Origin: Rhizobium jaguaris
GTDB taxonomy: Bacteria; Pseudomonadota; Alphaproteobacteria; Rhizobiales; Rhizobiaceae
Direction of reading: 5' to 3'
NCBI RefSeq assembly: GCF_003627755.1
Contig: NZ_CP032695.1
Location: 1,736,001 to 1,800,000 of the forward strand
DNA length: 64,000 bases
Part shown: positions 1-64,000 of the stretch, piece by piece
Numbering within the stretch: the first letter of the stretch is position 1
Layout: each line of letters begins with the position of its first letter
Translations under genes and position numbers: made by a program
The notes under the pieces: generated by a model
Databases searched by the model: none
What the model saw: the letters and a program-made list of their open reading frames with translations, nothing else
Told to the model about the DNA's origin: nothing

Positions 1-540
1 GAAGAAGATCCAGCGCCAGGTCGCATGATCGGTGATGAAACCGCCGAGCGGCGGCCCCAAAATAGGCGCCACGAGCGCCGGCCAAGTGATCGTCGCAATT
101 GCCGAGATCAATCGATCCTTCGGCGTATTGTTGAGAACCACGAGGCGGCCGACCGGCACCATCATCGCACCACCGATCCCCTGCAGGATTCGCATGGCGA
201 CAAAGGAGCCGACACTGTCGGCAAAGCCGCAGAGAACTGAAGCCAGCGTGAAGACCACGACGGCAGTCGTGAAAACCAGCCGGGCGCCGAAACGATCGCT
301 GATCCAGCCGCTGATCGGGATGAAGACCCCGAGCGTCAGCAGATAGGCACTCATGCCGATATTGAGATCGACGGGTCGGGCACCGAAAGACACGGCCATC
401 TGCGGCAGCGCAGTGGCAATAACCGTGCCATCGAGATTTTCCATGAAGAAGGCGCCGGCCACGAGCAATGCAATCAGTAGCGGGCGCGAACCGGAAACCT
501 GTGCCGGCTCCGCCCGCTTGCGCGTGGACATATCAGTCAT
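1..540 (-). CDS. DHA2-family MFS drug exporter, 5' part (runs off left edge)
   Basis: The reverse strand is open from the window edge to an ATG at 538-540 (MTDMSTRK; a second ATG at 529-531 is possible). The 180 visible residues start with a short charged tail, then a first membrane helix ending in ENLDGTVIATALPQMA, the usual opening of the EmrB/QacA (14-helix) branch of the major facilitator superfamily. The loop GWISDRFGAR is the MFS motif A between helices 2 and 3, and RILQGIGGAMMVPVGR is the helix-4 signature. Family members expel drugs or metabolites by proton antiport; the substrate cannot be read here. A 19-bp palindrome at 582-600 sits just upstream and is probably the operator. The 3' part lies outside the window. 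Confidence 0.9.
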   Translation of the reverse strand, partial: MTDMSTRKRAEPAQVSGSRPLLIALLVAGAFFMENLDGTVIATALPQMAVSFGARPVDLNIGMSAYLLTLGVFIPISGWISDRFGARLVFTTAVVVFTLASVLCGFADSVGSFVAMRILQGIGGAMMVPVGRLVVLNNTPKDRLISAIATITWPALVAPILGPPLGGFITDHATWRWIFF

Positions 541-581
541 TCACAAATTGCTCCGAATCCGCCTCACATCTCCTGCTATTT

Positions 582-600
582 AAACGGTTCGGAACCGTTT
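582..600. promoter_or_regulatory. Palindromic operator upstream of the MFS exporter gene
   Basis: AAACGGTTCGGAACCGTTT is a perfect palindrome (two 9-bp arms around a central G). It ends 42 bases before the MFS start codon at 540. Size and symmetry fit a TetR- or MarR-type repressor that controls the exporter. No such regulator gene lies next to it in the window, so the partner is unknown. A second, weaker inverted repeat (ATCGTCC at 614-620, GGACGAT at 633-639) may be the transcription end of the minus-strand gene at 662. Confidence 0.6.
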
Positions 601-661
601 CCGATAGACGCAAATCGTCCCATCATTCGATAGGACGATCACGTTTCGCTTAGGGGCCGGA

Positions 662-1777
662 TCAGAATTTGATCACGATCTTGCGCTTCTCCAATTCGAC
701 GGCGTCGAATTGTACCCCAAGCCCCGGTGCTGTCGGTAGTTCGAAGCGGCCGTTGTTCGGCTCGGACGGATTGACGAAGACAGGCGAACCGCGCTCCCAA
801 TTGTCGGCCAGTTCCACCGGCTTGGCGAGATGCATGATCGTGCTGAGCACGTGAATGTTCGCGAGATGACCGACGGTTGGCTGCGTCTGGTGCGGCACCA
901 GCTCGACACCATGGGCATGAGCCAGCGCGGAGCATTTCATCAAGCCGGTGATGCCACCCATTTTCACAATATCCGGCTGCACCATGCGCACGCCGGCGTC
1001 GATCAGTTCGCGGAGCCCTTGCAGCGTATAGGTCTGTTCGCCCGCCGAAACCGTGATGTCCAGTCGTTGTGCCACCTCACCCATGGCGCGGACGTTATAG
1101 TGCTGCACCGGCTCTTCGAACCACATATAGCCAAGGTCTTCCAGCGCGCGGCCGACGCGGATCGCACCGCCGATCGAGTAGCCATTATTGGCGTCGAAGC
1201 CAATGACGAAATCATCGCCCAGCAGCTTGCGCACGGCCTTGGCCTTGGCGATATCACCGGCAAGATCGACGTCTTGTTTGGTGCGGTCGCCATCCCAGCG
1301 GATCTTCACCGCCGCCGGCTTTTCCTTGGCGACACGCCGCTCGACGACACGGAGCACTTCGTCAACGGTACGGCCCGAATTATTGCCGATGGAAGTGTAG
1401 CACGGCAGGCTCGTCGTCCAGGCGCCACCGAGCAGCTTGTGGACCGGCTGCCCCAGAAGCTTTCCCTTCAGGTCCCAAAGGGCGATGTCGAGGGCGGCAA
1501 GAGCCGCAGTCGTCGCACCCTCCGGGCCGAGCTTCACGCATTTATGGAACAGCGTGTCGAGCAGGATGGTATGGTCGAGCACATCCTTGCCGACGAGATA
1601 AGGCGCCATATCCCTGGCGATGATGCCGAGCGAGGCAACACCGCCTTGCATCGGCGAGGCCTCGCCGAGGCCGAACCGACCATCTTCAGTTTCGATGCGG
1701 ACGAATGCACAACGCGGTGACGTTGCTTCACCAGCGCCCATAGGCAACTGGAAAGCTTCTACGCTCTTGATCTTCAA
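662..1777 (-). CDS. Mandelate racemase / muconate lactonizing enzyme family dehydratase or cycloisomerase
   Basis: 371 residues, full length for the enolase superfamily. An N-terminal capping domain (about 1-125) is followed by the TIM barrel. Visible catalytic residues are the K158-x-R160 pair (VKIRW), metal ligands D195 (FDANN), E221 (FEEP) and E247 (SAGEQ), then D269/K272 (QPDIVKMGG) and H296 (VPHQTQP). Such enzymes abstract a proton alpha to a carboxylate, usually to dehydrate, epimerise or cycloisomerise a sugar acid or related acid. The start is a TTG (1775-1777) preceded by AAGGAG at good spacing. It is the last gene of the minus-strand cluster from 5720 and is separated from the aldehyde dehydrogenase by a RIME-like repeat. 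The exact substrate is not readable. Confidence 0.88.
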   Translation of the reverse strand: MKIKSVEAFQLPMGAGEATSPRCAFVRIETEDGRFGLGEASPMQGGVASLGIIARDMAPYLVGKDVLDHTILLDTLFHKCVKLGPEGATTAALAALDIALWDLKGKLLGQPVHKLLGGAWTTSLPCYTSIGNNSGRTVDEVLRVVERRVAKEKPAAVKIRWDGDRTKQDVDLAGDIAKAKAVRKLLGDDFVIGFDANNGYSIGGAIRVGRALEDLGYMWFEEPVQHYNVRAMGEVAQRLDITVSAGEQTYTLQGLRELIDAGVRMVQPDIVKMGGITGLMKCSALAHAHGVELVPHQTQPTVGHLANIHVLSTIMHLAKPVELADNWERGSPVFVNPSEPNNGRFELPTAPGLGVQFDAVELEKRKIVIKF

Positions 1778-1796
1778 GCTAGTTCTCCTTCACTTA

Positions 1797-1952
1797 CCTT
1801 CGCCCCATCGGGGAGAAGGTCGCGTGTAGCGCGGGTTGAGGGGGCGTTGCCGGGGAGACTGTCTTTCGCTCACTGCTCAAGACGCTCGAAGCTCCCGCTT
1901 CTCGCCCCCCTCATCCGCCCTGTCGGGCACCTTCTCCCCGCTGGGGAGAAGG
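1797..1952. repeat. RIME-like palindromic intergenic mosaic element
   Basis: Two hairpin units bound the element. The right one (1930-1952) is CCTTCTCCCC-GCT-GGGGAGAAGG with perfect 10-bp arms; the left one (1797-1819) is the same with one mismatch. Between them are GTTGAGGGGGCG and a matching CCCCCTCAT in inverted orientation, so the whole segment can fold as a large cruciform. This arrangement is typical of the rhizobial intergenic mosaic elements found between genes. It lies inside the catabolic cluster, after the aldehyde dehydrogenase gene and before the dehydratase gene, and could attenuate or stabilise the message. Confidence 0.8.
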
Positions 1953-1959
1953 AAAATCG

Positions 1960-3438
1960 TCACCACGTGACGGCGATGTATTTGGTTTCGCAGAATTCCA
2001 GAATGCCGTGGTGAGCCCCTTCCCGGCCGAGACCGCTCTGCTTGGTGCCACCGAACGGGGCGGCGGGATCGGAAACGAGCCCGCGGTTCAGGCCGACCAT
2101 GCCGCTTTCCATCCGCTCCGATACGCGCAGCCCCCGGCTGAGATCGCGGGTGTAGACATAGGAGATCAAGCCGAATTCGGTATCGTTGGCGACACGGATA
2201 GCCTCTTCCTCGGTTTCAAACGTTGTGATCGCGGCGATCGGGCCGAAAATCTCGGCGGCCGTAATATTCGCATCGGCGATGACATCCGTGAGCACCGTTG
2301 GCGGGAAATAGTAGCCGTCCTGATCGAGCGGCTTGCCGCCGGTCAGGACTTTCGCGCCCCGCGCGGTCGCGTCATCGACGAGGCCGGCAATGCGGTCGAG
2401 TGCGGTTTTGTTGATGACTGGCCCGCACTGCGTCGCCTTGTCGTAGCCGACTCCGACCGTCATGGCGTTCATGCGCTCGGCAAGGCGCTTGGAAAACTCG
2501 TCGACAACGCCCTTCTGTACATAGAAGCGGTTTGCCGCCGTGCAGGCTTCGCCGCCATTGCGCATCTTGGCGACCATAGCGCCTTCGATCGCCGCGCCCA
2601 GATCGGCGTCGTCAAAGACGATGAAGGGCGCATTGCCGCCAAGCTCCATCGAGCAGGAGATGACGGTATCGGCGGCCTCATGCAGCAGCTTGCGGCCAAC
2701 CGGCGTCGAACCGGTGAAGGAGAGCTTGCGCACGCGCGGATCGTGCAGCATGGCGCTGACGACCGGGCCTGCCTGCGATGTCGTGACGACGTTGACAACG
2801 CCATCCGGTACACCCGCCTCGGCATAGATCTCAGCCAGCGCGAAGGCAGTCAACGGTGTTTCTGTCGCCGGCTTTAAAACGCAGGTGCAGCCCGCCGCCA
2901 AAGCCGGCGCGATCTTTCGCGTCGCCATCGCCGCCGGGAAGTTCCATGGCGTGACGAGCACGGCGATGCCGATCGGCTGGTGTTGGACGATAATCTTGTT
3001 GGCGCCGGAGGGTGCGGAATAGATATCGCCGTTCAACCGCACGGCTTCCTCGGAAAACCAGCGGAAGAATTCGGCGGCATAGGCGACTTCTCCATGGGCA
3101 TCGTTCAACGCCTTGCCGTTTTCCAGGCTGATCAGCTCGGCAAGCATATCCTTGCGCTCGATCATCAGCTCAAAACAGCGGCGCAGGATCTCGGAGCGCT
3201 TGCGCGGCGCGGTCGCGGCCCAGCCGGCCGCTGCGGCATGAGCGGCAGCGACTGCCTCCATGGCATCGTCAACGGTGCAGTCGGCGACCGATCCGATCGT
3301 GACGCCGGTCGAGGGATCGACCACGTCGGCGCGCTTGCCCGTCGAAGCGGGCCGCCATTTGCCGCCGATATAAAGATCGGTCGGGATAGCGGCGATATCG
3401 AAACTGATAGCCGCGGAGATTTTCTGGATGGCGTTCAT
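1960..3438 (-). CDS. NAD(P)-dependent aldehyde dehydrogenase, succinate-semialdehyde dehydrogenase type
   Basis: 492 residues from ATG 3438. A TTG six bases upstream is possible but overlaps the previous gene. Aldehyde dehydrogenase landmarks are PWNFP (164-168), the cofactor site FTGSTPVG (241-248), the general base E265 in ELGGNAPF and the nucleophile C299 in GGEACTAAN. The closest family pattern is GabD-like succinate or related semialdehyde dehydrogenases, which oxidise a semialdehyde to the acid. The ATG follows the stop of the Fe-alcohol dehydrogenase gene by two bases, so the two are translationally coupled. In this cluster it probably oxidises the aldehyde made from the alcohol product upstream; the true substrate is inferred. 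Confidence 0.9.
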   Translation of the reverse strand: MNAIQKISAAISFDIAAIPTDLYIGGKWRPASTGKRADVVDPSTGVTIGSVADCTVDDAMEAVAAAHAAAAGWAATAPRKRSEILRRCFELMIERKDMLAELISLENGKALNDAHGEVAYAAEFFRWFSEEAVRLNGDIYSAPSGANKIIVQHQPIGIAVLVTPWNFPAAMATRKIAPALAAGCTCVLKPATETPLTAFALAEIYAEAGVPDGVVNVVTTSQAGPVVSAMLHDPRVRKLSFTGSTPVGRKLLHEAADTVISCSMELGGNAPFIVFDDADLGAAIEGAMVAKMRNGGEACTAANRFYVQKGVVDEFSKRLAERMNAMTVGVGYDKATQCGPVINKTALDRIAGLVDDATARGAKVLTGGKPLDQDGYYFPPTVLTDVIADANITAAEIFGPIAAITTFETEEEAIRVANDTEFGLISYVYTRDLSRGLRVSERMESGMVGLNRGLVSDPAAPFGGTKQSGLGREGAHHGILEFCETKYIAVTW

Positions 3439-3440
3439 GT

Positions 3441-4697
3441 TCAACTTGCCTTTCGGTCGGATGCGATGGCGCGAAGACGGCTGCGGTCGCCACTGAACGC
3501 GGCCTCGACCAGCACTGTCATCGTCGCCATGTCGAGCGGACGGGGATTGTTCTTGATCAGCCGGGCGCTGCCCATCGCCTGCTCGGCAACCAGGGGCAAT
3601 TGGTCAGCGACAACACCGAGATCGGCGATGGTCTTTGGAATGCCGATCGATGCAAAGAGGCGATCGGCGGCATCGATCGTCGTGGAGGCGCGCTCAAACG
3701 CAGATGCGCCGGCAAGATCGAGGCCCATGGCAACACCGATCTCACCCAGTTCGGCCTCGCAATGGTTGCGGTTAAACTCCATGACATAGGGCATCATGAC
3801 AGCGACACCCATGCCGTGCGGCGTGTGGGTCATGGCTCCGACCGGATATTGCACAGCATGGGCAGCCGCCGTGCCCGCCGTGCCGAACGCGAGGCCGGCG
3901 GTGGTCGCCCCCAGCATCAGTCTTTCGCGCGCCACAGCATCACTCCCGTTGTCATAGGCCTGCTTCAGACTGGCGGTAATGTGCGAGATCGCCATCAGTG
4001 CGTAATTGTCGCTCAGCACATTCTTGCCGAGAAAAACATGTTCGTGGACGATCGTTCCGGTCGGCTCGCGACGCACCGTCGTATAGGCCTCGATTGCATG
4101 GGTCAGCGCGTCGGCGCCGGATACGGCGGTCAGGGACGGCGGACAGGAATAGGTCAACTCCGGATCGCAGATTGCGGTGTGCGAAATCAGATGGGGGCTG
4201 GCGATGCCGACTTTTACGGCGCGGTCGGGATCCGTGATGACAGCAACGGGCGTCACCTCGGAACCAGTGCCCGAGGTTGTCGGCAAAGCGATCAGCGGCA
4301 AGACCGGTCCCGGCACTTTGAACTCGCCGTAATAATCCTGAGCCCTGCCGCCATGCGCCAGCAGCAGTGCGATCACCTTTGCGGCATCGATGCAACTGCC
4401 GCCGCCGACGCCGATGACGAGATCGGCGCCGAGAGCTTTGCCCAACTCAACGCCGCGGGCGATGCATTCCAGCGGCAATTCGGCTATAGTGCCATCAAAT
4501 ATCTTTGTTTTTACACTAGCTTGCGAGAGAGTATCGACAATATACTTGAGCTCGCCGTCGCCCGCCAGCCGTTCGTCGGTGACGACCAATGCCTGTTTGC
4601 CCAGACCGGCCGCACAGGATGCGAGCGCGCGGCGCTGGCCAACGCCAAAGACCAGATTACGCGGTGTGCGCAGTGTACCGAACAATGACAATGCCAT
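3441..4697 (-). CDS. Iron-containing (group III) alcohol dehydrogenase
   Basis: 418 residues, somewhat longer than the usual 380-400. The Rossmann-like half carries GVGGGS (96-101). The iron-binding half shows D196 and H200 (SGADALTHAIEAY), H280 (AAAHAVQYPVG) and H294 (HTPHGMG), the four metal ligands of the group III family. These enzymes interconvert alcohols with aldehydes or ketones using NAD(P). AAAGGAG lies directly before the ATG. It sits 18 bases after the Ldh-family gene and is coupled to the aldehyde dehydrogenase downstream, so alcohol, aldehyde and acid oxidation appear to be co-expressed. The substrate is not identifiable from sequence. Confidence 0.92.
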   Translation of the reverse strand: MALSLFGTLRTPRNLVFGVGQRRALASCAAGLGKQALVVTDERLAGDGELKYIVDTLSQASVKTKIFDGTIAELPLECIARGVELGKALGADLVIGVGGGSCIDAAKVIALLLAHGGRAQDYYGEFKVPGPVLPLIALPTTSGTGSEVTPVAVITDPDRAVKVGIASPHLISHTAICDPELTYSCPPSLTAVSGADALTHAIEAYTTVRREPTGTIVHEHVFLGKNVLSDNYALMAISHITASLKQAYDNGSDAVARERLMLGATTAGLAFGTAGTAAAHAVQYPVGAMTHTPHGMGVAVMMPYVMEFNRNHCEAELGEIGVAMGLDLAGASAFERASTTIDAADRLFASIGIPKTIADLGVVADQLPLVAEQAMGSARLIKNNPRPLDMATMTVLVEAAFSGDRSRLRAIASDRKAS

Positions 4698-4715
4698 TTC
4701 TCCTTTAGCGGCCCA

Positions 4716-5720
4716 TCAGGCCGCAACTTTCGTTCCGGCCAGAACTTGCAGCCGTTCCCAAACCTCGTCGGCGATCGGCACGCCATCCCGCAGTCGCTGC
4801 TCGCGGCAGGCGCGGCCGCGCTCGCCGGGGATCAGCACCCGATCGAAGCCCGCGGCCGGCTCCAACGCACGAATTTCGTCGAGATAGGCCTTGAGGCCGT
4901 AATGCGGGCCATCGATGACAATGAAGATGTCGCCCTTGTTGCAAATCTCCGTCTCGTCCAGCGTCCCGCGCACATCGGTCCCGATGGCGGCACTCGCAAG
5001 GCTGCTGACCAGCAACTCGAAAGCGAGACCGAGCGCATAACCTTTGGCCTGACCGAAGGGCGCGATCGCACCTTTCTTTGCCGCCTCGGCGTCCGTTGTC
5101 GGATTGCCGGCGGCATCTAGCGCCCAATGCTGCGGGATCGGCGCCTTGCGATGCGCGTGGTCATGGATCTCGCCCATCGATACGATGCCGGTGGCGGTAT
5201 CCATCATAAAGGGCCTATCCTCGCTCGGAATGCCGATCGCGATCGGATTGGTGCCGAGCATGGCGCGGCGGGCACCCCAGGGATGCACCAGGGCTTCGCT
5301 GGTCGACAGCGCGATAATGGTGAAGCCTTCGGCGGCGACCCGTTCGGCATACCAGCCGAGCATGCCGATATGATTGGAATTGCGGATTGCGGCCACGGCG
5401 ATACCCGTCTCCCGCGCCCTCGCCGTCAGTGCCTCCAGTGCCGCATTCACGACAACGGGGCCTAGCCCACGCTGGCCGTCGACACTCAGGAAGGCACGCT
5501 TGCGCCATTCATGCAGACCGCGCACATTAGGATCCGCAACGCCATTGGCGATGCGGCGCGTGATTCGGTCGAGACGGAGAAAACCGTGGGACGGGATACC
5601 GCGAAGTTCGGCTTCGAATAGGAGATTAAGCTGCTGATCGGCATGATCCTGTGGAATACCTGCGCGTTTGAGTGCCTTGGCAGCCACATCCCGCAACAAA
5701 TTCGCGTCGACAACAGTCAC
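4716..5720 (-). CDS. Ldh-family (malate/L-lactate dehydrogenase type) oxidoreductase
   Basis: 334 residues from GTG 5718-5720. The family (Ldh_2: malate, sulfolactate, ureidoglycolate and diketogulonate reductases) uses NAD(P) to interconvert 2-hydroxy and 2-oxo acids. Typical features are AELRGIPSHGFLRL near the N terminus with the catalytic His, NSNHIGMLGWYAE, and GTNPIAIGIPS. A longer reading from TTG 5756 is open, but a promoter (TTGACG, 17 bp, CATAGT) puts transcription start near 5753 and an operator at 5727-5748 fills the leader, which favours the GTG. It is the first gene of the operon running to 662 and is divergent from the GntR regulator. Confidence 0.88.
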   Translation of the reverse strand: MTVVDANLLRDVAAKALKRAGIPQDHADQQLNLLFEAELRGIPSHGFLRLDRITRRIANGVADPNVRGLHEWRKRAFLSVDGQRGLGPVVVNAALEALTARARETGIAVAAIRNSNHIGMLGWYAERVAAEGFTIIALSTSEALVHPWGARRAMLGTNPIAIGIPSEDRPFMMDTATGIVSMGEIHDHAHRKAPIPQHWALDAAGNPTTDAEAAKKGAIAPFGQAKGYALGLAFELLVSSLASAAIGTDVRGTLDETEICNKGDIFIVIDGPHYGLKAYLDEIRALEPAAGFDRVLIPGERGRACREQRLRDGVPIADEVWERLQVLAGTKVAA

Positions 5721-5726
5721 AACATA

Positions 5727-5748
5727 AAATCCGATCGGATATCTGATT
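5727..5748 (-). promoter_or_regulatory. GntR-type operator at the Ldh/ADH/ALDH operon promoter
   Basis: The segment reads AAATCC-GATCGGATAT-CTGATT and contains the perfect palindrome ATCCGATCGGAT. A near-identical copy (19 of 22 bases) stands at 7360-7381, upstream of the hydratase gene. Just upstream on the minus strand is TTGACG (5788-5783), a 17-bp spacer and CATAGT (5765-5760), so the operator lies directly after the expected start of transcription. The divergent GntR/FCD gene at 5803 is the obvious candidate to bind it. Confidence 0.7.
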
Positions 5749-5802
5749 GAAGCCAAGGCACTATGCTGCTAAGGAAAGATTGCGTCAAGGGAGTAATTTT
5801 CA

Positions 5803-6501
5803 ATGGTAAAGGGTCTGATCGGGACGAGTGATACCGGAAGCAGTTTCGTGCGCCGCCCTCCCCGTCTCGGCGACGAAGTTTACAATGCGATCTACGCGCA
5901 ACTGATGTCGCTGAAGATCCCGCCGGGTGGCCGTATCTCGGTCGATAGCCTTGTGCGCGAGCTCGGCGTCTCGCAGACACCGATCCGCGAGGCGCTGTCT
6001 CGGTTGGAAGCGCTGGGTCTCGTCGTGAAGACGCATCTCATCGGCTACAGCGCCGCCCCGCAGCTCGACAAGGACCGGCTGCAGCAGCTCTATGAACTGC
6101 GGCTGCTGTTGGAGCCCTTCGCTGCCGGTCGCGCTGCAGTCAACATGACGGACGAGGCGATCGAGGCGCTGGAGAAGGTCGACAAGGACATGCGCTCGGC
6201 CCGCAATGACGATCCCCGCCTTGCCTATGGCGAGTTCGCCCAGAGCGACAGTACCTTCCACGACCTCATCGCGATCGGCAGCGGCAATCTGCTGATTCAT
6301 GAGACGCTGGCGCGGCTGCACACGCATGTACATCTCTTCCGCCTGTTCTTTCACGCCCGCGCCACAACCGATGCCAATGACGAGCACGAGCGCATCATCG
6401 CTGCGATCAAGCAAAAGGACGCTGCTGCCGCCGAAGCGGCGATGCGTGACCATATCGAACGGTCGCGCAAGCGCTTCATGATGATCTTCGGCAGTGAATA
6501 G
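5803..6501 (+). CDS. GntR-family regulator, FCD (FadR) subfamily
   Basis: 232 residues. A winged helix at about 17-78 (LVRELGVSQTPIREALSRLEALGLV) is followed by an all-helical FCD effector domain (about 88-220) with the metal/carboxylate-binding histidine pattern (FHDLI, later HERIIAAI). AAGGGAG precedes the ATG by nine bases. Members are usually repressors relieved by an organic acid. The gene is divergent from the Ldh/ADH/ALDH operon and convergent with the hydratase gene. Both target promoters share the 22-bp operator, so this protein probably controls the whole 662-7299 pathway and, through the shared intergenic region, itself. Confidence 0.93.
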   Translation: MVKGLIGTSDTGSSFVRRPPRLGDEVYNAIYAQLMSLKIPPGGRISVDSLVRELGVSQTPIREALSRLEALGLVVKTHLIGYSAAPQLDKDRLQQLYELRLLLEPFAAGRAAVNMTDEAIEALEKVDKDMRSARNDDPRLAYGEFAQSDSTFHDLIAIGSGNLLIHETLARLHTHVHLFRLFFHARATTDANDEHERIIAAIKQKDAAAAEAAMRDHIERSRKRFMMIFGSE

Positions 6502-6543
6502 GCGGCAAGCGACCTGCTGTCGCAACCTCTGTGATCTCGGACC

Positions 6544-7299
6544 TTAAACAAGGCGCAGCGAAATGGCGCCCAGCGCGCCGAAATCGGCGCTGACGGTTTC
6601 GCCGGGACGACCGACCGGCGCATTTATGCGCGAGCCGGTAATGACAACCTGCCCGGCCTTGAAGCCGCCGTGGTCGCGGGCGCGGCCATTGGCGAGCCAC
6701 GTCAGTGCGTCCATGACATCGGTAATGGACGGCCCCGCATCGACGGTTGATACCGCCGTCCCGATCCTCAGTGTGATGCCGAGGCGCGACAGATCGATCC
6801 CCTGCCAGTTCTCCTTCGGCGCGCCGACGGCGACGGCGGAATTGTTTTGCAGGTCGGCGATAACGGTCAGCCGCGGCACCTCCAGCTTGGGGTTGAAACG
6901 CGTTCCCAGGATTTCGAGGGACGGATGCAGCGCTGCGATCGCCGACTGAACCTCCTGCTGGCTATAGGGCGTATCGCGCGGCGGCAGGTCATTGCCGAAA
7001 CGGACGCCGACCTCAGCCTCGACGAGCGTCGCCATGGCGCCGGCAACATTCAGGACGTCACTGCCGCGGCGGTAGGCACCGGCGAGAATGGGCGAGCAAA
7101 GCGGCTCCGGACCGGTTCCGGCTGCGATCTTCCAGCCACCGATCGCCTCTTCGCTTAGTTCGACCAGCTTATCTTGAACGCTGTAAGCAGCCTCGACACT
7201 TTCAGGAACGAAGTCGTCAGCCAATCCCTCAAGGTGGAAGCCGCTACGCCGAGCGCTCAACAAATTCTTCGCTGCCGCGGCAACACACTTCTCGATCAA
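6544..7299 (-). CDS. 2-keto-4-pentenoate hydratase / fumarylacetoacetate-hydrolase family protein
   Basis: 251 residues, the length of MhpD-type hydratases. Family features include GGWKIAAGTGPEPLCSPI, the acidic metal site VEAEVGVRFG and the C-terminal stretch AGQVVITGSRINAPVG. These enzymes add water to 2-hydroxydienoates or act on related 2-keto acids. The start is a TTG (7297-7299) after GGGGAGAGGA; no better start lies upstream in frame. It is transcribed alone from a TTGACG-N17-GATATT promoter (7415-7387) whose start region holds the second copy of the GntR operator. It therefore belongs to the same pathway as the operon at 5720, although it lies on the other side of the regulator. Confidence 0.85.
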   Translation of the reverse strand: MIEKCVAAAAKNLLSARRSGFHLEGLADDFVPESVEAAYSVQDKLVELSEEAIGGWKIAAGTGPEPLCSPILAGAYRRGSDVLNVAGAMATLVEAEVGVRFGNDLPPRDTPYSQQEVQSAIAALHPSLEILGTRFNPKLEVPRLTVIADLQNNSAVAVGAPKENWQGIDLSRLGITLRIGTAVSTVDAGPSITDVMDALTWLANGRARDHGGFKAGQVVITGSRINAPVGRPGETVSADFGALGAISLRLV

Positions 7300-7359
7300 G
7301 GTCCTCTCCCCGCTCCGTTGTCTGGAATTCCGAAAGCCATGGCCGGGCGCCGCAGCATC

Positions 7360-7381
7360 AAATCAGATCGGATATTCGATT
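7360..7381 (-). promoter_or_regulatory. Second copy of the GntR operator, upstream of the hydratase gene
   Basis: The segment reads AAATCA-GATCGGATAT-TCGATT and matches 5727-5748 at 19 of 22 bases. It starts six bases after a -10 element (GATATT, 7392-7387) that is 17 bp from a -35 element TTGACG (7415-7410). Position and spacing repeat those at the Ldh operon promoter, which supports repression of both units by the same GntR protein. Confidence 0.7.
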
Positions 7382-7419
7382 TTGGCAATATCAATTGCTT
7401 ATACGATCCCGTCAAGCAG

Positions 7420-7770
7420 CAAAGTCGCGCTTGCTGTCATGAATATGCGTTGCATGATGACGTCAATAGCCTATGTCGCGCATGATGCCATGCATGCGCG
7501 GAAGATCGCCTGCGCGATGCCAGGCCGTGCCTCATTCAGCTCGTTTTCTCGAACAAACTGGTCGATGTGGCGCCAGTAGGCATACGCACACAAGACATGG
7601 TAGAGTCTTCTATCGAGATATGGCGCAACGAGAATGGCCGAATCGATATCGACCAACTATGGAACCGTTACGAGCAACCCAAAATATCAGCGTGAGATCC
7701 TCAAGGAGCCCGTCATAAGCTGAAATTTTACTTGTATCGGCTCTTCAACCAGGAATGAGAGTCCCGGATA
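7420..7770. other. Intergenic region with a possible gene remnant, no clear gene
   Basis: No gene can be defended here. The plus strand from ATG 7597 to TGA 7693-7695 reads 32 residues (MVESSIEIWRNENGRIDIDQ..., ending PKISA) with a protein-like composition, but it has no ribosome binding site and no recognisable family. It may be the eroded end of an older gene. The final 60 bases form the leader of the GntR gene at 7771; a weak GGAATGAGAG precedes that start. Confidence 0.3.
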
Positions 7771-8568
7771 ATGAAATACGGCATTGGCGCAGCGACTGCC
7801 TCTCGGGTGAGCCCGGAAACGAAACTGATCGTGACGCAGTCGCCATTCGATGCCTATGTGCGCAAATACGGCACGATCCCCCGGCGCGGCGTCTTCGGCT
7901 ATTTCGTGCATGAACTCGGCCGCCGCATCGTCGGCGGCGATTATCCGGTCGGCGCGACGCTTCCGAACGAACCGGATCTGGTGGAGCAGTTCGGCATCAG
8001 CCGCACCGTTATCCGCGAAGCGATGAAATGCCTAGCCGGCAAGGGGCTGGTGGAAATCAAGACCCGCGTCGGCACGCGGGTCAAGGAGCGCTCCAACTGG
8101 CATCATCTCGATACCGACGTCATGGTCTGGCACTACGAGACCGGTCCGTCGGTGGAGATCATGCGCTCGATCAAGGATCTCAGGCGAGTTCTGGAGCCGG
8201 AAGCGACGGCTCGGGCGGCTGCGCGCGGCACCGCAGAGGACCTCGCCGCCATAGCCTCTGCCTATGAGGACATGGTTTCCACCATCGGCGACATCAACAC
8301 CAATGCCGATGCCGACCTGCGCTTCCATACCGCGATCTTTGCCGCCACACGCAACATGATCTATGCGCAGCTTATCGATTTGATCGCCGTCGCGATCTAT
8401 GCCAACCGAGCGCTTTCGAGCCATGACGAAGTGGCTGAGGGCCAGAAGCGTTCCCTGCCCTACCACAAGGACGTCCTCGACGCGATCGTCGCCCGCAATC
8501 CCGACGCGGCCCTCAAGGCCTCGCACCGCCTGCTCGATTCCTGGCGCATCGATCGATACGATTTCTGA
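7771..8568 (+). CDS. GntR-family regulator, FadR/FCD subfamily
   Basis: 265 residues. A roughly 38-residue N-terminal extension precedes the winged helix (about 40-105: PNEPDLVEQFGISRTVIREAMKCLAGKGLVEIKTRVGTRV). The FCD ligand domain follows (about 125-250), with LRRVLEPEATARAAARGT and the FHTAIFAATRN metal-site helix. Rhizobial relatives with this layout often control sugar-acid (galactonate, gluconate type) genes. The neighbouring minus-strand gene at 8582 converges on it, so the target is not obvious; the dehydratase cluster to the left or distant genes are possible. Confidence 0.92.
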   Translation: MKYGIGAATASRVSPETKLIVTQSPFDAYVRKYGTIPRRGVFGYFVHELGRRIVGGDYPVGATLPNEPDLVEQFGISRTVIREAMKCLAGKGLVEIKTRVGTRVKERSNWHHLDTDVMVWHYETGPSVEIMRSIKDLRRVLEPEATARAAARGTAEDLAAIASAYEDMVSTIGDINTNADADLRFHTAIFAATRNMIYAQLIDLIAVAIYANRALSSHDEVAEGQKRSLPYHKDVLDAIVARNPDAALKASHRLLDSWRIDRYDF

Positions 8569-8581
8569 GACGTGAACGCCT

Positions 8582-9565
8582 TCAAGCACCGATCTTCAAG
8601 ACGATCTTGCCGCCGGGATTCGGGCGCATGCCTTCCAGCATTTCATGCGCCAATTTCGCATCGGCAAAGGGCAGAACGGCGCCGACATTGGTGACGAGCT
8701 GCCCGGCCCCGATGATCGCAGCGATCTCCGTCAAGGTCGCCGTCGTCACGTTGACAAGGAAGAAGGCGGCTTCCACGCCACGGCGTTTGGCTTCGTCCTG
8801 ATCCGGCTGCGAGACGACCGAGATCAATTTGCCGCCGGTACGCAGCACCTGGAAGGACCGGGTCTGCGTGTCGCCGCCGACAAGATCGATGACGGCATCG
8901 ACATCGCTCACCAACTCTTCAAACGGCTGGCTGCGGTCGATGACACGGTCCGCACCGAGTTTCCGGACTCGCTCGATATCGCGGGCACTCGCGGTGGCAA
9001 TGACTTCCAAGCCCGCGCGGTGGGCGAATTGCACGGCATAGGCACCGACATTGCCGGCCGCGCCATGGATAAACACGGACTGGCCGCGCCGGAGCTTTGC
9101 CCGATCGAACAGCGCCTGCCATGCCGTCACCGCTATCACAGGAAGTGAAGCAGCCTCGACATCGTCGAGCCAGGCCGGCTTCTTGGCGATCATGCCGACG
9201 GTGGCAACGGCATAGTCAGCATAGGCGCCGATGAAGCGCGGATTGGTGACACCAAAGACGGCATCGCCCACTGCAAATTTGCTCACGCCAGGGCCGACAG
9301 CCTCGACGATGCCGGCAAGGTCCGAGCCAAGCGTCAGGGGCAAAGGCTGCGGCAGCGCGCTTTTGCCGGCGCGGATCCAGCCGTCCCACGGGCCGACGCC
9401 GGCAGCTCCGACGCGGATGAGCACTTCGTCGTTGCCCGGCTGCGGGCGGGCAATGTCCTCGATGATGATGGAATCTACCCCGCCGAATTCATGGACCCTG
9501 GCGGTACGCATCGTTGGCTGTGTGTCCTCGTGACGCGGCATTTCGGTATTGGTTTGCGTGTTCAT
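8582..9565 (-). CDS. Zinc-free MDR-family NADP-dependent quinone oxidoreductase-like protein
   Basis: 327 residues from ATG 9565, chosen because GAAGGA stands eight bases upstream; a longer open frame to 9739 lacks such a site. The medium-chain dehydrogenase/reductase fold is clear: a GroES-like half (GVGPWDGWIRAG, LGSDLAGIVEAVG) and a Rossmann half with the NADPH loop HGAAGNVGAYAVQFA. The cysteines that bind zinc in alcohol dehydrogenases are absent, as in quinone reductases and enoyl reductases. The likely role is reduction of quinones or reactive enones in the cytosol. It is separated by 192 bases from the MFS gene transcribed in the same direction. Confidence 0.9.
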   Translation of the reverse strand: MNTQTNTEMPRHEDTQPTMRTARVHEFGGVDSIIIEDIARPQPGNDEVLIRVGAAGVGPWDGWIRAGKSALPQPLPLTLGSDLAGIVEAVGPGVSKFAVGDAVFGVTNPRFIGAYADYAVATVGMIAKKPAWLDDVEAASLPVIAVTAWQALFDRAKLRRGQSVFIHGAAGNVGAYAVQFAHRAGLEVIATASARDIERVRKLGADRVIDRSQPFEELVSDVDAVIDLVGGDTQTRSFQVLRTGGKLISVVSQPDQDEAKRRGVEAAFFLVNVTTATLTEIAAIIGAGQLVTNVGAVLPFADAKLAHEMLEGMRPNPGGKIVLKIGA

Positions 9566-9757
9566 GGCTGCATTCCTTCGTGTTGAACCAAAGCCGTTGA
9601 GCGGCCTTTCATGACGGAGAAACTGCTGCAATCCGGCGGATTTGATAATTGCCCTTGTGCCGGAAGGATCATCAAGCAAGAGCGGATAATCGCAAAATGA
9701 CCCGCGGAGTACATCGCATTTCGCCGGATTGCCCAACATCCAGAAAATGGCAGAGAC

Positions 9758-11254
9758 TCAGTGCGTCATCGCCTCCTGCGCATCCGTCTTTGGCATCTGC
9801 CGTCGGCCGGCATCATGCGCCACCGGAATGAGCCAGGTGGTCGCACAAGTCAGGACCGCGACCACGACGACACCCCAAAAGGTCCAATGCAAGGCAGCAT
9901 CGAAGACGGCACGGATTGCCGGATTACCGGCGAGATCGGAAAGGCCGCTCGGCTGGTTCAAGACATCATGCAGCTTGGCGGCTAGCTCGCCGCTGCCGAA
10001 ATGAACAATACCGATATTGAGCACCGCGCCCAAGGCGGTCGCCCCGAGAGTATTGCCGAGACTGCGCGAAAAGATGATGGACGCCGTGGCGCTGCCACGC
10101 ATCGACCATTCCACACTCTCCTGTACAAGCACGATGCTGGTGAGGCTGATGAGACCCATGCCGAAACCCATCAGGAAAGAGCCGATACCGGCCAGGACAG
10201 GGCTGCTCTCCGGCGTGAGGAACAGAAGAAAAGCGGAGCCGAAGGGAAACATGACGCTGCCGACACGCAGCGTCCTGCGAATGCCGAACGTACGGAAGAA
10301 GCGGCTCGAAAGCATTACCGCCAATGGCCAGCCGACAATCAGCATCGTCAGCGTGAAACCGGCCACCAGCGGCGAGCGGCCGAGCACGCCCTGCACATAG
10401 ATCGGCAGGATGGTCGTCAACCCGATCAGAGCCATGCCAGCCAGAAGCGTGGCCGCATTGCTGGTCGCCACCAGCCGTCGGCCCCAGAGCTCGATCGAGA
10501 TGATCGGCTCCGGCGCACGGCGTTCTTGCAAGAGGAATAGCAAGCCGGCGACGACGAAGACGATCGCGAGCGAGCCGAGGACGGCGAAGCCGGAGTCGGT
10601 TTCAGTGAGGATCACCAGGAGCGAGATGATCGATATGGAGAACAGGATCGTGCCGAGATAATCGATCCTCGCCTCGCGCGGCGTGATCTGCTCATGCAGG
10701 AAGAGCGAGAAGCCGATGATGGTCAGCACACCGACAGGCAGGTTGATCCAGAAGATCCACGCCCAGGAGAAATTGTCGACGATAATACCGCCGGCAAGCG
10801 GGCCGATGACGGCCGAGACCGCCCAGACGCTGGCGAGCACGCCCTGCACCTTGGCGCGTTCTTCCAGCTTGTAGAGATCGCCGACCACGGTCATCGTCAC
10901 AGGCTGGATCGCACCGGCACCGAGACCCTGCAGCAGCCGGAAGGCAATCAGGGAGGCCATAGACCAGGCAAAGCCCGCCAACGCCGAACCGACAAGGAAG
11001 ATCAGGATGCCACCGATCAGGATCGGCTTGCGACCGAAAATATCCGACAGCTTGCCATAGATCACCGTCGTCGTGGACTGTGCCAGGAGGAAGGCGGAGA
11101 AAACCCAGCTATAATAGGTGAAGCCGCCAAGCTGGCCGACGATGCGGGGCATGGCGGTGGCAACGATCGTCGCCTCGACTGCGACCATGAAGGTCGCGAG
11201 CATGATCGAGACAATGACCAACGGACGTCTCGAACGATCGGCCGTGCTGGACAT
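9758..11254 (-). CDS. DHA2-family (EmrB/QacA) MFS exporter
   Basis: 498 residues from ATG 11254, which follows AAAGGA; the open frame extends further to 11359 without a ribosome site. About 14 membrane helices are predicted. Signatures include VAVEATIVATAMPRIVGQL at helix 1, GKLSDIFGRKP (motif A) and RLLQGLGAGAIQPVTMTVVGD in helix 4. It is a proton-driven exporter for drugs or metabolites. The upstream region contains TTGACA (minus strand, 11425-11420) and a 9-bp inverted repeat at 11433-11470. No adjacent partner membrane-fusion gene is present, unlike the EmrAB pair at 51328-54123. Confidence 0.92.
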   Translation of the reverse strand: MSSTADRSRRPLVIVSIMLATFMVAVEATIVATAMPRIVGQLGGFTYYSWVFSAFLLAQSTTTVIYGKLSDIFGRKPILIGGILIFLVGSALAGFAWSMASLIAFRLLQGLGAGAIQPVTMTVVGDLYKLEERAKVQGVLASVWAVSAVIGPLAGGIIVDNFSWAWIFWINLPVGVLTIIGFSLFLHEQITPREARIDYLGTILFSISIISLLVILTETDSGFAVLGSLAIVFVVAGLLFLLQERRAPEPIISIELWGRRLVATSNAATLLAGMALIGLTTILPIYVQGVLGRSPLVAGFTLTMLIVGWPLAVMLSSRFFRTFGIRRTLRVGSVMFPFGSAFLLFLTPESSPVLAGIGSFLMGFGMGLISLTSIVLVQESVEWSMRGSATASIIFSRSLGNTLGATALGAVLNIGIVHFGSGELAAKLHDVLNQPSGLSDLAGNPAIRAVFDAALHWTFWGVVVVAVLTCATTWLIPVAHDAGRRQMPKTDAQEAMTH

Positions 11255-11432
11255 GACATTCCTTTCTGACTGTACCGCCCGGCGGCAAACGCGCCCGGAC
11301 CGTCGAGACGGCCATGGGCGAACGATAAATTTTGGGATCAACGTTGGAGGATTAAGCAACTACAGGGACGTTGGCCTGCTGAATCATTATAATAAGCATT
11401 GCATACTTACGCCAGCACATGTCAACCGTTTA

Positions 11433-11470
11433 ACAAATGCGCGCCCTGTTCCGCGACTTCTCGCATTTGT
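11433..11470. repeat. Inverted repeat between the deaminase and MFS exporter genes
   Basis: ACAAATGCG (11433-11441) and CGCATTTGT (11462-11470) are exact inverted copies separated by 20 bases. They lie 35 bases beyond the stop codon of the minus-strand deaminase gene and just before a TTGACA box that could serve the MFS gene. It could be a terminator stem (without a strong T run) or an operator for the exporter. Confidence 0.4.
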
Positions 11471-11504
11471 GAAATTTTGGACCGATTGCGATGCAGTTTG
11501 CGGA

Positions 11505-11981
11505 TCACCACACGCCATCATGCAGCGCCGTCGCTTCCTCGCAGAGCATTGGCCCGACGACCTCAACTTTACGCTGACCCGCTTCAAAGACCACGCGACA
11601 GGGCAGATCAAGTGTCGGATTTTCGGGGTGATTGCCGGTGATCGCCTTCAACTGGCTTTCGCTAAGACCATAGACGACACGGCCGACGCCCGCCCAATAG
11701 GCGGCGCCGGCGCACATGGCACAGGGTTCAGCGGAGGTATACATCGTGCATTGCACGAGGAATCCCGGCGAATATTGCTGCGATGCCCGCGTCATCAGCA
11801 CGCGCTCGGCATGGCCGGTCATGTCCTGCGTCGGATTGTAGGCGTTTTCTTGCTCCATCAGTACCGTGCCGTCAGGCCCGACCAGAATGGCACCGAAAGG
11901 ATGATTGCCATTCAGCCGCGCCCGTGACGCCACCTCGAAGGAGCGACGCAGAAAGACTTCGTCATCGAGAGGAGCGATCAT
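11505..11981 (-). CDS. Nucleoside/cytosine deaminase-superfamily protein (guanine deaminase type)
   Basis: 158 residues from ATG 11981 (a GTG at 11987 is also open). The zinc deaminase signature is complete: H57-A-E59 (GHAERVLM), where the glutamate shuttles protons, and C87-x-x-C90 (PCAMCAG). Length and the AYNP/TQD-HAE spacing resemble small bacterial nucleoside or guanine deaminases and TadA relatives. The general reaction is hydrolytic loss of ammonia from a purine or pyrimidine base in the cytosol. The gene stands alone in its direction, upstream of the MFS exporter. A role as the essential tRNA deaminase TadA is less likely in this accessory context. Confidence 0.85.
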   Translation of the reverse strand: MIAPLDDEVFLRRSFEVASRARLNGNHPFGAILVGPDGTVLMEQENAYNPTQDMTGHAERVLMTRASQQYSPGFLVQCTMYTSAEPCAMCAGAAYWAGVGRVVYGLSESQLKAITGNHPENPTLDLPCRVVFEAGQRKVEVVGPMLCEEATALHDGVW

Positions 11982-12079
11982 GAGCACAGCCCTGCAATGA
12001 AATGCGATATCAACAGCTTGCGCGAGACAGATCCGGCTGACAAGTCGCTATTTCGAGGCTGGTGCAGGAAATGCGTTGC

Positions 12080-13501
12080 TCAAGCAGGGGCGATTACACT
12101 CTTCGGCTCCAGATAGGCTTCCAGACCAAAAACACCATATTCGCGGCCGATGCCGGATTGCTTGAAACCGCCAAAGGGCGCCATGGGCTCGTTGTGAAAA
12201 CCATTAATCAGCACGCGACCGGCCGCGACGCGCGAGGCGACCGCGCGGGCGCGCGTCGGATTGGAGGAGATCACATAGGCCTGCAGGCCGTAGACGGTAT
12301 CGTTGGCGATTGCGATCGCTTCGTCTTCGCTCCCGTAGGTGAGGACGCAGAGGACCGGCCCGAAGATCTCCTCGCGAGCGATCGTCATGTCATTGGTGAC
12401 ACCGGTGAAAACGGTCGGTTTGACGAAATAGCCGTTCTCCAGACCGTCCGGCCGGCCTTCGCCGCCGACAAGAACGGTCGCCCCCTCCCGGGTCCCAAGA
12501 TGGATGTAGCGCTGCACGCGCTCATATTGTTTTTGGCTGACCATCGGACCGATCGCGGTTGCGGGATCACGGGGGTCGCCAACCTTGATATTTTCGACCG
12601 CAGCCTTGAGCATCGCGTCGAATTCCGTGGCGCGCGATTCCGGCACGAGCACACGCGTGCCTGCAATACAGGCCTGGCCACTATTGGCGAAGCCGGCAGC
12701 GATGACATGCGGAATGGCTTCGGCAAAATCGGCGTCCTCGAGAACCAGTGTCGGCGACTTGCCGCCGAGCTCGAGCGTCACCCGCTTCATGGTTTCAGCG
12801 CCCGTACGCAGGATGGCTTTGCCGACGGCGGTCGAGCCGGTGAAGGAGATCTTGGCAATATCGGGATGGCTGCTCAATTTGCTGCCGACCACATCGCCGC
12901 GCCCGTTGACGATGTTGAACACGCCGGCCGGCAAGCCTGCATCGTGCAGGCACTCAGTCAGGATCTCAGTCTGCAAAGCACTCATCTCGCTCGGCTTGAT
13001 GACAGCGGTGCAGCCCGCGGCAATCGCGGTCGCGAGCTTGTTGCAGATGAAACCGTAGTCGTTGTTCCAGGGGGTGATGAGACCAACCACGCCGAGCGGC
13101 TCCATGATCACCTCGGCCGATCCGATCCGCCGGGTAAATTCATATTGCCCGAGCGTTTTCGCGGCATTGAGAAAACAATCGGCCGCATATTGTGTCGCCC
13201 AGGCGGCACGAGAAACCGGGCCGCCATATTCCTCGATCGTAGCCTCCGTCAGGGCGTCCGCCTTTGTGAGAACGGCATCGTGCAGGCGATGCAGCAAGGC
13301 GATGCGCTCCTCCTTGCTCGTTTGTGAGAAGGACGGAAAGGCCCGCTTGGCGGCGGCGATGGCGCGACGTGCATCCTCCTCGTCGCCGAGCCTGACCTTG
13401 CCGATGACCTTACCCTTTGCCGGATTGAAGAGATCGAAAAGCTCTTCCCCGTGCGGCGTGACGAAGTCGCCGTCGATATAAATCTTGTCGATGATCCGCA
13501 T
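12080..13501 (-). CDS. NAD-dependent aldehyde dehydrogenase
   Basis: 473 residues from ATG 13501, with AAGGAG upstream at proper spacing; a longer open frame to 13726 crosses the divergent LysR promoter and is rejected. Motifs are TPWNNDYG (143-150), FTGSTAVG (220-227), catalytic base E244 in ELGGKSPT and nucleophile C278 in GQACIAG. It oxidises an aldehyde to an acid. The closest family resemblance is to the broad aldehyde dehydrogenases of plant-compound or amine breakdown, but the substrate cannot be named. Its divergent LysR neighbour at 13616 probably controls it. Confidence 0.92.
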   Translation of the reverse strand: MRIIDKIYIDGDFVTPHGEELFDLFNPAKGKVIGKVRLGDEEDARRAIAAAKRAFPSFSQTSKEERIALLHRLHDAVLTKADALTEATIEEYGGPVSRAAWATQYAADCFLNAAKTLGQYEFTRRIGSAEVIMEPLGVVGLITPWNNDYGFICNKLATAIAAGCTAVIKPSEMSALQTEILTECLHDAGLPAGVFNIVNGRGDVVGSKLSSHPDIAKISFTGSTAVGKAILRTGAETMKRVTLELGGKSPTLVLEDADFAEAIPHVIAAGFANSGQACIAGTRVLVPESRATEFDAMLKAAVENIKVGDPRDPATAIGPMVSQKQYERVQRYIHLGTREGATVLVGGEGRPDGLENGYFVKPTVFTGVTNDMTIAREEIFGPVLCVLTYGSEDEAIAIANDTVYGLQAYVISSNPTRARAVASRVAAGRVLINGFHNEPMAPFGGFKQSGIGREYGVFGLEAYLEPKSVIAPA

Positions 13502-13615
13502 GATGATCTCCTTGCCCGGCTGATGGCGGTGTCTCTGGTCATTTCTGATATAAGCCGATAGGTTTGCATCGATAAGCGGGACAAATCGCCACGAAGTGGT
13601 GCAGAAATCGGGATA

Positions 13616-14515
13616 ATGCACAAATCTGGATTGATCGAACTCGAAGCCGTCATCGCCGTCGCCCGACGCGGCAGTTTCCGAGCCGCCGCGGTGGAGCTTG
13701 GCATGTCGTCGACGGCGCTGAGCCATGCCGTCGCCGGATTGGAAGCCCGGCTTGGTGTGCGCCTGTTCAACCGGACGACGCGCAGCGTGTCGCTTTCAGC
13801 GGCCGGGGAGCAATTCGTCGCCACGGTCGCGCCGGCGCTCAAGGACATCCAGGGCGCCGTGGAGGCGGTTAACAGCCTTCGCGACACCCCGGCCGGCATA
13901 TTGCGCATCAACAGTTCCGTTGGGGCGGCGCGCCAGGTGCTGACGCCGATCGTTCTTGAATACCTTAACCGCTATCCCGACATGCAGGTCGACCTCGTCA
14001 CCGAAGGCCGGATGATCGATATCGTCGTCGGTGGCTTCGATGCCGGCATCCGCACGGTGGATACGGTCCCAAAAGACATGATTGCCGTGCCGTTTGGCCC
14101 ACCGTTACGCTATGCCGTCGTCGGATCTCGCAACTATTTCGAGAGGCACCCGCAGCCCGGCAAGCCGCAGGATCTGATGCAGCATCGCTGCATCCGTGCC
14201 CGCTTGCCGAGCGGCGCGCCCTATCGCTGGGAATTCGAAGGGCACGGCGAAGTGCTGACCCTCGATGTTCCGGGTTCCCTTACACTCGATGAGCCGACGC
14301 TGATCCTCGAAGCGGCCCGCGAAGGCGCCGGCTTGGCGCATCTTTCGGAATGGTCTGCTGCCGCCGATATAGCCGAGGGACGATTGCTGCACGTGCTGAA
14401 GGACTGGACGCCCGTTCTGCCCGGCCTCTGTCTGTATTATCCCAGCCGCCGGCTCCTGCCGGCGGGGCTGCGGGCGTTCGTTGATCTTATCCATGAGATC
14501 GGCCGGCATGTCTGA
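13616..14515 (+). CDS. LysR-family transcriptional regulator
   Basis: 299 residues, standard length. The N-terminal helix-turn-helix (about 4-62: VARRGSFRAAAVELGMSSTALSHAVAGLEARLGVRLFNRTTRSV) is followed by a linker and the periplasmic-binding-like effector domain (about 90-295) with IVVGGFDAGIR. Members of this CrgA-like subgroup often control the divergent neighbour, here the aldehyde dehydrogenase gene, across the 114-bp intergenic region. The inducer is probably an aldehyde or its precursor, which is inference. Its 3' end faces the permease gene at 14542. Confidence 0.93.
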   Translation: MHKSGLIELEAVIAVARRGSFRAAAVELGMSSTALSHAVAGLEARLGVRLFNRTTRSVSLSAAGEQFVATVAPALKDIQGAVEAVNSLRDTPAGILRINSSVGAARQVLTPIVLEYLNRYPDMQVDLVTEGRMIDIVVGGFDAGIRTVDTVPKDMIAVPFGPPLRYAVVGSRNYFERHPQPGKPQDLMQHRCIRARLPSGAPYRWEFEGHGEVLTLDVPGSLTLDEPTLILEAAREGAGLAHLSEWSAAADIAEGRLLHVLKDWTPVLPGLCLYYPSRRLLPAGLRAFVDLIHEIGRHV

Positions 14516-14541
14516 TTGCCGAAAACCCCAGCCTCGCGTCG

Positions 14542-15414
14542 CTAGCGACGCGGGTCGAGCATATCGCGCAGGCCATCGCCGAGTATATTGAAGCCGAGCA
14601 CGGTGACCATGATGGCGAGACCGGGAAACAGCGACATATAGATGTTCAGACCGAGATAGTTGCGGCCGTCGCTCATCATCGCGCCCCATTCCGGCAGAGG
14701 CGGTTGTGCGCCGAGGCCGAGGAAGGAGAGGCTGGCGGCAGAGAGGATCACCGTTCCCGCCGTCAGCGTCGATTGCACGATGATCGGGCCGATGGCGTTG
14801 CGCAAGATATAGTGCGTCATGATCCGCGAGCGTGAAATGCCGAGCGAAGTCGCCGCCTCGACATATTCCATCTGCTTCAGCCCAAGCGTTAGATTTCGGC
14901 TGAGGCGCGCATAGACCGGCACTGAGAAGATCGCGATGGCGATCATCATGTTGACGAGACTGGTGCCGAGAACGCTGACAATCAGGATGGCGAGCACGAC
15001 GCCCGGAAAGGCGAACAGCACATCCATGACCCACATGATGGCGTGGTCGACATAGCGGCCGGTCATGCCGGAGACAATGCCGAGCGGTACGCCGACGACA
15101 GTCGCAAGCCCGACGCTGAGCATCACTTCCAGCAGCGAGATACGAGCGCCGTAGATCACTCGAGCGAAGATATCGCGACCATTGTCGTCCGTGCCGAACG
15201 GATGGTCGAAGCTCGGCGGCAGCATGGTGTTGATCAGGTCCTGCGCATAGGGATCGGCCGAGGTGATCAGCGGCGCGAAGACGGCGAGCAGCACGATGAT
15301 GCCTATCAATATGCCGCCGATGAGAATGCCGCGATGGGCCGCCAAACGGCGCCACGCGGTGCGATAGCGTCCACGCTCTGGTGCCGTTCCAGCCTCTGTA
15401 TCGGTCAACGCCAT
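14542..15414 (-). CDS. Peptide-type ABC transporter permease (DppC-like)
   Basis: 290 residues with about six membrane helices. The N-terminal OppC motif segment is followed by a long periplasmic loop containing HPFGTDDNGRDIFARVIYGARISL, the DppC hallmark. The cytoplasmic EAA loop (YVEAATSLGISRSRIMTHYILRNAIGPIIV) contacts the ATPase. It forms the inner-membrane channel with the DppB-like product of the preceding gene; stop and start share one base (TGATG at 15412-15416). The operon (SBP, permease, permease) has no ATPase of its own. The fused ATPase at 27793 is the nearest candidate partner on the left side. Confidence 0.93.
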   Translation of the reverse strand: MALTDTEAGTAPERGRYRTAWRRLAAHRGILIGGILIGIIVLLAVFAPLITSADPYAQDLINTMLPPSFDHPFGTDDNGRDIFARVIYGARISLLEVMLSVGLATVVGVPLGIVSGMTGRYVDHAIMWVMDVLFAFPGVVLAILIVSVLGTSLVNMMIAIAIFSVPVYARLSRNLTLGLKQMEYVEAATSLGISRSRIMTHYILRNAIGPIIVQSTLTAGTVILSAASLSFLGLGAQPPLPEWGAMMSDGRNYLGLNIYMSLFPGLAIMVTVLGFNILGDGLRDMLDPRR

Positions 15415-16334
15415 CAGTCGAACCTTATTCTCGGGTTCAAGGCGGCAATCAGCATTTCCGCCAGGAAGTTCATCACGACGACGCCGGTCACCGCGACCAG
15501 CGTGACGCCCTGGATGACGGGATAGTCGCGGTAGCGAACGGCATCGACCAGAAGCCGGCCGATGCCTGGCCAGTTGAACACCGATTCCGTCACCACGGCG
15601 CCGCCGATCAGGCTGCCGAAATTCAGGCCGACGATGGTGATGATCGGCAGCAGTGCATTACGGAGCGCATGGCTCCAATAGATGGTCACAGCCGGCACGC
15701 CCTTGGCGCGCGCCGTACGGATATAATCCTGAGACAGCACCTCGATCATGCTGGATCGAGTCATGCGGGCGATGATGGCCATCGGCAGGACGGCAAGCGA
15801 AACGGAGGGCAGGATATAACTTTTCCATGACGTCGCGCCGAGCAGCGGCAGCCAGCCGAGCGAAACCGAGAACGTGTTCATCGCCATCAATGCCAGCCAG
15901 AAATTCGCGATCGACGCACCGGCAATAGCAAGCAGCATGACGATCTGGTCCGGCCAACGGTGGCGAAAGATCGCACCGGCCATGCCGGCCGGTACCCCGA
16001 CGAGGATGGCAAGCAGATAGGATGTGATCGCCAGCGCGATCGTATAGGGCAGACGCTCGCCGATCTCCGAAACGACCGGCAGTTTCGATTTGATCGACAT
16101 GCCGAGATCGCCCCTCACCGCGCCGTAAGCGAAATCGGCATATTGCGCCGGCAAGCTGCGGTCGAGCCCGAGGCGCGTGCGCATATCGTCGACTGCGGTT
16201 TGCGTCGCCTCCGGCCCGGCCATTAGGCGGGCGGGATCTCCGGGCAGAGCGCGAATGGCAAGAAACACCAGCAACGAGACGCCGATGAGGATCAGCGGCA
16301 GCGCAAGCAGCTTTCTGGCGATATAGGCTTTCAT
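15414..16334 (-). CDS. Peptide-type ABC transporter permease (DppB-like)
   Basis: 306 residues. It begins with the typical DppB helix (IARKLLALPLILIGVSLLVFLAIRALPGDPA) and has LGLDRSLPAQYADF ahead of helix 2. The EAA loop (DYIRTARAKGVPAVTIYWSHALRNALLPIITI) and FNWPGIGRLLVDAVRYRDYPVIQG near the end complete the family pattern. It pairs with the DppC-like product of 14542. A strong hairpin lies in the 157-bp gap that separates it from the upstream binding-protein gene. Cargo specificity is set by the SBP and is unknown. Confidence 0.93.
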   Translation of the reverse strand: MKAYIARKLLALPLILIGVSLLVFLAIRALPGDPARLMAGPEATQTAVDDMRTRLGLDRSLPAQYADFAYGAVRGDLGMSIKSKLPVVSEIGERLPYTIALAITSYLLAILVGVPAGMAGAIFRHRWPDQIVMLLAIAGASIANFWLALMAMNTFSVSLGWLPLLGATSWKSYILPSVSLAVLPMAIIARMTRSSMIEVLSQDYIRTARAKGVPAVTIYWSHALRNALLPIITIVGLNFGSLIGGAVVTESVFNWPGIGRLLVDAVRYRDYPVIQGVTLVAVTGVVVMNFLAEMLIAALNPRIRFD

Positions 16335-16372
16335 CAGACGGTCATTTCCGGGAGGGGCAGACGGAGACTAGG

Positions 16373-16412
16373 GCATCCGGTATTCAAATGTGATCACACG
16401 AATACAGGATGC
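16373..16412. repeat. Hairpin between binding-protein and permease genes (set 1)
   Basis: GCATCCGGTATTC (16373-16385) pairs with GAATACAGGATGC (16400-16412) with a single mismatch. The loop contains the perfect 10-bp palindrome TGTGATCACA (16389-16398), which also resembles half-sites of CRP/FNR-type regulators. A smaller stem (CTCTG...CAGAG) follows. No T run is present, so this is more likely an mRNA-stabilising or partial-termination stem than a full terminator. Confidence 0.6.
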
Positions 16413-16491
16413 TCTGACTTCAAAGAGCCAGAGCGACCTTTGTGGTTCATTCGAACGCACGGCGCTCCGGCAGCCTCCGCCTGCCAATTCA

Positions 16492-18018
16492 TTAGTTCTT
16501 GGTCGCGTCCTTGACCTCAATCTGGCCGCCGGGCACGACCCAGACGCCCTTGACGTTGGCGCGGGTCGCATAGAGGTCCTGCGTCGTATAGAGCAGCACG
16601 TGCGGCGCCTCGTCATTGACGATCTTCTGCGCCTGGACATAAAGCGCGTTGCGGGCGCTTTCATCCAGCGTGGATGCCGCTTTATCGAGCACCTCGTCCA
16701 GCTTCGGCTCGTTGAAGAAGCCGAGATTGGCGCCGGCGGGTGCGGCGCTCGCCGAATAATAAAGCGGGCGGAACTGCAGGTCTGCGCCATTCACGCCCGA
16801 TGACCAGGAGGCGACGACCGAGCCGGTGCCATCTGTCTGCTTACCGACCGGATCGGCAAAAGCCGCCTTGGCCCAGACGCCGCTTTCCATGCGGCGAACA
16901 TCGAGCTTCACGCCCGCCTTGGCCCACATGGCCTGGAGCACTTCGCCAAGACGGGCGTCCGGCTCCTGGACGATGGTCGACATCTCGAAGCCGTTGGGAT
17001 AGCCGGCATCAGCGAGCAGCTTCTTTGCTTTGTCGACATCGTAGGTATAGGACGCCAACGTCTTGTCATATCCCGGGGTCACCGGCGCGAGCGGCGAATT
17101 AGCCGGCGTCGCATAGCCCTGCATGATCGCCTTGACGAGGCCGGCACGGTCGGTCGCATAGTTCAATGCCTGACGCACGCGGACATCGTCCAGCGGCTTC
17201 AGCTTGGTGTTGAGTGCCAGCCAGAAGACGGCGGAGCCCTCGCTCTTGTTGAGCTTCATATCCGGATTGGCGTCGATCTGCTTGGCAAAGGCCGGCGGCA
17301 GCGGGCTGACGACATCGGCATCCCCCGTCTGCAATGCCATGTTCATGACTGAGGGTTCGGACGTCCAAGTCCACTTGATCTCGCCTACCCCTTTCGGCGC
17401 ACCGCCCCAATAGTTCGGGTTTTTCGCTTCCAACACATATTCGCCGGATTTATACTCCGCGAGCTTGTAAGGGCCGGTTCCGACTGCCTTGCTGCCGATC
17501 GTGCCCGCTGCATCCGCAACCGGGCTCACCATCAGGCAGGCACCGGTGGTCAGAAGCGCAAGGAAGGCTGGGTAAGGATGCTTCAGCTTGAATTGTACGG
17601 TCATCGGATCGACCGCCGTGACGCTGTCGATGAAGGTGCGCAAACGGCCGCTGGCCGCAAGGCCGCGCTTCGGATCGAGATGGCGTGCAAAGTTCTTGAC
17701 GACGGCATCCGCATTGAACGGCGTACCGTCGTGGAAAGTGACGCCTTCGCGCAGCTTGAAGGTCCAAACGAGACCGGCGTCGTCGCTCTTCCATTCGGTG
17801 GCAAGCGCCGGCTTCAGCGTAAGATCGGAACTGCGGGCAAGAAGGCCCTCATACATCGGGTCGAGGAGAGCGGCGGTATAGGTTGCAGTCTGGTCGCCCG
17901 GATCCATCGAACGTGGCGCCTCGGTCTGCATGACGTTCAACGTCGAGGCCAGTGCCGCGATCGGCGAATACAGCGCGCCAGCGATCACGCCGATCGCGAG
18001 CAAGCTGCTGCTTTTCAT
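16492..18018 (-). CDS. ABC transporter periplasmic binding protein, SBP family 5 (peptide/nickel type)
   Basis: 508 residues from ATG 18018, preceded by AGGA at eight bases; in-frame ATGs at 18042 and 18075 are alternatives. The signal peptide MKSSSLLAIGVIAGALYSPIAALA is followed by the mature start STLNVMQTEAPRSMDPGD. SBP_bac_5 landmarks include PALATEWKSDDAGLVWTFKLREGVTFHDGTPFNADAV and AVGTGPYKLAEYKSGEYV. It delivers cargo, probably a peptide or amino-acid conjugate, to the permeases of 15414 and 14542. The divergent ROK regulator gene at 18133 and the M81 peptidase next to it suggest the cargo is cleaved in the cytoplasm. Confidence 0.92.
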   Translation of the reverse strand: MKSSSLLAIGVIAGALYSPIAALASTLNVMQTEAPRSMDPGDQTATYTAALLDPMYEGLLARSSDLTLKPALATEWKSDDAGLVWTFKLREGVTFHDGTPFNADAVVKNFARHLDPKRGLAASGRLRTFIDSVTAVDPMTVQFKLKHPYPAFLALLTTGACLMVSPVADAAGTIGSKAVGTGPYKLAEYKSGEYVLEAKNPNYWGGAPKGVGEIKWTWTSEPSVMNMALQTGDADVVSPLPPAFAKQIDANPDMKLNKSEGSAVFWLALNTKLKPLDDVRVRQALNYATDRAGLVKAIMQGYATPANSPLAPVTPGYDKTLASYTYDVDKAKKLLADAGYPNGFEMSTIVQEPDARLGEVLQAMWAKAGVKLDVRRMESGVWAKAAFADPVGKQTDGTGSVVASWSSGVNGADLQFRPLYYSASAAPAGANLGFFNEPKLDEVLDKAASTLDESARNALYVQAQKIVNDEAPHVLLYTTQDLYATRANVKGVWVVPGGQIEVKDATKN

Positions 18019-18126
18019 GAGCTTTTTCCTGAAAATCGTCATCTCGTTCACCCATTTTGAATGTCTCTGATCCATCGACCGGGCAATGGACTTAAGTCAT
18101 TTTTTGTAATTTATTGCGGTTGATTT

Positions 18127-18141
18127 GTTCATTTGCTGAAC
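18127..18141. promoter_or_regulatory. Candidate ROK operator in the SBP/ROK divergent promoter
   Basis: GTTCA-TTTGC-TGAAC is an inverted repeat in the AT-rich region between the divergent SBP and ROK genes. The bases around it (TTTGTTC) recur in the promoter of the second ROK gene near 58543. It overlaps the earliest possible TTG start of the ROK gene, which leaves some doubt about that start. Confidence 0.45.
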
Positions 18142-19323
18142 TTATTGTCAAGCCAAAATAATAGGCAAACACCCAGGCGGAACATCGAATTGCTCACCTC
18201 TTCGCAGCGACAGCTCCTGCGCGTCATCAGCGAGTCCGGCCCACTCAGCCGGACGGTTCTTGCCGCGTCGATGGGGCTCAGCAAGGCAGCGATGAGCGGC
18301 ATTGCCCGTGACCTGATTACCCTCGGCGTCCTGCACGAGACCGAGACGGTCTACGGCCAGGGCCGGCCGTCGATACTGCTCGACCTGCATCCCGAAGGTG
18401 CGTTCTTCGTCGGCATTTCACTGTTGGAAGATCCGGCGCCAATGGTCCTCAGCGATCTCAACGGCAAGATCATTGCTCGGGAGAACATGCCGCTGTCGCG
18501 CGATCCTGAGATTATAGCGGGATTGATAGCCGACGCACTTCCGAAGCTCCTCGCAGGGCGGCCGGATGTGGCCGACAAATTGTCGGGCCTCGGCGTTGCG
18601 CTTTCCGGTTTCGTCGATGAGAAGCAGGCCAATTGCGTGCAATCCACCTTGCTTGGCTGGCAGGACGTGCCGTTGGCCAAGATCGTCCGGCAAAAGACCG
18701 GTGTCGAGACCTTCATCGAAAACGATGCCAAGGCCGTGGCCGTCAGCGAAAAGCTGTTCGGCATCGCCCGCGACATCCGGAATTTCAGCGTCGTCTCCTT
18801 CGGCGATGGCATCGGCTGCGCCCATTTCATTCGCGGCAAGCTCTATCGCGGCAACCACGGCGGCGCCGGCGAAATTGCCCATTGCACTATCGAACCCAAC
18901 GGCTCGCCCTGCCGCTGCGGCAAGCGCGGCTGCCTCGATACGGTCGCCTCGATAAAGGCAATTAAAGAAATGTCCAAGGCGGAAGGTCTTTCCTGCACCT
19001 CGCTCACCGAGTTGGAGGAAGAGGCGTCAGTCGGCAATGCCGTCGCTATCCGCATTCTGCATCGGGCTGGCGCCGCCCTGGGCTTGGCAATCGCCCATAT
19101 CATTCAGTTCAACGATCCCGGCATGATCCTGATCACCCACGTCGAAGGCAATTTTGACGGATTGTTCGGCACGGTCGTGCAGCAGGCGATCGAAGCCAAC
19201 GTGCTACCGCGCTACGCCGGCCAGACGCCGATCCGTACCCAGCGCGTCGACAGCGACATCTGGGCGCGGGGTGCCGCCAGCATTGCCGCTCATAATTTCC
19301 TGATTGGTCCCAACCTGAATTGA
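18133..19323 (+). CDS. ROK-family transcriptional regulator (NagC/XylR type)
   Basis: Up to 396 residues. The start is uncertain: TTG 18133 and TTG 18145 give the basic lead RQTPRRN, while TTG 18190 has a partial ribosome site (AGGCGGA). A winged helix (about 26-75: RVISESGPLSRTVLAASMGLSKAAMSGIARDLITLGVL) precedes the ROK domain. The zinc motif C-R-C-G-x-x-G-C (PCRCGKRGCLD) and GAGEIAH are intact. The sugar-kinase phosphate motif DxGGT is not present where expected (FVGISLLEDPAP), so it should be a regulator, not a kinase. It is divergent from the SBP operon and upstream of the M81 peptidase gene, both likely targets. Confidence 0.88.
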   Translation: MLNLLSSQNNRQTPRRNIELLTSSQRQLLRVISESGPLSRTVLAASMGLSKAAMSGIARDLITLGVLHETETVYGQGRPSILLDLHPEGAFFVGISLLEDPAPMVLSDLNGKIIARENMPLSRDPEIIAGLIADALPKLLAGRPDVADKLSGLGVALSGFVDEKQANCVQSTLLGWQDVPLAKIVRQKTGVETFIENDAKAVAVSEKLFGIARDIRNFSVVSFGDGIGCAHFIRGKLYRGNHGGAGEIAHCTIEPNGSPCRCGKRGCLDTVASIKAIKEMSKAEGLSCTSLTELEEEASVGNAVAIRILHRAGAALGLAIAHIIQFNDPGMILITHVEGNFDGLFGTVVQQAIEANVLPRYAGQTPIRTQRVDSDIWARGAASIAAHNFLIGPNLN

Positions 19324-19330
19324 GGTTCCT

Positions 19331-20776
19331 ATGCGCATCGCCGTCGGTGGCATTCATATCGAATGCAGCACGTACAACCCCGTCTTAAATGAAGAGAAGG
19401 ATTTCCGCGTCGTCCGCGGCGAGGAATTGACGGCTGCGCCCTATTTCGCATTTCTCAAAGACTATGACGCCGAATTCCTGCCGACGATCCACGCCAGGGC
19501 CATCGCCGGCGGGCCCGTTGCCCGCCACACCTATGAAGCCTTCAAGGCGGAGTTCCTGGAGCGGCTAAAGCCGCTGCTGCCGCTCGACGGTCTCTATCTT
19601 GCGATGCATGGCGCGATGTACGTCGAAGGCATGGAGGATGCCGAGGGCGACTGGATCAGCTCTGCCCGCGAACTGGTCGGCTACGACTGCACGGTTTCGG
19701 CCAGCTATGACCTGCATGGCAACGTCACGCAGCGCATCATCGATGCCTTGGACATGTATTCCACTTATCGCACCGCGCCGCATATTGACGTCGAGGAAAC
19801 CATGCGCCGCGCGGTGACGATGCTCACCGAAAGCCTGAAAACCGGCGTAAAGCCGATTCTGCTCTGGGCGCCGATCCCGGTCGTGCTGCCCGGCGAGCGC
19901 ACCAGCACGGTCGATGAACCCGCAAAGAGCCTCTACGACCTGCTGCCCGGCATCGATGCCATCGACGGTGTCTGGGATGCCTCGCTGATGGTCGGCTATG
20001 TCTGGGCCGACGAGCCGCGCGCCACGGCCGCCGCCATCATGACCGGCACGGACCGTTCCGTTCTCGAACGCGAAGCGAAACTGCTGGCGCAGGCCTATTG
20101 GGATGTCCGCAAGGATTTCGTCTTCGGCTGCGAGACCGGCACGATCGAGGAGTGCGTCGCCAAGGCAATCGCCAGCCCGACAACGCCTGCGGTGCTCGCG
20201 GAATCCGGCGACAACCCGACCGGCGGCGGTGTCGGCGATCGCGCCGACGTCCTGGCGGAACTGATTGCAAAGGGAGCCAGCGGCGTTGTTTTTGCCGGGA
20301 TCGCCGACAAGGCGGCAACCGAAGCCTGCTACGCCGCCGGCGTTGGCGCCAGACTCGAGCTCGCTGTCGGCGCATCTCTGGACACCAAGGGTAGCAAACC
20401 GGTAACCGCCGAGTTCACCGTCAAGTTCCTGTTGAAAGCCGATGACGCCGCGGATCACCAGGCGGTCGTCTCGGTTGGGGGCATCGATCTGGTGCTATCT
20501 GCTAAACGTCGCCCGTATCACAATATCGCCGATTTCACGCGCCTCGGCCTTGATCCGCATCGCGCCAAGATCGTCGTCGTGAAGTCCGGCTATCTCTCTC
20601 CGGAATTGGCTCCGATCGCCAGTCCGAACCTGATGGCATTGTCGCCCGGCGTCGTCGACCAGTTCGTCGAGCGCCTGCCGCGGCTGCGCAAGCAGAAGCC
20701 GACCTATCCTTTCGACAAGGATTTTACCTTCACGCCCGAGGTGGCGCTCTCTGCACGCTCGGCGGCCCGACTCTGA
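19331..20776 (+). CDS. M81-family metallopeptidase (MlrC-like)
   Basis: 481 residues. The N terminus MRIAVGGIHIECSTYNP and the metal-site segments YDLHGNVTQRIID and STYRTAPHIDVEETMRRAV are the DUF1485/M81 pattern. The C-terminal MlrC domain (about 300-470) follows. The family is named for MlrC, which breaks the tetrapeptide and Adda fragments of linearised microcystin. Other members sit beside peptide transporters and have unknown substrates. It starts seven bases after the ROK stop codon, so the two are co-transcribed. No signal peptide is seen, so it acts in the cytoplasm, presumably on cargo imported by the neighbouring transporter. Confidence 0.9.
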   Translation: MRIAVGGIHIECSTYNPVLNEEKDFRVVRGEELTAAPYFAFLKDYDAEFLPTIHARAIAGGPVARHTYEAFKAEFLERLKPLLPLDGLYLAMHGAMYVEGMEDAEGDWISSARELVGYDCTVSASYDLHGNVTQRIIDALDMYSTYRTAPHIDVEETMRRAVTMLTESLKTGVKPILLWAPIPVVLPGERTSTVDEPAKSLYDLLPGIDAIDGVWDASLMVGYVWADEPRATAAAIMTGTDRSVLEREAKLLAQAYWDVRKDFVFGCETGTIEECVAKAIASPTTPAVLAESGDNPTGGGVGDRADVLAELIAKGASGVVFAGIADKAATEACYAAGVGARLELAVGASLDTKGSKPVTAEFTVKFLLKADDAADHQAVVSVGGIDLVLSAKRRPYHNIADFTRLGLDPHRAKIVVVKSGYLSPELAPIASPNLMALSPGVVDQFVERLPRLRKQKPTYPFDKDFTFTPEVALSARSAARL

Positions 20777-20912
20777 CCATCGCGAAGGCACGACGCTCCG
20801 ATTTTCGCTGCAAAATTAGGTGCGACGCACAATTATTGCGCATCACAATATATTGCCCAAGAAAGAGCTTGACGCTGCAAGTGAGTTGAATTTCTATTGA
20901 ACCAATCGAAAA

Positions 20913-20925
20913 TTGGTACGAACCA
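20913..20925 (+). promoter_or_regulatory. FadR-like operator before the GntR gene
   Basis: TTGGTACGAACCA is a near-palindrome with TGGT and ACCA half-sites, the kind used by FadR-type GntR proteins. An additional inverted half-site (ACCAA at 20901-20905) lies just upstream. It ends nine bases before the GntR start codon, which suggests autorepression. Confidence 0.5.
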
Positions 20926-20934
20926 TTTAGCACC

Positions 20935-21672
20935 ATGCCAGCCAGCGGTCTTCCGGAAAATTCGACCTACGCCCTGGAGAAACTCCGGGGTCTGTTGGGC
21001 TCTGACAACCTGGAACCAGATGGCAAGCTGCCGACCGAGCGCGCGCTTTCGGATATGTTCGGCGTTAGCCGCCGCGCTATCAGACGGGCCTTGGAAGTGC
21101 TGGAAGCGGAAGGCCGCATCTGGCGGCGCCAGGGATCGGGCACCTATGCCGGCCAGCGCCCGGACGACTGGAGCCAGCACGTCGGTTCGCTGATTGCCGG
21201 TACCAATCTGATGGAAATCATGGAAGTGCGCCTGCGCGTCGAGCCGCAGCTCGCGCAACTCGCGGCGATGCGCGCCAAGCCCGATGATATCGACCGCATG
21301 TACGAGCTGACGAAAAAGATCTTCGCCAGCGGCGATGCAGATAGCCGCGAACTCTGGGACGGTGCACTGCATCGCCTGATCGCACAGAGCGCCGGCAATC
21401 AGTTCTTTCTGACGATCTTCGATGTCATCAACCATGTCCGTCAGGACGAGGCATGGCAAACCATTCGCGAATTGGCCCGCAACATCAACAGGACACGCCC
21501 GGTAACCTACGCGCAACACGTGGCGATCATCGACGCGATCGCGGCCCGCGATCCAATGAAAGCCGCCGAAGCCATGCGCCAGCATCTGCTGGTGCTGCAG
21601 GAAAGCCTGATTCGCGTCACCTCGCTCGACGCTCAGCATCCACAGAAAGAACTGGCTGACGAGTTGGAATGA
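20935..21672 (+). CDS. GntR-family regulator, FCD subfamily
   Basis: 245 residues. The winged helix spans about 11-73 (PTERALSDMFGVSRRAIRRALEVLEAEGRIWRRQGSGTYAG), and the FCD domain runs from about 85 to 225 (LRVEPQLAQLAAMRA, LHRLIAQSAGNQFF). It lies 87 bases upstream of the SBP gene at 21760 in the same direction and is the natural regulator of the 21760-29643 operon. Its own start overlaps the FadR-like site at 20913-20925. The effector is unknown; peptides or amino acids are suggested only by context. Confidence 0.92.
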   Translation: MPASGLPENSTYALEKLRGLLGSDNLEPDGKLPTERALSDMFGVSRRAIRRALEVLEAEGRIWRRQGSGTYAGQRPDDWSQHVGSLIAGTNLMEIMEVRLRVEPQLAQLAAMRAKPDDIDRMYELTKKIFASGDADSRELWDGALHRLIAQSAGNQFFLTIFDVINHVRQDEAWQTIRELARNINRTRPVTYAQHVAIIDAIAARDPMKAAEAMRQHLLVLQESLIRVTSLDAQHPQKELADELE

Positions 21673-21759
21673 TCATTGGCACCTCTGTGCCGAAACTGAC
21701 GACCGGAGAGGAAACCGGCCGAGAATGCATTGAAAACAAAATGATAACAGGAGAACCTC

Positions 21760-23268
21760 ATGAAGATCGCCAAATTCCTGACATCGCTGGCCGTCGGAAC
21801 TTTGATCGCGCTGCCGGCTTTTGCTGTTGAACTGAAGATCGGCCTGCAGGACGATGCCGACGTGCTGGATCCAGCGCAATCACGCACGTTTGTCGGCCGC
21901 ATCGTCTACACCGCGCTCTGCGACAAGCTTGTCGACGTGACGCCGGACCTCAAATTCGTGCCGCAGCTCGCCACCTCGTGGAAATGGTCAGCGGACGGCA
22001 AGCAACTGACGATGGAACTGCGCCAGGGCGTAAAATTCCAGGACGAGACGCCGTTTAATGCGCAGGCCGTGGTAGACACCATCCAACGCAACCAGACGAT
22101 GCCGGAATCGCGCCGCAAGAGCGAACTCTCCTCCGTCGCCAAGGTCGAGGCAACGGGCGAATACGAAGTGACCTTCACGCTGAAGGCACCTGACGTCACG
22201 CTGCTCGCCCAGCTTTCCGATCGTGCCGGCATGATTGTCTCTCCGACGGCTGCCAAGGCTTTGGGCGCGAAGTTCGGCGATCATCCGGTCTGCGCCGGGC
22301 CGTTCAAATTCGTCGAGCGCGTGCAGCAGGACCGCATCGTGCTGGAGAAGTTCCAGGATTACTGGAACAAGGACAATATCTTTGTCGACAAGGTGACCTA
22401 CCTGCCGATCCCCGACACGACGGTGCGCCTCGCTAACCTGCGCTCGGGCGATCTCGACATGATCGAACGTGTAGCCGCATCCGACGTCGGCACCGTCAAG
22501 AGCGATTCCAATCTCGCCTATTCCGATGCGGTCGGGACGGGCTGGCTGGGGATCTACGCCAATATCGGCAACGGCGCGCGCGCCGACAATCCGCTCGGCA
22601 AGGACAAGCGCCTGCGCCAGGCCTTCTCGCTAGCGATCGATCGGGATGCCGCGATGCAGGTGGTCTTCGACGGCACCGGACTTGCCGGCAATCAGCCCTT
22701 CGCGCCGAACAGCCCCTGGTACGACAAGGACATTCCGGTTCCCGCCCGCGATGTCGACAAGGCAAAAGCACTGGTCAAGGCGGCGGGGTACGATCGTGTG
22801 CCGGTCGAAATTGCAGTGGCCAACAATCCGGTCACAATGCAGACGATGCAGATCATCCAGTCCATGGTCGCCGAGGTCGGCTTCGATGTTTCGCTGAAAA
22901 CGACCGAGTTTGCCACGCTGCTCGACGCGCAGACGGCCGGCAACTATCAGCTCAGCCGTTCCGACTGGTCTGGCCGCTCCGATCCCGACGGCAATATCCA
23001 GCAATTCGTTACCACCGGCGCTGGCCTCAACGACTCCAAATACAGCAATCCGGAGGTCGATAAGCTCCTGTTGGAAGCGCGCCAGTCGCAGGACAATGCA
23101 GTCCGAAAGCAGAAATATGACGCCGCCGAAGTGATCATGAATGACGAACTGCCGATCATCTATCTCGGCCACCAGGCATGGATCTGGGCTTACAACAAGA
23201 AGATCACCGGCTTCGTGCCCTCGCCGGACGGCATGATCCGCCTCGTGGGCGTGAAGAAGAGCAGCTAG
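21760..23268 (+). CDS. ABC transporter periplasmic binding protein, SBP family 5 (module B)
   Basis: 502 residues. The signal peptide MKIAKFLTSLAVGTLIALPAFA is followed by VELKIGLQDDADVLDPAQS. The core SBP_bac_5 stretch FVPQLATSWKWSADGKQLTM and VCAGPFKFVERVQQDR are evident. AGGAGAACCTC precedes the ATG. It is clearly paralogous to the SBP at 56844: same length, with shared blocks such as LSDRAGMxVSPTAA, IPDxTVRL and TALCDKLVD versus AAMCDKLVD. It loads the permeases at 23346 and 24290, which are powered by the fused ATPase at 27793. Cargo is inferred to be a peptide or conjugate handled by the GGT-like enzyme downstream. Confidence 0.94.
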   Translation: MKIAKFLTSLAVGTLIALPAFAVELKIGLQDDADVLDPAQSRTFVGRIVYTALCDKLVDVTPDLKFVPQLATSWKWSADGKQLTMELRQGVKFQDETPFNAQAVVDTIQRNQTMPESRRKSELSSVAKVEATGEYEVTFTLKAPDVTLLAQLSDRAGMIVSPTAAKALGAKFGDHPVCAGPFKFVERVQQDRIVLEKFQDYWNKDNIFVDKVTYLPIPDTTVRLANLRSGDLDMIERVAASDVGTVKSDSNLAYSDAVGTGWLGIYANIGNGARADNPLGKDKRLRQAFSLAIDRDAAMQVVFDGTGLAGNQPFAPNSPWYDKDIPVPARDVDKAKALVKAAGYDRVPVEIAVANNPVTMQTMQIIQSMVAEVGFDVSLKTTEFATLLDAQTAGNYQLSRSDWSGRSDPDGNIQQFVTTGAGLNDSKYSNPEVDKLLLEARQSQDNAVRKQKYDAAEVIMNDELPIIYLGHQAWIWAYNKKITGFVPSPDGMIRLVGVKKSS

Positions 23269-23277
23269 CGCAAAAGC

Positions 23278-23310
23278 GCCATGCGGAGTGCAGGTTGCGC
23301 TCCGCATGGC
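23278..23310. repeat. Hairpin between binding-protein and permease genes (set 2)
   Basis: GCCATGCGGAG (23278-23288) and CTCCGCATGGC (23300-23310) are exact 11-bp inverted copies with an 11-base loop. The stem starts ten bases after the SBP stop codon and has no T run. It is in the position known from other transporter operons to raise binding-protein mRNA over permease mRNA. Confidence 0.7.
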
Positions 23311-23345
23311 CCTCCCATGATCGATGACGAGGTCAGGATCTGCTC

Positions 23346-24293
23346 ATGTACACCTATATCGGAAAGCGGCTGCTGGTTGCGATACCGACGCTGCTGATCA
23401 TCTCCATCTTCGTTTTCTCCCTGCAGAAACTTCTGCCGGGCGATCCGATCCTGGCGATGGCCGGCGAAGAGCGTGACCCGCAGGTCATCGAGTTCCTTCG
23501 CGAGAAATACCGGTTGAACGATCCGGTGGTGTATCAGTATGGCTATTGGCTGAAGGGTGCTGTCACCGGCGATCTCGGCATTTCGCTGCGCACCAACCAG
23601 CCGGTGTTGACGCTGGTTGCCGAGAAGCTGCCGGTAACGATTCAACTCGCCGTCATGTCGATGATCTTCGCCTTCGTCATCGGCATCCCCATGGGCATAT
23701 TGGCAGCGGTGAAGAAGAATACCGTCATCGACTTCCTCGCCAATATCGTCGCCCTATGCGGATTGTCCGTGCCGAATTTCTGGCTCGGGATCATGCTGAT
23801 CCTGCTGATATCGGTGAAACTTCACTGGCTTCCGGCTTCCGGCTATCAGCCATTCTTCGACGATCCGCTGCGTTCGATCCAGACCATGCTGATGCCGTCC
23901 TTCGTGCTCGGCAATGCGCTCGCCGCCACGCTGATGCGCCACACACGCTCTTCGATGCTGAGCGTGCTCAGCGCCGATTATATCCGCACGGCCCGTGCCA
24001 AGGGCCTTCCGGAAGCTGCCGTCGTTCTCAGCCACTCGTTTCGCAACGCCATCCTGCCGGTTGTCACCGTCAGCGCGCTGCTCTTCGGCGAACTGCTGGC
24101 TGGCGCGGTTCTGACCGAGCAGATCTTCACCATTCCCGGTTTCGGCAAGCTCATCGTCGATGCGGTCTTCAACCGCGACTACGCCGTCGTCCAGGGTGTC
24201 GTGCTCTGCACCGCCGTCGGCTTTATCGGGATGAATCTGATTGCCGATGTTCTTTATGTCCTTCTGAACCCACGTCTGAGGGCCGCCCTATGA
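23346..24293 (+). CDS. Peptide-type ABC transporter permease (DppB-like, module B)
   Basis: 315 residues and six predicted helices. The first helix carries the DppB opening (YIGKRLLVAIPTLLIISIFVFSLQKLLPGDPI). GDLGISLRTNQPVL is the first periplasmic loop, and the EAA loop is DYIRTARAKGLPEAAVVLSHSFRNAILPVVTV. The end contains IFTIPGFGKLIVDAVFNRDYAVVQGVV. The stop overlaps the DppC start by four bases (ATGA at 24290-24293). Its nearest relative in the window is the permease at 55787, which shares long blocks including the GEERDPxVIEFLR region. Confidence 0.94.
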   Translation: MYTYIGKRLLVAIPTLLIISIFVFSLQKLLPGDPILAMAGEERDPQVIEFLREKYRLNDPVVYQYGYWLKGAVTGDLGISLRTNQPVLTLVAEKLPVTIQLAVMSMIFAFVIGIPMGILAAVKKNTVIDFLANIVALCGLSVPNFWLGIMLILLISVKLHWLPASGYQPFFDDPLRSIQTMLMPSFVLGNALAATLMRHTRSSMLSVLSADYIRTARAKGLPEAAVVLSHSFRNAILPVVTVSALLFGELLAGAVLTEQIFTIPGFGKLIVDAVFNRDYAVVQGVVLCTAVGFIGMNLIADVLYVLLNPRLRAAL

Positions 24294-25168
24294 CCGCGAT
24301 CGCGCAGACGTCGGCTGCGGCCGCCCCCGCCAAACGCGCACCGAACCGCGCCTGGCGCAAACTGAAGGCAAACAAGGGGGCGCTGGTCGGCCTCGCCATC
24401 ATCCTTTTCTTTGCGACGCTTGCCATTCTGGCGCCGGTGTTACCGTTGGCCGATCCGGTCGCGACGAGCTGGTCGACGATCCGCAAGGCGCCGTCGGCCG
24501 CCCATTGGCTCGGCACCGACGATATCGGCCGCGACATTCTCTCTCGCATGATCTGGGGCGCGCGGGCATCGCTGATGGCAGGCATCTTTTCCGTCGCTAT
24601 CGCCTTGGCGATCGGCGTACCTTTCGGCCTTATCTCCGGCTATTACGGCGGCTGGATCGATCAGATCGTCTCGCGCATTACCGAAGCCTTCCTGGCGATG
24701 CCCTTTCTTATCACCGCGATCGCGCTCGCCGCCTTTCTTGGGCCGAGCCTGACCAATGCGATGATCGCCATCGGACTTTCGGCAACGCCTGTCTTCGTGC
24801 GCCTGACGCGCGGTCAGGTACTCGCGGTGAAGACGGAAGAATATGTCGAAGGTGCGCGCTCGATCGGCCTGCGCCATTTCAGCATCATCATCCGCTACAT
24901 CCTACCGAACGTTTTCGCACCTATCCTGGTGCAGGGAACGCTCACCATCGCAACAGCGATCATCGCCGAGGCCAGCCTCTCCTTCCTTGGCCTCGGCCAG
25001 CAGCCGCCGGCGCCTAGCTGGGGATCGATGCTCAATGTGGCCAAGAACTACCTGGAGCAGGCGCCCTGGATGGCCATGTGGCCGGGCGCAGCCATTTTTC
25101 TCGTCGTCATCGGTTTCAATTTACTGGGCGATGGCCTGCGCGATGCGCTCGATCCGCGCGAAGCGTGA
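24290..25168 (+). CDS. Peptide-type ABC transporter permease (DppC-like, module B)
   Basis: 292 residues from ATG 24290; the reading frame is open further upstream but only as a shadow of the DppB gene. The cytosolic N tail (APNRAWRKLKANKGALVG) leads into helix 1. The periplasmic HWLGTDDIGRDILSRMIWGARASL motif and EAA loop (YVEGARSIGLRHFSIIIRYILPNVFAPILV) are canonical. The C terminus is LLGDGLRDALDPREA. It pairs with the DppB-like product with which it is translationally coupled. It is followed after 22 bases by the GGT-like gene, so transport and hydrolysis are one transcription unit. Confidence 0.94.
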   Translation: MTAIAQTSAAAAPAKRAPNRAWRKLKANKGALVGLAIILFFATLAILAPVLPLADPVATSWSTIRKAPSAAHWLGTDDIGRDILSRMIWGARASLMAGIFSVAIALAIGVPFGLISGYYGGWIDQIVSRITEAFLAMPFLITAIALAAFLGPSLTNAMIAIGLSATPVFVRLTRGQVLAVKTEEYVEGARSIGLRHFSIIIRYILPNVFAPILVQGTLTIATAIIAEASLSFLGLGQQPPAPSWGSMLNVAKNYLEQAPWMAMWPGAAIFLVVIGFNLLGDGLRDALDPREA

Positions 25169-25190
25169 ATCATCTGAAAGGACTTCTATA

Positions 25191-26978
25191 ATGACCACAT
25201 TTACAACCCGCCCTGAAATCCTCGGCACCTTTGGTGTCGTGACTTCCACACACTGGATCGCCTCAGCGGTCGGCATGGGCATTCTCGAAAAGGGCGGCAA
25301 TGCGTTCGATGCGGCGGTCGCGACCGGCTTCGTTCTGCAGGTCCTCGAGCCGCATCTCTGCGGTCCCGGCGGCGATATGCCGGCGGTGATCTATTCGAAG
25401 AAGAAGGACAAGGTCGAAGTCATCTGTGCTCAGGGAACTGCCCCCGCCGGCGCCACACTCGAGCACTATACGGGCGAAGGCCTGTCGCTGATCCCCGGCG
25501 ACGGCCTGCTCGCAACCGTGGTCCCCGGCTCCTTCGACGGCTGGATGCTGATGCTGCGCGACTACGGCAAGCTCAGCGTCCGCGACGTCCTCGAACCGGC
25601 AATCCACTATGCCGAACACGGACATCCGGTGCTGCCGCGTGTCTCGGCGACCATTGCCGGTCTCGCCGAATTCTATCGCAAGGAGTGGCCGACCTCCTAC
25701 GAGACCTGGCTGCCCGGCGGCTCCGCTCCCGAACCCTGGTCGAACTTCAAGAACCCTGTCCTTGCCGAAACCTGGAAGCGCGTCGTCTCGGAAGCGGAAA
25801 GCAAAAGCGGCCGCGAGGCGCAGATCGAAGCAGCCCGCGACGCCTTTTATCGTGGCTTCGTCGCAGAGGCGATCGATACCTATGTGCGCAAGGCCGAAGT
25901 CGTGGATGCGAGCGGCCAACACCACAAGGGCGTGCTGACGGCCGACGACATGGCCAACTGGTCGGCGACAATCGAAGAGCCGTTGACCTATGATTACCAT
26001 AACTGGACGATCGCCAAGATCGGCCCCTGGGGTCAGGGGCCAGCCTTCCTGCAGACACTGTCGCTGCTAAAGGGTTTCGATCTCAAGGCCATGGACCCGG
26101 CCGGCGCGGATTTCGTCCACACCATCACGGAAGCCATGAAGCTCGCATTCGCTGACCGCGAGGTCTATTACGGCGATCCGAAATTCACCAAGGTGCCGCT
26201 CGATATCCTGTTGTCCGACGCCTATGCCGCGGAACGCCGCAAGCTAATCACCTCGGAGGCTTCTCATTCCCTGCGTCCCGGTAAGCTAGCCGGCTTCGAA
26301 AGCCAGTTTGATCTCACCATGGATATGCTGGATACACCGGAAGCCAAGGCCGGCGCGGTCTACGAGCCGACCATGTCGCACCTGACGGAAAAGCGTGGCG
26401 ATACCGTGCATATCGACGTGATCGACCGCGAAGGCAATATGGTCTCGGTGACGCCTTCGGGCGGCTGGCTGCAGTCCTCGCCGATCATTCCAGGCCTCGG
26501 CTTCTGTCTCAATAGCCGAGCGCAGATGTTCTGGCTGAAGCCGGGCCTGCCTTCGTCGCTCGCTCCCGGCAAGCGGCCGCGCACCACGCTGACGCCATCG
26601 CTTGGCCTTTACCAGGGCCGCCCGACGCTTGCCTTCGGCACGCCCGGCGGCGATCAGCAGGAGCAATGGCAGCTCGCCTTTTTCCTGCGTTATGCCCATC
26701 ACGGCATGAATCTGCAGGAGGCGATCGACCAGCCGCTGTTCCACACCTCGCATTTCCCGAGCTCCTTCTACCCCCGCACCCGCGAGCCCGGCAGCATTAC
26801 GGCGGAGGCCAATTTCAGCGCCGAGATGCTCGATGCACTGCGCAAGAAGGGCCACAAACTGACGGTTGCGCCGGAATGGACGGTCGGCCGGCTGACCGCC
26901 GCGCGGCGCGATGCCAGCGGCCTGCTGCGCGCGGCGGCCACCCCACGTTTGATGCAGGCCTATGCGGTCGGGAGATAA
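25191..26978 (+). CDS. Gamma-glutamyltransferase-family Ntn hydrolase without signal peptide (module B)
   Basis: 595 residues from ATG 25191 after GAAAGGA; the open frame further upstream is a shadow of the permease. The family core GGNAFDAAVATGFVLQVLEPHLCGPGGDM is near the N terminus. The autoprocessing nucleophile is predicted as T405 (GDTVHIDVIDREGNMVS), giving a large subunit of about 404 and a small one of about 191 residues. No signal peptide is present, unlike periplasmic GGT, so it should act in the cytoplasm on imported cargo. Where classical GGT has FREMAP (its Arg binds the glutamyl carboxylate), this protein reads AQGTAP, so a substrate other than gamma-glutamyl peptides is possible. 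Confidence 0.88.
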   Translation: MTTFTTRPEILGTFGVVTSTHWIASAVGMGILEKGGNAFDAAVATGFVLQVLEPHLCGPGGDMPAVIYSKKKDKVEVICAQGTAPAGATLEHYTGEGLSLIPGDGLLATVVPGSFDGWMLMLRDYGKLSVRDVLEPAIHYAEHGHPVLPRVSATIAGLAEFYRKEWPTSYETWLPGGSAPEPWSNFKNPVLAETWKRVVSEAESKSGREAQIEAARDAFYRGFVAEAIDTYVRKAEVVDASGQHHKGVLTADDMANWSATIEEPLTYDYHNWTIAKIGPWGQGPAFLQTLSLLKGFDLKAMDPAGADFVHTITEAMKLAFADREVYYGDPKFTKVPLDILLSDAYAAERRKLITSEASHSLRPGKLAGFESQFDLTMDMLDTPEAKAGAVYEPTMSHLTEKRGDTVHIDVIDREGNMVSVTPSGGWLQSSPIIPGLGFCLNSRAQMFWLKPGLPSSLAPGKRPRTTLTPSLGLYQGRPTLAFGTPGGDQQEQWQLAFFLRYAHHGMNLQEAIDQPLFHTSHFPSSFYPRTREPGSITAEANFSAEMLDALRKKGHKLTVAPEWTVGRLTAARRDASGLLRAAATPRLMQAYAVGR

Positions 26979-26982
26979 GCTC

Positions 26983-27741
26983 ATGACCTGGTCGATCGTC
27001 ACGCGCGAGCCGGAAACCGGCCATCTCGCCATCGCCGTCGCCACCCGCTTTTTCGCGGTCGGCAACATCGTACCGAATATTCGCGGCGGCATTGGCGCCG
27101 TCGCGACGCAGGCGTTCAGCAGCCCGCTTTACGGCATCGATGGTCTGGCGATGCTTGCCGCCGGCCACATGCCGGAGGAAATCATTAGGACATTGACCGC
27201 GCGCGACGAAGGTCGCGAACAGCGCCAGTTCCACATGATCGACAGCAACGGCAACAATGCCGCTTTCACCGGCGCCAAATGCATCGACTGGGCCGGTCAT
27301 CTGATCGACGAAAATGTCTCGGTTGCCGGCAACATGCTGGCCGGTCCGCAGGTCATCGCCAAGAGCCTGTCGACCTTCAAGAAGACCCAGGGCATGCCGC
27401 TCGCCGAGCGGCTGCTCGAAGCCATGCGCGCCGGCGAGGACGCGGGCGGCGACAAACGCGGCAAGCAATCCGCTGCTTTGGTCATCTATCGCGACCAGGA
27501 TTATGCCTGGCTGAACATCCGTGTCGACGACAGCGCCGATCCGCTGACGGAGCTCGAACGGCTCTATGCCGTCGCACAGGAACGCTATCTGCATGTTGCC
27601 GAGACCACGCCCACGCGGCAGAACCCGAGCGGCATGATCGACCGTCGAGAGATCGACGAAAAGATCGCGGCACTGGAGGCCGCAAGGATTGCCGAAGGCC
27701 GCCCATCGGCCTCCTTCGCCACATCGCCGAAGCCGTCATGA
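26983..27741 (+). CDS. DUF1028-family protein
   Basis: 252 residues from ATG 26983, five bases after the GGT stop and preceded by GGGAG. The family pattern is plain: MTWSIVTREPETGHLAIAVATRFFAVGNIVPNIRGGIGAVATQAFSSPLYG, then GNNAAFTGAKCIDWAGH and GNMLAGPQVI, and RGKQSAALVIYR. DUF1028 proteins have no established function. The residue after the initiator Met is Thr-Trp-Ser, reminiscent of N-terminal-nucleophile hydrolases, but processing is not shown. The position between a GGT-like enzyme and the transporter ATPase suggests a second processing step on the same imported compound. No signal peptide is seen. Confidence 0.88.
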   Translation: MTWSIVTREPETGHLAIAVATRFFAVGNIVPNIRGGIGAVATQAFSSPLYGIDGLAMLAAGHMPEEIIRTLTARDEGREQRQFHMIDSNGNNAAFTGAKCIDWAGHLIDENVSVAGNMLAGPQVIAKSLSTFKKTQGMPLAERLLEAMRAGEDAGGDKRGKQSAALVIYRDQDYAWLNIRVDDSADPLTELERLYAVAQERYLHVAETTPTRQNPSGMIDRREIDEKIAALEAARIAEGRPSASFATSPKPS

Positions 27742-27792
27742 GCGGAATCGCGTAATGCCTGATACGATGCGCAAGATCACAAAGGTGAGCCT

Positions 27793-29643
27793 ATGACAAC
27801 CGTTGCCGCTCCGCAGACGAAAGCAGACGCAAAGCCCGTCCTCTCCGTCTCCAACCTGACGACATCGTTCCTTGCCGATGGCGAATGGCGCACGGTGGTG
27901 AAGAACATCTCCTTCGATGTCATGCCAGGCGAGACGGTCGCGATCGTCGGCGAATCCGGCTCCGGCAAGAGCGTCACCTCGCTCTCGATCATGCGACTGC
28001 TCGCCAAGGGCAGCAGCCGCATCGAAGGCTCGATCAAGCTTAACGGTCGCGACATCCTTTCGCTCTCGGACAACGAAATGCGCAAGGTGCGCGGCAAGGA
28101 TGTCGCGATGATCTTCCAGGAGCCGATGACCAGCCTCAATCCGATCTTCACCATCGGCCGGCAGATTTCCGAGGCGCTCACCTGCCACGGCGATATTTCC
28201 AAGGCCGAAGCCAAGGCCGAGACCATCCGCTTGCTCGAAAAAGTGCGTATTCCGAACGCTTCCTCCCGCTTTGACGAATATCCGCATCAGTTTTCCGGCG
28301 GCATGCGCCATCGCGTCATGATCGCGATGGCGCTGGCCTCGCGCCCGAAGCTTTTGATTGCCGACGAACCAACGACGGCACTCGATGTCACCATTCAGGG
28401 ACAAATCCTCGATCTCATCAAGGTTTTGCAGGAAGAGGAAGGCATGTCCGTCCTCTTCATCACCCACGACATGGGCGTCGTGGCGGAAATCTCCGACCGC
28501 ACCATCGTCATGTATCGCGGCGAAGCGGTGGAAACCGGCAACACTGACGATATCTTCCATCGCGGCCAGCACCCCTATACCCGCGCCCTGCTCTCCGCTG
28601 TGCCTCGGCTTGGCTCGATGAAGGAGCAGCCGCAACCGCTGCGCTTCCCGGTCGTCGATGCAAGCACCGGTGAGCGCACGGAACCGACCGCAGTCACCGA
28701 CACGGTCGATCGCGGCAAGACGCCGATCCTGGAAGTGAAGAATCTCGTGACCCGCTTCGCTACCCGAGGTGGGCTTCTCGGCCGCGTAACCGGCGCCATC
28801 CACGCCGTCGAGAACGTCTCCTTCGATCTCGCCCAGGGCGAGACGCTGTCTCTGGTCGGCGAATCCGGCTGCGGTAAATCAACGACCGGACGCTCGATCA
28901 TGCGCCTGATCGACCCCAATGCCGGGGAAGTCCGGCTCGACGGCTACGACGTGATGAAGCTCGACGCGCTCAATCTGCGCCGCATGCGCCGCAGTATCCA
29001 GATGATCTTCCAGGACCCGTTTGCCAGCCTCAATCCGCGCATGACCATTGGCGCCGCTGTCGCTGAGCCCTTTATCGAGCACGGGCTCGGCACCCGCGCC
29101 CAGGCGCGCGAGAAAGCGGCCGACCTGCTGGAGCGTGTCGGGCTGAAGGCGGATATGATGTCGCGCTACCCGCATGAATTTTCCGGCGGCCAGCGTCAGC
29201 GCATCTGCATTGCCCGTGCGCTCGCCCTCGACCCGAAGGTCATCGTGGCAGACGAAAGCGTCTCAGCTCTCGACGTCTCGATCAAGGCGCAGGTCTGCAA
29301 TCTCCTGATGGACCTGCAGCAGAGCCTCAATCTCGCTTATCTCTTCATCTCACACGACATGGCTGTCGTCGAACGCGTGAGCCATCGCGTCGCCGTGATG
29401 TATCTCGGCGAGATCGTCGAGATCGGCCCCCGTGCCTCGGTGTTTGAGAACCCGCAGCATCCCTATACGAAGAAGCTGATGGCGGCTGTCCCGGTGCCGG
29501 ATCCGTCCCGGCGCGGCATCAAGCGCAATCTCGCCGTTGACGAGCTGAAGAGCCCGGTGCGGCCCGTTGGCTATAACCCGCCGGCGCGCCAATTTCGTGA
29601 GGTCGCGAATGGCCATCTGGTGCGGCTGGACGAGGCGGCGTAA
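27793..29643 (+). CDS. Fused double ABC ATPase of a peptide-type transporter (DppD-DppF fusion, module B)
   Basis: 616 residues with two complete ABC domains. Domain 1 has Walker A GESGSGKS (53-60), signature FSGGMRHR and Walker B LLIADEP (about 186-192). Domain 2 has Walker A GESGCGKS (about 356-363), signature FSGGQRQR (about 463) and IVADES. The oligopeptide C-terminal extensions ([26 protein letters not shown]) follow each domain. A single chain can therefore energise the 23346/24290 permease pair. It may also serve the ATPase-less set at 14542-18018. It ends the operon that starts at 21760. Confidence 0.93.
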
Positions 29644-29721
29644 CGCAATCGTGCCGTTGACTTCGGCAGGCTCCGGCGCTGATATCGGCAGCCCGTTTTC
29701 AAAATGATTGGAGTGATTGTG

Positions 29722-30273
29722 ATGACTGATACCGTACTCGATATTCCGGTAAAAAAGATCGACGGCAGCGAGACGACGCTCGCCGACTATCGCGGCAAGG
29801 TGATCATGGTCGTCAACGTCGCCTCCAAATGCGGACTGACGGTGCAATATGAAGGGCTGGAAAAGCTCTATGAGGACAAGCGCGACGACGGCCTCGTCAT
29901 CGCCGGCTTTCCCGCCAATGATTTCAAAGGCCAGGAGCCCGGCACGAACGACGAAATCCTGAGCTTCTGCACCCTGACTTATGACGTGCAGTTTCCGATG
30001 TTTTCCAAGATCGCGGTGACAGGCGAGGAGCGGCATCCGCTTTACAACAGCTTGATCGCTTCTGACGTCGTGACGACCGGTGACGGGCCGATGCGGGAGC
30101 GCCTTGCAAAAAACGGCCTTCAAACCGGACAGGACGGCGGCATCGTCTGGAACTTCGAAAAATTCCTGATCGGCCGGGACGGCAAAGTTGCCGCCCGCTT
30201 CGCACCTGACGTTACGGCAGATGATCCGCGCTTGCTCTCGGTCCTGGAAAAGGAACTGGCCCGCGCCGGCTGA
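29722..30273 (+). CDS. Glutathione peroxidase-family protein (cysteine type)
   Basis: 183 residues from ATG 29722 after GGAG; an in-frame ATG at 29704 is less well placed. The peroxidatic residue is C37 (NVASKCGLT), so no selenocysteine is used. The second motif reads FPANDFKGQEPG: the position that is Gln in FPCNQFGxQEPG is Asp (D67), a variant that also occurs in bacterial relatives. The third motif IVWNFEKFLIG supplies the Trp and Asn. It reduces hydroperoxides, probably with thioredoxin rather than glutathione, as cysteine-type members often do. It is followed by a clear terminator, so it is the end of its unit. Confidence 0.9.
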   Translation: MTDTVLDIPVKKIDGSETTLADYRGKVIMVVNVASKCGLTVQYEGLEKLYEDKRDDGLVIAGFPANDFKGQEPGTNDEILSFCTLTYDVQFPMFSKIAVTGEERHPLYNSLIASDVVTTGDGPMRERLAKNGLQTGQDGGIVWNFEKFLIGRDGKVAARFAPDVTADDPRLLSVLEKELARAG

Positions 30274-30297
30274 AGCGCCTTGCACATTTTCAAAAAT

Positions 30298-30327
30298 AAG
30301 GCGTTACCTCAATAGGTTACGCCTTTT
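30298..30327 (+). terminator. Rho-independent terminator after the glutathione peroxidase gene
   Basis: AAGGCGTTACC and GGTTACGCCTT form an 11-bp stem with one mismatch and a short loop, ending in TTTT. It starts 25 bases after the stop codon at 30273. Confidence 0.8.
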
Positions 30328-30457
30328 CTGATGGGCAGCAAGAAGCGTGCTTAGCCCGGTTGTATCATTGCCTCCCCTCCCGCCCGGGAGTATGTTTCGA
30401 CTTTCGAATACACGTCCGGACGGAACACTGCATCAGCTCTGATGGGAGGAGGATGTC

Positions 30458-31519
30458 ATGCGCGAACCTGATATGCAAAAACTCGACGCCCTAGTCGGAC
30501 GCTTAGTCGGCGATCTCGGCGCGGCCGTCACGGGTGTATTGGTGACGCTCGGAGATCATTTGGGCCTGTTCAGGGCCATGGCGGACGGAACACCGATGAC
30601 GTCGGCGGAATTGGCCGACAAGGTCGGCGTGAAGGAGCGTTATGTGCGTGAGTGGCTGTCGGCTCAAGCGGCGGCCGAATATGTCAGCTATGACGACCAG
30701 ACCGAGCGCTTCTACCTGACACCCGAACAGGCAATGGTGTTTGCGGAGGAAAACAGTCCCGCCTTCTTCACCGGCGCCTTCGAAGTTGTTCAATCCATGT
30801 GGCTCGACGAGCCGAAAATCGCCAATGCTTTCAAGACCGGCAGCGGTCTCGGCTGGCATGAACACAGCGCCTGCCTGTTCCGCGGCACGGAGCGTTTCTT
30901 CCGGCCGGGCTACAACAGCCATCTTGTTGCGGAATGGATACCGGCGCTGAAGGGTATGCACGAAAAGCTTCAAGCCGGTGCGGCCGTCGCCGATGTCGGC
31001 TGTGGCCATGGCGCCTCGACCATCCTGATGGCGCAGGCCTATCCGAACTCGACCTTCTTCGGCTTCGACTATCATCTCCCCTCCATCGAACGGGCGAAAG
31101 CCGCAGCGAAAGAGGCGGGTGTCGATGGCCGCATCACCTTCGAGCAGGCGACCGCCAAGGATTTCCCGGCTGCCGGCTATGACCTCGTGGCGATGTTCGA
31201 CTGCCTGCACGACATGGGCGATCCTGTCGGCGCTGGAAAGCATGTCAGGGAAAGTCTCGCCGACGACGGCACCTGGATGATCGTCGAACCCTTTGCGCAT
31301 GATTGCCTGAAGGACAATCTCAACCCGGTCGGCCGCGTTTACTACGGCGCATCGACGATGATCTGCACGCCGGCCTCGCTGTCACAGGAAGTCGGGCTGG
31401 GTTTAGGCGCGCAAGCCGGCGAGATGAAACTGCGCAAGGTTGCCATGGATGCGGGCTATTCGCATTTCCGCAAGGCGACCGAAACGCCGTTCAACATGGT
31501 CTTCGAAGTGAGAGCCTGA
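30458..31519 (+). CDS. SAM-dependent methyltransferase with N-terminal winged helix
   Basis: 353 residues. GGGAGGAGGA precedes the ATG. Residues about 15-95 form a winged-helix dimerisation domain (MTSAELADKVGVKERYVREWLSAQAAAEYV). Residues about 165-290 are a class I methyltransferase fold with the SAM loop AAVADVGCGHGASTILMAQAYP and the acidic end of strand 2 FFGFDYHLPSIE. The layout matches small-molecule methyltransferases of the Rv2258c-like group. The methyl acceptor is unknown. It is monocistronic and ends at a bidirectional terminator shared with the sugar transporter operon. Confidence 0.88.
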   Translation: MREPDMQKLDALVGRLVGDLGAAVTGVLVTLGDHLGLFRAMADGTPMTSAELADKVGVKERYVREWLSAQAAAEYVSYDDQTERFYLTPEQAMVFAEENSPAFFTGAFEVVQSMWLDEPKIANAFKTGSGLGWHEHSACLFRGTERFFRPGYNSHLVAEWIPALKGMHEKLQAGAAVADVGCGHGASTILMAQAYPNSTFFGFDYHLPSIERAKAAAKEAGVDGRITFEQATAKDFPAAGYDLVAMFDCLHDMGDPVGAGKHVRESLADDGTWMIVEPFAHDCLKDNLNPVGRVYYGASTMICTPASLSQEVGLGLGAQAGEMKLRKVAMDAGYSHFRKATETPFNMVFEVRA

Positions 31520-31522
31520 AAG

Positions 31523-31566
31523 CTGCGCCGCGCGCTCGGTCGAACGCGCGGCGCAGTTTGATCCTT
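31523..31566. terminator. Bidirectional terminator between convergent genes
   Basis: CTGCGCCGCGCG (31523-31534) and CGCGCGGCGCAG (31545-31556) form a perfect 12-bp GC-rich stem with a 10-base loop, followed by TTTGATCCTTT on the plus strand. It lies between the methyltransferase gene (plus) and the ATPase gene (minus) and can end transcription from both sides. Confidence 0.75.
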
Positions 31567-32651
31567 TATAGACGCTGACCGTCTTCGCCGAACAGCGATG
31601 CGAGCGCCGGCTGGAAATAGACCGGCTGCTCGCTTTCCAGCGCAACATCCTCATCAGCATCGATACGCACCGACATGGTCTCTTTGCCAATCTGCCCCCA
31701 GACCAGATTGTCTGAGCCCATGGGTTCTACGATGCTGAAGGTTGCCGGCAGGCTGGACATCCGGCCGTTGGCAGCGACAAATTGCATTTGTTCCGGCCGC
31801 ACACCGAGCGTTGCGGGGCGTCCGTCGCCAGGCGTGCCCGAGAATTCATAACCATTCAAGTCGATCTTGCGCCCGTCGGGCAGGATGAAAGCAGGCGTAC
31901 CGCCATTGCTGGCAACCTGCCCCGACAGGAAGTTCATGGACGGCGAGCCAACGAAGCCGGCCACGAAACGGTTGACCGGCCGGCGATAGATTTCCTTCGG
32001 TGCGGCGAACTGCTGGATAACGCCGCCGCTCATGACAGCGATACGGTCGGCGAGCGTCAGCGCCTCGATCTGGTCGTGCGTGACGTAGATCATTGTCGAA
32101 CCAAGCCCCGCATGCAGGCGCTTCAACTCGACGCGCAGCTCGGTGCGGAGCTTGGCGTCGAGGTTGGAAAGCGGCTCGTCGAACAGGAAGACATCGACGT
32201 CGCGCACCAGTGCGCGGCCGATGGCGACGCGCTGGCGCTGGCCGCCGGAAAGTTCGCCTGGTCTCCGTTTACGCAGCGGATCGATCTGCAGGATCTGCAC
32301 GGCGCGATCGACGCGCTTGGCAATCTCATCCTTGTTCATGCCGGCGATGCGCAGCCCAAAGGAAAGATTTCCCTCCACCGTCATTGTCGGGTACAGCGCG
32401 TAGGACTGAAAGACCATACCGATGCCGCGGTCTTTCGGTTCCTCCCAGGTGACGTTCCTGTCGCCGATCCAGATCTGGCCGCTGCTGATGTCGGTGAGGC
32501 CGGCGATGGCGTTGAGCAAAGTGGACTTGCCACAGCCGGAAGGCCCGAGAAGGACGATGAACTCGCCCGACTGGATTTCAATATTCAACGATTTCAGAAC
32601 GCTGACGGTGCCGAAATCGATTGCGAGTTCGCGAATGGAAACATTGGCCAT
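31566..32651 (-). CDS. Sugar ABC transporter ATPase (UgpC/MsmK/MalK type)
   Basis: 361 residues. Walker A GPSGCGKST (36-44), signature LSGGQRQR (about 134-141), Walker B VFLFDEPLSNLD and the switch VTHDQIEA are complete. The C-terminal TOBE regulatory domain (about 245-360: LGVRPEQMQF) is of the MalK type used by carbohydrate importers. It powers the permeases of 32655 and 33563. It starts three bases after the preceding permease gene and is the last gene of the LacI-controlled operon that begins at 38103. Confidence 0.94.
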   Translation of the reverse strand: MANVSIRELAIDFGTVSVLKSLNIEIQSGEFIVLLGPSGCGKSTLLNAIAGLTDISSGQIWIGDRNVTWEEPKDRGIGMVFQSYALYPTMTVEGNLSFGLRIAGMNKDEIAKRVDRAVQILQIDPLRKRRPGELSGGQRQRVAIGRALVRDVDVFLFDEPLSNLDAKLRTELRVELKRLHAGLGSTMIYVTHDQIEALTLADRIAVMSGGVIQQFAAPKEIYRRPVNRFVAGFVGSPSMNFLSGQVASNGGTPAFILPDGRKIDLNGYEFSGTPGDGRPATLGVRPEQMQFVAANGRMSSLPATFSIVEPMGSDNLVWGQIGKETMSVRIDADEDVALESEQPVYFQPALASLFGEDGQRL

Positions 32652-32654
32652 GAA

Positions 32655-33563
32655 TTATCCCTTGACTGCACCCGCGGTGATGCCGCGCACGAACCAGCGA
32701 CCCGAACCGAAATAAACGATCAGCGGAACCAAAGCCGTGAGGATGGTCGCCGCCATGTTGACGTTGTAAAGCTTCTCGCCTTGGGTCGAGTTGACGATGT
32801 TGTTGAGCTGAACCGTCATCGGAAAATTTTCCCGACCGGCGAAGACGACGCCGAAGAGGAAGTCGTTCCAGATGCCGGTGACCTGCAGAATCCCCGCCAC
32901 CACTAGGATCGGGATCGACATGGGGATCATCAGCCGGAAGAAGATCTGCCACAGTCCCGCACCATCGACTCGGGCGGCCTTGAACAGCTCCATCGGCAGG
33001 CTGGAATAATAGTTGCGAAACAGAAGCGTCAACACCGGCAGGCCGAAGACCGTGTGGGTGATGATGATGCAGGGCAATGTCGAATAGACGCCGACGCTGC
33101 GGTAGATGAGTACCAGCGGATAGATGAACACCTGATAGGGAATGAAAGCGCCAAGCAGCAGGATAGCGAAGAGAACGTTCGCTCCCTTTACCCGCCAGAA
33201 GGACAGCGCATAGCCGGTCAGCGATGAAATGAAGATCGACATAATCATGCTTGGTATCAGGATCTTCACCGAATTCCAGAAGCCGACGCTGATGCCGCCG
33301 CACTCAAGGCCGGTGCAAGCGGTGCTCCACGCCTGCACCCAGGCTTCGCCGGTCCAGACCTGCGGAAAGGCGAAGATATTGCCTTGCCGGATTTCCGGCA
33401 TGGATTTCAGCGAGGTGACGATCATCACATAGAGCGGCAACAGGAAGAACAGCGCGGCTATCACGAGAAAAGCATAAAGACCGATACGCGCCGGGGACAG
33501 ATGCTGCGGCTTGTGCCCTGACGGGCCCTCCATGACCTTTGCGACGGAAGATGGCATTGTCAT
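32655..33563 (-). CDS. Sugar ABC transporter permease (MalG-like)
   Basis: 302 residues, about six membrane helices. The EAA loop MELFKAARVDGAGLWQIFFRLMIPMSIPILVV and the C-terminal stretch GRWFVRGITAGAVKG are the MalG/CUT1 pattern. A longer periplasmic loop (WTGEAWVQAWSTACTGLECGGI, two cysteines) follows helix 1. The start shares one base with the stop of the MalF-like gene (TGATG at 33561-33565). The two permeases form the channel for a sugar or polyol whose identity the sequence does not reveal. Confidence 0.93.
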   Translation of the reverse strand: MTMPSSVAKVMEGPSGHKPQHLSPARIGLYAFLVIAALFFLLPLYVMIVTSLKSMPEIRQGNIFAFPQVWTGEAWVQAWSTACTGLECGGISVGFWNSVKILIPSMIMSIFISSLTGYALSFWRVKGANVLFAILLLGAFIPYQVFIYPLVLIYRSVGVYSTLPCIIITHTVFGLPVLTLLFRNYYSSLPMELFKAARVDGAGLWQIFFRLMIPMSIPILVVAGILQVTGIWNDFLFGVVFAGRENFPMTVQLNNIVNSTQGEKLYNVNMAATILTALVPLIVYFGSGRWFVRGITAGAVKG

Positions 33564-34501
33564 CAGTTCCCCCTCGGTTTATCACGGAAATATTCGTAGT
33601 AGAGCCACGGCGTGACCAGGATGACCACGGTAATGAACATGACGGTCGAGGCACTGGTCGCAAGGCCGATATTGCCGCGGCCGAAGAGGTAATCCATGAT
33701 GAATTTCCCCGGCACTTCGGTCGATATTCCCGGCCCGCCGCCGGTGGTTGCCAGCACCAGTTCGTAGACCCTGACCACGGCGATCGCCAGAAGCACGCTG
33801 GCGGTGATGATGGTCGGCCTCAGAATCGGAATGACGATGTGGAGATAGACGCGCCATGTCGGTATGCCGTCGATGCGCGTCGCCTTCCAGAGTTCACGAT
33901 CGACGCCGCGCAATCCCGCCAACATGATCGCCATGACCAATCCGGACGATTGCCAGATGCCAGCGAGCACAATGACGTAGAGCGCCAGGTCGCTTTGGAC
34001 GATCCAGTCGAAGCGGAACCAGGTGAACCCGATACTGTCGGCGACCCTTTGCAGGCCGAGCGTCGGGTTCATGATCCACTGCCAGACAAGGCCGGTGACG
34101 ATGAAGGACATTGCGAAGGGGTAGAGGAAGATCGTCCGGAAGGTATTTTCGAAGCGAACCTTCTGATCGAGCGCAACAGCCAGAAGAAAGCCGAGGATCA
34201 GGCAGCCGGCGATGAAGAGGATACCGAAGACGACGACGTTCTGCAGCGAAAGCAGCCAGCGTGCCGTCGTGAACAGTCGTTCGTACTGCTTGGTGCCGAC
34301 AAAGATGTTGACTGGCAGCACCTTGCTGTCGGTAAACGATATCCAGATGTTCCAGACAACCGTTACGACATAGGCAAGCAACACGATGATAAAGGCTGGG
34401 AACAGCGCGACATAGGCGGAAAGATGTCTCTTCTTCCTCGTGGCAGCCGTCCCGGCGACGGTCCCAGCGATGGTTCCGGCAGCAGTTTGCGGGGTACTCA
34501 T
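33563..34501 (-). CDS. Sugar ABC transporter permease (MalF-like)
   Basis: 312 residues from ATG 34501, with AGGAGGAG upstream; a longer frame to 34561 is not needed. After a Thr/Ala-rich tail and RKKRH, six helices follow. The EAA loop is RELWKATRIDGIPTWRVYLHIVIPILRPTII, typical of the CUT1 sugar permeases. It partners the MalG-like product. A 10-bp perfect hairpin at 34534-34558 separates it from the binding-protein gene upstream. Confidence 0.93.
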   Translation of the reverse strand: MSTPQTAAGTIAGTVAGTAATRKKRHLSAYVALFPAFIIVLLAYVVTVVWNIWISFTDSKVLPVNIFVGTKQYERLFTTARWLLSLQNVVVFGILFIAGCLILGFLLAVALDQKVRFENTFRTIFLYPFAMSFIVTGLVWQWIMNPTLGLQRVADSIGFTWFRFDWIVQSDLALYVIVLAGIWQSSGLVMAIMLAGLRGVDRELWKATRIDGIPTWRVYLHIVIPILRPTIITASVLLAIAVVRVYELVLATTGGGPGISTEVPGKFIMDYLFGRGNIGLATSASTVMFITVVILVTPWLYYEYFRDKPRGN

Positions 34502-34533
34502 GGATAAAGCTCCTCCTGCGCATTCATGGGAAC

Positions 34534-34558
34534 CGGCGGCAGGTAGGCCCTGCCGCCG
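34534..34558. repeat. Hairpin between binding-protein and permease genes (sugar operon)
   Basis: CGGCGGCAGG (34534-34543) and CCTGCCGCCG (34549-34558) are perfect inverted copies with a five-base loop, located 19 bases beyond the binding-protein stop codon. No T run follows on the minus strand. The position matches the stems in the other three transporter operons of this window. Confidence 0.7.
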
Positions 34559-34577
34559 CATGGATGTCGGATGAGGC

Positions 34578-35825
34578 TTACTTCGCCTGCTCGATGACCT
34601 TTGCGAACTGCTCGGCGAACTGGTCGGCCGTCATGCTCGGCGTCGTCCAGTACTGGGCGACAAGGTCCTGTTCGGTCTGAACGATGTCCTGCGGGGTGAG
34701 CACGTCCGGCGCCAGAATCTGCCGGCTCTGATCCTTGAGCGCGGTCAGGCCCTTCTGGGCGCAGGCGTCGAGCTTGGAGTTGTCCACGTCGAGGCGGACC
34801 GGCACGGAGCCCTTCTTGGAGTTGAAGGCGAGCTGGCCTTCCTTGGACATGATCACAGTCGCAAGCAGCGTCTGAGCATCGGTCGCCGCCTTGTCCTTCA
34901 GGACCGGGAAGACGAAGATGTCGCCGCCCATCATGAAGTTGGATTCACCCGGCCCGAGGATGCAGCCGAAATCCTTATCGGCGACCATGTTGGCATGGAT
35001 GAATTCGCCCTTGGCCCAGTCACCCATGAACTGGATGCCGGCCTTGCCGTCGATCAGCATACCGGTCGCCACATTCCAGTCACGGTTCGGGCTGCCCGGA
35101 TCCTGATAGTTGCGCAGCTTGGCGAAGACTTCCGCCACATGCTTGAACTTGTCGGACTTGACGGCGTCAGTGTCGAGATCCTTCCAGACCTTGGCATAGA
35201 GTTCCTTGCCGCCTTCGCCGAGAAGGATGGCATTGAACATCAACTGGAGCTGCCAGGGCTGACCGCCAACGGCGACCGGGATCAGGCCGGCGGCCTTGAT
35301 CTTGTCGAGCGCGGCAAACATTTCGTCCCAGGTTTTCGGCTCTTCGGTCACCCCTGCCTTGGCGAAAACCGGCTTGGAGTAGAACAGCCAATTCTGGCCA
35401 TGGTCGTTGATCGGTGCACCATAAATATGCCCCTGGAACTGGATGGCATTATAGAAGGCCGGCGTCAGGACCGATTTCCAATCCTGCTCCTTGGCAAGAT
35501 CGTCGAGCGGACGCAGCAGGCCCTGCTGGGCCAAGTCATTCATCTGCGTACCGGTATTGAACTGCATGGCTGTCGGCGGGTTGCCACCGATGATACGGTT
35601 AATGCCGATCGGACGCGCGGTTGAGCCGGACCCAGCGATCGCGGTATCGACCCATTGGCCACCGGCGGCATTGAATGTATTGGCGAGTTCACGCACGGCA
35701 GCGGCCTCACCGCCAGATGTCCACCAGTGCAGGACCTCGGCTCTCTTTCCCTCAGCCTGAGCGCCGGTGACGCCCAGTGCGATCAGCGCCGTGGCGCCAA
35801 CCAATGCCATTAACAATCCACGCAT
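34578..35825 (-). CDS. Sugar ABC transporter periplasmic binding protein (family 1)
   Basis: 415 residues from ATG 35825 (GGAGGAG is four bases upstream). The signal peptide MRGLLMALVGATALIALGVTGAQA precedes EGKRAEVLHWWTSGGEAAAVRELANTFNAAGG, the usual opening of family 1 sugar-binding proteins (CUT1). GDWAKGEF and the final helix resemble glucose/oligosaccharide binders of rhizobia. It binds its sugar in the periplasm and delivers it to the permeases of 33563 and 32655. The 215-bp gap upstream may carry an additional promoter or a processing site. Confidence 0.93.
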   Translation of the reverse strand: MRGLLMALVGATALIALGVTGAQAEGKRAEVLHWWTSGGEAAAVRELANTFNAAGGQWVDTAIAGSGSTARPIGINRIIGGNPPTAMQFNTGTQMNDLAQQGLLRPLDDLAKEQDWKSVLTPAFYNAIQFQGHIYGAPINDHGQNWLFYSKPVFAKAGVTEEPKTWDEMFAALDKIKAAGLIPVAVGGQPWQLQLMFNAILLGEGGKELYAKVWKDLDTDAVKSDKFKHVAEVFAKLRNYQDPGSPNRDWNVATGMLIDGKAGIQFMGDWAKGEFIHANMVADKDFGCILGPGESNFMMGGDIFVFPVLKDKAATDAQTLLATVIMSKEGQLAFNSKKGSVPVRLDVDNSKLDACAQKGLTALKDQSRQILAPDVLTPQDIVQTEQDLVAQYWTTPSMTADQFAEQFAKVIEQAK

Positions 35826-35994
35826 ATGCTCCTCCTCCATTTATGGCGTTCTTCTGAACACCTGTATTTCAGCCGCCGCCGTCTCAAGACCATCGGGTGC
35901 CGAATGCTGTCGCCCTCCAAAACCGCGCCGCCGGGCCTCCATTCCCCGCGGCGAACAGGCGATGCTTCCTCGGCATTGCCCGCTCGTCAAGTAT

Positions 35995-36012
35995 GCAGTC
36001 TGGGAGGACTGC
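35995..36012. repeat. Small hairpin in the gap between oxidoreductase and binding-protein genes
   Basis: GCAGTC-TGGGAG-GACTGC forms a 6-bp stem in the 215-bp gap between the Gfo/Idh gene (ends 36041) and the binding-protein gene (starts 35825). It could be an RNA-processing or attenuation stem. Nothing else in the gap is recognisable as a gene. Confidence 0.35.
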
Positions 36013-36040
36013 CAATTCTCCTAACTCTCTATAGCCTAGC

Positions 36041-37162
36041 CTATACGAAACGTCCCTCATTAATTGCACGCGGGATAGGATCCGGCCGGCCGCAACTGCT
36101 GTGGATTGCAACCACCTTGCGCGACTGAGCGGAACGCTCGAATGCCGTCATCACTTCCAGCGCGTGAAAGGCGAGTTCCGACGATACGCGATGCTGGCGC
36201 CCTGCACGAAGGGAATCTACCATTTCGGCCGCGCCCAAACCACGCAGTCCGAGATGGCCCGGCACACCTTCGGTATAAGGATGGTCCACTGGAATCTCTT
36301 CCCAAGCCTCACCGCCGTCGCGGAATATCTCAACCTTACCGCTAAAGTTGTTCGGATCCGGTGTTACCATGCTTCCTTCGGAGCCGTAAATCTCGATTTG
36401 ATTGTGCTTGTGCTTGATGACATCGAAACTTGTGGCGATGGTGATCGTCGCACCGCTGTGGAACTCCATCACACCGGTCAGATGCGTTGGGACCAGCACC
36501 TTGATCGTCTCGCCGCGGCGCGGATCGGTCTTCACCGTGCGTTCGATGCGGGTGATCTTGGCAGCGCCGAAAACCTCGCGTACCGGACCGAGCAGGGCGA
36601 TCAGATTGGTGACGTAATAGGGACCGACGTCCAGCATAGGCCCTCCGCCGCGGCCGTAGAAGAAGGCCGGGTTCGGGTGCCAATGCTCGTGGCCGGGCAG
36701 CAGCAGCATGGCGGTTGCCGACACCGCTTTGCCGATGCAGCCTTCATCGAACAACCGGCGCGTCAACTGATGGCCACCGCCAAGGAAGGTATCGGGCGCA
36801 CAGCCGAGGCGCAGGTCGCTGGCGCGGGCGATCGACATCAACTCTTCGGCTTCCGCCATGCTGATGCCAAGCGGCTTTTCCGAATAGACATGCTTACCGG
36901 CGAGAAGCGCCTTTTTGCTGATCGAGTAATGCGAAACCGGCGTCGTCAGGTTGATGATCAGCCCGATTTCCGGGTCGGCGAGCATGGCGTCGAGGGAGAC
37001 TGCCTGAAGGCCGAATTGGGCGGCAAGCTTTTTCGCCGGTTCCTCATAAAGGTCGTAGATCGATTTGACGCGGATGAAATCGAACATATGCAGGGTTGCG
37101 ACATAGGTAGCGCTGATATTGCCGGCGCCGACGATGCCGACTTTCATGGGGGCAGTGCTCAT
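36041..37162 (-). CDS. Gfo/Idh/MocA-family oxidoreductase
   Basis: 373 residues. The Rossmann dinucleotide loop is KVGIVGAGNISATYVATL (about 7-24), and the conserved EKP motif is GKHVYSEKPLGIS. The C-terminal substrate domain has the paired pattern HPNPAFFYGRGGGPMLDVGPYYVTNLIALLGP. Members oxidise or reduce sugars or inositols with NAD(P). It is strikingly close in layout to the oxidoreductase at 48967 (shared APDTFLG and GGGPMLDxGxYY). It lies between the isomerase-like gene and the transporter genes, so it should act on the imported sugar. Confidence 0.93.
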   Translation of the reverse strand: MSTAPMKVGIVGAGNISATYVATLHMFDFIRVKSIYDLYEEPAKKLAAQFGLQAVSLDAMLADPEIGLIINLTTPVSHYSISKKALLAGKHVYSEKPLGISMAEAEELMSIARASDLRLGCAPDTFLGGGHQLTRRLFDEGCIGKAVSATAMLLLPGHEHWHPNPAFFYGRGGGPMLDVGPYYVTNLIALLGPVREVFGAAKITRIERTVKTDPRRGETIKVLVPTHLTGVMEFHSGATITIATSFDVIKHKHNQIEIYGSEGSMVTPDPNNFSGKVEIFRDGGEAWEEIPVDHPYTEGVPGHLGLRGLGAAEMVDSLRAGRQHRVSSELAFHALEVMTAFERSAQSRKVVAIHSSCGRPDPIPRAINEGRFV

Positions 37163-37173
37163 GGATGTGGCCT

Positions 37174-38103
37174 CTAGGAAATGGTGATGTTGAGTTCAGC
37201 GGCGGCATCGCGCAGATAGTTCATGCCGCGCCGCATCTCCTGATCGAATTCAGGCGTCGCCTCGCGGAAATGTGTCCAATGCGACGCACCGGGCGCATCC
37301 TCCAGCTCCAGCGTGATCGGGCCGGAATAGCCGATCGCCTGCAGAGCGGCGAAAATCGCCTTCCAGTCGATTTTGCCACGGCCCGGGCGCCAATGAGCGT
37401 TGGTATGGCCTTCATTGTCAGAGAAATGCGTGTTGAAGATGCGATCGCCAAGCGCCAGCACGACATAGTGCGGCATGTCGCCGGCCGGAAAAAGATGGCT
37501 CGGATCGAAGTTCAGGCCGAGGTTTGAAGCGCCGGTGCGCTCGATCAGCCGTAGCATGCCCTGGCCGGAGCTGACCCAGCGATAGGGATGCGGCTCGATG
37601 GCGACGCGCAAGCCGGCTAAGCCGGCGATTTCACATGCCTTGGCAAAACCGTCGACCACGGCATTGTATTCCGCCGTCCAGTCCCATTGCGGCTCGACGG
37701 CTGCGGTCCACTCCTGCGAGATCGGCCGCTGCAGGATCGGCTTGACGTCGGACTGGAAGGGATAGGGCGTCATGCTGGTCACGATCGGCGCGCCGATCTC
37801 GGCCACGACATCGACGCCGCGCTTGTAGCCGCCGAGATCGACGGTGGAGAAAGCAGCACCCGCCTGCCGGCTGAAGGGCAGGTTGAAGAAGAAATTGGTG
37901 AGCGTCAGCCCCTCGCCCTCGGCGATCTCTTTCAGCCCACGGATCGTCGCCGGCGTGTAATAGGCCAGCATATCGACCGACCAGGCGGTGAGCTCGAAAC
38001 CCTTGCAGCCGGTGCGCGCCAGCCGCTTCAACGGCGCCTCATAAGGCGGATTCCAGTTGAACGTCCAAATTGGCGATCCAAAAAAAAGCGAGCCTGCGCC
38101 CAC
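37174..38103 (-). CDS. Sugar phosphate isomerase/epimerase family protein (xylose isomerase-like TIM barrel)
   Basis: 309 residues from GTG 38101-38103, preceded by GGGAGGA. Landmarks are YEAPLKRLARTGCKGFELTAW, the acid/metal residues VAIEPHPYRW, LNFDPSHLFPAGD, HFSDNEGHTNAHWRPGRGKIDW and ITLELEDAPG. These supply the Glu/Asp/His metal site of the AP endonuclease 2-like barrel. Proteins of this type isomerise or epimerise keto sugars or inosose derivatives. It is first in the operon, directly downstream of the LacI-type operators, and pairs with the oxidoreductase of 36041. Confidence 0.9.
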   Translation of the reverse strand: MGAGSLFFGSPIWTFNWNPPYEAPLKRLARTGCKGFELTAWSVDMLAYYTPATIRGLKEIAEGEGLTLTNFFFNLPFSRQAGAAFSTVDLGGYKRGVDVVAEIGAPIVTSMTPYPFQSDVKPILQRPISQEWTAAVEPQWDWTAEYNAVVDGFAKACEIAGLAGLRVAIEPHPYRWVSSGQGMLRLIERTGASNLGLNFDPSHLFPAGDMPHYVVLALGDRIFNTHFSDNEGHTNAHWRPGRGKIDWKAIFAALQAIGYSGPITLELEDAPGASHWTHFREATPEFDQEMRRGMNYLRDAAAELNITIS

Positions 38104-38206
38104 GACATCATCCTCCCATGGAATGCGGTCGCCTACGAAACACGAGGCTCCCGCCCTCTTGCTGACAACCCTTGCCGAACGGAACCTCTTACCCCTCCAA
38201 TCGGCA

Positions 38207-38224
38207 ATTCGTAACGTTACGAAT
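38207..38224 (-). promoter_or_regulatory. LacI-type operator O1 at the sugar operon promoter
   Basis: ATTCGTAACGTTACGAAT is a perfect 18-bp palindrome with the central CG of LacI-family sites. A TTGACA box on the minus strand (38248-38243) places the -10 region at about 38225-38220, so the operator covers the -10/start region. The LacI-family gene lies immediately upstream. Confidence 0.8.
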
Positions 38225-38295
38225 GATGGATAACTTCAATTCTGTCAAGCGACCTTTTTCAGGCTATTCCGCACGGATTCTCCGGCAGGATTTGG

Positions 38296-38313
38296 AATGA
38301 GAACGTTACGAAT
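38296..38313 (-). promoter_or_regulatory. Second, partial LacI-type operator O2
   Basis: The right half GTTACGAAT of O1 is repeated exactly, and the left half is degenerate (AATGAGAAC). The centres of O1 and O2 are about 89 bp apart, close to a whole number of helical turns, so a looped repression complex is possible. Confidence 0.65.
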
Positions 38314-38334
38314 GCCTTTCGGCGGACTCTCCCG

Positions 38335-39396
38335 TCAAGCGGAGAGTGCCTGGCTATCGTGATCTACGAATTCGGCACGGATAAGTTCGCGCAGATCGCT
38401 TGGATCATCGCCGCCAATCGCGCGATATAGAAAAGAAGCCAGACGCTCGCCGATGACATAGTTGGAATAATAGAAGGCGCTGAGCGGCGGATTGAAGAAA
38501 TCGTGCAATCGCGTGCCGCCATAGGTAATCACCGCGAAATCCTTGCCCACATGCCGGCCGATCTTGCGCAAGCCGGCCAGAAACCCGAGCGCGGCCTCTT
38601 CGCTGGCAACAAAGGCGCCCGTCGCTTCCGGATGCCAGGCGATTATATTTTTCGCGAGTTCCTGGCCGCTGTCGGGCGTCGTCGCTGCAAAATGGATAAG
38701 GTCGTCGGGAACAGTGAGGTTGCGCGCCGTAAAGGTCTTGCTCCAGCCTTTGACGAATTGCAGGCTGTAGGTGAACTGGCTGGACGGCGCGATCAGCAGC
38801 GGCCTGTGGTGGCCGGCATCCAGAAGCAACCGTGCCGCTTCAGCACCGATCGCCTCGTGGTCGAGATCGACGTTCGAATGAATACTTAAAAGCTCGGTGC
38901 GCCCGAAGGTGACGAAAGGCGTGCCTACCTCCAGCAGATACTTGACGCGGTCGTCCTGCGGTCTCGTGTGGGTAATGATGACGCCGTCGACCGACCCCTC
39001 TTCGACGAGATCGCGCACCGTCGCCAGGGGATCGTCCGCCTGTAATTGCGGGACGACCGTGGTCCGATAGCCATAGCCCTTCATATGGCGTGACACGCCT
39101 TCGACCAGCGAGGCAACGACGATATTCATCTCGCCTTCGCGTTCGAAGGGCAACACGATGCCGATCGCGTGGGTCTTGCCGGTCCGCAGATTGAGTCCGC
39201 CGAGATTTGGGCGATAACCAAGCTCGCCCGCCACTCGTTTCACCAGTTCGATTGTCTCGCGGTTGACCTCCGGGCCCTCCTTCAATGCGCGGCTGACGGT
39301 CGTGATCGAGAGGCCAAGCGCAGTCGCGACCGTGCGCAGCGTCACACGCTGCCCCGGATCCCGCCGCAATCCACGCCCCACTCCCGATCCCTGCAC
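38335..39396 (-). CDS. LacI-family transcriptional regulator
   Basis: 353 residues from GTG 39396, chosen because AAGGGA lies ten bases upstream and the length fits the family; the frame is open to 39522. The helix-turn-helix and hinge are RVTLRTVATALGLSITTVSRALKEGPEVNRETIELVKRVAGELGYRPN. The sugar-binding domain carries GIVLPF, DGVIITHTRPQDDRV, TFGRTE and VDLDHEAIG. It precedes the sugar uptake/catabolism operon in tandem, with two 18-bp operators between them. It should repress that operon and be relieved by the sugar or a metabolite. Confidence 0.92.
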   Translation of the reverse strand: MQGSGVGRGLRRDPGQRVTLRTVATALGLSITTVSRALKEGPEVNRETIELVKRVAGELGYRPNLGGLNLRTGKTHAIGIVLPFEREGEMNIVVASLVEGVSRHMKGYGYRTTVVPQLQADDPLATVRDLVEEGSVDGVIITHTRPQDDRVKYLLEVGTPFVTFGRTELLSIHSNVDLDHEAIGAEAARLLLDAGHHRPLLIAPSSQFTYSLQFVKGWSKTFTARNLTVPDDLIHFAATTPDSGQELAKNIIAWHPEATGAFVASEEAALGFLAGLRKIGRHVGKDFAVITYGGTRLHDFFNPPLSAFYYSNYVIGERLASFLYRAIGGDDPSDLRELIRAEFVDHDSQALSA

Positions 39397-39644
39397 TTTC
39401 GACAATTCCCTTCGCTCCGCCTTAGCTACTCGACAATGCCCGCTGTCGAATGCGCGTGCAAGTATCACTCTTGGGTCGTCGGGGCGTTGCCTCGACGGTC
39501 CGCCAATAAAAGAGCCACCCATGGAAACGATCTATGCAAGTCTCCGTTGCGCGCTACTATTGAGTGATCCGCAGCTCTTCCAAATACTTGTGAGATCGGT
39601 TTTCCCATGACCCAATATCCCGTCGCTGCATTGATTGCGCCGAC

Positions 39645-39788
39645 GATAATTCCAGCCAATATCTGGCGCTGCGCAACATTTTTGCCGTCGGCGGCGCTTT
39701 CCTCGCGCCCCGCGAGCTGATCGACGCCGCCGATTGGAAGACGATCCGCGAACGCGGCAAGGTGTCGGTCGCAGCGGCGGCACGCTGA
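39645..39788 (+). pseudogene. 3' remnant of a KDPG/KHG aldolase gene (eda)
   Basis: In one plus-strand frame ending at TGA 39786-39788 the DNA reads DDNSSQYLALRNIFAVGGAFLA, then PRELIDAADWKTIRERGKVS and AAAAR. This matches the C terminus of KDPG aldolase: E. coli Eda has YLALKSVLCIGGSWLVP followed by the xxAGDYxxI segment. No start codon, Schiff-base lysine region or the first three quarters of the gene are present upstream. It is therefore a truncated relic of a 2-keto-3-deoxy-sugar-acid aldolase gene, once neighbour of the oxidoreductase at 39884. The other bases of 39397-39644 show no gene. Confidence 0.75.
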
Positions 39789-39883
39789 CCTCATGCACCA
39801 AAAATATCGAGCGTGCCGCTGTGCCCTTAATAGAGTTGCGCTATCTAATTTTTCTTATCGGTCAGCATGAAAGGCGAGTTCCC

Positions 39884-41077
39884 ATGTCGCAGGCTGTGGT
39901 TTTCAAACTTCTTGGCAGACGGGTGCGCCTCGGCCTGATCGGCGGCGCGCAAGGCTCGCTTATCGGCCCCGTGCACCGCACCGCCGCCCGCATCGACGAT
40001 TGCTTCGATCTCGCCGCCGGTGTCTTTTCCTCCGATCCAGAGCGGTCGCTGATTTCAGCCCATGCCTTCGGCATCAGGCGCGGCTATACCGATGTCCAAG
40101 CCATGATCGAGGCCGAAACCGTGCGGGCTGATGGCATCGACGCTGTTGCAATCATGACGCCGAACGACAGCCATTATGAATATGCCGCCACCGCTCTCGA
40201 CGCCGGCCTGGATGTCATCTGCGACAAGCCGCTGACCAATGACTACGACAGTGCGCTGGCGCTCGCCCGTAAGGCGCATGACCGCGGCCGCATCCTGTCG
40301 CTCACCCATAATTACTCCGGCTATCCCATGGTGCGCGAGGCGCGCGCGACCATCACCGGCGGCGAGATCGGTGCGCTCCGTCTCGTCAATGTCCGCTATG
40401 TGCAGGGCTCACTCAGCCGACCTATCGAGGCCGAGCCGGACAAGATGGCGCCACGTACCAAATGGCGGCTCGATGCGGCTAAGGGCGGCAAGAGCCATGT
40501 ACTTGGCGATATCGGCGTGCATGCTCATCAACTGATGAGCTTTGTTTGTGGCCGCCGCATCACGGCCGTACTTGCCGATGTCGGCCCGTCGCTGCCTGGC
40601 CGCACGGCACATGACACGGCGCAAGTGATCCTGAAATTCGATGACGGCACACGGGGCCAGATGCTGGTCAGCAAGGTGGCAACCGGCGCGCAGAATGTCG
40701 TCAGCATCGAGGCCTACGGTGAAGAGGGCGGCATCTCCTGGAACCAAGCCGAAGCCAACGATCTGCGCGTCATGCGGCTGAACCGCGCCGATGAGGTGCG
40801 CACGCGCGGCCTGCCGAGCCTGCATCCGCACGCCCAACGCGGCACCCGCCTGCCCACCGGCCATCCCGAAGCCTTCTTCGAGGCCTTCGCCAATATCTAT
40901 ACCGATTTTGCCGAACTGGTTGCCGCCCGCATCGCCGGCGCCGAGCCTGTTCCGCTGGCCCAATTGACGCCCAATGCCTGGATCGGCGTTGACGGTCTGG
41001 CCTACATCGATGCCTGCCTGGAGTCGACGGCGACGGGAACGTGGGCTGAGGTGGTTTACGAGCACGATCGGTTTTGA
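39884..41077 (+). CDS. Gfo/Idh/MocA-family oxidoreductase
   Basis: 397 residues from ATG 39884, preceded by AAAGGCGA; the frame runs open to 39734 but overlaps the aldolase relic. The NAD(P) loop is RLGLIGGAQGSLIGPVHRTAAR. The central motif GLDVICDKPLTNDYDSALALA holds the catalytic lysine, and KGGKSHVLGDIGVHAHQLMSF carries the GDIGxHxxD/H pattern near the active site. It differs from the two oxidoreductases at 36041 and 48967 and is slightly longer. Likely substrate: a sugar or inositol derivative. It stands alone, divergent from the LacI gene. Confidence 0.92.
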   Translation: MSQAVVFKLLGRRVRLGLIGGAQGSLIGPVHRTAARIDDCFDLAAGVFSSDPERSLISAHAFGIRRGYTDVQAMIEAETVRADGIDAVAIMTPNDSHYEYAATALDAGLDVICDKPLTNDYDSALALARKAHDRGRILSLTHNYSGYPMVREARATITGGEIGALRLVNVRYVQGSLSRPIEAEPDKMAPRTKWRLDAAKGGKSHVLGDIGVHAHQLMSFVCGRRITAVLADVGPSLPGRTAHDTAQVILKFDDGTRGQMLVSKVATGAQNVVSIEAYGEEGGISWNQAEANDLRVMRLNRADEVRTRGLPSLHPHAQRGTRLPTGHPEAFFEAFANIYTDFAELVAARIAGAEPVPLAQLTPNAWIGVDGLAYIDACLESTATGTWAEVVYEHDRF

Positions 41078-41266
41078 TTTCCAGGTTGCAATTCCCAGTG
41101 CTCAGTTGCTTCGTCAAGTCAAGCATTTGCGGCACAGAATTTCGGCACCGGTCGCTCCCACCCGAAACCCACCACAGATTTCAATCCGTATCCACAATCA
41201 CCCCTCGCAAACACACGAGAATCGCGCTAAATATATCCGCATAGGTTGTATATTTAGAGGGATATT

Positions 41267-41416
41267 ATGGACAAATATTCGAAACTGGTTCTGTCCGTGA
41301 TCGCTGTCGCGCTGGTAGCCATCGCGTTGCAGAATGTTATTACGCCCGCACAGGCCGTTGGAAATGGCTGCGGCTATAACATGTACAATCCTTGCTATGT
41401 CAAACTCGCCCCTTAA
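41267..41416 (+). CDS. Small secreted Cys-containing peptide (49 residues), rhizobial type
   Basis: ATG 41267 follows AGAGGG by five bases. The product starts MDKYSKLVLSVIAVALVAIAL and ends NPCYVKLAP. A short charged start and a hydrophobic stretch (about 7-21) end in PAQA, a likely signal-peptidase site near residue 31. The mature tail (about 18 residues) holds two cysteines (GNGCGYN and NPCYV). The pattern resembles a group of short conserved rhizobial proteins of unknown role. It stands alone in the 485-bp space between the oxidoreductase gene and the aldolase gene. Function is unknown. Confidence 0.7.
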   Translation: MDKYSKLVLSVIAVALVAIALQNVITPAQAVGNGCGYNMYNPCYVKLAP

Positions 41417-41440
41417 AGGCGCCTACAGCTAGAAGTCTGG

Positions 41441-41562
41441 CTACCGTGTGATACCAAGGTCGGCGGCCCGTTCGGACAGGCCGTCTGGCCGCGAAAGCTT
41501 CAGGTCACCGTCTGCGAGCTGCGCAATAAAGACAGTGCCGGACCTCCAGTTCCGGCAATATG
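41441..41562 (-). other. Possible coding remnant downstream of the aldolase gene
   Basis: On the minus strand, a frame ending at TAG 41441 reads SGTVFIAQLADGDLKLSR then PDGLSERAADLGITR, which has the look of a protein C terminus. There is no start codon or ribosome site of its own; the open frame enters the end of the aldolase gene in another phase. It may be the relic of a lost operon member. I could not assign a family. Confidence 0.3.
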
Positions 41563-42354
41563 TCAGGAAGCAGCAATTTTCCGGGCAGTGGTGATTGCTG
41601 CGCGAGCACCGGCGCGAAGCTGTGCGGTTTCGGCGCCGGCAATGACGAGATCCAGGCCGAGCTTCAGGAATTGGCCGGCGCGTTCGCCGTCGGTGCCGAA
41701 AGCGCAGATCAGCTTGCCATGGGCGCGGCAACGCGCCACGGCATGCGCCAATGTCTGGTCGATCGCGGCACTGTCCGGCGCCAGACGCGCACCATTCGAG
41801 AGCGCTATAGAGAGATCGGACGGACCGACGAAGATGCCGTCGATGCCGTCGACGGCAAGGATTTCATCGATGGCATCGAGCGCGGCACGGGTCTCGACCA
41901 TGGCAATGGTGACGGTCAGCCCGTTGGCGCCCTGCAGATACTCGTCAGCGGCGATGCCGAAATGATTAAGTGCGAGCGACGGCCCCCAGCTGCGCTCGCC
42001 GAGCGGCGGATATTTCGTTGCTTTGACCAGGGCGCGGGCATCGTCCGCCGAATTGATCATCGGCGCAATGATGGCGGAAGCGCCGGCATCCAGAAGTCGC
42101 GAGGCGGAGGCGAAATCGGCGACTGGAATGCGTGCTATCGCCGGCTTGCCGGTCAGTCGCACTTGAGCGATGCCATTGGCGGCGGAGGCCATGTCCCACA
42201 TGCCGTGTTGCATATCGAGCACCACGGCGTCGAAGGCCTCTTGTGACAGGTGGTTGACCAGCAGCGGGTCGGGTGCGCCGATCCAGGCTGCGATCATGCC
42301 ACCATTTTCTCGGCGCTTCAGCCGCCCGGCGAAACCGTCAATATCAGTCGTCAT
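41563..42354 (-). CDS. HpcH/HpaI-family class II aldolase
   Basis: 263 residues from ATG 42354 (GAGGA upstream). The family pattern is DAVVLDMQHG (about 42-51, catalytic His), ARIPVAD, PLGERSWGPS, MVETRAALDAIDEI (metal-binding Glu) and DGIFVGPSDLSIALS (metal-binding Asp). These metal-dependent enzymes cleave 4-hydroxy-2-keto acids, such as 2-keto-3-deoxyglucarate or 2,4-dihydroxyhept-2-enedioate, into pyruvate or a keto acid and an aldehyde. The upstream aldehyde dehydrogenase, 12 bases away, would oxidise that aldehyde. Last gene of the operon. Confidence 0.92.
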   Translation of the reverse strand: MTTDIDGFAGRLKRRENGGMIAAWIGAPDPLLVNHLSQEAFDAVVLDMQHGMWDMASAANGIAQVRLTGKPAIARIPVADFASASRLLDAGASAIIAPMINSADDARALVKATKYPPLGERSWGPSLALNHFGIAADEYLQGANGLTVTIAMVETRAALDAIDEILAVDGIDGIFVGPSDLSIALSNGARLAPDSAAIDQTLAHAVARCRAHGKLICAFGTDGERAGQFLKLGLDLVIAGAETAQLRAGARAAITTARKIAAS

Positions 42355-42365
42355 AATGATTTTCC

Positions 42366-43844
42366 TCAACCACCAATCCCGCCAAGGGCAAGATATTTCA
42401 CTTCAAGATATTCCTCGATGCCGTATTTCGAGCCCTCGCGGCCGATGCCGGATTGCTTCATGCCGCCGAAGGGTGCGACGGCTGTTGAAATAAGGCCCTC
42501 GTTGATGCCGACAATACCGAATTCCAGCGCCTCGGCTACCCGAAAGATACGGCCGACATCGCGCGCATAGAAATAGGAGGCAAGGCCGAACGGCGTGTCG
42601 TTCGCCATTTCGATCGCCTGCTCCTCGGTCTCGAAACGAAACAATGGCGCGACAGGTCCGAACGTCTCCTCATGGAAAATGTCCGCAGCCGTGGACACAC
42701 CGGCCAAAATGGTCGGCTCGTAGAAATTGCCGCCGCGACCGTTGCGCTTGCCGCCGGAAATCAGTTTGGCGCCCCGCTCCAGCGCGTCGCCGACATGCGC
42801 CTCGACCTTGCGCATAGCGGCTTCGTCGATCAGCGGACCAAGCGTCACGCCGTCCTCCATGCCGTTCCCGAGCTTCAACTTGGCGACGGCTGCACTGAGC
42901 TTTTCGGCAAAGGCGTCATGCACTTTGTCCTGCACCAGGATGCGGTTAGCGCAGACGCAGGTCTGACCGGTATTGCGGAATTTCGAGCCGATCGCGCCTT
43001 TGACGGCCTCATCGAGATCGGCATCGTCGAAAACGATGAAGGGCGCGTTGCCGCCGAGTTCCATGCTCGTCTTCTTGATTGTCGGCGCGCACTCGGCGAG
43101 CAATCTCGCGCCGACAGCGGTGCTGCCGGTGAAGGAGAGCTTTCTGACCAGCGGGCTTCCGGTGATCGCCGGCCCGGTTTCCGACGAAGGGCCAGTAATG
43201 ACATTGCAGACACCGGCAGGAAAACCGGCCTCTTCCGCGAGAATCGCTATCGCCAAAGCTGAATAGGGTGTCTGGCTCGCCGGCCGGATGATGCCGGTGC
43301 AGCCTGCGGCCCATCCAGGGCCGGCCTTGCGTGTGATCATGGCTGAAGGAAAATTCCAGGGCGTGATCGCCGCAAAAACGCCAATCGGCTGCTTCAGGAC
43401 AATCAGCCGACGGCCGGCGACCGGCGCCGGGATCACATCGCCATAGACACGCTTGGCCTCCTCCGCGAACCATTCGATGAAGCTTGCCGCATAGGCGATC
43501 TCGCCACGACTTTCGCTAAGCGGCTTGCCCTGTTCGATCGTCATGATCGCCGCCAGATCCTCGGTGTTTTCGAGCATAAGGGAACAGAGCTTCTTGAGAT
43601 GGTCGGAGCGCTGTTGCGCGGTCAACGCCGCCCAGCCCTTCTGAGCCCTATAGGCGGCGTCGATCGCGCGGTTGGTCTCCGTCGCACCCATGGACGGTAC
43701 GCGGCCGATAATATCGCCCGTTGCCGGGTTAAGGACATCGTAGGTACGCCCGCTATCGGCGGCGACCCATTTGCCGCCGATGTAATTGGCCTCGCGAAAA
43801 AGCTCCGGGCGACGGAGCGTGTAGCCAGAAAGACGCTGATACAT
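42366..43844 (-). CDS. NAD(P)-dependent succinate-semialdehyde-type dehydrogenase
   Basis: 492 residues from ATG 43844 with AGGAGG nine bases upstream; the longer frame to 44006 overlaps the previous gene. Motifs are TPWNFPSAM (161-169), FTGSTAVG (238-245), base E262 in ELGGNAPF and nucleophile C296 in GQTCVCAN. It is similar in length and motifs to the dehydrogenase at 1960 but belongs to a different operon. It should oxidise a semialdehyde, most simply the one released by the neighbouring aldolase. The exact compound (succinic, glycolic or tartronic semialdehyde) is open. Confidence 0.92.
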   Translation of the reverse strand: MYQRLSGYTLRRPELFREANYIGGKWVAADSGRTYDVLNPATGDIIGRVPSMGATETNRAIDAAYRAQKGWAALTAQQRSDHLKKLCSLMLENTEDLAAIMTIEQGKPLSESRGEIAYAASFIEWFAEEAKRVYGDVIPAPVAGRRLIVLKQPIGVFAAITPWNFPSAMITRKAGPGWAAGCTGIIRPASQTPYSALAIAILAEEAGFPAGVCNVITGPSSETGPAITGSPLVRKLSFTGSTAVGARLLAECAPTIKKTSMELGGNAPFIVFDDADLDEAVKGAIGSKFRNTGQTCVCANRILVQDKVHDAFAEKLSAAVAKLKLGNGMEDGVTLGPLIDEAAMRKVEAHVGDALERGAKLISGGKRNGRGGNFYEPTILAGVSTAADIFHEETFGPVAPLFRFETEEQAIEMANDTPFGLASYFYARDVGRIFRVAEALEFGIVGINEGLISTAVAPFGGMKQSGIGREGSKYGIEEYLEVKYLALGGIGG

Positions 43845-43879
43845 GATCGTGATCCTCCTAAATGGAATAGCGCCGACAA

Positions 43880-45007
43880 TCAGGCGGGAATACTTGTCTC
43901 CCCCGGCGCGAAGTTGGACCCGCGAAGCGCGTCGCAAACTGCGCGTGTCACCTCCACGGTCGTCGCCTTGCCACCAAGATCTGGAGTGAGAATGCCGGCG
44001 GCGCAAACCTGTTCCACCGCAGTGATCAGCGCATGAGCGGCGGCGGCCTCGCCGAGATGCTCGAGCATCATGGAAGCGGTCCAGAAGCTTGCTACCGGAT
44101 TGGCAATACCCTTGCCGACAATGTCGAAGGCCGAACCATGGATGGGCTCGAACATCGAAGGAAACCGGCGCTCAGGATCAATATTGCCTGTGGGCGCAAT
44201 GCCAAGCGAACCAGCGAGTGCAGCCGCGAGATCGGACAGAATATCCGCATGCAAATTGGTCGCCACGACCGTATCGATGCTTCTCGGACGGCTGACCATG
44301 CGGAAGGTCATGGCGTCGACCAACTCCTTGTCCCAGGACACATCCGGAAAATCCGCCGCGACCTCGGCGGCAATTTCATCCCACAATACCAGGCCGTGGC
44401 GCTGTGCGTTCGATTTGGTGACGACGGTCAGATGCTTGCGCGCACGTTTCGCAGCCTCAGTAAAAGCAAAGCGCATAATGCGCTCGACGCCGCGGCGGGT
44501 AAAGATCGACGTTTCCGTCGCCACCTCCTCCGGCAGGCCGATATGGGCGCGGCCACCATGGCCGGAATATTCGCCCTCGGAATTTTCGCGAACGATCAGC
44601 CAGTCGAGATCACCCCGCTCGACACCGCGCAGCGGGCTGGTGACGCCGGGGAAAATCCGAGTCGGGCGGACGTTGGCATATTGGTCGAGCCGTTGGCAGA
44701 TCGGCAGCCTAAGTCCCCACAAGGTGACATGATCCGGAATATCCGGCGCGCCCACGGCGCCAAAATAGATCGCGTCAGCCTTCTTCAATAACGTCAGCCC
44801 ATCGGATGGCATGAAGGCGCCGGTTCTGCGATAGCGCTCGCTGCCCCAATCAAAGTGATCGACTTCAATCAAGAAACCGCCGTTGCGGGCGGCCAGCACA
44901 TCCAGCACTTCCAACCCGGCCGCGATCACCTCCGTGCCGATCCCGTCTCCCGGGATGGCGGCAATCCGGTATTTCCGCTGTGGAACGGACGCGTCAATGT
45001 TGCTCAT
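43880..45007 (-). CDS. Tartrate dehydrogenase/decarboxylase-type (isopropylmalate dehydrogenase family) enzyme
   Basis: 375 residues. The family pattern IAAIPGDGIGTEVIAAGLEVL at the N terminus, YFGAVGAPDIPDHVTLWGLRL, LIVRENSEGEYSG, VTKSNAQRHGLVLW, the metal aspartates ATNLHADILSD, and FEPIHGSAFDIVGKGIANP are complete. The GAPDIPDHVTLWGLRLPI segment is characteristic of the tartrate/D-malate branch rather than LeuB. The reaction is NAD-dependent oxidation of a 2-hydroxy diacid with optional decarboxylation. It lies 24 bases after the SDR gene and 35 before the aldehyde dehydrogenase gene, so it is part of the same pathway. Confidence 0.9.
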   Translation of the reverse strand: MSNIDASVPQRKYRIAAIPGDGIGTEVIAAGLEVLDVLAARNGGFLIEVDHFDWGSERYRRTGAFMPSDGLTLLKKADAIYFGAVGAPDIPDHVTLWGLRLPICQRLDQYANVRPTRIFPGVTSPLRGVERGDLDWLIVRENSEGEYSGHGGRAHIGLPEEVATETSIFTRRGVERIMRFAFTEAAKRARKHLTVVTKSNAQRHGLVLWDEIAAEVAADFPDVSWDKELVDAMTFRMVSRPRSIDTVVATNLHADILSDLAAALAGSLGIAPTGNIDPERRFPSMFEPIHGSAFDIVGKGIANPVASFWTASMMLEHLGEAAAAHALITAVEQVCAAGILTPDLGGKATTVEVTRAVCDALRGSNFAPGETSIPA

Positions 45008-45031
45008 GGAGACCTCTCCTCTCGGCTCTCC

Positions 45032-45796
45032 TCAGACCGTTCCGCCATTCACCAGAAGCACTTGCTTGGTGATCATCTTGCTGTCATCGGCGGCAAGGAA
45101 CAAGCAGGCGCGCGCCACGTCGCTCTCCTCGACCGGACCGGGGATGCATTGCATCTGGCGGCCGGCGGCGATCTTGCTTTCATCCTGATACCATAGCGCG
45201 CGCTGCCGGTCGGTGATGATCATGCCCGGCGCGAGCGCATTGACGCGGATGCGGTCCGGCCCAACCTGGCGGGCAAGCGAATTGGTGAAGCCGACGATCG
45301 CCGCCTTGGCGGTGCAATAGGCCTGCATGTCCGGCGCACCGCGAATCCAGGCGCCCGACGTCATGTTGATGATCGAGCCGTAGCCGAGTTCTCGCATATC
45401 CGGCACCACCGCCTGTGCGGCAAAAAAGACGTGGCGGAGATTGACGGACATCATCCAATCGAACTCTTCGGCAGAGACATCAAGGAAATCCTGCCGCCGG
45501 TCGTTAGCGGCATTGTTGACGAGGACCGCGACAGGACCGATCTCACGCCTGACATCGGCGAAAGCGGCTTTCATCGCCTCGATATCGGTGAGATCGCAGC
45601 GATAAAAATCAACCTTCGTCTGCCCGCCCGAAAGCTCCGATGCCAGCTGGCTTCCGGCTTCTTCCTGAATATCGAGGATAGCGATGCGGGCGCCATTGGC
45701 GGCAAAGGCGCGAACGATCGCCTCGCCGATGCCCGAGGCTCCGCCCGTGACGACCACCGTTCGGTTGCGAAGGCTCGGATATTGAGTCATCTCCAT
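45032..45796 (-). CDS. SDR-family oxidoreductase
   Basis: 254 residues, classical short-chain dehydrogenase. The cofactor motif TGGASGIG is at 17-24, and NNAA at 94-97 stabilises the fold. The catalytic set is S147 (NMTSGAW), Y160 and K164 (YCTAK). D42 after strand 2 (ILDIQEE) favours NAD(H). ATG 45796 and the ATG two codons later are both usable. It is the first enzyme gene of the operon, 75 bases after the GntR gene. In sugar-acid pathways such enzymes oxidise the sugar or a lactone-forming carbon; the substrate is not certain. Confidence 0.92.
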   Translation of the reverse strand: MEMTQYPSLRNRTVVVTGGASGIGEAIVRAFAANGARIAILDIQEEAGSQLASELSGGQTKVDFYRCDLTDIEAMKAAFADVRREIGPVAVLVNNAANDRRQDFLDVSAEEFDWMMSVNLRHVFFAAQAVVPDMRELGYGSIINMTSGAWIRGAPDMQAYCTAKAAIVGFTNSLARQVGPDRIRVNALAPGMIITDRQRALWYQDESKIAAGRQMQCIPGPVEESDVARACLFLAADDSKMITKQVLLVNGGTV

Positions 45797-45871
45797 CGAT
45801 AAAGCCGCTCCTATCGGCCGGTCATGTCATGCCCGGCCCACCGTTAGGTGAAGCCGGCTGGGTCTGTCGTA

Positions 45872-46606
45872 TCAAAGCCGCTCTATCGCGTTCAGAATCT
45901 CGCTGCTCGCGCGCGTGCGATGCTGTTCTGCCGCTGCCCGTGCGCCGACGATGTCGCCGGCCCGGATGGCTGATATCATCAGCCGATGCTCCTGGACGGA
46001 GAGTTCCGGGACCGGGCGGAAAGACAGCGTTAACGTGCGAGCGCGCTGTGCCTGATCGGCCATCGTGGCGGCGATGCGCGCCAGGCGCTGATTGCCGCAT
46101 TCACCGACCAGCAGGCGATGGAATTGATCGTCGGCGCGGGCCCAGCCGCGCAGGTCGCCGGCATTCAGCGTGCGCTCCATCTGGTTGGTTGCGTCTTCCA
46201 TCATCCGCAGAGGATATTCGGAGCGCTCCGGATGTTCGGCCAGCAAAGCTGCAGCCATGCCCTCCATAGCAGTCAACAACTGATAGACCTCGATCATATC
46301 GGCAGCCGAAATCGGCAGCACCTGCACGCCGCGCCGCGGCAATACGCGCACCAGCCCCTCATGCTGCAGGCGGATCACCGCCTCATGCACTGGCGTGCGG
46401 CTCATCTTGAGCTGCTCGGCGATACGCTGCTCCACGGCTTGATAGCCAGCCGGCAGCGTCCCATCGAGAATGCTGGCCTTCAGCGCCTGATACGCATCCT
46501 CCACCAGCGAAGCTTTGCGGTCGACTTGCGCCCGAGGTTCGTGGGGATAGACGCGCATGCCTGCGGAACGGGCATGGGGTGGTGCGGGAATGATTGGATC
46601 TGGCAT
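45872..46606 (-). CDS. GntR-family regulator, FCD subfamily
   Basis: 244 residues from ATG 46606. The winged helix covers about 34-97 (VEQRIAEQLKMSRTPVHEAVIRLQHEGLVRVLPRRGVQVLP), with an FCD domain after it (LTAMEGMAAALLAEHPE, FHRLLVGECGNQRLARIA). It lies directly upstream of, and in the same direction as, the SDR/tartrate dehydrogenase/SSADH/aldolase genes, so it probably regulates that operon and is co-transcribed with it. An ATGCAA...TTGCAT inverted repeat just upstream (46650-46672) may be its operator. The effector is presumably a sugar acid. Confidence 0.92.
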   Translation of the reverse strand: MPDPIIPAPPHARSAGMRVYPHEPRAQVDRKASLVEDAYQALKASILDGTLPAGYQAVEQRIAEQLKMSRTPVHEAVIRLQHEGLVRVLPRRGVQVLPISAADMIEVYQLLTAMEGMAAALLAEHPERSEYPLRMMEDATNQMERTLNAGDLRGWARADDQFHRLLVGECGNQRLARIAATMADQAQRARTLTLSFRPVPELSVQEHRLMISAIRAGDIVGARAAAEQHRTRASSEILNAIERL

Positions 46607-46731
46607 CAAAACCTTTCGTGGGCGGGTCGAAAGCTGTCGTCAGACTTGACCATGCAAGCAGTCTTTTTTGCATACCAGATAGAATTTCGCCAAACAAGTT
46701 TCGCCGATGCCCATGTTCATTGCTTCACCAC

Positions 46732-46759
46732 TGACGACGCTGGCTTGAATCTTCCAAAT
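46732..46759 (-). repeat. Left arm of a 28-bp inverted repeat flanking the purple acid phosphatase gene
   Basis: The outer end TGACGA leads inward to GCTTGAATCTTCCAAAT. The mirror copy is at 48823-48850 with two mismatches in 28 bases. The 17-bp core is identical. The segment between the arms contains only the phosphatase gene and its flanks. No target-site duplication is obvious and no transposase is present. Confidence 0.65.
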
Positions 46760-46873
46760 GCTGGCATCTTTGTTCCATGCGATGCAAAGGCGGCGGCCAT
46801 GGCCAGATTGTCGCGCCATAGTCACAGTCTCGCGCTAGCAAGGGGAGCCCCCAACTCGCCAGAGCGCCCCGCC

Positions 46874-48472
46874 ATGAAAACACCGGACAGCGATAAGAAC
46901 TTTGACATCAGCCGCCGCAGACTCCTTGCCGCCGCCGGCATTGGCACCGGTGTGCTTCTGACGGCTTCGTTCACCAGCGCCGAGGAGAATGCGCCGGCAC
47001 CGACTGCCGCTAGTTCGCCGAGCCCGGTGGAAACGCCCCCGGTGGCGGGGCTCCATCTTCAGTTCGGCGCCGATGCGTCCGCCGAGATGGTGGTCTCCTG
47101 GCATACGCTCCAGCCGGTGAAGCAGCCGCGCGTCCTGATCGGCCGGCTCGACGGCAAGCTCGAACAAACGGTGGCCGCCGTCGAATCCAGCTATGTCGAC
47201 GGCAAATCAAACCAGACCGTCTATGCCTGGCACGCCAAGGTCGGTGGGCTCGACGCCGATGCCGCCTATCTCTACGCCGCGCTGCACGATGGCGCCGAGC
47301 CGCAATTCGGCACTTTCCGCACCTCACCGCGTGGTCGCCAGCCCCTTACGTTCACCAGCTTCGGTGACCAGGGCACACCGACTCTCGGCAAGGTCTTCCA
47401 CCCGCCGGCGGGTGTCACGCTGCAAGGCGTCACCTATATCAACGACAATCTCGGTTCGCCCGCGGCAGGCGACACCACGCTCGGCGTCGAGCGCCTGCGC
47501 CCCCTCTTCCACCTGTTCAATGGGGATCTGTGCTACGCTAACCTCGCCCAGGACCGCGTGCGAACCTGGTGGGATTTTTGGAACAACAACACCCGCAGCG
47601 CCCGCAACCGCCCGTGGATGCCTTCGCCCGGCAACCACGAGAACGAACTCGGCAACGGGCCGATCGGCTACAAAGCCTACCAGACCTATTTTTCCTTGCC
47701 AGCCGCCGATGGCCAGACCGAGGTGACACATGGGCTTTGGTACAGTTTCACTGCCGGCTCGATGCGGGTGATCGCCATCGCCAATGACGATGTCTGCTAC
47801 CAGGATGGTGGCGATTCCTATGTGCGCGGCTATTCCGGCGGCGCGCAGAAAGCATGGCTCGAGAAGGAGCTCGCCGCAGCCCACGACGACAAGGACATCG
47901 ACTGGCTGGTGGTTTGCATGCACCAAGTCGCCATTTCCACCGCCGACAAGTTCAACGGCGCCGATCTAGGCATCCGCGAGGAATGGCTGCCGCTGTTCGA
48001 CAAATATGGCGTGGACCTGGTGGTCTGCGGCCATGAGCATCATTACGAGCGCTCCCACCCCATCCGCGGCCTGCAGAACAACAAGACGCTGACGCCGATC
48101 CCGGTCGGTACCGCCACCGACGTGATCGACACCACCAAGGGTACGGTGCACATGGTGATCGGCGGCGGCGGCACGTCCGTGCCCTCCAACGAACTTTTCT
48201 TCAACCCGCCCTGCTGTCGAGTGATCATGGGCGTGGGCGACAAGAATCCCACCACCGGCAAGCGTCCGCCGATCTACGTGGCCGAGGACGCGACCTGGTC
48301 GGCCGTGCGCAACGCCGCCCACTCCTATGGCTTCGCCGCTTTCGATGTCGACCCGGGCGCCCATCAAGGCGATCTCACTACCATGAAGGTGACCTATTAC
48401 GACGTGGTGGGCCAGGATGGCCAGCTCTCTCCGTTCGAGAGCTTCACGCTGCGCCGTCCACGGCGAGACTAA
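46874..48472 (+). CDS. Tat-exported purple acid phosphatase-like metallophosphoesterase
   Basis: 532 residues from ATG 46874; the frame is open far upstream (to 46118) but that part shadows the GntR gene. A twin-arginine signal is present: DISRRRLLAAAGIGTGVLLTAS. A fibronectin-like N domain (about 57-150) precedes the phosphatase domain. The five metal-site motifs are readable: FGDQG, NGDLCYAN, PGNHEN, VVCMHQ and GHEHHYERSHP. It should release phosphate from organic esters in the periplasm. It is a single-gene unit and sits between 28-bp inverted repeats, which suggests acquisition as a discrete segment. Confidence 0.9.
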   Translation: MKTPDSDKNFDISRRRLLAAAGIGTGVLLTASFTSAEENAPAPTAASSPSPVETPPVAGLHLQFGADASAEMVVSWHTLQPVKQPRVLIGRLDGKLEQTVAAVESSYVDGKSNQTVYAWHAKVGGLDADAAYLYAALHDGAEPQFGTFRTSPRGRQPLTFTSFGDQGTPTLGKVFHPPAGVTLQGVTYINDNLGSPAAGDTTLGVERLRPLFHLFNGDLCYANLAQDRVRTWWDFWNNNTRSARNRPWMPSPGNHENELGNGPIGYKAYQTYFSLPAADGQTEVTHGLWYSFTAGSMRVIAIANDDVCYQDGGDSYVRGYSGGAQKAWLEKELAAAHDDKDIDWLVVCMHQVAISTADKFNGADLGIREEWLPLFDKYGVDLVVCGHEHHYERSHPIRGLQNNKTLTPIPVGTATDVIDTTKGTVHMVIGGGGTSVPSNELFFNPPCCRVIMGVGDKNPTTGKRPPIYVAEDATWSAVRNAAHSYGFAAFDVDPGAHQGDLTTMKVTYYDVVGQDGQLSPFESFTLRRPRRD

Positions 48473-48687
48473 AGCGAGCCGAGGAACTTGATGAATTCGC
48501 CAGTCGACATCTGTCACTGGAGCAAATTTTTTCCGTGAGCAAGATCGACCGGGCAGCGATCACCGAGCAGCTTGCCCTTCGATCCATCGAACCCCTTTTC
48601 AATGGCATCGGCCATCGAGGTAGAATTTATCGGCGCTCTGATATCGCCCCCCTTATCGCTCCTTTGACGAGACGGGATTCAGATTGC

Positions 48688-48711
48688 AGCCCGACGAAAG
48701 TCGGGCTTTTT
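48688..48711 (+). terminator. Strong Rho-independent terminator, possible sRNA end
   Basis: AGCCCGAC-GAAA-GTCGGGCT is a perfect 8-bp stem with a GNRA tetraloop and ends in a T run. It lies 216 bases after the phosphatase stop codon, further than usual for that gene. It might instead end a small RNA made from 48500-48711. A GTG frame at 48535 (93 codons) runs through the stem and is not believed. Confidence 0.75.
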
Positions 48712-48737
48712 GCCCTCTATTGGCAAGAGCCCTGTCG

Positions 48738-48850
48738 TTTGGAAATTTCAAGCCTGCAATTTGGAACTTTCTGGAGTAACACAGACTCCAGATGCCTTGT
48801 TTCACAGGGTTTTTAGAACGCGATTTGGAAGATTCAAGCGAGCATCGTCA
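48738..48850 (+). repeat. Cluster of TTTGGAA-NN-TTC repeats including the right arm of the inverted repeat
   Basis: Three related words occur: TTTGGAAATTTCAAGC (48738-48753), TTTGGAACTTTC (48760-48771) and TTTGGAAGATTCAAGC (48824-48839), spaced 22 and 64 bp. The last belongs to the 28-bp arm (48823-48850) that mirrors 46732-46759. They lie 110-230 bases before the oxidoreductase gene and could be regulator sites, relics of a mobile-element end, or both. The rest of 48473-48966 shows no gene. Confidence 0.5.
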
Positions 48851-48966
48851 AACACTCATGGGAACAGTGGCAGTGTGGGGGACTTGTCGCGAATATTGGG
48901 TGCGGTCGTTCCGGCCATAGCCCATGGATGCAAATGGACTTTTACCTGGCCTAACGGGAGTTGGAC

Positions 48967-50106
48967 GTGGAACCTGTTAAGATCGGCATCATCGGCGCCG
49001 GCAACATCAGCAACTCGTATCTAAGGGGCGCGGCACGATCAAAGCTCATCAAAGTCAAAGCGATAGCAGACATCCGGACGGAGGCCGCGCAAGCCAAGGC
49101 TAAGGCATTCGGGGTTGAGGCCGTCACCGTCGATGAGTTGCTCTCCGATCCGGAGATCGAGCTCGCGGTCAATCTCACGCTGCCAATGGTACATGCAGAC
49201 GTCAGCCATCAGATCATATCGGCCGGTAAGCATGTCTATTCGGAAAAGCCGTTGACGGCGACCTTCGCCGAGGCGGGTCTGGTGATGGAAGCTGCGCGCG
49301 CCAAGAACCTGCGCGTCGGCGGTGCGCCCGACACTTTCCTGGGAGCAGCGCATCAGGCTGCCCGCGCCGTGATCGATGCCGGCCGTATCGGCAAACCGGT
49401 TGGCGGCGCCGTCACTTTCATGACCCGCAGTTCGGCGCATCGCTACGCCAACCCTTCCTTCTTCATCTTCAAACAGGGCGGCGGGCCGATGCTCGACATG
49501 GGCGCTTACTACCTGACGCAGCTCATTAATTTGCTGGGACCGATCAAGCGCGTTTCGGCGATCTCCACCAACGGGATTCCGCAGCGCGAAGTCGTCCAGG
49601 GGCCGCTGACCGGCGCCGTGATCGACGTCGAGGTTCCGACCTTCTACAACGGCGTACTCGAATTTCTGGGCGGCGCCAATGTTGCCATCTCGATGTCCTG
49701 GGAGGTGCATAGGCATCGGCGCTCGCACATGGAAATCTACGGCACGGAAGGCAGCCTCGTCATTCCAGATCCCAATTTCTTCGGCGGCACGCCGCAGATC
49801 GCCGAGGCGGGGGGCGACTGGGAAAATGTCGATATCTCCGCCTATCCCTTCGGCACTCCAAACCGTGTGATGGATGACGGCCGCTCGGAGGCGGACTATC
49901 GCATGATCGGCGTTGTCGACATGGCCATGGCTATCCGCCACAGCCGCCCACACCGCGCCAACGGCGATATGGCCATGCATGTCCTCGAAGCCCTGGAAGG
50001 CTTCGAACAGTCTTCGGTTGAGGGCCAGCATGTCGCCATCACCACACCTTGCGCGCGCCCGGCGGTCGTGCCGCAAGGTGCAGATGAGGAGGTTTTCGAC
50101 GCTTGA
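48967..50106 (+). CDS. Gfo/Idh/MocA-family oxidoreductase
   Basis: 379 residues from GTG 48967, with GGGAG six bases upstream; a TTG at 48961 is the alternative. The NAD(P) loop is VKIGIIGAGNISNSYLRGAA, the catalytic segment AGKHVYSEKPLTATFAEAG, and the barrel domain contains YANPSFFIFKQGGGPMLDMGAYYLTQLINLLGP. It is a close paralogue of the 36041 gene product, with the same APDTFLG and GGGPMLD blocks. It is followed after 152 bases by an isomerase/epimerase gene, as in the sugar ABC operon, so the pair may treat a similar sugar. No transporter genes follow. Confidence 0.92.
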   Translation: MEPVKIGIIGAGNISNSYLRGAARSKLIKVKAIADIRTEAAQAKAKAFGVEAVTVDELLSDPEIELAVNLTLPMVHADVSHQIISAGKHVYSEKPLTATFAEAGLVMEAARAKNLRVGGAPDTFLGAAHQAARAVIDAGRIGKPVGGAVTFMTRSSAHRYANPSFFIFKQGGGPMLDMGAYYLTQLINLLGPIKRVSAISTNGIPQREVVQGPLTGAVIDVEVPTFYNGVLEFLGGANVAISMSWEVHRHRRSHMEIYGTEGSLVIPDPNFFGGTPQIAEAGGDWENVDISAYPFGTPNRVMDDGRSEADYRMIGVVDMAMAIRHSRPHRANGDMAMHVLEALEGFEQSSVEGQHVAITTPCARPAVVPQGADEEVFDA

Positions 50107-50200
50107 TGCGAGGCGACCTCCGGTGGCGTGCCGGATGCTCCGACACCAGCCATCCTGCCGCGTGTAATGTATACCAGCAGAAATTCAGTGCGGCGCATGC

Positions 50201-50218
50201 GAGAGGCCAAGGCCTCTC
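50201..50218. repeat. Palindrome in the gap before the isomerase gene
   Basis: GAGAGGCCAAGGCCTCTC is a perfect 18-bp palindrome between the oxidoreductase and isomerase genes, 41 bases before the start codon of the latter. It may form an intercistronic stem. It could also bind a regulator. Confidence 0.45.
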
Positions 50219-50258
50219 CATCCGATAGCTACATCCAATTTTGAAAGGAACAGCTTGC

Positions 50259-51179
50259 ATGTCTGATCTATCGCCACGAGTAACTGCGGACGGCTACCGG
50301 ATCGCCATCAACCCTATTCAGTGGCTGGCATCGGAGGACGGCTTCCTGGATCGCAGCAAGGCGCCGCCGCTCGATGATTTTCTGGCGCAAATCCGACAGG
50401 TCGGCTTTCCTGCCGCCGTCATCGCGATTCCTGTCGGCACATCGCTGGAAGACTACAAGGCGGCTTTCGAGCGCGCCGGAATCCTGCCGGCCCCGAGCTA
50501 TTTCGGCATCCCGAGCCCCGAGGCGGAGGTGCCGCTCGAAAAAACTTTGGAGGAGGCAAAACTTGCCGGCAGTCGGCAGGCTGCTTTGGGCCTCAAGGAT
50601 ATCTTCATCGCCGTGCACATGCCGCCGAAGCTGCGTCCGCGCGTCGACAAGCCAGCGGTCGGTGCGATGTTCGACCAGGCGAGGCTCGATTTCATCATCG
50701 ACCAGCTTGGTAACGTTGCCGAGGCGCTGAAAGCCGAGGGCGTCATGCCGGCCTTGCATCCGCATGTCGGAACCTGGATCGAGACCGAAAACGACACGCG
50801 CCGGACACTTGACACCATTGGTCCGGGCACGCTGAATTTCGGCCCCGACAGCGGCCATCTTTCCTGGGCCGGCGCCGATGTGCTCGGCCTTTTCCGATCC
50901 TATAGGGATCGTATCAGCATCATGCATATCAAGGATATCAGGCTTGACGTCCGCGACGCGGCGATTGCGGCGGGCAAGAGCTATCCGCAAACGGCGCTGG
51001 ACGGTCTCTGGGCCGAGCCGGGGATCGGCAATCTCGATATCAAGGCCATGCTTACTGAACTCGGCCCAAGCTTCGACGGTTGGATCGTCGCGGAAGTCGA
51101 CCGGCCAACCATGCCGCCTTACGAGAGCGCGGTGGTTAGTGCCAATTACCTGCGTGAGCTGCGCCGACCGAGCGCATAG
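50259..51179 (+). CDS. Sugar phosphate isomerase/epimerase family protein (inosose-type TIM barrel)
   Basis: 306 residues from ATG 50259 after GAAAGGAA. The barrel pattern includes YRIAINPIQWLASEDGF, MPALHPHVGTWIETENDTRRTLD, NFGPDSGHLSWAGAD, ISIMHIKDIRLD and GWIVAEVDRP, which place the His/Asp/Glu metal residues. It resembles inosose dehydratase/isomerase-like enzymes (IolE/IolI group). It likely works with the oxidoreductase upstream on an inositol or sugar derivative, an inference from pairing. Its 3' end converges with the MFS gene at 51328. Confidence 0.88.
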   Translation: MSDLSPRVTADGYRIAINPIQWLASEDGFLDRSKAPPLDDFLAQIRQVGFPAAVIAIPVGTSLEDYKAAFERAGILPAPSYFGIPSPEAEVPLEKTLEEAKLAGSRQAALGLKDIFIAVHMPPKLRPRVDKPAVGAMFDQARLDFIIDQLGNVAEALKAEGVMPALHPHVGTWIETENDTRRTLDTIGPGTLNFGPDSGHLSWAGADVLGLFRSYRDRISIMHIKDIRLDVRDAAIAAGKSYPQTALDGLWAEPGIGNLDIKAMLTELGPSFDGWIVAEVDRPTMPPYESAVVSANYLRELRRPSA

Positions 51180-51193
51180 CGACCGAGCCTAGC

Positions 51194-51334
51194 TGACCGC
51201 CCCGATCAGCAGGCGGCCGCGACAAGCCGGTGGAGCTTGTCGCGGTCCATATCAAACAATCGAAAGAAGCCTATCTGCGCGGCCTGCAAGCAGCGGTCCA
51301 AACCGTTCCGCTAGAGCCGATGCCGCGTCAATGA
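51194..51334 (+). other. Possible C-terminal coding remnant between convergent genes
   Basis: A plus-strand frame ending at TGA 51332-51334 reads GRDKPVELVAVHIKQSKEAY, then LRGLQAAVQTVP, with protein-like character but no start codon or ribosome site. It overlaps the last codons of the minus-strand MFS gene. It may be the eroded 3' end of a gene interrupted when the efflux locus arrived. Family not recognised. Confidence 0.3.
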
Positions 51335-52911
51335 GCTCCTGCCCCGCCACCGGCTTGTGGCTTACGTGCGAAAAGCGTGGCGATTGCCGCGGTCGCCAGC
51401 AGGATACCGATGACGGCGAAGGTGTCGCTGAAACCCATGATCAGTGCCTGCCGCTTGATGATGCTGCCGAGAGCGACCGTTGCCTTCTGCGCTGCAAGTG
51501 CGTGATCCGAGACGCCATGCGCCAGGAAATAGTTGGTCATTTGCGTCAGCCGCTCCCTCACCTCGTCGCGCGCCAGCGTCACCGACTGGCCGATGATGTT
51601 GGAGTGGAACTGCTCGCGCTTGGTGAGCACCGTGCCGAGCGTCGCCGTTCCGACCGCACCGCCGAGATTTCGTAGCATGTTGGTCAGGCCGGATGCGGCG
51701 GCGGCATCAGCGGGTGCAATACCGGCCGTTGTGATGGCGGTGATCGGGGTGATCACCATGGCCTGGCCGATGGCGCGCACGATATTCGGGATCCAGAATT
51801 GATCGCCGGCCGTGTCGGCTGAAAGCGTCACGTTCATGAAGCAGCTTATGGCGAAGATGCCAATGCCGAGGAAGCCGATATAACGTACATCGAAGCGCTT
51901 CATCATCATCGGAACCAAGGGAATGAGGATGAGCTGCGGCAGACCCGTCCATGCAAGCACGTTACCAATCTGTTCGGCATTGTAACGCTGCACCTGGCCG
52001 AGATATTGCGGCAGGATATAGACCGAGCCGAAGAGCGCGAAACCGACCAATACGTTGACGAGAACACCGATACCAAAATTGCGTTGCTTTAGAAGCCGCA
52101 GCTTCACCAGCGGGTTCTGGACGGTGAGCTCTATCCAGATGAAGGCGCTGAGCGAGATGACGGCAATGACGCTGAGCTTCAAGATGAAGGGCGAGGAGAA
52201 CCAATCGTCCTTGTTGCCCTCTTCGAGCACGGTCTGCAGCGCTGAAAGCCCGATTGCCATCGTCACGATGCCAGCCCAGTCGCCCTGCTTCAGCAGGTTA
52301 AGCCGCATCGGTCCTTTCTCGAGTGTCAGCGCGAGGGCGATCGCCATGATCGCGCTCGGCAGGGCGTTGATGAAAAAGATCGTCTGCCAGCCGTAATTCT
52401 CCGTCAGATAACCGCCGATGGTGGGGCCGATGGCCGGGGCGACCGTGACCGAAAGCGCGAAGATCGCAAGCCCGGTTGGCTGTTGCGCCTTGGGCAGCTT
52501 GGTCAGGATCATGGTGAAGGCCATGGGGATGAGCACACCGCCGGCAAAGCCCTGCAGCCCGCGCAGGACGATCATCGTGCCGAGATCATGCGCGAAAGCA
52601 CAGGCGATCGAGAACAGCGGAAACAGGATCGAATTCACAAGGATATAGCGGCGAAACGAGAAGACGTTGCTAAAGAAGGCCGTCAAAGGAATAACGACGA
52701 TTTCGCCGATCAGATAGGAGGTCGATATCCAGGCGCCATTGTCGACGCCCGTGCCGATGCCGCCCTCGATATCGAGGAGCGAGGCATTGGTGATCTGGAT
52801 ATTCAGGATCGCCATGAAGGCGCCGATCATGCCGGCAAGCACGGCAATCCATTCTCTGGTGCTTGCTCTCGCACTCGGCTGCGGGATGGCGGTGGCTGCG
52901 ATGGTGGACAT
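51328..52911 (-). CDS. EmrB-type MFS efflux pump (DHA2 family)
   Basis: 527 residues with 14 predicted helices. Signatures are AIDNIQITNASL-like MAILNIQITNASLLDIEGG in helix 1, FRRYILVNSILFPLFS after helix 2, and LRGLQGFAGGVLIPMAFTMIL in helix 4. The helix-5 stretch LSVTVAPAIGPTIGGYLTENYGWQTIFFINALPS is the antiporter motif C. It pumps drugs or phenolics by proton antiport and works with the EmrA-type protein encoded just upstream (27 bases apart). Both are controlled by the divergent TetR regulator at 54262. Confidence 0.94.
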   Translation of the reverse strand: MSTIAATAIPQPSARASTREWIAVLAGMIGAFMAILNIQITNASLLDIEGGIGTGVDNGAWISTSYLIGEIVVIPLTAFFSNVFSFRRYILVNSILFPLFSIACAFAHDLGTMIVLRGLQGFAGGVLIPMAFTMILTKLPKAQQPTGLAIFALSVTVAPAIGPTIGGYLTENYGWQTIFFINALPSAIMAIALALTLEKGPMRLNLLKQGDWAGIVTMAIGLSALQTVLEEGNKDDWFSSPFILKLSVIAVISLSAFIWIELTVQNPLVKLRLLKQRNFGIGVLVNVLVGFALFGSVYILPQYLGQVQRYNAEQIGNVLAWTGLPQLILIPLVPMMMKRFDVRYIGFLGIGIFAISCFMNVTLSADTAGDQFWIPNIVRAIGQAMVITPITAITTAGIAPADAAAASGLTNMLRNLGGAVGTATLGTVLTKREQFHSNIIGQSVTLARDEVRERLTQMTNYFLAHGVSDHALAAQKATVALGSIIKRQALIMGFSDTFAVIGILLATAAIATLFARKPQAGGGAGAH

Positions 52912-52938
52912 GGCTCAATACTCCTCATCCTTCACCGT

Positions 52939-54123
52939 TCACGCACCATGGCCCTGATCGGCCGTCTTGATGTCGATGCTCGGCTGTACCGACATGCCGG
53001 GACGCAGATCACCGGAAGCGACGGTGTCGCTATCGAGAACGATCTTGACCGGGATGCGCTGCACGACCTTGGTGAAATTGCCGGTGGCATTGTCCGGCGG
53101 CAGCAGTGCGAATTCCTGGCCGCTGGCAGGCGCCAGGCTGTCGACGTGGCCGTGATAGACGCGGCCGGGGAACATATCGACTTCGATATCGACCGGCTGG
53201 CCGGCATGCACGTCGGTCAACTGGGTCTCTTTGTAATTCGCGACGATATAGGCCGCCGAGGTCGGCACGACCGACATCAACTGTGTGCCCGCCTGCACAT
53301 ATTGGCCAACGCGGAGCGTGCGGTTGCCGACGACACCGTCGAGCGGCGCCATGATCGTCGTATAGGACAGATTGAGCTCGGCCTGGCTCTGGACGGCCTG
53401 GTCATGAGCAAGCGTCGCCTTAGCCTGCGCCAGTTGCGCCTTTAGCAGATCGACCTGCTTGGTCGTTGCAGCCAGCGATGCCGTGTCACGATCGATCGCG
53501 GCGCGGGCGGCGGCGATCTGCGAGGCGGCCTGTTGTGCGGTCTGCACCGGCGCGTATCCGTTGACGGATAGGTTCGCATAGCGCTTATCGTTCTGCTCGG
53601 CGAAGGTCTCATTGGCCTTGTCGACATCGACGGTCGCCTGGGCGGCCGAGATCAATGACTGCTGCGTGTCAAGGGACGCCAGCTTGGCCTCGACATCGGC
53701 CTGAGCGGCGGCGACGTCTGCCTTAGCCTGATCGAGCGCCGTCTTGAAGTCGCGATCGTCGATGCGGGCAAGCACCTGCCCTGCCTTGACGGTCTGATTG
53801 TCGTTGACCACGACATCCGTGATATAGCCGGAGATCTTCGGCGCGATGGCACTGTTGTCGGCCTGTACATAGGCATCGTCGGTCGACACCTGGAAGCGGC
53901 CGACCGTCCAGTAGTTATGACCGTAGTAAGCAGCGGCAGCGATCACGGCGAGTGCGGTAGCCCCAAACAGGAACGACTTGCCCCGCTTCTTCGCCGTCGG
54001 CTTTTCCTCAACGGCGATGCGCGCCAGTTCGACCGACACATCCGGCTTGCCTGCATCCATGGCCGGGGCCTCGGCAACCGGTGCCTGCTTGCCGGTATTC
54101 AGTATATGAACCTTGTTTTCCAC
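52939..54123 (-). CDS. EmrA/HlyD-type membrane fusion protein
   Basis: 394 residues from GTG 54123, preceded by GGAGAG; the frame runs to 54174 without a better site. One N-terminal membrane anchor (GKSFLFGATALAVIAAAAYYG) precedes the biotinyl-lipoyl half (VSTDDAYVQADNSAIAPKISGYI). A long coiled coil rich in Ala, Gln and Asp (about 135-250) is followed by the second lipoyl half (IMAPLDGVVGNRTLRVGQYVQAGTQLMSVVP) and a beta barrel. It bridges the inner-membrane pump of 51328 to an outer-membrane channel encoded elsewhere. Confidence 0.94.
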   Translation of the reverse strand: MENKVHILNTGKQAPVAEAPAMDAGKPDVSVELARIAVEEKPTAKKRGKSFLFGATALAVIAAAAYYGHNYWTVGRFQVSTDDAYVQADNSAIAPKISGYITDVVVNDNQTVKAGQVLARIDDRDFKTALDQAKADVAAAQADVEAKLASLDTQQSLISAAQATVDVDKANETFAEQNDKRYANLSVNGYAPVQTAQQAASQIAAARAAIDRDTASLAATTKQVDLLKAQLAQAKATLAHDQAVQSQAELNLSYTTIMAPLDGVVGNRTLRVGQYVQAGTQLMSVVPTSAAYIVANYKETQLTDVHAGQPVDIEVDMFPGRVYHGHVDSLAPASGQEFALLPPDNATGNFTKVVQRIPVKIVLDSDTVASGDLRPGMSVQPSIDIKTADQGHGA

Positions 54124-54207
54124 TGTTGTCTCTCCTGATGGTCCGATCGTTTTGGAAGGGCGGATGGCCCGCAAAAATCCCCGGTCCGATATTTAGGAAA
54201 CTTGATG

Positions 54208-54256
54208 TTTTCCAAAATATGCACTATAAATTGGAAGTCAACAGGATTTTGGAAAA
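54208..54256. promoter_or_regulatory. TetR-type operator in the efflux/TetR divergent promoter
   Basis: TTTTCCAAAAT (54208-54218) and ATTTTGGAAAA (54246-54256) are exact 11-bp inverted copies. A third partial copy, GGAAAC-N5-GTTTTCC (54196-54213), overlaps the left arm. A TATAAA box lies between the arms (54225-54230). The right arm ends five bases before the TetR start codon. The layout fits repression of both divergent units. Confidence 0.7.
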
Positions 54257-54261
54257 TCATC

Positions 54262-54909
54262 ATGGTCGAAATTCAAATAATTGAGAGGCGCCCCCGCGGC
54301 CGACCTCAGCTTCGCTGCGACGACGACACGAAAAGCCTGATCATCGAGGCCGCCGACGCGCAATTCCGGGAAAACGGCTACGCGGCGGCAAGCATCAATG
54401 CGATCGCCCAATCCGCCGGCGTTTCGACGAAGACACTCTATCGGCTTTTTCCGACCAAGGCCGATCTGTTCTCAAGCATCGTTTCCGACCGCATAAGCCG
54501 GTTTTTCCTGGCGCTGGACCAGTCGACGCTGGCGACGATGGATTTGCGTCAGGGACTGGAGCGGCTGCTGACGGCCTATGGCATGCTGACGATGTCGGAC
54601 GACACCATCGACATCATGCGTCTCGTCATCGCCGAATCGGACCGCTTTCCGGAAATCGCCACGTCCTTCTATGAGACCGCGATCGTCGGCTCGAACGCCT
54701 TCATGGAAAAATGGCTGACGACGCAGTGCGAGCGCGGGCTCATCCGCCTGGAAGACCCGCATATGGCCTCGGGCATGCTGCGTGGAATGATGATCATGGA
54801 GCCGCAGCGCGCCGCCATCCTGCGCCAGCTCCCTCCCCCGAACATCGCGGAGATCAGCCGGCGGGCGCGAATTTGCGCCGAGGTGTTCCTGAAAGGCTGC
54901 CAGGTTTGA
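54262..54909 (+). CDS. TetR-family transcriptional regulator
   Basis: 215 residues from ATG 54262; the upstream in-frame codons from 54202 lie inside the operator and are rejected. The helix-turn-helix is at about 25-71 (EAADAQFRENGYAAASINAIAQSAGVSTKTLYRLFPTKADLFSSIV). A C-terminal TetR_C domain of the AefR-like type follows (FYETAIVGSNAFMEKWLTTQCERGLIRLEDPHMASGMLRGMM). It is divergent from the EmrA/EmrB pair and surely its repressor. Ligands are probably the exported compounds. Its 3' end faces the permease gene at 54915. Confidence 0.93.
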   Translation: MVEIQIIERRPRGRPQLRCDDDTKSLIIEAADAQFRENGYAAASINAIAQSAGVSTKTLYRLFPTKADLFSSIVSDRISRFFLALDQSTLATMDLRQGLERLLTAYGMLTMSDDTIDIMRLVIAESDRFPEIATSFYETAIVGSNAFMEKWLTTQCERGLIRLEDPHMASGMLRGMMIMEPQRAAILRQLPPPNIAEISRRARICAEVFLKGCQV

Positions 54910-54914
54910 TCTAA

Positions 54915-55790
54915 TCAATCCTGGCGCGGATCGAGCGCATCGTTGAGGCCGTCGCCGAGCAGGTTGAAGCCCATGACCAGCACGATGATCGCCACACCCG
55001 GCCAGATCGGCATCCACGGCGCCTGCTGCAGGAATTGTCGTGCCGTGTCAAGCATCGAACCCCAGGACGGATCCGGTGGGCGCTGGCCAAGGCCGAGGAA
55101 GGCAAGGCTCGCTTCGGCAAGCACCGCCGTCGCCATGGTGATCGTGGCCTGTACGACGACCGGCGCCAGGATATTCGGCATCACGTAGACGCCCATGATC
55201 TTGATATTGGGCACACCCAGCAGGCGCGCCGCGGCAATATAGTCCTCGGTCTTGACGGTCAGCACTTGCCCGCGCGTCAGACGAACGAAGATCGGCATCG
55301 CCGAGATGCCGATGGCGATCATCGCATTTTCGAGACTGGGATTGAGGAAGGTCGCAAAGGCAATCGCGAGCACCAGGAAGGGGCAGGACAGCAACGCATC
55401 CGTGCAGCGGGAAATCACGACATCGACGATACCGCCGAAATAGCCGGAGATCAGGCCGAGCGGCACACCGATGACGATGGCTATCACCACCGAGACGAGA
55501 CCGACAAGCAGCGAAGCGCGTGCACCGAAGATAACGCGAGAGAGGATATCGCGGCCAAGATCGTCGGTGCCGAACCAGTGCAGCGCCGAAGGTGCCTGCC
55601 GGACGGCAAGCCAGCTCGATACGTTCGGCGGAAATGGCGCAATGACGGGCGCGAGGATCGCGACCAGCACGAAGAAAAGAACGATGAGGCCGCCGATGAT
55701 GGCGCTCGGCTGGCTGAGGCAGCGCCTCAGCGCGGATCGGCGATTGCCGGAAGCGGCTGGAATGGCGAGCGTGGCTTCGGTCGTGTTCAT
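54915..55790 (-). CDS. Peptide-type ABC transporter permease (DppC-like, module C)
   Basis: 291 residues. The cytosolic start (ASGNRRSALRRCLSQPSAIIGG) leads to helix 1. The periplasmic loop has LHWFGTDDLGRDILSRVIFGARASL, and the EAA loop YIAAARLLGVPNIKIMGVYVMPNILAPVVV. The end is LLGDGLNDALDPRQD. It is the partner of the DppB-like gene with which it overlaps by four bases (ATGA at 55787-55790). It shares extended blocks with the module B permease at 24290. Terminal gene of the minus-strand part of module C. Confidence 0.94.
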   Translation of the reverse strand: MNTTEATLAIPAASGNRRSALRRCLSQPSAIIGGLIVLFFVLVAILAPVIAPFPPNVSSWLAVRQAPSALHWFGTDDLGRDILSRVIFGARASLLVGLVSVVIAIVIGVPLGLISGYFGGIVDVVISRCTDALLSCPFLVLAIAFATFLNPSLENAMIAIGISAMPIFVRLTRGQVLTVKTEDYIAAARLLGVPNIKIMGVYVMPNILAPVVVQATITMATAVLAEASLAFLGLGQRPPDPSWGSMLDTARQFLQQAPWMPIWPGVAIIVLVMGFNLLGDGLNDALDPRQD

Positions 55791-56728
55791 CCGCGCAACC
55801 TCGGGCTCAGAATGACATAGGCGATATCGGCAAAAAGATTGAGCAGCAGGAACATCGCTGACGAGCAGAGAACGACGGCCTGGACGACCGCATAGTCACG
55901 GCCGAACACGCCGTCGACCACCATCTTGCCGAAGCCAGGGATGCCGAAGACCTGCTCGGTCAGCACCGCGCCGGACAGAAGCTCGCCGAAATGCAGCGAG
56001 CTGACGGTGACCACCGGGATCAAGCCGTTGCGTAACACATGCCGGATAACGACGATGCGCTCCTTCAGGCCCTTGGCACGGGCGGTTCGGACATAATCCT
56101 GCCGTAGCGTCTGCAACATGGAGCTCCGGGTGTGACGCATGACAATCGCGGCAGCCGCCGTTCCCAATACGATGCTCGGCATCAACATATAGCGCAGATT
56201 GTCGAGCGGCGAATCGAACAGACCGACGTACCCCCCCGATGGCAACCAGCCTAGCTTCACCGCAAAGGCGAGGATCAGCATGATGCCGAGCCAGAAGCTC
56301 GGAACAGAAAGACCAGCCAATCCGAGTATACTGACACCGTAATCCACAGGTGTACCACGCTTCAGCGCCGCAATGACACCGGCAGGAATCCCGATGACCA
56401 GCGCAAGGATCATCGCCATGACCGAAAGCTGGATGGTGACCGGCAATTTCTCGAGGATCATCTCGCCGATCGGCAGCTTCGTGCGGATCGACAGGCCGAA
56501 ATCGCCTTGCAGGATGCCCCAGAGCCAATGGACATATTGGGTGTAGAGCGGCTGGTCCAGCATGTATTTATGCCGCAGGAACTCAATGACGGCGGGATCG
56601 CGGTCCTCGCCGGCCAGCGCAATCGCCGGATCGCCGGGCAGAAGCTTCAACAGGCCGAAAACCAGGATCGATACCAGCAATAAGGTTGGAATGGCGATCG
56701 CCAGGCGGCGCAGGATAAAAAGAAACAT
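55787..56728 (-). CDS. Peptide-type ABC transporter permease (DppB-like, module C)
   Basis: 313 residues. The opening FILRRLAIAIPTLLLVSILVFGLLKLLPGDPAIALAGEDRDPAVIEFLR parallels the module B permease (LQKLLPGDPILAMAGEERDPQVIEFLR). The EAA loop DYVRTARAKGLKERIVVIRHVLRNGLIPVVTV and the ending VFGIPGFGKMVVDGVFGRDYAVVQAVV are canonical. It forms a channel with the DppC-like product. The gap to the SBP gene holds a perfect 11-bp hairpin and a second palindromic element. Confidence 0.94.
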   Translation of the reverse strand: MFLFILRRLAIAIPTLLLVSILVFGLLKLLPGDPAIALAGEDRDPAVIEFLRHKYMLDQPLYTQYVHWLWGILQGDFGLSIRTKLPIGEMILEKLPVTIQLSVMAMILALVIGIPAGVIAALKRGTPVDYGVSILGLAGLSVPSFWLGIMLILAFAVKLGWLPSGGYVGLFDSPLDNLRYMLMPSIVLGTAAAAIVMRHTRSSMLQTLRQDYVRTARAKGLKERIVVIRHVLRNGLIPVVTVSSLHFGELLSGAVLTEQVFGIPGFGKMVVDGVFGRDYAVVQAVVLCSSAMFLLLNLFADIAYVILSPRLRG

Positions 56729-56742
56729 GGCTTTTCTCTTGC

Positions 56743-56789
56743 TGCATGATCCCGAAAGCTGCGATGCGGTTTTGGAAGGAGATCATGCA
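56743..56789. repeat. Inverted repeat TGCATGATC/GATCATGCA before the module C permease gene
   Basis: TGCATGATC (56743-56751) and GATCATGCA (56781-56789) are exact inverted copies separated by 29 bases, next to CCGAAA and CCGAAAAA tracts. Similar words are frequent in rhizobial intergenic DNA, so it may be a dispersed element. It lies in the same gap as the stem at 56802-56828. Confidence 0.5.
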
Positions 56790-56801
56790 AAACCGAAAAA
56801 C

Positions 56802-56828
56802 GGATGGCGCGGCAACTCCGCGCCATCC
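56802..56828. repeat. Hairpin between binding-protein and permease genes (set 3)
   Basis: GGATGGCGCGG (56802-56812) and CCGCGCCATCC (56818-56828) are perfect 11-bp inverted copies with a five-base loop, located 15 bases beyond the SBP stop codon. No T run follows, so read-through into the permease genes is expected at a reduced level. Confidence 0.7.
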
Positions 56829-56843
56829 CCAGCGAACGATCGC

Positions 56844-58352
56844 TTACTTGGCAGGCTTTACGCCCTGCACACGCAGGATGCCATCCGGAAAAATGGTAAT
56901 GCCCGTCACATCGGCCCTTGCTCCATAGAACCAATTCGGATGATAGAGCGGAATGGTCGGAAGGTCCGTCAGGTAGATGTCCGTCGCCTTCTCGTAGAGC
57001 TGCCTGCGCGTTGCCTCATCCGATGCCTGACGGGCGGCCACCAGCGTCTTGTCCATCTCCGGGTTCTTGTATTTGTTGACGTTCTGGCTGCCGTCGGAAC
57101 CGAAGAAGGCATAGAGGGTCGGATCCGGATCGGCGCGGCCGCTCCAGTTGCCGATGTAGGCTTGGAAGTCTCCGGCCAGATAGCGCTGTATGGCGGAGGT
57201 CGTCTCAAGCGGCAGCAACTGCACGTCGAAGCCGGCTTCGCTGGCGAGCGCTTGAATGATCTGCGCCACGCGCCCGTCGGTCAGCGAGTTTTCATAGGTA
57301 ATTTCCAGCTTCGGCGCAGCACCGCCGACTTCCGCGATCAGCGCCTTCGCCTTTTCGACATCACGCGCCGGGATCGGGTGCGACTTGCTGTAGAAGGCGC
57401 TCGACGACGGGATCATCTGATTGTCGGGAATGAACTCGCCGTTGAAAGCCACCTGGTTGATGACGTTGCGGTCGAGCGACAGTTCCAGGGCCTTGCGCAG
57501 GCGGGGATCGGTGCCGATCGGCGTCTTGGCCTTCTCGCCATTGCCGACATTGATCATCAGATGGGAAACAGCAAGACCTGGCGAGGAATGCAGCGCCAAT
57601 TTGTTGTCCGAACGCACGGTAGCAAGGTCCGTCGGCGCGATACGCTCGGCGACTTCGAGATCGCCAGCCTGCAGGCGTGACAGGCGCACGGTGGAATCCG
57701 GAATGATAAGATACTGGATCTCGTCATAGCCGATGGAGTCTGCGTTCCAGTAACCTGCATATTTGTCGAGGGTAATGGAGTCGCGCTGCTTGCGCGCCTT
57801 CAGCATATAGGGACCTGAGCAGACCGGGTTGGTCGCGAACTCGCCGCCCTTTTGCGCAGCCGTCGGCGACACCATCATGCCGGCACGGTCGCTGAGCACG
57901 GAGAGCAGCGGGGCAAACGGCCCCTTCAGATGGAAGATGACGTGGGTCGGATCGACCACTTCGACGGTATCGATCGGCGCAAGCTCGGCCTTGCGTTTCG
58001 AGTCCTTCAGCGTCGTCATGCGTTCGATGTTGAACTTCACGGCGGCAGCGTCGAAGGGCGTGCCATCCTGGAAGGTTACGCCGCTGCGAAGCGTGAAGGT
58101 GACGTCGGTGCCCTTGTCGTTCCACGTCCAGGCGGTCGCGAGCTGCGGCACGATCTCGAGATTGGCGTTGATATCAACAAGCTTGTCGCACATGGCGGCA
58201 AAAACGATGCGGCCGGTATAGGTGCCGCTTGCCGCGGGATCGAGCGAATCCGGATCATCTTGAAGTCCAACGCGCAATGTTGCCGCATGCGCGGATCCAA
58301 TCGTCACGGCCATAGCCGACGCCATCAAAAGCGCCTTGATGGAAGTTCCCAT
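56844..58352 (-). CDS. ABC transporter periplasmic binding protein, SBP family 5 (module C)
   Basis: 502 residues with AAGGAG before the ATG. The signal peptide MGTSIKALLMASAMAVTIGSAHA is followed by ATLRVGLQDDPDSLDPAAS. Landmarks are IVPQLATAWTWNDKGTDVTF, SGVTFQDGTPFDAAAV and VCSGPYMLKARKQRDS. It is a clear paralogue of the 21760 protein with the same length and many shared blocks (CDKLVD, LSDRAGMMVSPTAA, IPDSTVRL). It feeds the permeases of 55787 and 54915. The ROK regulator gene is divergent, 221 bases away. Confidence 0.94.
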   Translation of the reverse strand: MGTSIKALLMASAMAVTIGSAHAATLRVGLQDDPDSLDPAASGTYTGRIVFAAMCDKLVDINANLEIVPQLATAWTWNDKGTDVTFTLRSGVTFQDGTPFDAAAVKFNIERMTTLKDSKRKAELAPIDTVEVVDPTHVIFHLKGPFAPLLSVLSDRAGMMVSPTAAQKGGEFATNPVCSGPYMLKARKQRDSITLDKYAGYWNADSIGYDEIQYLIIPDSTVRLSRLQAGDLEVAERIAPTDLATVRSDNKLALHSSPGLAVSHLMINVGNGEKAKTPIGTDPRLRKALELSLDRNVINQVAFNGEFIPDNQMIPSSSAFYSKSHPIPARDVEKAKALIAEVGGAAPKLEITYENSLTDGRVAQIIQALASEAGFDVQLLPLETTSAIQRYLAGDFQAYIGNWSGRADPDPTLYAFFGSDGSQNVNKYKNPEMDKTLVAARQASDEATRRQLYEKATDIYLTDLPTIPLYHPNWFYGARADVTGITIFPDGILRVQGVKPAK

Positions 58353-58461
58353 AAAATATCTCCTTGTGGCGCCCCCAAAGAGGTCAACCCACCTGCCCAG
58401 ATTTTATACAGTCCTAAGTGATGCATGGTTTTTGGCGATTGTAAAGTATCCTGACTAAATA

Positions 58462-58554
58462 TTTGCTCAAACAATGGTCAGTGATTAAAAATCGACCAAT
58501 TATACCGAAAATGCCTCTTGACGCGCTTCCTTCATTCAGTAGTTTGTTCGCAAA
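58462..58554. promoter_or_regulatory. Divergent promoter with candidate ROK sites
   Basis: Two related short palindromes occur: TTTGCTCAAA (58462-58471) and TTTGTTCGCAAA (58543-58554). CTGAC/GTCAG arms (58451-58455 and 58477-58481) surround the first. A plausible promoter for the ROK gene is TTGACG (58518-58523), 16 bp, TAGTTT (58540-58545). The region is very AT-rich. The TTTGTTC word also appears in the other ROK/SBP promoter at about 18124. Confidence 0.45.
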
Positions 58555-58573
58555 GCTGACAAAAAATTAGGCC

Positions 58574-59776
58574 ATGACAGATATTTCGACATCCGTTCCC
58601 CTTACCCGGCAGATCACATCGCGCACCGTGCTGCGCGCTGTCTTCGAAAATGCCCCAGTATCGCGCGCTGAGCTGGCGCGTCTGACGGGACTGTCGAAGC
58701 AAAGCATGTCCGAGATCGTCCGAGATCTTGAGGATGAGGGCTGGCTGCGCGTAACCGGCCGTACCCAGGGCGCGGTTGGCCGAAGCGCGGTGACCTATGA
58801 ACTGGAGCCGCGGAAGGCCTTCGTCTTTGGCGTCGACATTGGTGGCACCAAGATCCATGCCGCTCTCGCCGATCTTACCGGCGCAATCGTCGGCGAGCTT
58901 ATAGAGAGCACCGATTCACGCGGCGGCGAACGCGTTGTCGACCAGATCGTGCGCGTCCATGACGCGCTGCTCGAAAAGACCGGCATTGCCAAGAAATCCG
59001 TCAAGATGGGGGCAATCGGCATCCCCGGCGCCGTTCATCCGAAGACGCGGCGGCTTACCATGGTGCCGAATATCCCCGGCCTGACGGACTTGGCTTTTGA
59101 AGACGTTCTTCGCGACAGGCTGGGCTATGACATCCTCATCGAGAACGACGTCAACATGGCCGCCAAGGGAGAGCAGTGGCTGGGCAACGGCCGTCGCATC
59201 GACAATTTCGTTTTCGTGGCGCTCGGCACCGGCATCGGCATGGGGATCGTCAATGAGGGCCGCATTGTCCGCGGCGCCCGCGGGGCGGCCGGCGAAATCT
59301 CCACCCTTCCGATCGGGGCCGATCCCTTCGATTCCCGTACCTTCATGGCGGGCGCGCTGGAATCGGCGATCGGCAGCATCGCCATCCGCGGCCGCTACGA
59401 GGCGCTCGGCGGCACACCTGGCCTGACCGTGCGTGAATTGTTCGAGCGCAGGGATGATCCGGCAGCGGGCATGGTGATCGACGAAGTGGCGCGTGTCGTC
59501 GCGACCTCGCTCGTTGCTATCTCCGCGGTCGTCGATCCCGAGGTCGTGATTTTCGGTGGCAGCGTCGGGGCACGGCCCGAATTGGTGGAGCGGATCAGCT
59601 TCTATCTGTCGCGTTGCGTGCCCGTGCCTCTCTCCTGCACCATCAGCCCGCTCGGCAGCCAGGCCGGCCTCTTCGGTGCCATCGCCATCGCGCTCGACCA
59701 GTTTCGCGAGACGCTGTTTGAAATTCCAGGGCGCGCCGATCTCGGCATGGCTTTCCTGGCAGAGAAAACGCCGTAA
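58574..59776 (+). CDS. ROK-family transcriptional regulator
   Basis: 400 residues. Winged helix at about 18-72 (TVLRAVFENAPVSRAELARLTGLSKQSMSEIVRDLEDEGWLRVTG), then a ROK domain with the phosphate motif VDIGGTKIHAAL (about 93-104) and ALGTGIGMGIV. The zinc motif CxCGxxGC, expected after GARGAAGEISTLPIG, is missing: the protein continues ADPFDSRTFMAGALES. This is the reverse of the ROK protein at 18133. It is divergent from the SBP/permease genes and precedes the GGT-like and ATPase genes, so it likely controls all of module C. Confidence 0.93.
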   Translation: MTDISTSVPLTRQITSRTVLRAVFENAPVSRAELARLTGLSKQSMSEIVRDLEDEGWLRVTGRTQGAVGRSAVTYELEPRKAFVFGVDIGGTKIHAALADLTGAIVGELIESTDSRGGERVVDQIVRVHDALLEKTGIAKKSVKMGAIGIPGAVHPKTRRLTMVPNIPGLTDLAFEDVLRDRLGYDILIENDVNMAAKGEQWLGNGRRIDNFVFVALGTGIGMGIVNEGRIVRGARGAAGEISTLPIGADPFDSRTFMAGALESAIGSIAIRGRYEALGGTPGLTVRELFERRDDPAAGMVIDEVARVVATSLVAISAVVDPEVVIFGGSVGARPELVERISFYLSRCVPVPLSCTISPLGSQAGLFGAIAIALDQFRETLFEIPGRADLGMAFLAEKTP

Positions 59777-59837
59777 AACGACATTGAGGCCGCGTGAGTG
59801 ACGCGCAGACAGTAACAGACAGAGGACGTTGAAAGAC

Positions 59838-61427
59838 ATGCAGCAGCGGGATTTTTTCAAGCCGGGCCGGTCGGTCGCGATTTCCGACAGAGGCATGGCG
59901 GCGACCTCGCATCCGCAGGCTACGCTCGCGGCGGTCGATATTCTGCGTGCCGGCGGCAGTGCGGTCGATGCGGCAGTTGCCGCGGTTGCGCTGCAGTCGG
60001 TCATCGATCCGCACATGACCGGTATCGGCGGCGATTGCTTTGCCCTCTATAGCCCTGCCGGCGGTACGCCCGTCTCGCTCAACGGCTCCGGCCGCGCTCC
60101 GCAAAATGCGAAGCTCGATTACTTCCTTCAGAAGGGCTTCACCGCCATTCCCGACGACAGTCCGCATGCGGTCACAGTTCCCGGCGCGGTCGACGCCTGG
60201 TGCCGGCTGATCGGTTCCTATGGTCGTTTCGACATGGGCCGTGTGCTTGCGCCGGCAATCGCAGCCGCCGAAGACGGCTATTGCATTACCCCACGTGTCG
60301 AACTCGACTGGCGCCGCTACAGCGACCGTGTCGCCAAATATCCGGCTGCTGCCGCCTATTTCCTACCGCACGGCCGCGCACCGCGCACCGGCGAGCGCAT
60401 GGCCAACCCTGCCCTCGCCGCGACGCTGAAAGCCATCGCCAAGGACGGCCGCGATGCCTTCTATCGCGGCAAGGTCGCTGAGGAAATTACCCAGGTTCTG
60501 CAGTCGCTTGGCGGATTGCATGAAGAAAGTGATTTCGCCAATTACAAGGCGTTCGAGACCGTGCCGATTTCCGGCAAATACCGTGGCCGGGACCTGTTGG
60601 AATGCCCGCCGAACGGCCAGGGCCTGGCCGCTATCCTGATTACGCGCATTCTCGACGGTTTCGACCTTCGCGATCCCAAGCTGACCGAAGCGGACCGCAT
60701 CCACCTGCTGGCAGAGGCGACAAAGGCGGCTTACGCCAAACGCGACCAGCTCATCAGCGATCCGGATTATCTAACGTTCAGCATCGATGAACTACTGTCC
60801 AACCAGTCGATTGCCGCCATCCGCGCAAAGATCAGCCTGGAACGCGCTGCCGACGCCACGGTATGGGATGGACCAACGCACAAGGACACGGTCTATGTCT
60901 CCGTCGTCGATCGCGACGGCAATGCGATTTCGCTGATCAATTCGGTTTTCTTCGCCTTCGGCAGCGGCATCTATGCGCCGCGCGCCGGCGTGCTGCTGCA
61001 GAATCGCGGCTCCGGCTTCGTCGTCAAAGAAGGTCATCCGAACGCCATTGGCCCCGGCAAGCTACCCTTCCACACCATCATCCCGGCCATGCTGATGGAA
61101 GGTGGCAAGACGCGCATGAGCTTTGGCGTCATGGGCGGTCAATATCAGGCCGTCGGCCACGCTCACATGTTGAGCCAGATCCTCGATCGCGATCTCGATC
61201 CGCAGCAGGCAAGCGACCAGCCGCGCAGCTTCTGCTACGGCGGCAAACTATCGCTGGAACCGACGATCTCCGAAGAGATCAAGCGGGACCTCGAACGCCG
61301 CGGCCATGTCACCGAGTGGGCGGATGAACCGATCGGCGGCGCGCAAGCGATCTTGATCGATCACGAGCGCGGCGTCCTGCTCGGCGCCTCGGACCATCGC
61401 AAGGACGGCATCGCCCTCGGCTGTTGA
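59838..61427 (+). CDS. Gamma-glutamyltransferase-family Ntn hydrolase without signal peptide (module C)
   Basis: 529 residues from ATG 59838 (a TTG lies three codons upstream). The core [30 protein letters not shown] and [11 protein letters not shown] are followed by the predicted nucleophile T351 ([18 protein letters not shown]), which gives subunits of about 350 and 179 residues. The small-subunit motifs [33 protein letters not shown] and [13 protein letters not shown] are of the YwrD-like branch. There is no signal peptide, so the enzyme is cytoplasmic. In place of the FREMAP of classical GGT it has GSGRAP. It follows the ROK gene by 61 bases and precedes the ATPase gene by 18. Confidence 0.9.
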
Positions 61428-61445
61428 GTTTGGGATATTGAAACC

Positions 61446-63056
61446 ATGACGTCTGCTTCCGTTCTCTCCGTCCGCGATTTGACTCTCACGCTCCCCCTGG
61501 GCGGAGACCGGAAATATGCGCTGCAAGGCCTCGGCTTCGACCTGGCAGAGCGGGAAATTCTCTGCATCGTCGGAGAATCCGGCTCTGGGAAATCGCTGTG
61601 TGCCCAGACCATCATGGGGTTGCTTCCCAAGGTGATCGGAATCGAGAAGGGCGAAATCCTGCTGGAGGGCGCCGATATCATCAGCGCGCCGCCACAGGTG
61701 CTGCGGGACCTGCGCGGCAAGCGCGTTTCCATGATCTTCCAGGAGCCGATGACGGCGTTCAATCCTTCGATGCGCATCGGCGATCAGATCGCCGAGGTGT
61801 TTGAAGCGCATGGTTTGCTGACCGAGAAGGAACGGGCCGAGCGAGCCGTGACGCTCGCAACCGAAGTCGGCCTGCCCAATCCCGAGCGTATCGTCCGCTC
61901 CTTCCCTCACCAGCTTTCCGGCGGCCAGCGCCAGCGCGCCATGATCGCCATGGCTCTGGCCTTGGAACCAAAAGTGCTGATTGCCGACGAGCCGACGACG
62001 GCACTCGACGTCACCACCCAGGCGCAGATCCTGCGGCTGATCCGCGACATACAGCAGCGGCGCGGCATGTCCGTGGTCTTCATCACCCATGACTTCGGCG
62101 TTGTGGCCGATATCGCCGACAAGGTGCTGGTCTTGCAGAAAGGTCTGATGGTCGAGCAGGGCACGGCCGAAAGCGTGCTGAAACACCCGACCCAGGACTA
62201 CACCAAGGCGCTGCTCGCCGCCGTCCCTTCGGCAACTCCCCCGGAACGCCCCTCGACCGACGCACGCCCGATCGCTTTTTCCGTCGACAAGCTGTGCAAG
62301 ACCTATGTTTCCGGCGGAGGTTTCCTGCAGCCGAAGCGCCGGACCCAGGCGGTCAACAATGTCAGTTTCGAAATCCGGCGGGGTGAAACGCTGGGCCTGA
62401 TCGGCGAATCCGGTTCAGGCAAATCCACGGTCGCCCGGCTGGTGACGCGGCTGATCGATCCAGACAGCGGCCAGGTGATGCTCGCCGATGACGACTTCAC
62501 CAAGCTCAAAGGCGCCAAACTGCGACAGGCGCGCAAGCGCATCCAGATGGTCTTCCAGGACCCCTTCGCCTCGCTCAACCCGCGCCGCAAGATCGGCCTC
62601 AGCATTGCGGATGGTCCGCTCGCGCACGGCGTCAGCCATGCCGAGGCGTTGCAGGAAGCCCGCCAGCTCTTGACCCTCGTCGGCCTCGATCCGCGCGCCA
62701 TTGATCGTCTGCCACACGAATTTTCCGGCGGCCAACGCCAGCGCATCGGCCTTGCCCGTGCGCTCGCGCTGAAGCCCGATGTTCTCGTCGCTGACGAATC
62801 TGTTTCCGCGCTCGACGTGACCGTGCAGGCGCAGGTGCTGAAGCTGCTGGAAGAGCTGAAAGGCCGCCTCGACCTCGCCATGCTGTTCATCACCCACGAC
62901 CTGCATGTTGCCGCCCAGGTCTGCGACCGCATCGCCGTCATGCGCCGCGGCGAAATTGTGGAACTGAGGCCTGCCGCGGAGCTTATCAACAACCCGCAGC
63001 ATCCCTATACGCGGGAATTGCTGTCGGCGATTCCGGGGCAGACTCTGGCGCATTGA
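61446..63056 (+). CDS. Fused double ABC ATPase of a peptide-type transporter (DppD-DppF fusion, module C)
   Basis: 536 residues, about 80 shorter than the module B enzyme, mainly in the linker. Domain 1: Walker A GESGSGKS (43-50), signature LSGGQRQR and [11 protein letters not shown]. Domain 2: Walker [10 protein letters not shown] (about 319-327), signature FSGGQRQR and [11 protein letters not shown]. The peptide-transporter tail [14 protein letters not shown] is at the C terminus. It should energise the permeases of 54915 and 55787, which are encoded on the other strand, so balanced expression needs the shared divergent promoter. Confidence 0.93.
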
Positions 63057-63105
63057 CGGAACGCTAGCTTACCAACGCTCCGCTTGAAGAGGACGATCTT
63101 CCGGT

Positions 63106-63140
63106 GAGAAAGCCGGCGCGTGGCTTGCTTCTCGAATTTT
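63106..63140 (+). terminator. Probable terminator between the ATPase and rhaI genes
   Basis: GAGAAAGCC and GGCTTGCTTCTC can pair as an interrupted stem around GGCGCGT, followed by GAATTTT on the plus strand. It lies 50 bases after the ATPase stop codon and next to the end of the convergent rhaI gene. The bulge makes it weaker than the terminators at 30298 and 31523. Confidence 0.4.
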
Positions 63141-63146
63141 AATGTC

Positions 63147-64000
63147 TCAGATAATTCCGCCGCCGCCTGCTACCGACGCTGGACGCTCGGCAGCAACCTT
63201 CTTGCGATAACCACTCGCCCGATAGGCCGCGACTGGATCGATCGCGCCGCCGGTGCGGCGGCGGGCTTCGGCGAGGATAGGTTCCACGTCCGCGCGGTAG
63301 GCGCGCTTCAGCGTTTCGGAGGCCATCAGGGCGTCGTTGGCGTCCTGATAGTCCGCCAGCGCCTTGCGATCGACGATCAATGCCTGCGCGTAGGCGCGAC
63401 GGATTTCGTTGGAGCTGGAAATCAGGCTTTCGATCGGGTCGGTAACATTGTGCGACTGGTCGATCATATGGGCCGGACGGAAGCCTTTCACGCCACGATG
63501 CTCCGCGTCGACCAATTCATTGAAGACGAGGAACAGCCGATAGGGCTCGATCGCACCGGCGTCGAGATCGTCGTCGCCGTATTTCGAATCATTGAAATGG
63601 AAGCCACCGAGCTTGCCGAACTGGATGAGGCGGGCGACGATCATCTCGATATTGGTGTTCGGGGCATGGTGACCGAGATCGACTAGGCAGAAGGCCTTTG
63701 GCCCGAGCGTCTGGGCGATCAGATAGTTGGTGCCCCAGTCCTGCACAACGGTCGAGTAGAAGGCCGGCTCGTACATCTTATGCTCGGAAAACAGCCGCCA
63801 GTCGTCCGGCAGTGCCTTGTAGATGTCTGCCATCGCAGCGAGATAACGCTCGAACGCCTTGGTGAAGTTGCTTTGGCCAGGGAAGTTCGAGCCGTCGCCG
63901 ATCCAGACCGTCAGCGCCTTCGAACCGATCGCCTTGCCGATCTCGATGCATTCCAGATTGTGTTCGACTGCCTGGGCGCGGGTTGCCGCGTCGACATGAC
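63147..64000 (-). CDS. rhaI: L-rhamnose isomerase RhaI, 3' part (runs off right edge)
   Basis: The minus strand is open from the window edge to the stop at 63147: about 284 residues, the C-terminal two thirds of a protein of some 430. The frame reads through an internal Met at 63833, with SKALTVWIGDGSNFPGQSN upstream of it. GDGSNFPGQ, VQDWGTNYLIAQTLG, CLVDLGHHAPNTNIEMIVARL, GGFHFNDSKYGDDDLDAG and RPAHMIDQSHNVTDPIE supply the Asp/His/Glu metal-binding residues of the rhizobial/Pseudomonas-type L-rhamnose isomerase. It converts L-rhamnose to L-rhamnulose. The rest of the rhamnose locus should lie beyond the window. C-terminal tail RPASVAGGGGII is Gly-rich. Confidence 0.9.
   Translation of the reverse strand, partial: HVDAATRAQAVEHNLECIEIGKAIGSKALTVWIGDGSNFPGQSNFTKAFERYLAAMADIYKALPDDWRLFSEHKMYEPAFYSTVVQDWGTNYLIAQTLGPKAFCLVDLGHHAPNTNIEMIVARLIQFGKLGGFHFNDSKYGDDDLDAGAIEPYRLFLVFNELVDAEHRGVKGFRPAHMIDQSHNVTDPIESLISSSNEIRRAYAQALIVDRKALADYQDANDALMASETLKRAYRADVEPILAEARRRTGGAIDPVAAYRASGYRKKVAAERPASVAGGGGII

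Follow-up and report, generated by a model that had tools for sequence, protein, structure and literature searches.

The closest known counterpart of the gene modules described here is the GisABCD-Ggt system of Staphylococcus aureus. A second point of comparison is found in Escherichia coli, where GsiA is a fused double ATPase and IaaA is an Ntn-type isoaspartyl peptidase. S. aureus GisABCD-Ggt is described as an importer of GSSG coupled to a cytoplasmic Ggt that cuts both GSH and GSSG (PMC10355420). A five-gene locus holds an SBP, two permeases, an ATPase and a signal-less GGT, for which an import-then-cleavage model has been put forward; ggt is grouped with the genes for the permeases and SBP, from which the ATPase gene is presumed to diverge (PMC10355420). 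The E. coli Gsi importer is noted to be encoded with iaaA, called an ORF of unknown function (PMC10355420). The window, a 64,000-nucleotide stretch of Rhizobium jaguaris DNA, contains two modules, B and C, with the part list of GisABCD-Ggt; they resemble iaaA-gsiABCD in that an importer is encoded together with a hydrolase gene.

Organization of modules B and C

Module B lies on the forward strand. It begins with a GntR regulator that carries an FCD ligand-binding domain (20935–21672; PF00392, 56 bits; PF07729, 77 bits), followed by an exported family 5 SBP (SBP_bac_5) of 502 amino acids (21760–23268; PF00496, 301 bits) that the tree and the neighbor tests place in a GGT-associated SBP lineage. 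Permease 1, of the DppB type (23346–24293), has NCBIfam Opp2B/GsiC-type matches and overlaps by 4 bases with permease 2, of the DppC type (24290–25168), which was recognized from its frame, start and spacing. The GGT-family Ntn hydrolase is a 595-residue protein of the LmbA2991 type with Thr405 as predicted nucleophile (25191–26978; PF01019, 420 bits). A DUF1028 protein (26983–27741; PF06267, 245 bits), which has no equivalent in GisABCD-Ggt, and a 616-residue, GsiA-like fused double ATPase (27793–29643) complete the module. In gene order, the intergenic gaps measure 87, 77, −4, 22, 4 and 51 bases, and such spacing on a single strand makes one operon likely. The initial annotation had described this series from regulator to ATPase as one operon, and all of its parts were found in place.

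Module C is split around a divergent gap of 221 bases between its SBP and ROK genes, a layout that had also been described correctly, down to every named part. The reverse strand encodes permease 2 (54915–55790; identified by its translation and a Dpp-type match), permease 1 (55787–56728) and an exported family 5 SBP of 502 amino acids (56844–58352) that falls in the same lineage of the SBP tree as that of module B. The forward strand encodes a ROK-family regulator (58574–59776; PF00480, 143 bits, plus a MarR-type HTH), a GGT-family Ntn hydrolase with a TTG start and a YwrD/HpxW-like pocket (59829–61427; PF01019, 472 bits; predicted nucleophile Thr354) and a fused double ATPase of 536 amino acids (61446–63056). 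The ATPase gene thus points away from those for the permeases and SBP, the arrangement presumed for GisABCD-Ggt; in module C, however, the enzyme gene accompanies the ATPase, whereas S. aureus ggt accompanies the permeases and SBP (PMC10355420).

Among the three importer components compared, B and C share 45% (SBP), 62% (permease 1) and 48% (ATPase) identity, which together with the SBP tree supports common descent of the two importers. Their GGT-like enzymes are 30% identical and occupy separate parts of the GGT tree. The earlier description of paralogous modules therefore stands for the importers but not, in the sense of close paralogy, for the hydrolases. Its count of two needs extension: B and C are real, but the genome has four such modules, since two further GGT-family genes adjoin Dpp-type importers (4/5 GGT-family genes in all). 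The fourth module is neighbored by a gene of the polysaccharide-deacetylase family (L175:10389–11336); allantoinase PuuE was considered for this gene and rejected (61 bits against a cut-off of 425), and membership in the family is all that is claimed. An M81 peptidase gene (19331–20776) had been connected with module B. It lies 7 bases after a ROK gene (18133–19323), which diverges from the SBP and two permease genes of another Dpp-type importer (14542–18075), so the M81 gene more likely belongs with that importer.

Genomic association of one SBP lineage with GGT-family enzymes

Membership in the SBP lineage was assigned by tree for SBPs in the tree and elsewhere by a score gap (412 bits versus ≤230). 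The SBP search scored three candidates per genome, so that the 39 lineage SBPs represent at least 39. Of these SBPs above the gap, 36/39 have a PF01019 gene no more than 5 kb away. Among the best 94 of the listed SBPs, only 6/82 lower-scoring ones had a GGT-family gene at such a distance, compared with 11/12 of the lineage (Fisher p 2e-9, uncorrected for kinship). The converse search gave a similar picture. An importer adjoins 8/8 B-type GGTs with at least 5 kb of flank on both sides (8/11 overall), as opposed to 0/36 secreted GGTs with such flanks (0/46 overall). The rows of the SBP tree are SBPs from GGT neighborhoods plus 30 of the 38 from the R. jaguaris genome; hence the tree alone cannot prove the link, which is established by the SBP-first counts. 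The co-occurrence of GGT-like genes with importers, raised in the initial annotation, is therefore strong in both directions.

Could GGT-like genes simply lie beside Dpp importers by chance in an importer-rich genome? The genome does hold 38 SBP_bac_5 genes, and ~5.8% of its positions are within 5 kb of one. Even so, the probability that 4/5 GGT genes would fall beside an importer by chance is ~5e-5. Considered with the counts in both directions and the recurrence of the arrangement in another phylum, this leaves chance adjacency a negligible prospect, and we rejected it as far as neighbor counts can do so.

The lineage extends through several classes of Pseudomonadota and into Actinomycetota. 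Relatives of the system are carried on plasmids of marine Rhodobacterales and by Streptomyces and Amycolatopsis, a distribution that is not confined to roots. Rhizobium tropici CIAT 899 has one gene of the B type and a relative of the C type. The GGT partners of this one SBP lineage occupy three or more places in the GGT tree, and two of these belong to the C/YwrD group. (This tree was thinned to 92 rows, one of which, L298_pl, is a copy beside a Pot-type importer despite its SBPclade label; a third enzyme set was classed by score and residues, outside the tree.) B-type genes are repeatedly accompanied by regulators of the FCD or FadR/GntR type. No lineage SBP lies near 17/38 B-type genes, some of which pair with other transporters, and a Dpp importer is missing from the 5 kb around 35/41 C/YwrD-type genes; some genes of both types adjoin TRAP, tricarboxylate or MFS transporter genes. 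Some LmbA2991-type orthologues in actinobacteria adjoin the same importer lineage as module B: 6/80 loci have the lineage SBP and both permeases within 5 kb, and a seventh has the permeases and ATPase. The remaining 73/80 have no permease pair within 5 kb, a number that includes two loci with no GGT frame over the cut-off and some that end at contig ends. A literature search, with most subscription journals outside its scope, showed among the titles and abstract openings listed none that dealt with rhizobial Dpp importers accompanied by GGT-type genes.

Pocket residues and relatives of the GGT-like enzymes

We compared pocket residues in a sample of the order that comprised 142 full-length GGT-family proteins among the matches listed and the fifth gene of the R. 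jaguaris genome. Of these 143, 140 were used (G035:C274, G036:C19 and G031:C2:898719 were left out, as were 8 partial matches). Class borders, set after the scores were known, were a score of 600 for B type, a score of 400 for C type, and 450 bits to PF01019 plus a hydropathy of 1.4 for secreted GGTs. The catalytic Thr is present in 140/140 proteins. R114 and D433, which hold the glutamate, are kept in 46/46 secreted GGTs and in 0/52 B- and C-type enzymes; the secreted GGTs serve as the reference here, and the residues of S. aureus Ggt are outside the comparison. All 52 B- and C-type enzymes have Arg430 and Thr463, and the pocket residues of the remaining 42 GGTs are mixed. Thus, 52/140 GGT-family proteins among the matches listed for the order have no gamma-glutamyl clamp. 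The absence of R114 and D433 predicts that neither the B nor the C enzyme should cut gamma-glutamyl bonds, and gamma-glutamyl conjugates, which had been among the expected substrates, are accordingly disfavored.

These residues bear directly on the possibility that the modules are a rhizobial GisABCD-Ggt that imports glutathione, GSSG or other gamma-glutamyl peptides for intracellular cleavage. Such a function has been demonstrated, for GSSG import and GSH/GSSG cleavage, in the S. aureus system with the same part list (PMC10355420). Moreover, within NCBIfam the SBPs and ATPases match the GsiB and GsiA models best, and the C enzyme exceeds the cut-off of the TIGR00066 gamma-glutamyltransferase model (388.8 versus 357.85 bits). 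However, the C enzyme is as clampless as the B enzyme, which falls below that cut-off (298.7 bits). The SBPs of B and C score 163 and 184 bits against a GsiB cut-off of 594, and the ATPases 861 and 507 bits against a GsiA cut-off of 1077; the modules differ from iaaA-gsiABCD in these scores and in having a hydrolase of another Ntn family. In addition, the genome encodes a separate secreted GGT (L051) whose clamp is intact. We consider a Gis-like function improbable.

In both sequence and pocket, the B enzyme resembles LmbA2991, Ant6 and LmbA (PDB 6J3A, 6J3I), gamma-GT homologues of actinomycetes. Its identity to LmbA2991 is 51% over 381 columns of the N-terminal part and 50% over 595 columns of the fold match, and the two agree at all eleven pocket positions listed. 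G403-D404-T405, invariant in 17 sequences, forms the same Asp-Thr processing site as in LmbA2991. LmbA2991 and Ant6 are described as catalyzing the same C–C cleavage of an alpha-keto (oxalyl) side chain, with oxalic acid identified as the co-product of the Ant6 reaction; for LmbA2991, the oxalyl compound is a non-native substrate (PMC5519988). LmbA and Ant6 are biosynthetic (PMC5519988), whereas scavenging is proposed for modules B and C.

The small subunit of the C enzyme shares Asn-Arg-Gly and Phe-His-Thr with that of Klebsiella HpxW (5HFT), in a comparison confined to small-subunit positions. HpxW is an oxamate amidohydrolase (PMC5270733), and the title of a reference cited there places it in uric acid degradation. 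The pattern in the C enzyme (Arg430, a small residue in place of D433, His462 and Thr463) is common to 41/41 C/YwrD-type enzymes and thus does not single out HpxW. Arg430 and Thr463 occur not only in all 52 B- and C-type enzymes but also in 2NLZ and 2I3O, so this pair may serve any carboxylate. The best solved relative of the C enzyme is 2NLZ (339 bits), to which it is closer than to HpxW. Since 2NLZ was deposited as a cephalosporin acylase, the modules might follow the same logic of import and deacylation with a different short acyl, dicarboxylic or aromatic (glutaryl, succinyl, malonyl, phenylacetyl), and the TRAP, tricarboxylate and MFS transporter genes beside some B- and C-type genes agree with this. 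The name of 2NLZ is, however, only its depositors' label, and the B enzyme matches LmbA2991 much better, with 645 bits as against 207 bits for 2NLZ. We regard one of these other acyl groups as the less likely choice, though one to be taken seriously.

Proposed import and deacylation of small conjugates

The best 14-residue hydropathy is 1.16 in the B enzyme and 0.60 in the C enzyme, and neither has a signal-peptide-like segment. Upstream of the domain, a hydropathy of 1.6 is reached by 0/52 B/C-type proteins and by 44/46 secreted-class proteins, the latter figure being partly built in through the hydropathy threshold (≥1.4) that helps to define the class. Hydropathy by itself thus bears out the earlier claim that the GGT-like proteins have no signal peptides. 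The accompanying claim of cleavage after import draws support from the same feature, the operon layout of module B and the two-way gene-neighbor link, all of which point to a cytoplasmic site.

We favor, with modest confidence, a model in which both modules import a small conjugate, most likely of oxalyl type, and deacylate it in the cytoplasm by means of a clampless GGT-family hydrolase. The periplasmic SBP would capture the acyl conjugate, and the two Dpp-type permeases and the double ATPase would import it intact. The GGT-family Ntn hydrolase, autoprocessed to expose an N-terminal Thr, would then remove the acyl group. Loss of the clamp implies that this group is not gamma-glutamyl; a short carboxy-acyl such as oxalyl is most likely in view of the reactions of LmbA2991 and HpxW, in which case candidate substrates would be N-oxalyl amino acids, oxamate-type amides and acylpyruvate-like carbon compounds, and the products would be oxalate and an amine or carbon skeleton. 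As sister importers, B and C would have acquired their hydrolases from separate GGT lineages and also differ in their regulators, which makes it probable that they take up different ligands belonging to a single chemical class.

Oxalate catabolism was considered as support for this model and set aside as weak and mixed. Oxalyl-CoA decarboxylase is commoner in B-positive genomes (15/36 versus 15/361; 6/26 versus 13/359 minus one family), an excess that genome size and kinship may explain. In the R. jaguaris genome, oxalyl-CoA decarboxylase was not found at E 1e-200 among 3 of 18 candidates scored, nor was bicupin oxalate decarboxylase found at E 0.001.

The DUF1028 protein of module B has a fold match to the Ntn fold with an N-terminal Thr. 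Met-Thr begins 13/13 aligned sequences, whose starts were picked at that Met, and we predict a Thr-Ntn hydrolase that uses Thr2 as its nucleophile, although the in-frame ATG further upstream, at 26962, is an alternative start. Within module B, the probable role of this second Ntn hydrolase is to process the imported compound or its product. No mention of DUF1028 was found in the searched literature, which left most subscription journals outside, and the Ntn reading gives this family a testable mechanism.

It is tempting to speculate, though the odds are against it, that the one SBP lineage constitutes an undescribed importer class for oxalyl conjugates (e.g., plant N-oxalyl amino acids) that works with an interchangeable clampless hydrolase of the GGT fold and often with DUF1028 as a propeptide-free Thr-Ntn hydrolase. 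If true, the native role of LmbA2991-type and YwrD-type "GGTs" would thereby be explained. Relatives of the clampless B and C types are labeled gamma-glutamyltransferase in public records, and operons of this kind should not be named glutathione importers. Given the tight, repeated pairing with one SBP lineage, the ligand of the SBP would point to the substrate of the enzyme.

Import modules in the window and its genome

Module B (20935–29643) and module C (54915–63056) both contain every component that the initial annotation had assigned to them: an SBP, two permeases, a double ATPase, a GGT-like Ntn hydrolase, and a regulator. All genes of module B share one strand, and only -4 to 87 bases separate neighboring genes. 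Those of module C are divided by a 221-base divergent gap, in agreement with the proposed split around a divergent promoter. The M81 (MlrC-like) gene, initially noted next to module B, lies 7 bases behind a ROK gene. These two are divergent from the SBP and two permeases of another Dpp-type importer (14542–18075). Together, these genes form a further Dpp-type set (14542–20776) in which the SBP and the two permeases occupy the minus strand.

The genome spans 8.0 Mb, of which the contig that holds the window (C2) makes up 2.58 Mb; a Rhizobium jaguaris protein shares 98% identity with the module B enzyme. Both modules are real, but the count of two did not stand, as two further importers lie beside GGT-family genes in the same genome. 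One (L158; C2:49464) has its ATPases encoded by two separate genes and, besides the GGT-family gene, a regulator of the FCD type. The other (L175:5383–14799; C2:1953276) combines a Dpp importer, a GntR regulator, and a distant GGT relative, immediately ahead of which is a polysaccharide-deacetylase-family gene. The fifth GGT of the genome (L051) is an ordinary secreted enzyme that retains the glutamate-holding residues R114 and D433 (the clamp); no importer was found within 5 kb of its gene.

The DUF1028 protein of the window (26983–27741) looks like a propeptide-free Thr-Ntn hydrolase, as judged from sequence and predicted fold. Aligned members, including this one, begin with Met-Thr in 13/13 cases, and the fold matches taspase-1 and proteasome beta. 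In the stretch L287:1399–3494, the genome's other DUF1028 gene lies by frames that, read by eye, resemble RidA and flavin monooxygenases.

One importer lineage with several GGT partners

GGT-family genes were collected from 61 genomes of the order, 56 of which contain at least one, and Dpp parts were sought within 5 kb at the 140 of 143 chosen places that were fetched. Classes were set by score, with the secreted class defined partly by hydropathy. Dpp parts accompany 8/11 B-type genes (8/8 of those with at least 5 kb of flank on both sides), 6/41 C/YwrD-type genes, and 2/42 other genes; none was found within 5 kb of secreted GGTs (0/46; 0/36 with full flanks). In the reverse direction, the B SBP served as bait regardless of GGT. 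The same 61 genomes yielded 12 SBPs scoring at least 412 bits, followed by a gap down to 230 bits; 11/12 have a GGT-family gene no more than 5 kb away, versus 6/82 of the next-best listed. Across 397 genomes of the phylum, this bait identified at least 31 places in 27 genomes. When both SBP searches were pooled, 36/39 distinct places had a GGT-family neighbor, and the co-occurrence that the initial annotation proposed to examine thus holds both ways. The three exceptions are G228:C11, G404:C6, and C1:3407259 in the window's own genome. The last is 7.5 kb from the genome's secreted GGT and adjoins, at L314:1992–4472, an enolase-superfamily gene, then a CaiB-type CoA-transferase gene.

Common descent of the B and C importers, also claimed initially, is supported by the SBP tree: both SBPs are among four from this genome in a 31-row set (SH-aLRT 99) that also includes sequences from Streptomyces and Amycolatopsis. 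The tree covers 30 of the genome's 38 SBPs, of which the remaining 26 fall outside the set; rows were collected non-randomly, by GGT neighborhood. Enzymes paired with this SBP lineage appear in at least three places of the GGT tree: one is the B clade, another is the C clade together with L116 and L301, and L127 sits in a different part of the C/YwrD group. In four genomes of the same phylum outside the class (G259, G298, G354, and G278), two permeases are followed by a GGT-family gene in 4/4 loci read; judged by score and residues rather than by tree position, these enzymes score lower to C (287–341 bits) and have C-type pocket residues. The module B layout recurs exactly in Rhizobium tumorigenes and that of module C, including ROK, in Terrarubrum. 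Because partners of one SBP lineage come from several GGT lineages, the importer has retained a GGT-fold partner while the partner itself was exchanged.

The lineage SBP is not nearby for 17/38 B-type genes. B-type genes occur with a spermidine/putrescine-type ABC importer on a Neorhizobium plasmid, with MFS genes on a Paraburkholderia plasmid, and with a tricarboxylate SBP gene on a Comamonadaceae strain plasmid; a distant B-type gene on a Skermanella plasmid accompanies TRAP genes. On named plasmids, too, C-type genes stand beside a BMP-type ABC importer (R. leguminosarum) or ABC importers of other kinds (Allorhizobium; Rhizobium sp. NXC14), and a Shinella C-type relative adjoins an ABC ATP-binding gene without a complete importer beside it. 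Some uptake system accompanies the enzyme in most annotated loci read, which is consistent with import before cleavage.

Several other neighbors were observed. In Neorhizobium petrolearium, a single stretch (L298:1811–17289) contains two GGT-like genes, of which one accompanies a Pot-type importer and the other a Dpp-type importer. In R. leguminosarum pRL9b4 (L300:2175–10590), the C-type GGT behind the BMP-family importer is divergent from cysteine hydrolase and amidase genes. Paracoccus (L293:12146–13105), Pseudochrobactrum (L294:14358–15317), and Phyllobacterium (L304:12385–13329) carry an acetamidase/formamidase gene a short way behind module B, the latter two with another ABC importer alongside. 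TauE/SafE-type exporter genes recur near clamp-less GGTs (L294:9821–10675, L296:10564–11406, L302:6392–7216, L307:22–768, and L116:11159–12976), with the L294 gene inside the operon and the L307 gene about 6 kb off; possibly, they export a product.

Pocket residues and candidate chemistry

In E. coli GGT, whose numbering is used here, R114 and D433 are residues that hold the gamma-glutamyl group. Both are retained in 46/46 secreted GGTs. B-type enzymes carry Gln114, Arg430, Met433, and Thr463 (11/11), and C/YwrD-type enzymes carry Ser or Ala114, Arg430, His462, and Thr463 (41/41), and their residue 433 is Gly, Ser, or Cys. All 140 GGT-family proteins retain the nucleophile Thr391.

In how it works, GisABCD-Ggt of S. 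aureus is the closest known system; it has been demonstrated to import GSSG, and its cytoplasmic Ggt to act on GSH and GSSG (PMC10355420). Unlike that system, B and C lack the gamma-glutamyl feature, as judged by residues; they also fall short of the cut-offs for the glutathione importer Gsi.

The structure predicted for the B enzyme (mean pLDDT 75; 57–67 for the other four models) best matches LmbA2991 (6J3A, 'Structure of LmbA2991HD'; 6J3I, 'LmbA2991T421A'). LmbA2991 has been shown to undergo processing between D420 and T421 and to catalyze, on a substrate other than its native one, the C–C hydrolysis performed by Ant6, whose reaction yields oxalic acid as an identified co-product (PMC5519988). 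The small subunit of HpxW has the C-type pocket pattern, and HpxW liberates oxalate from oxamate (PMC5270733). Thus, the two GGT lineages serving one importer lineage have characterized relatives that handle an oxalyl group. Because relatives of both lineages act on this group, we propose that the B and C enzymes may have oxalyl-type activity on an oxalyl-type substrate.
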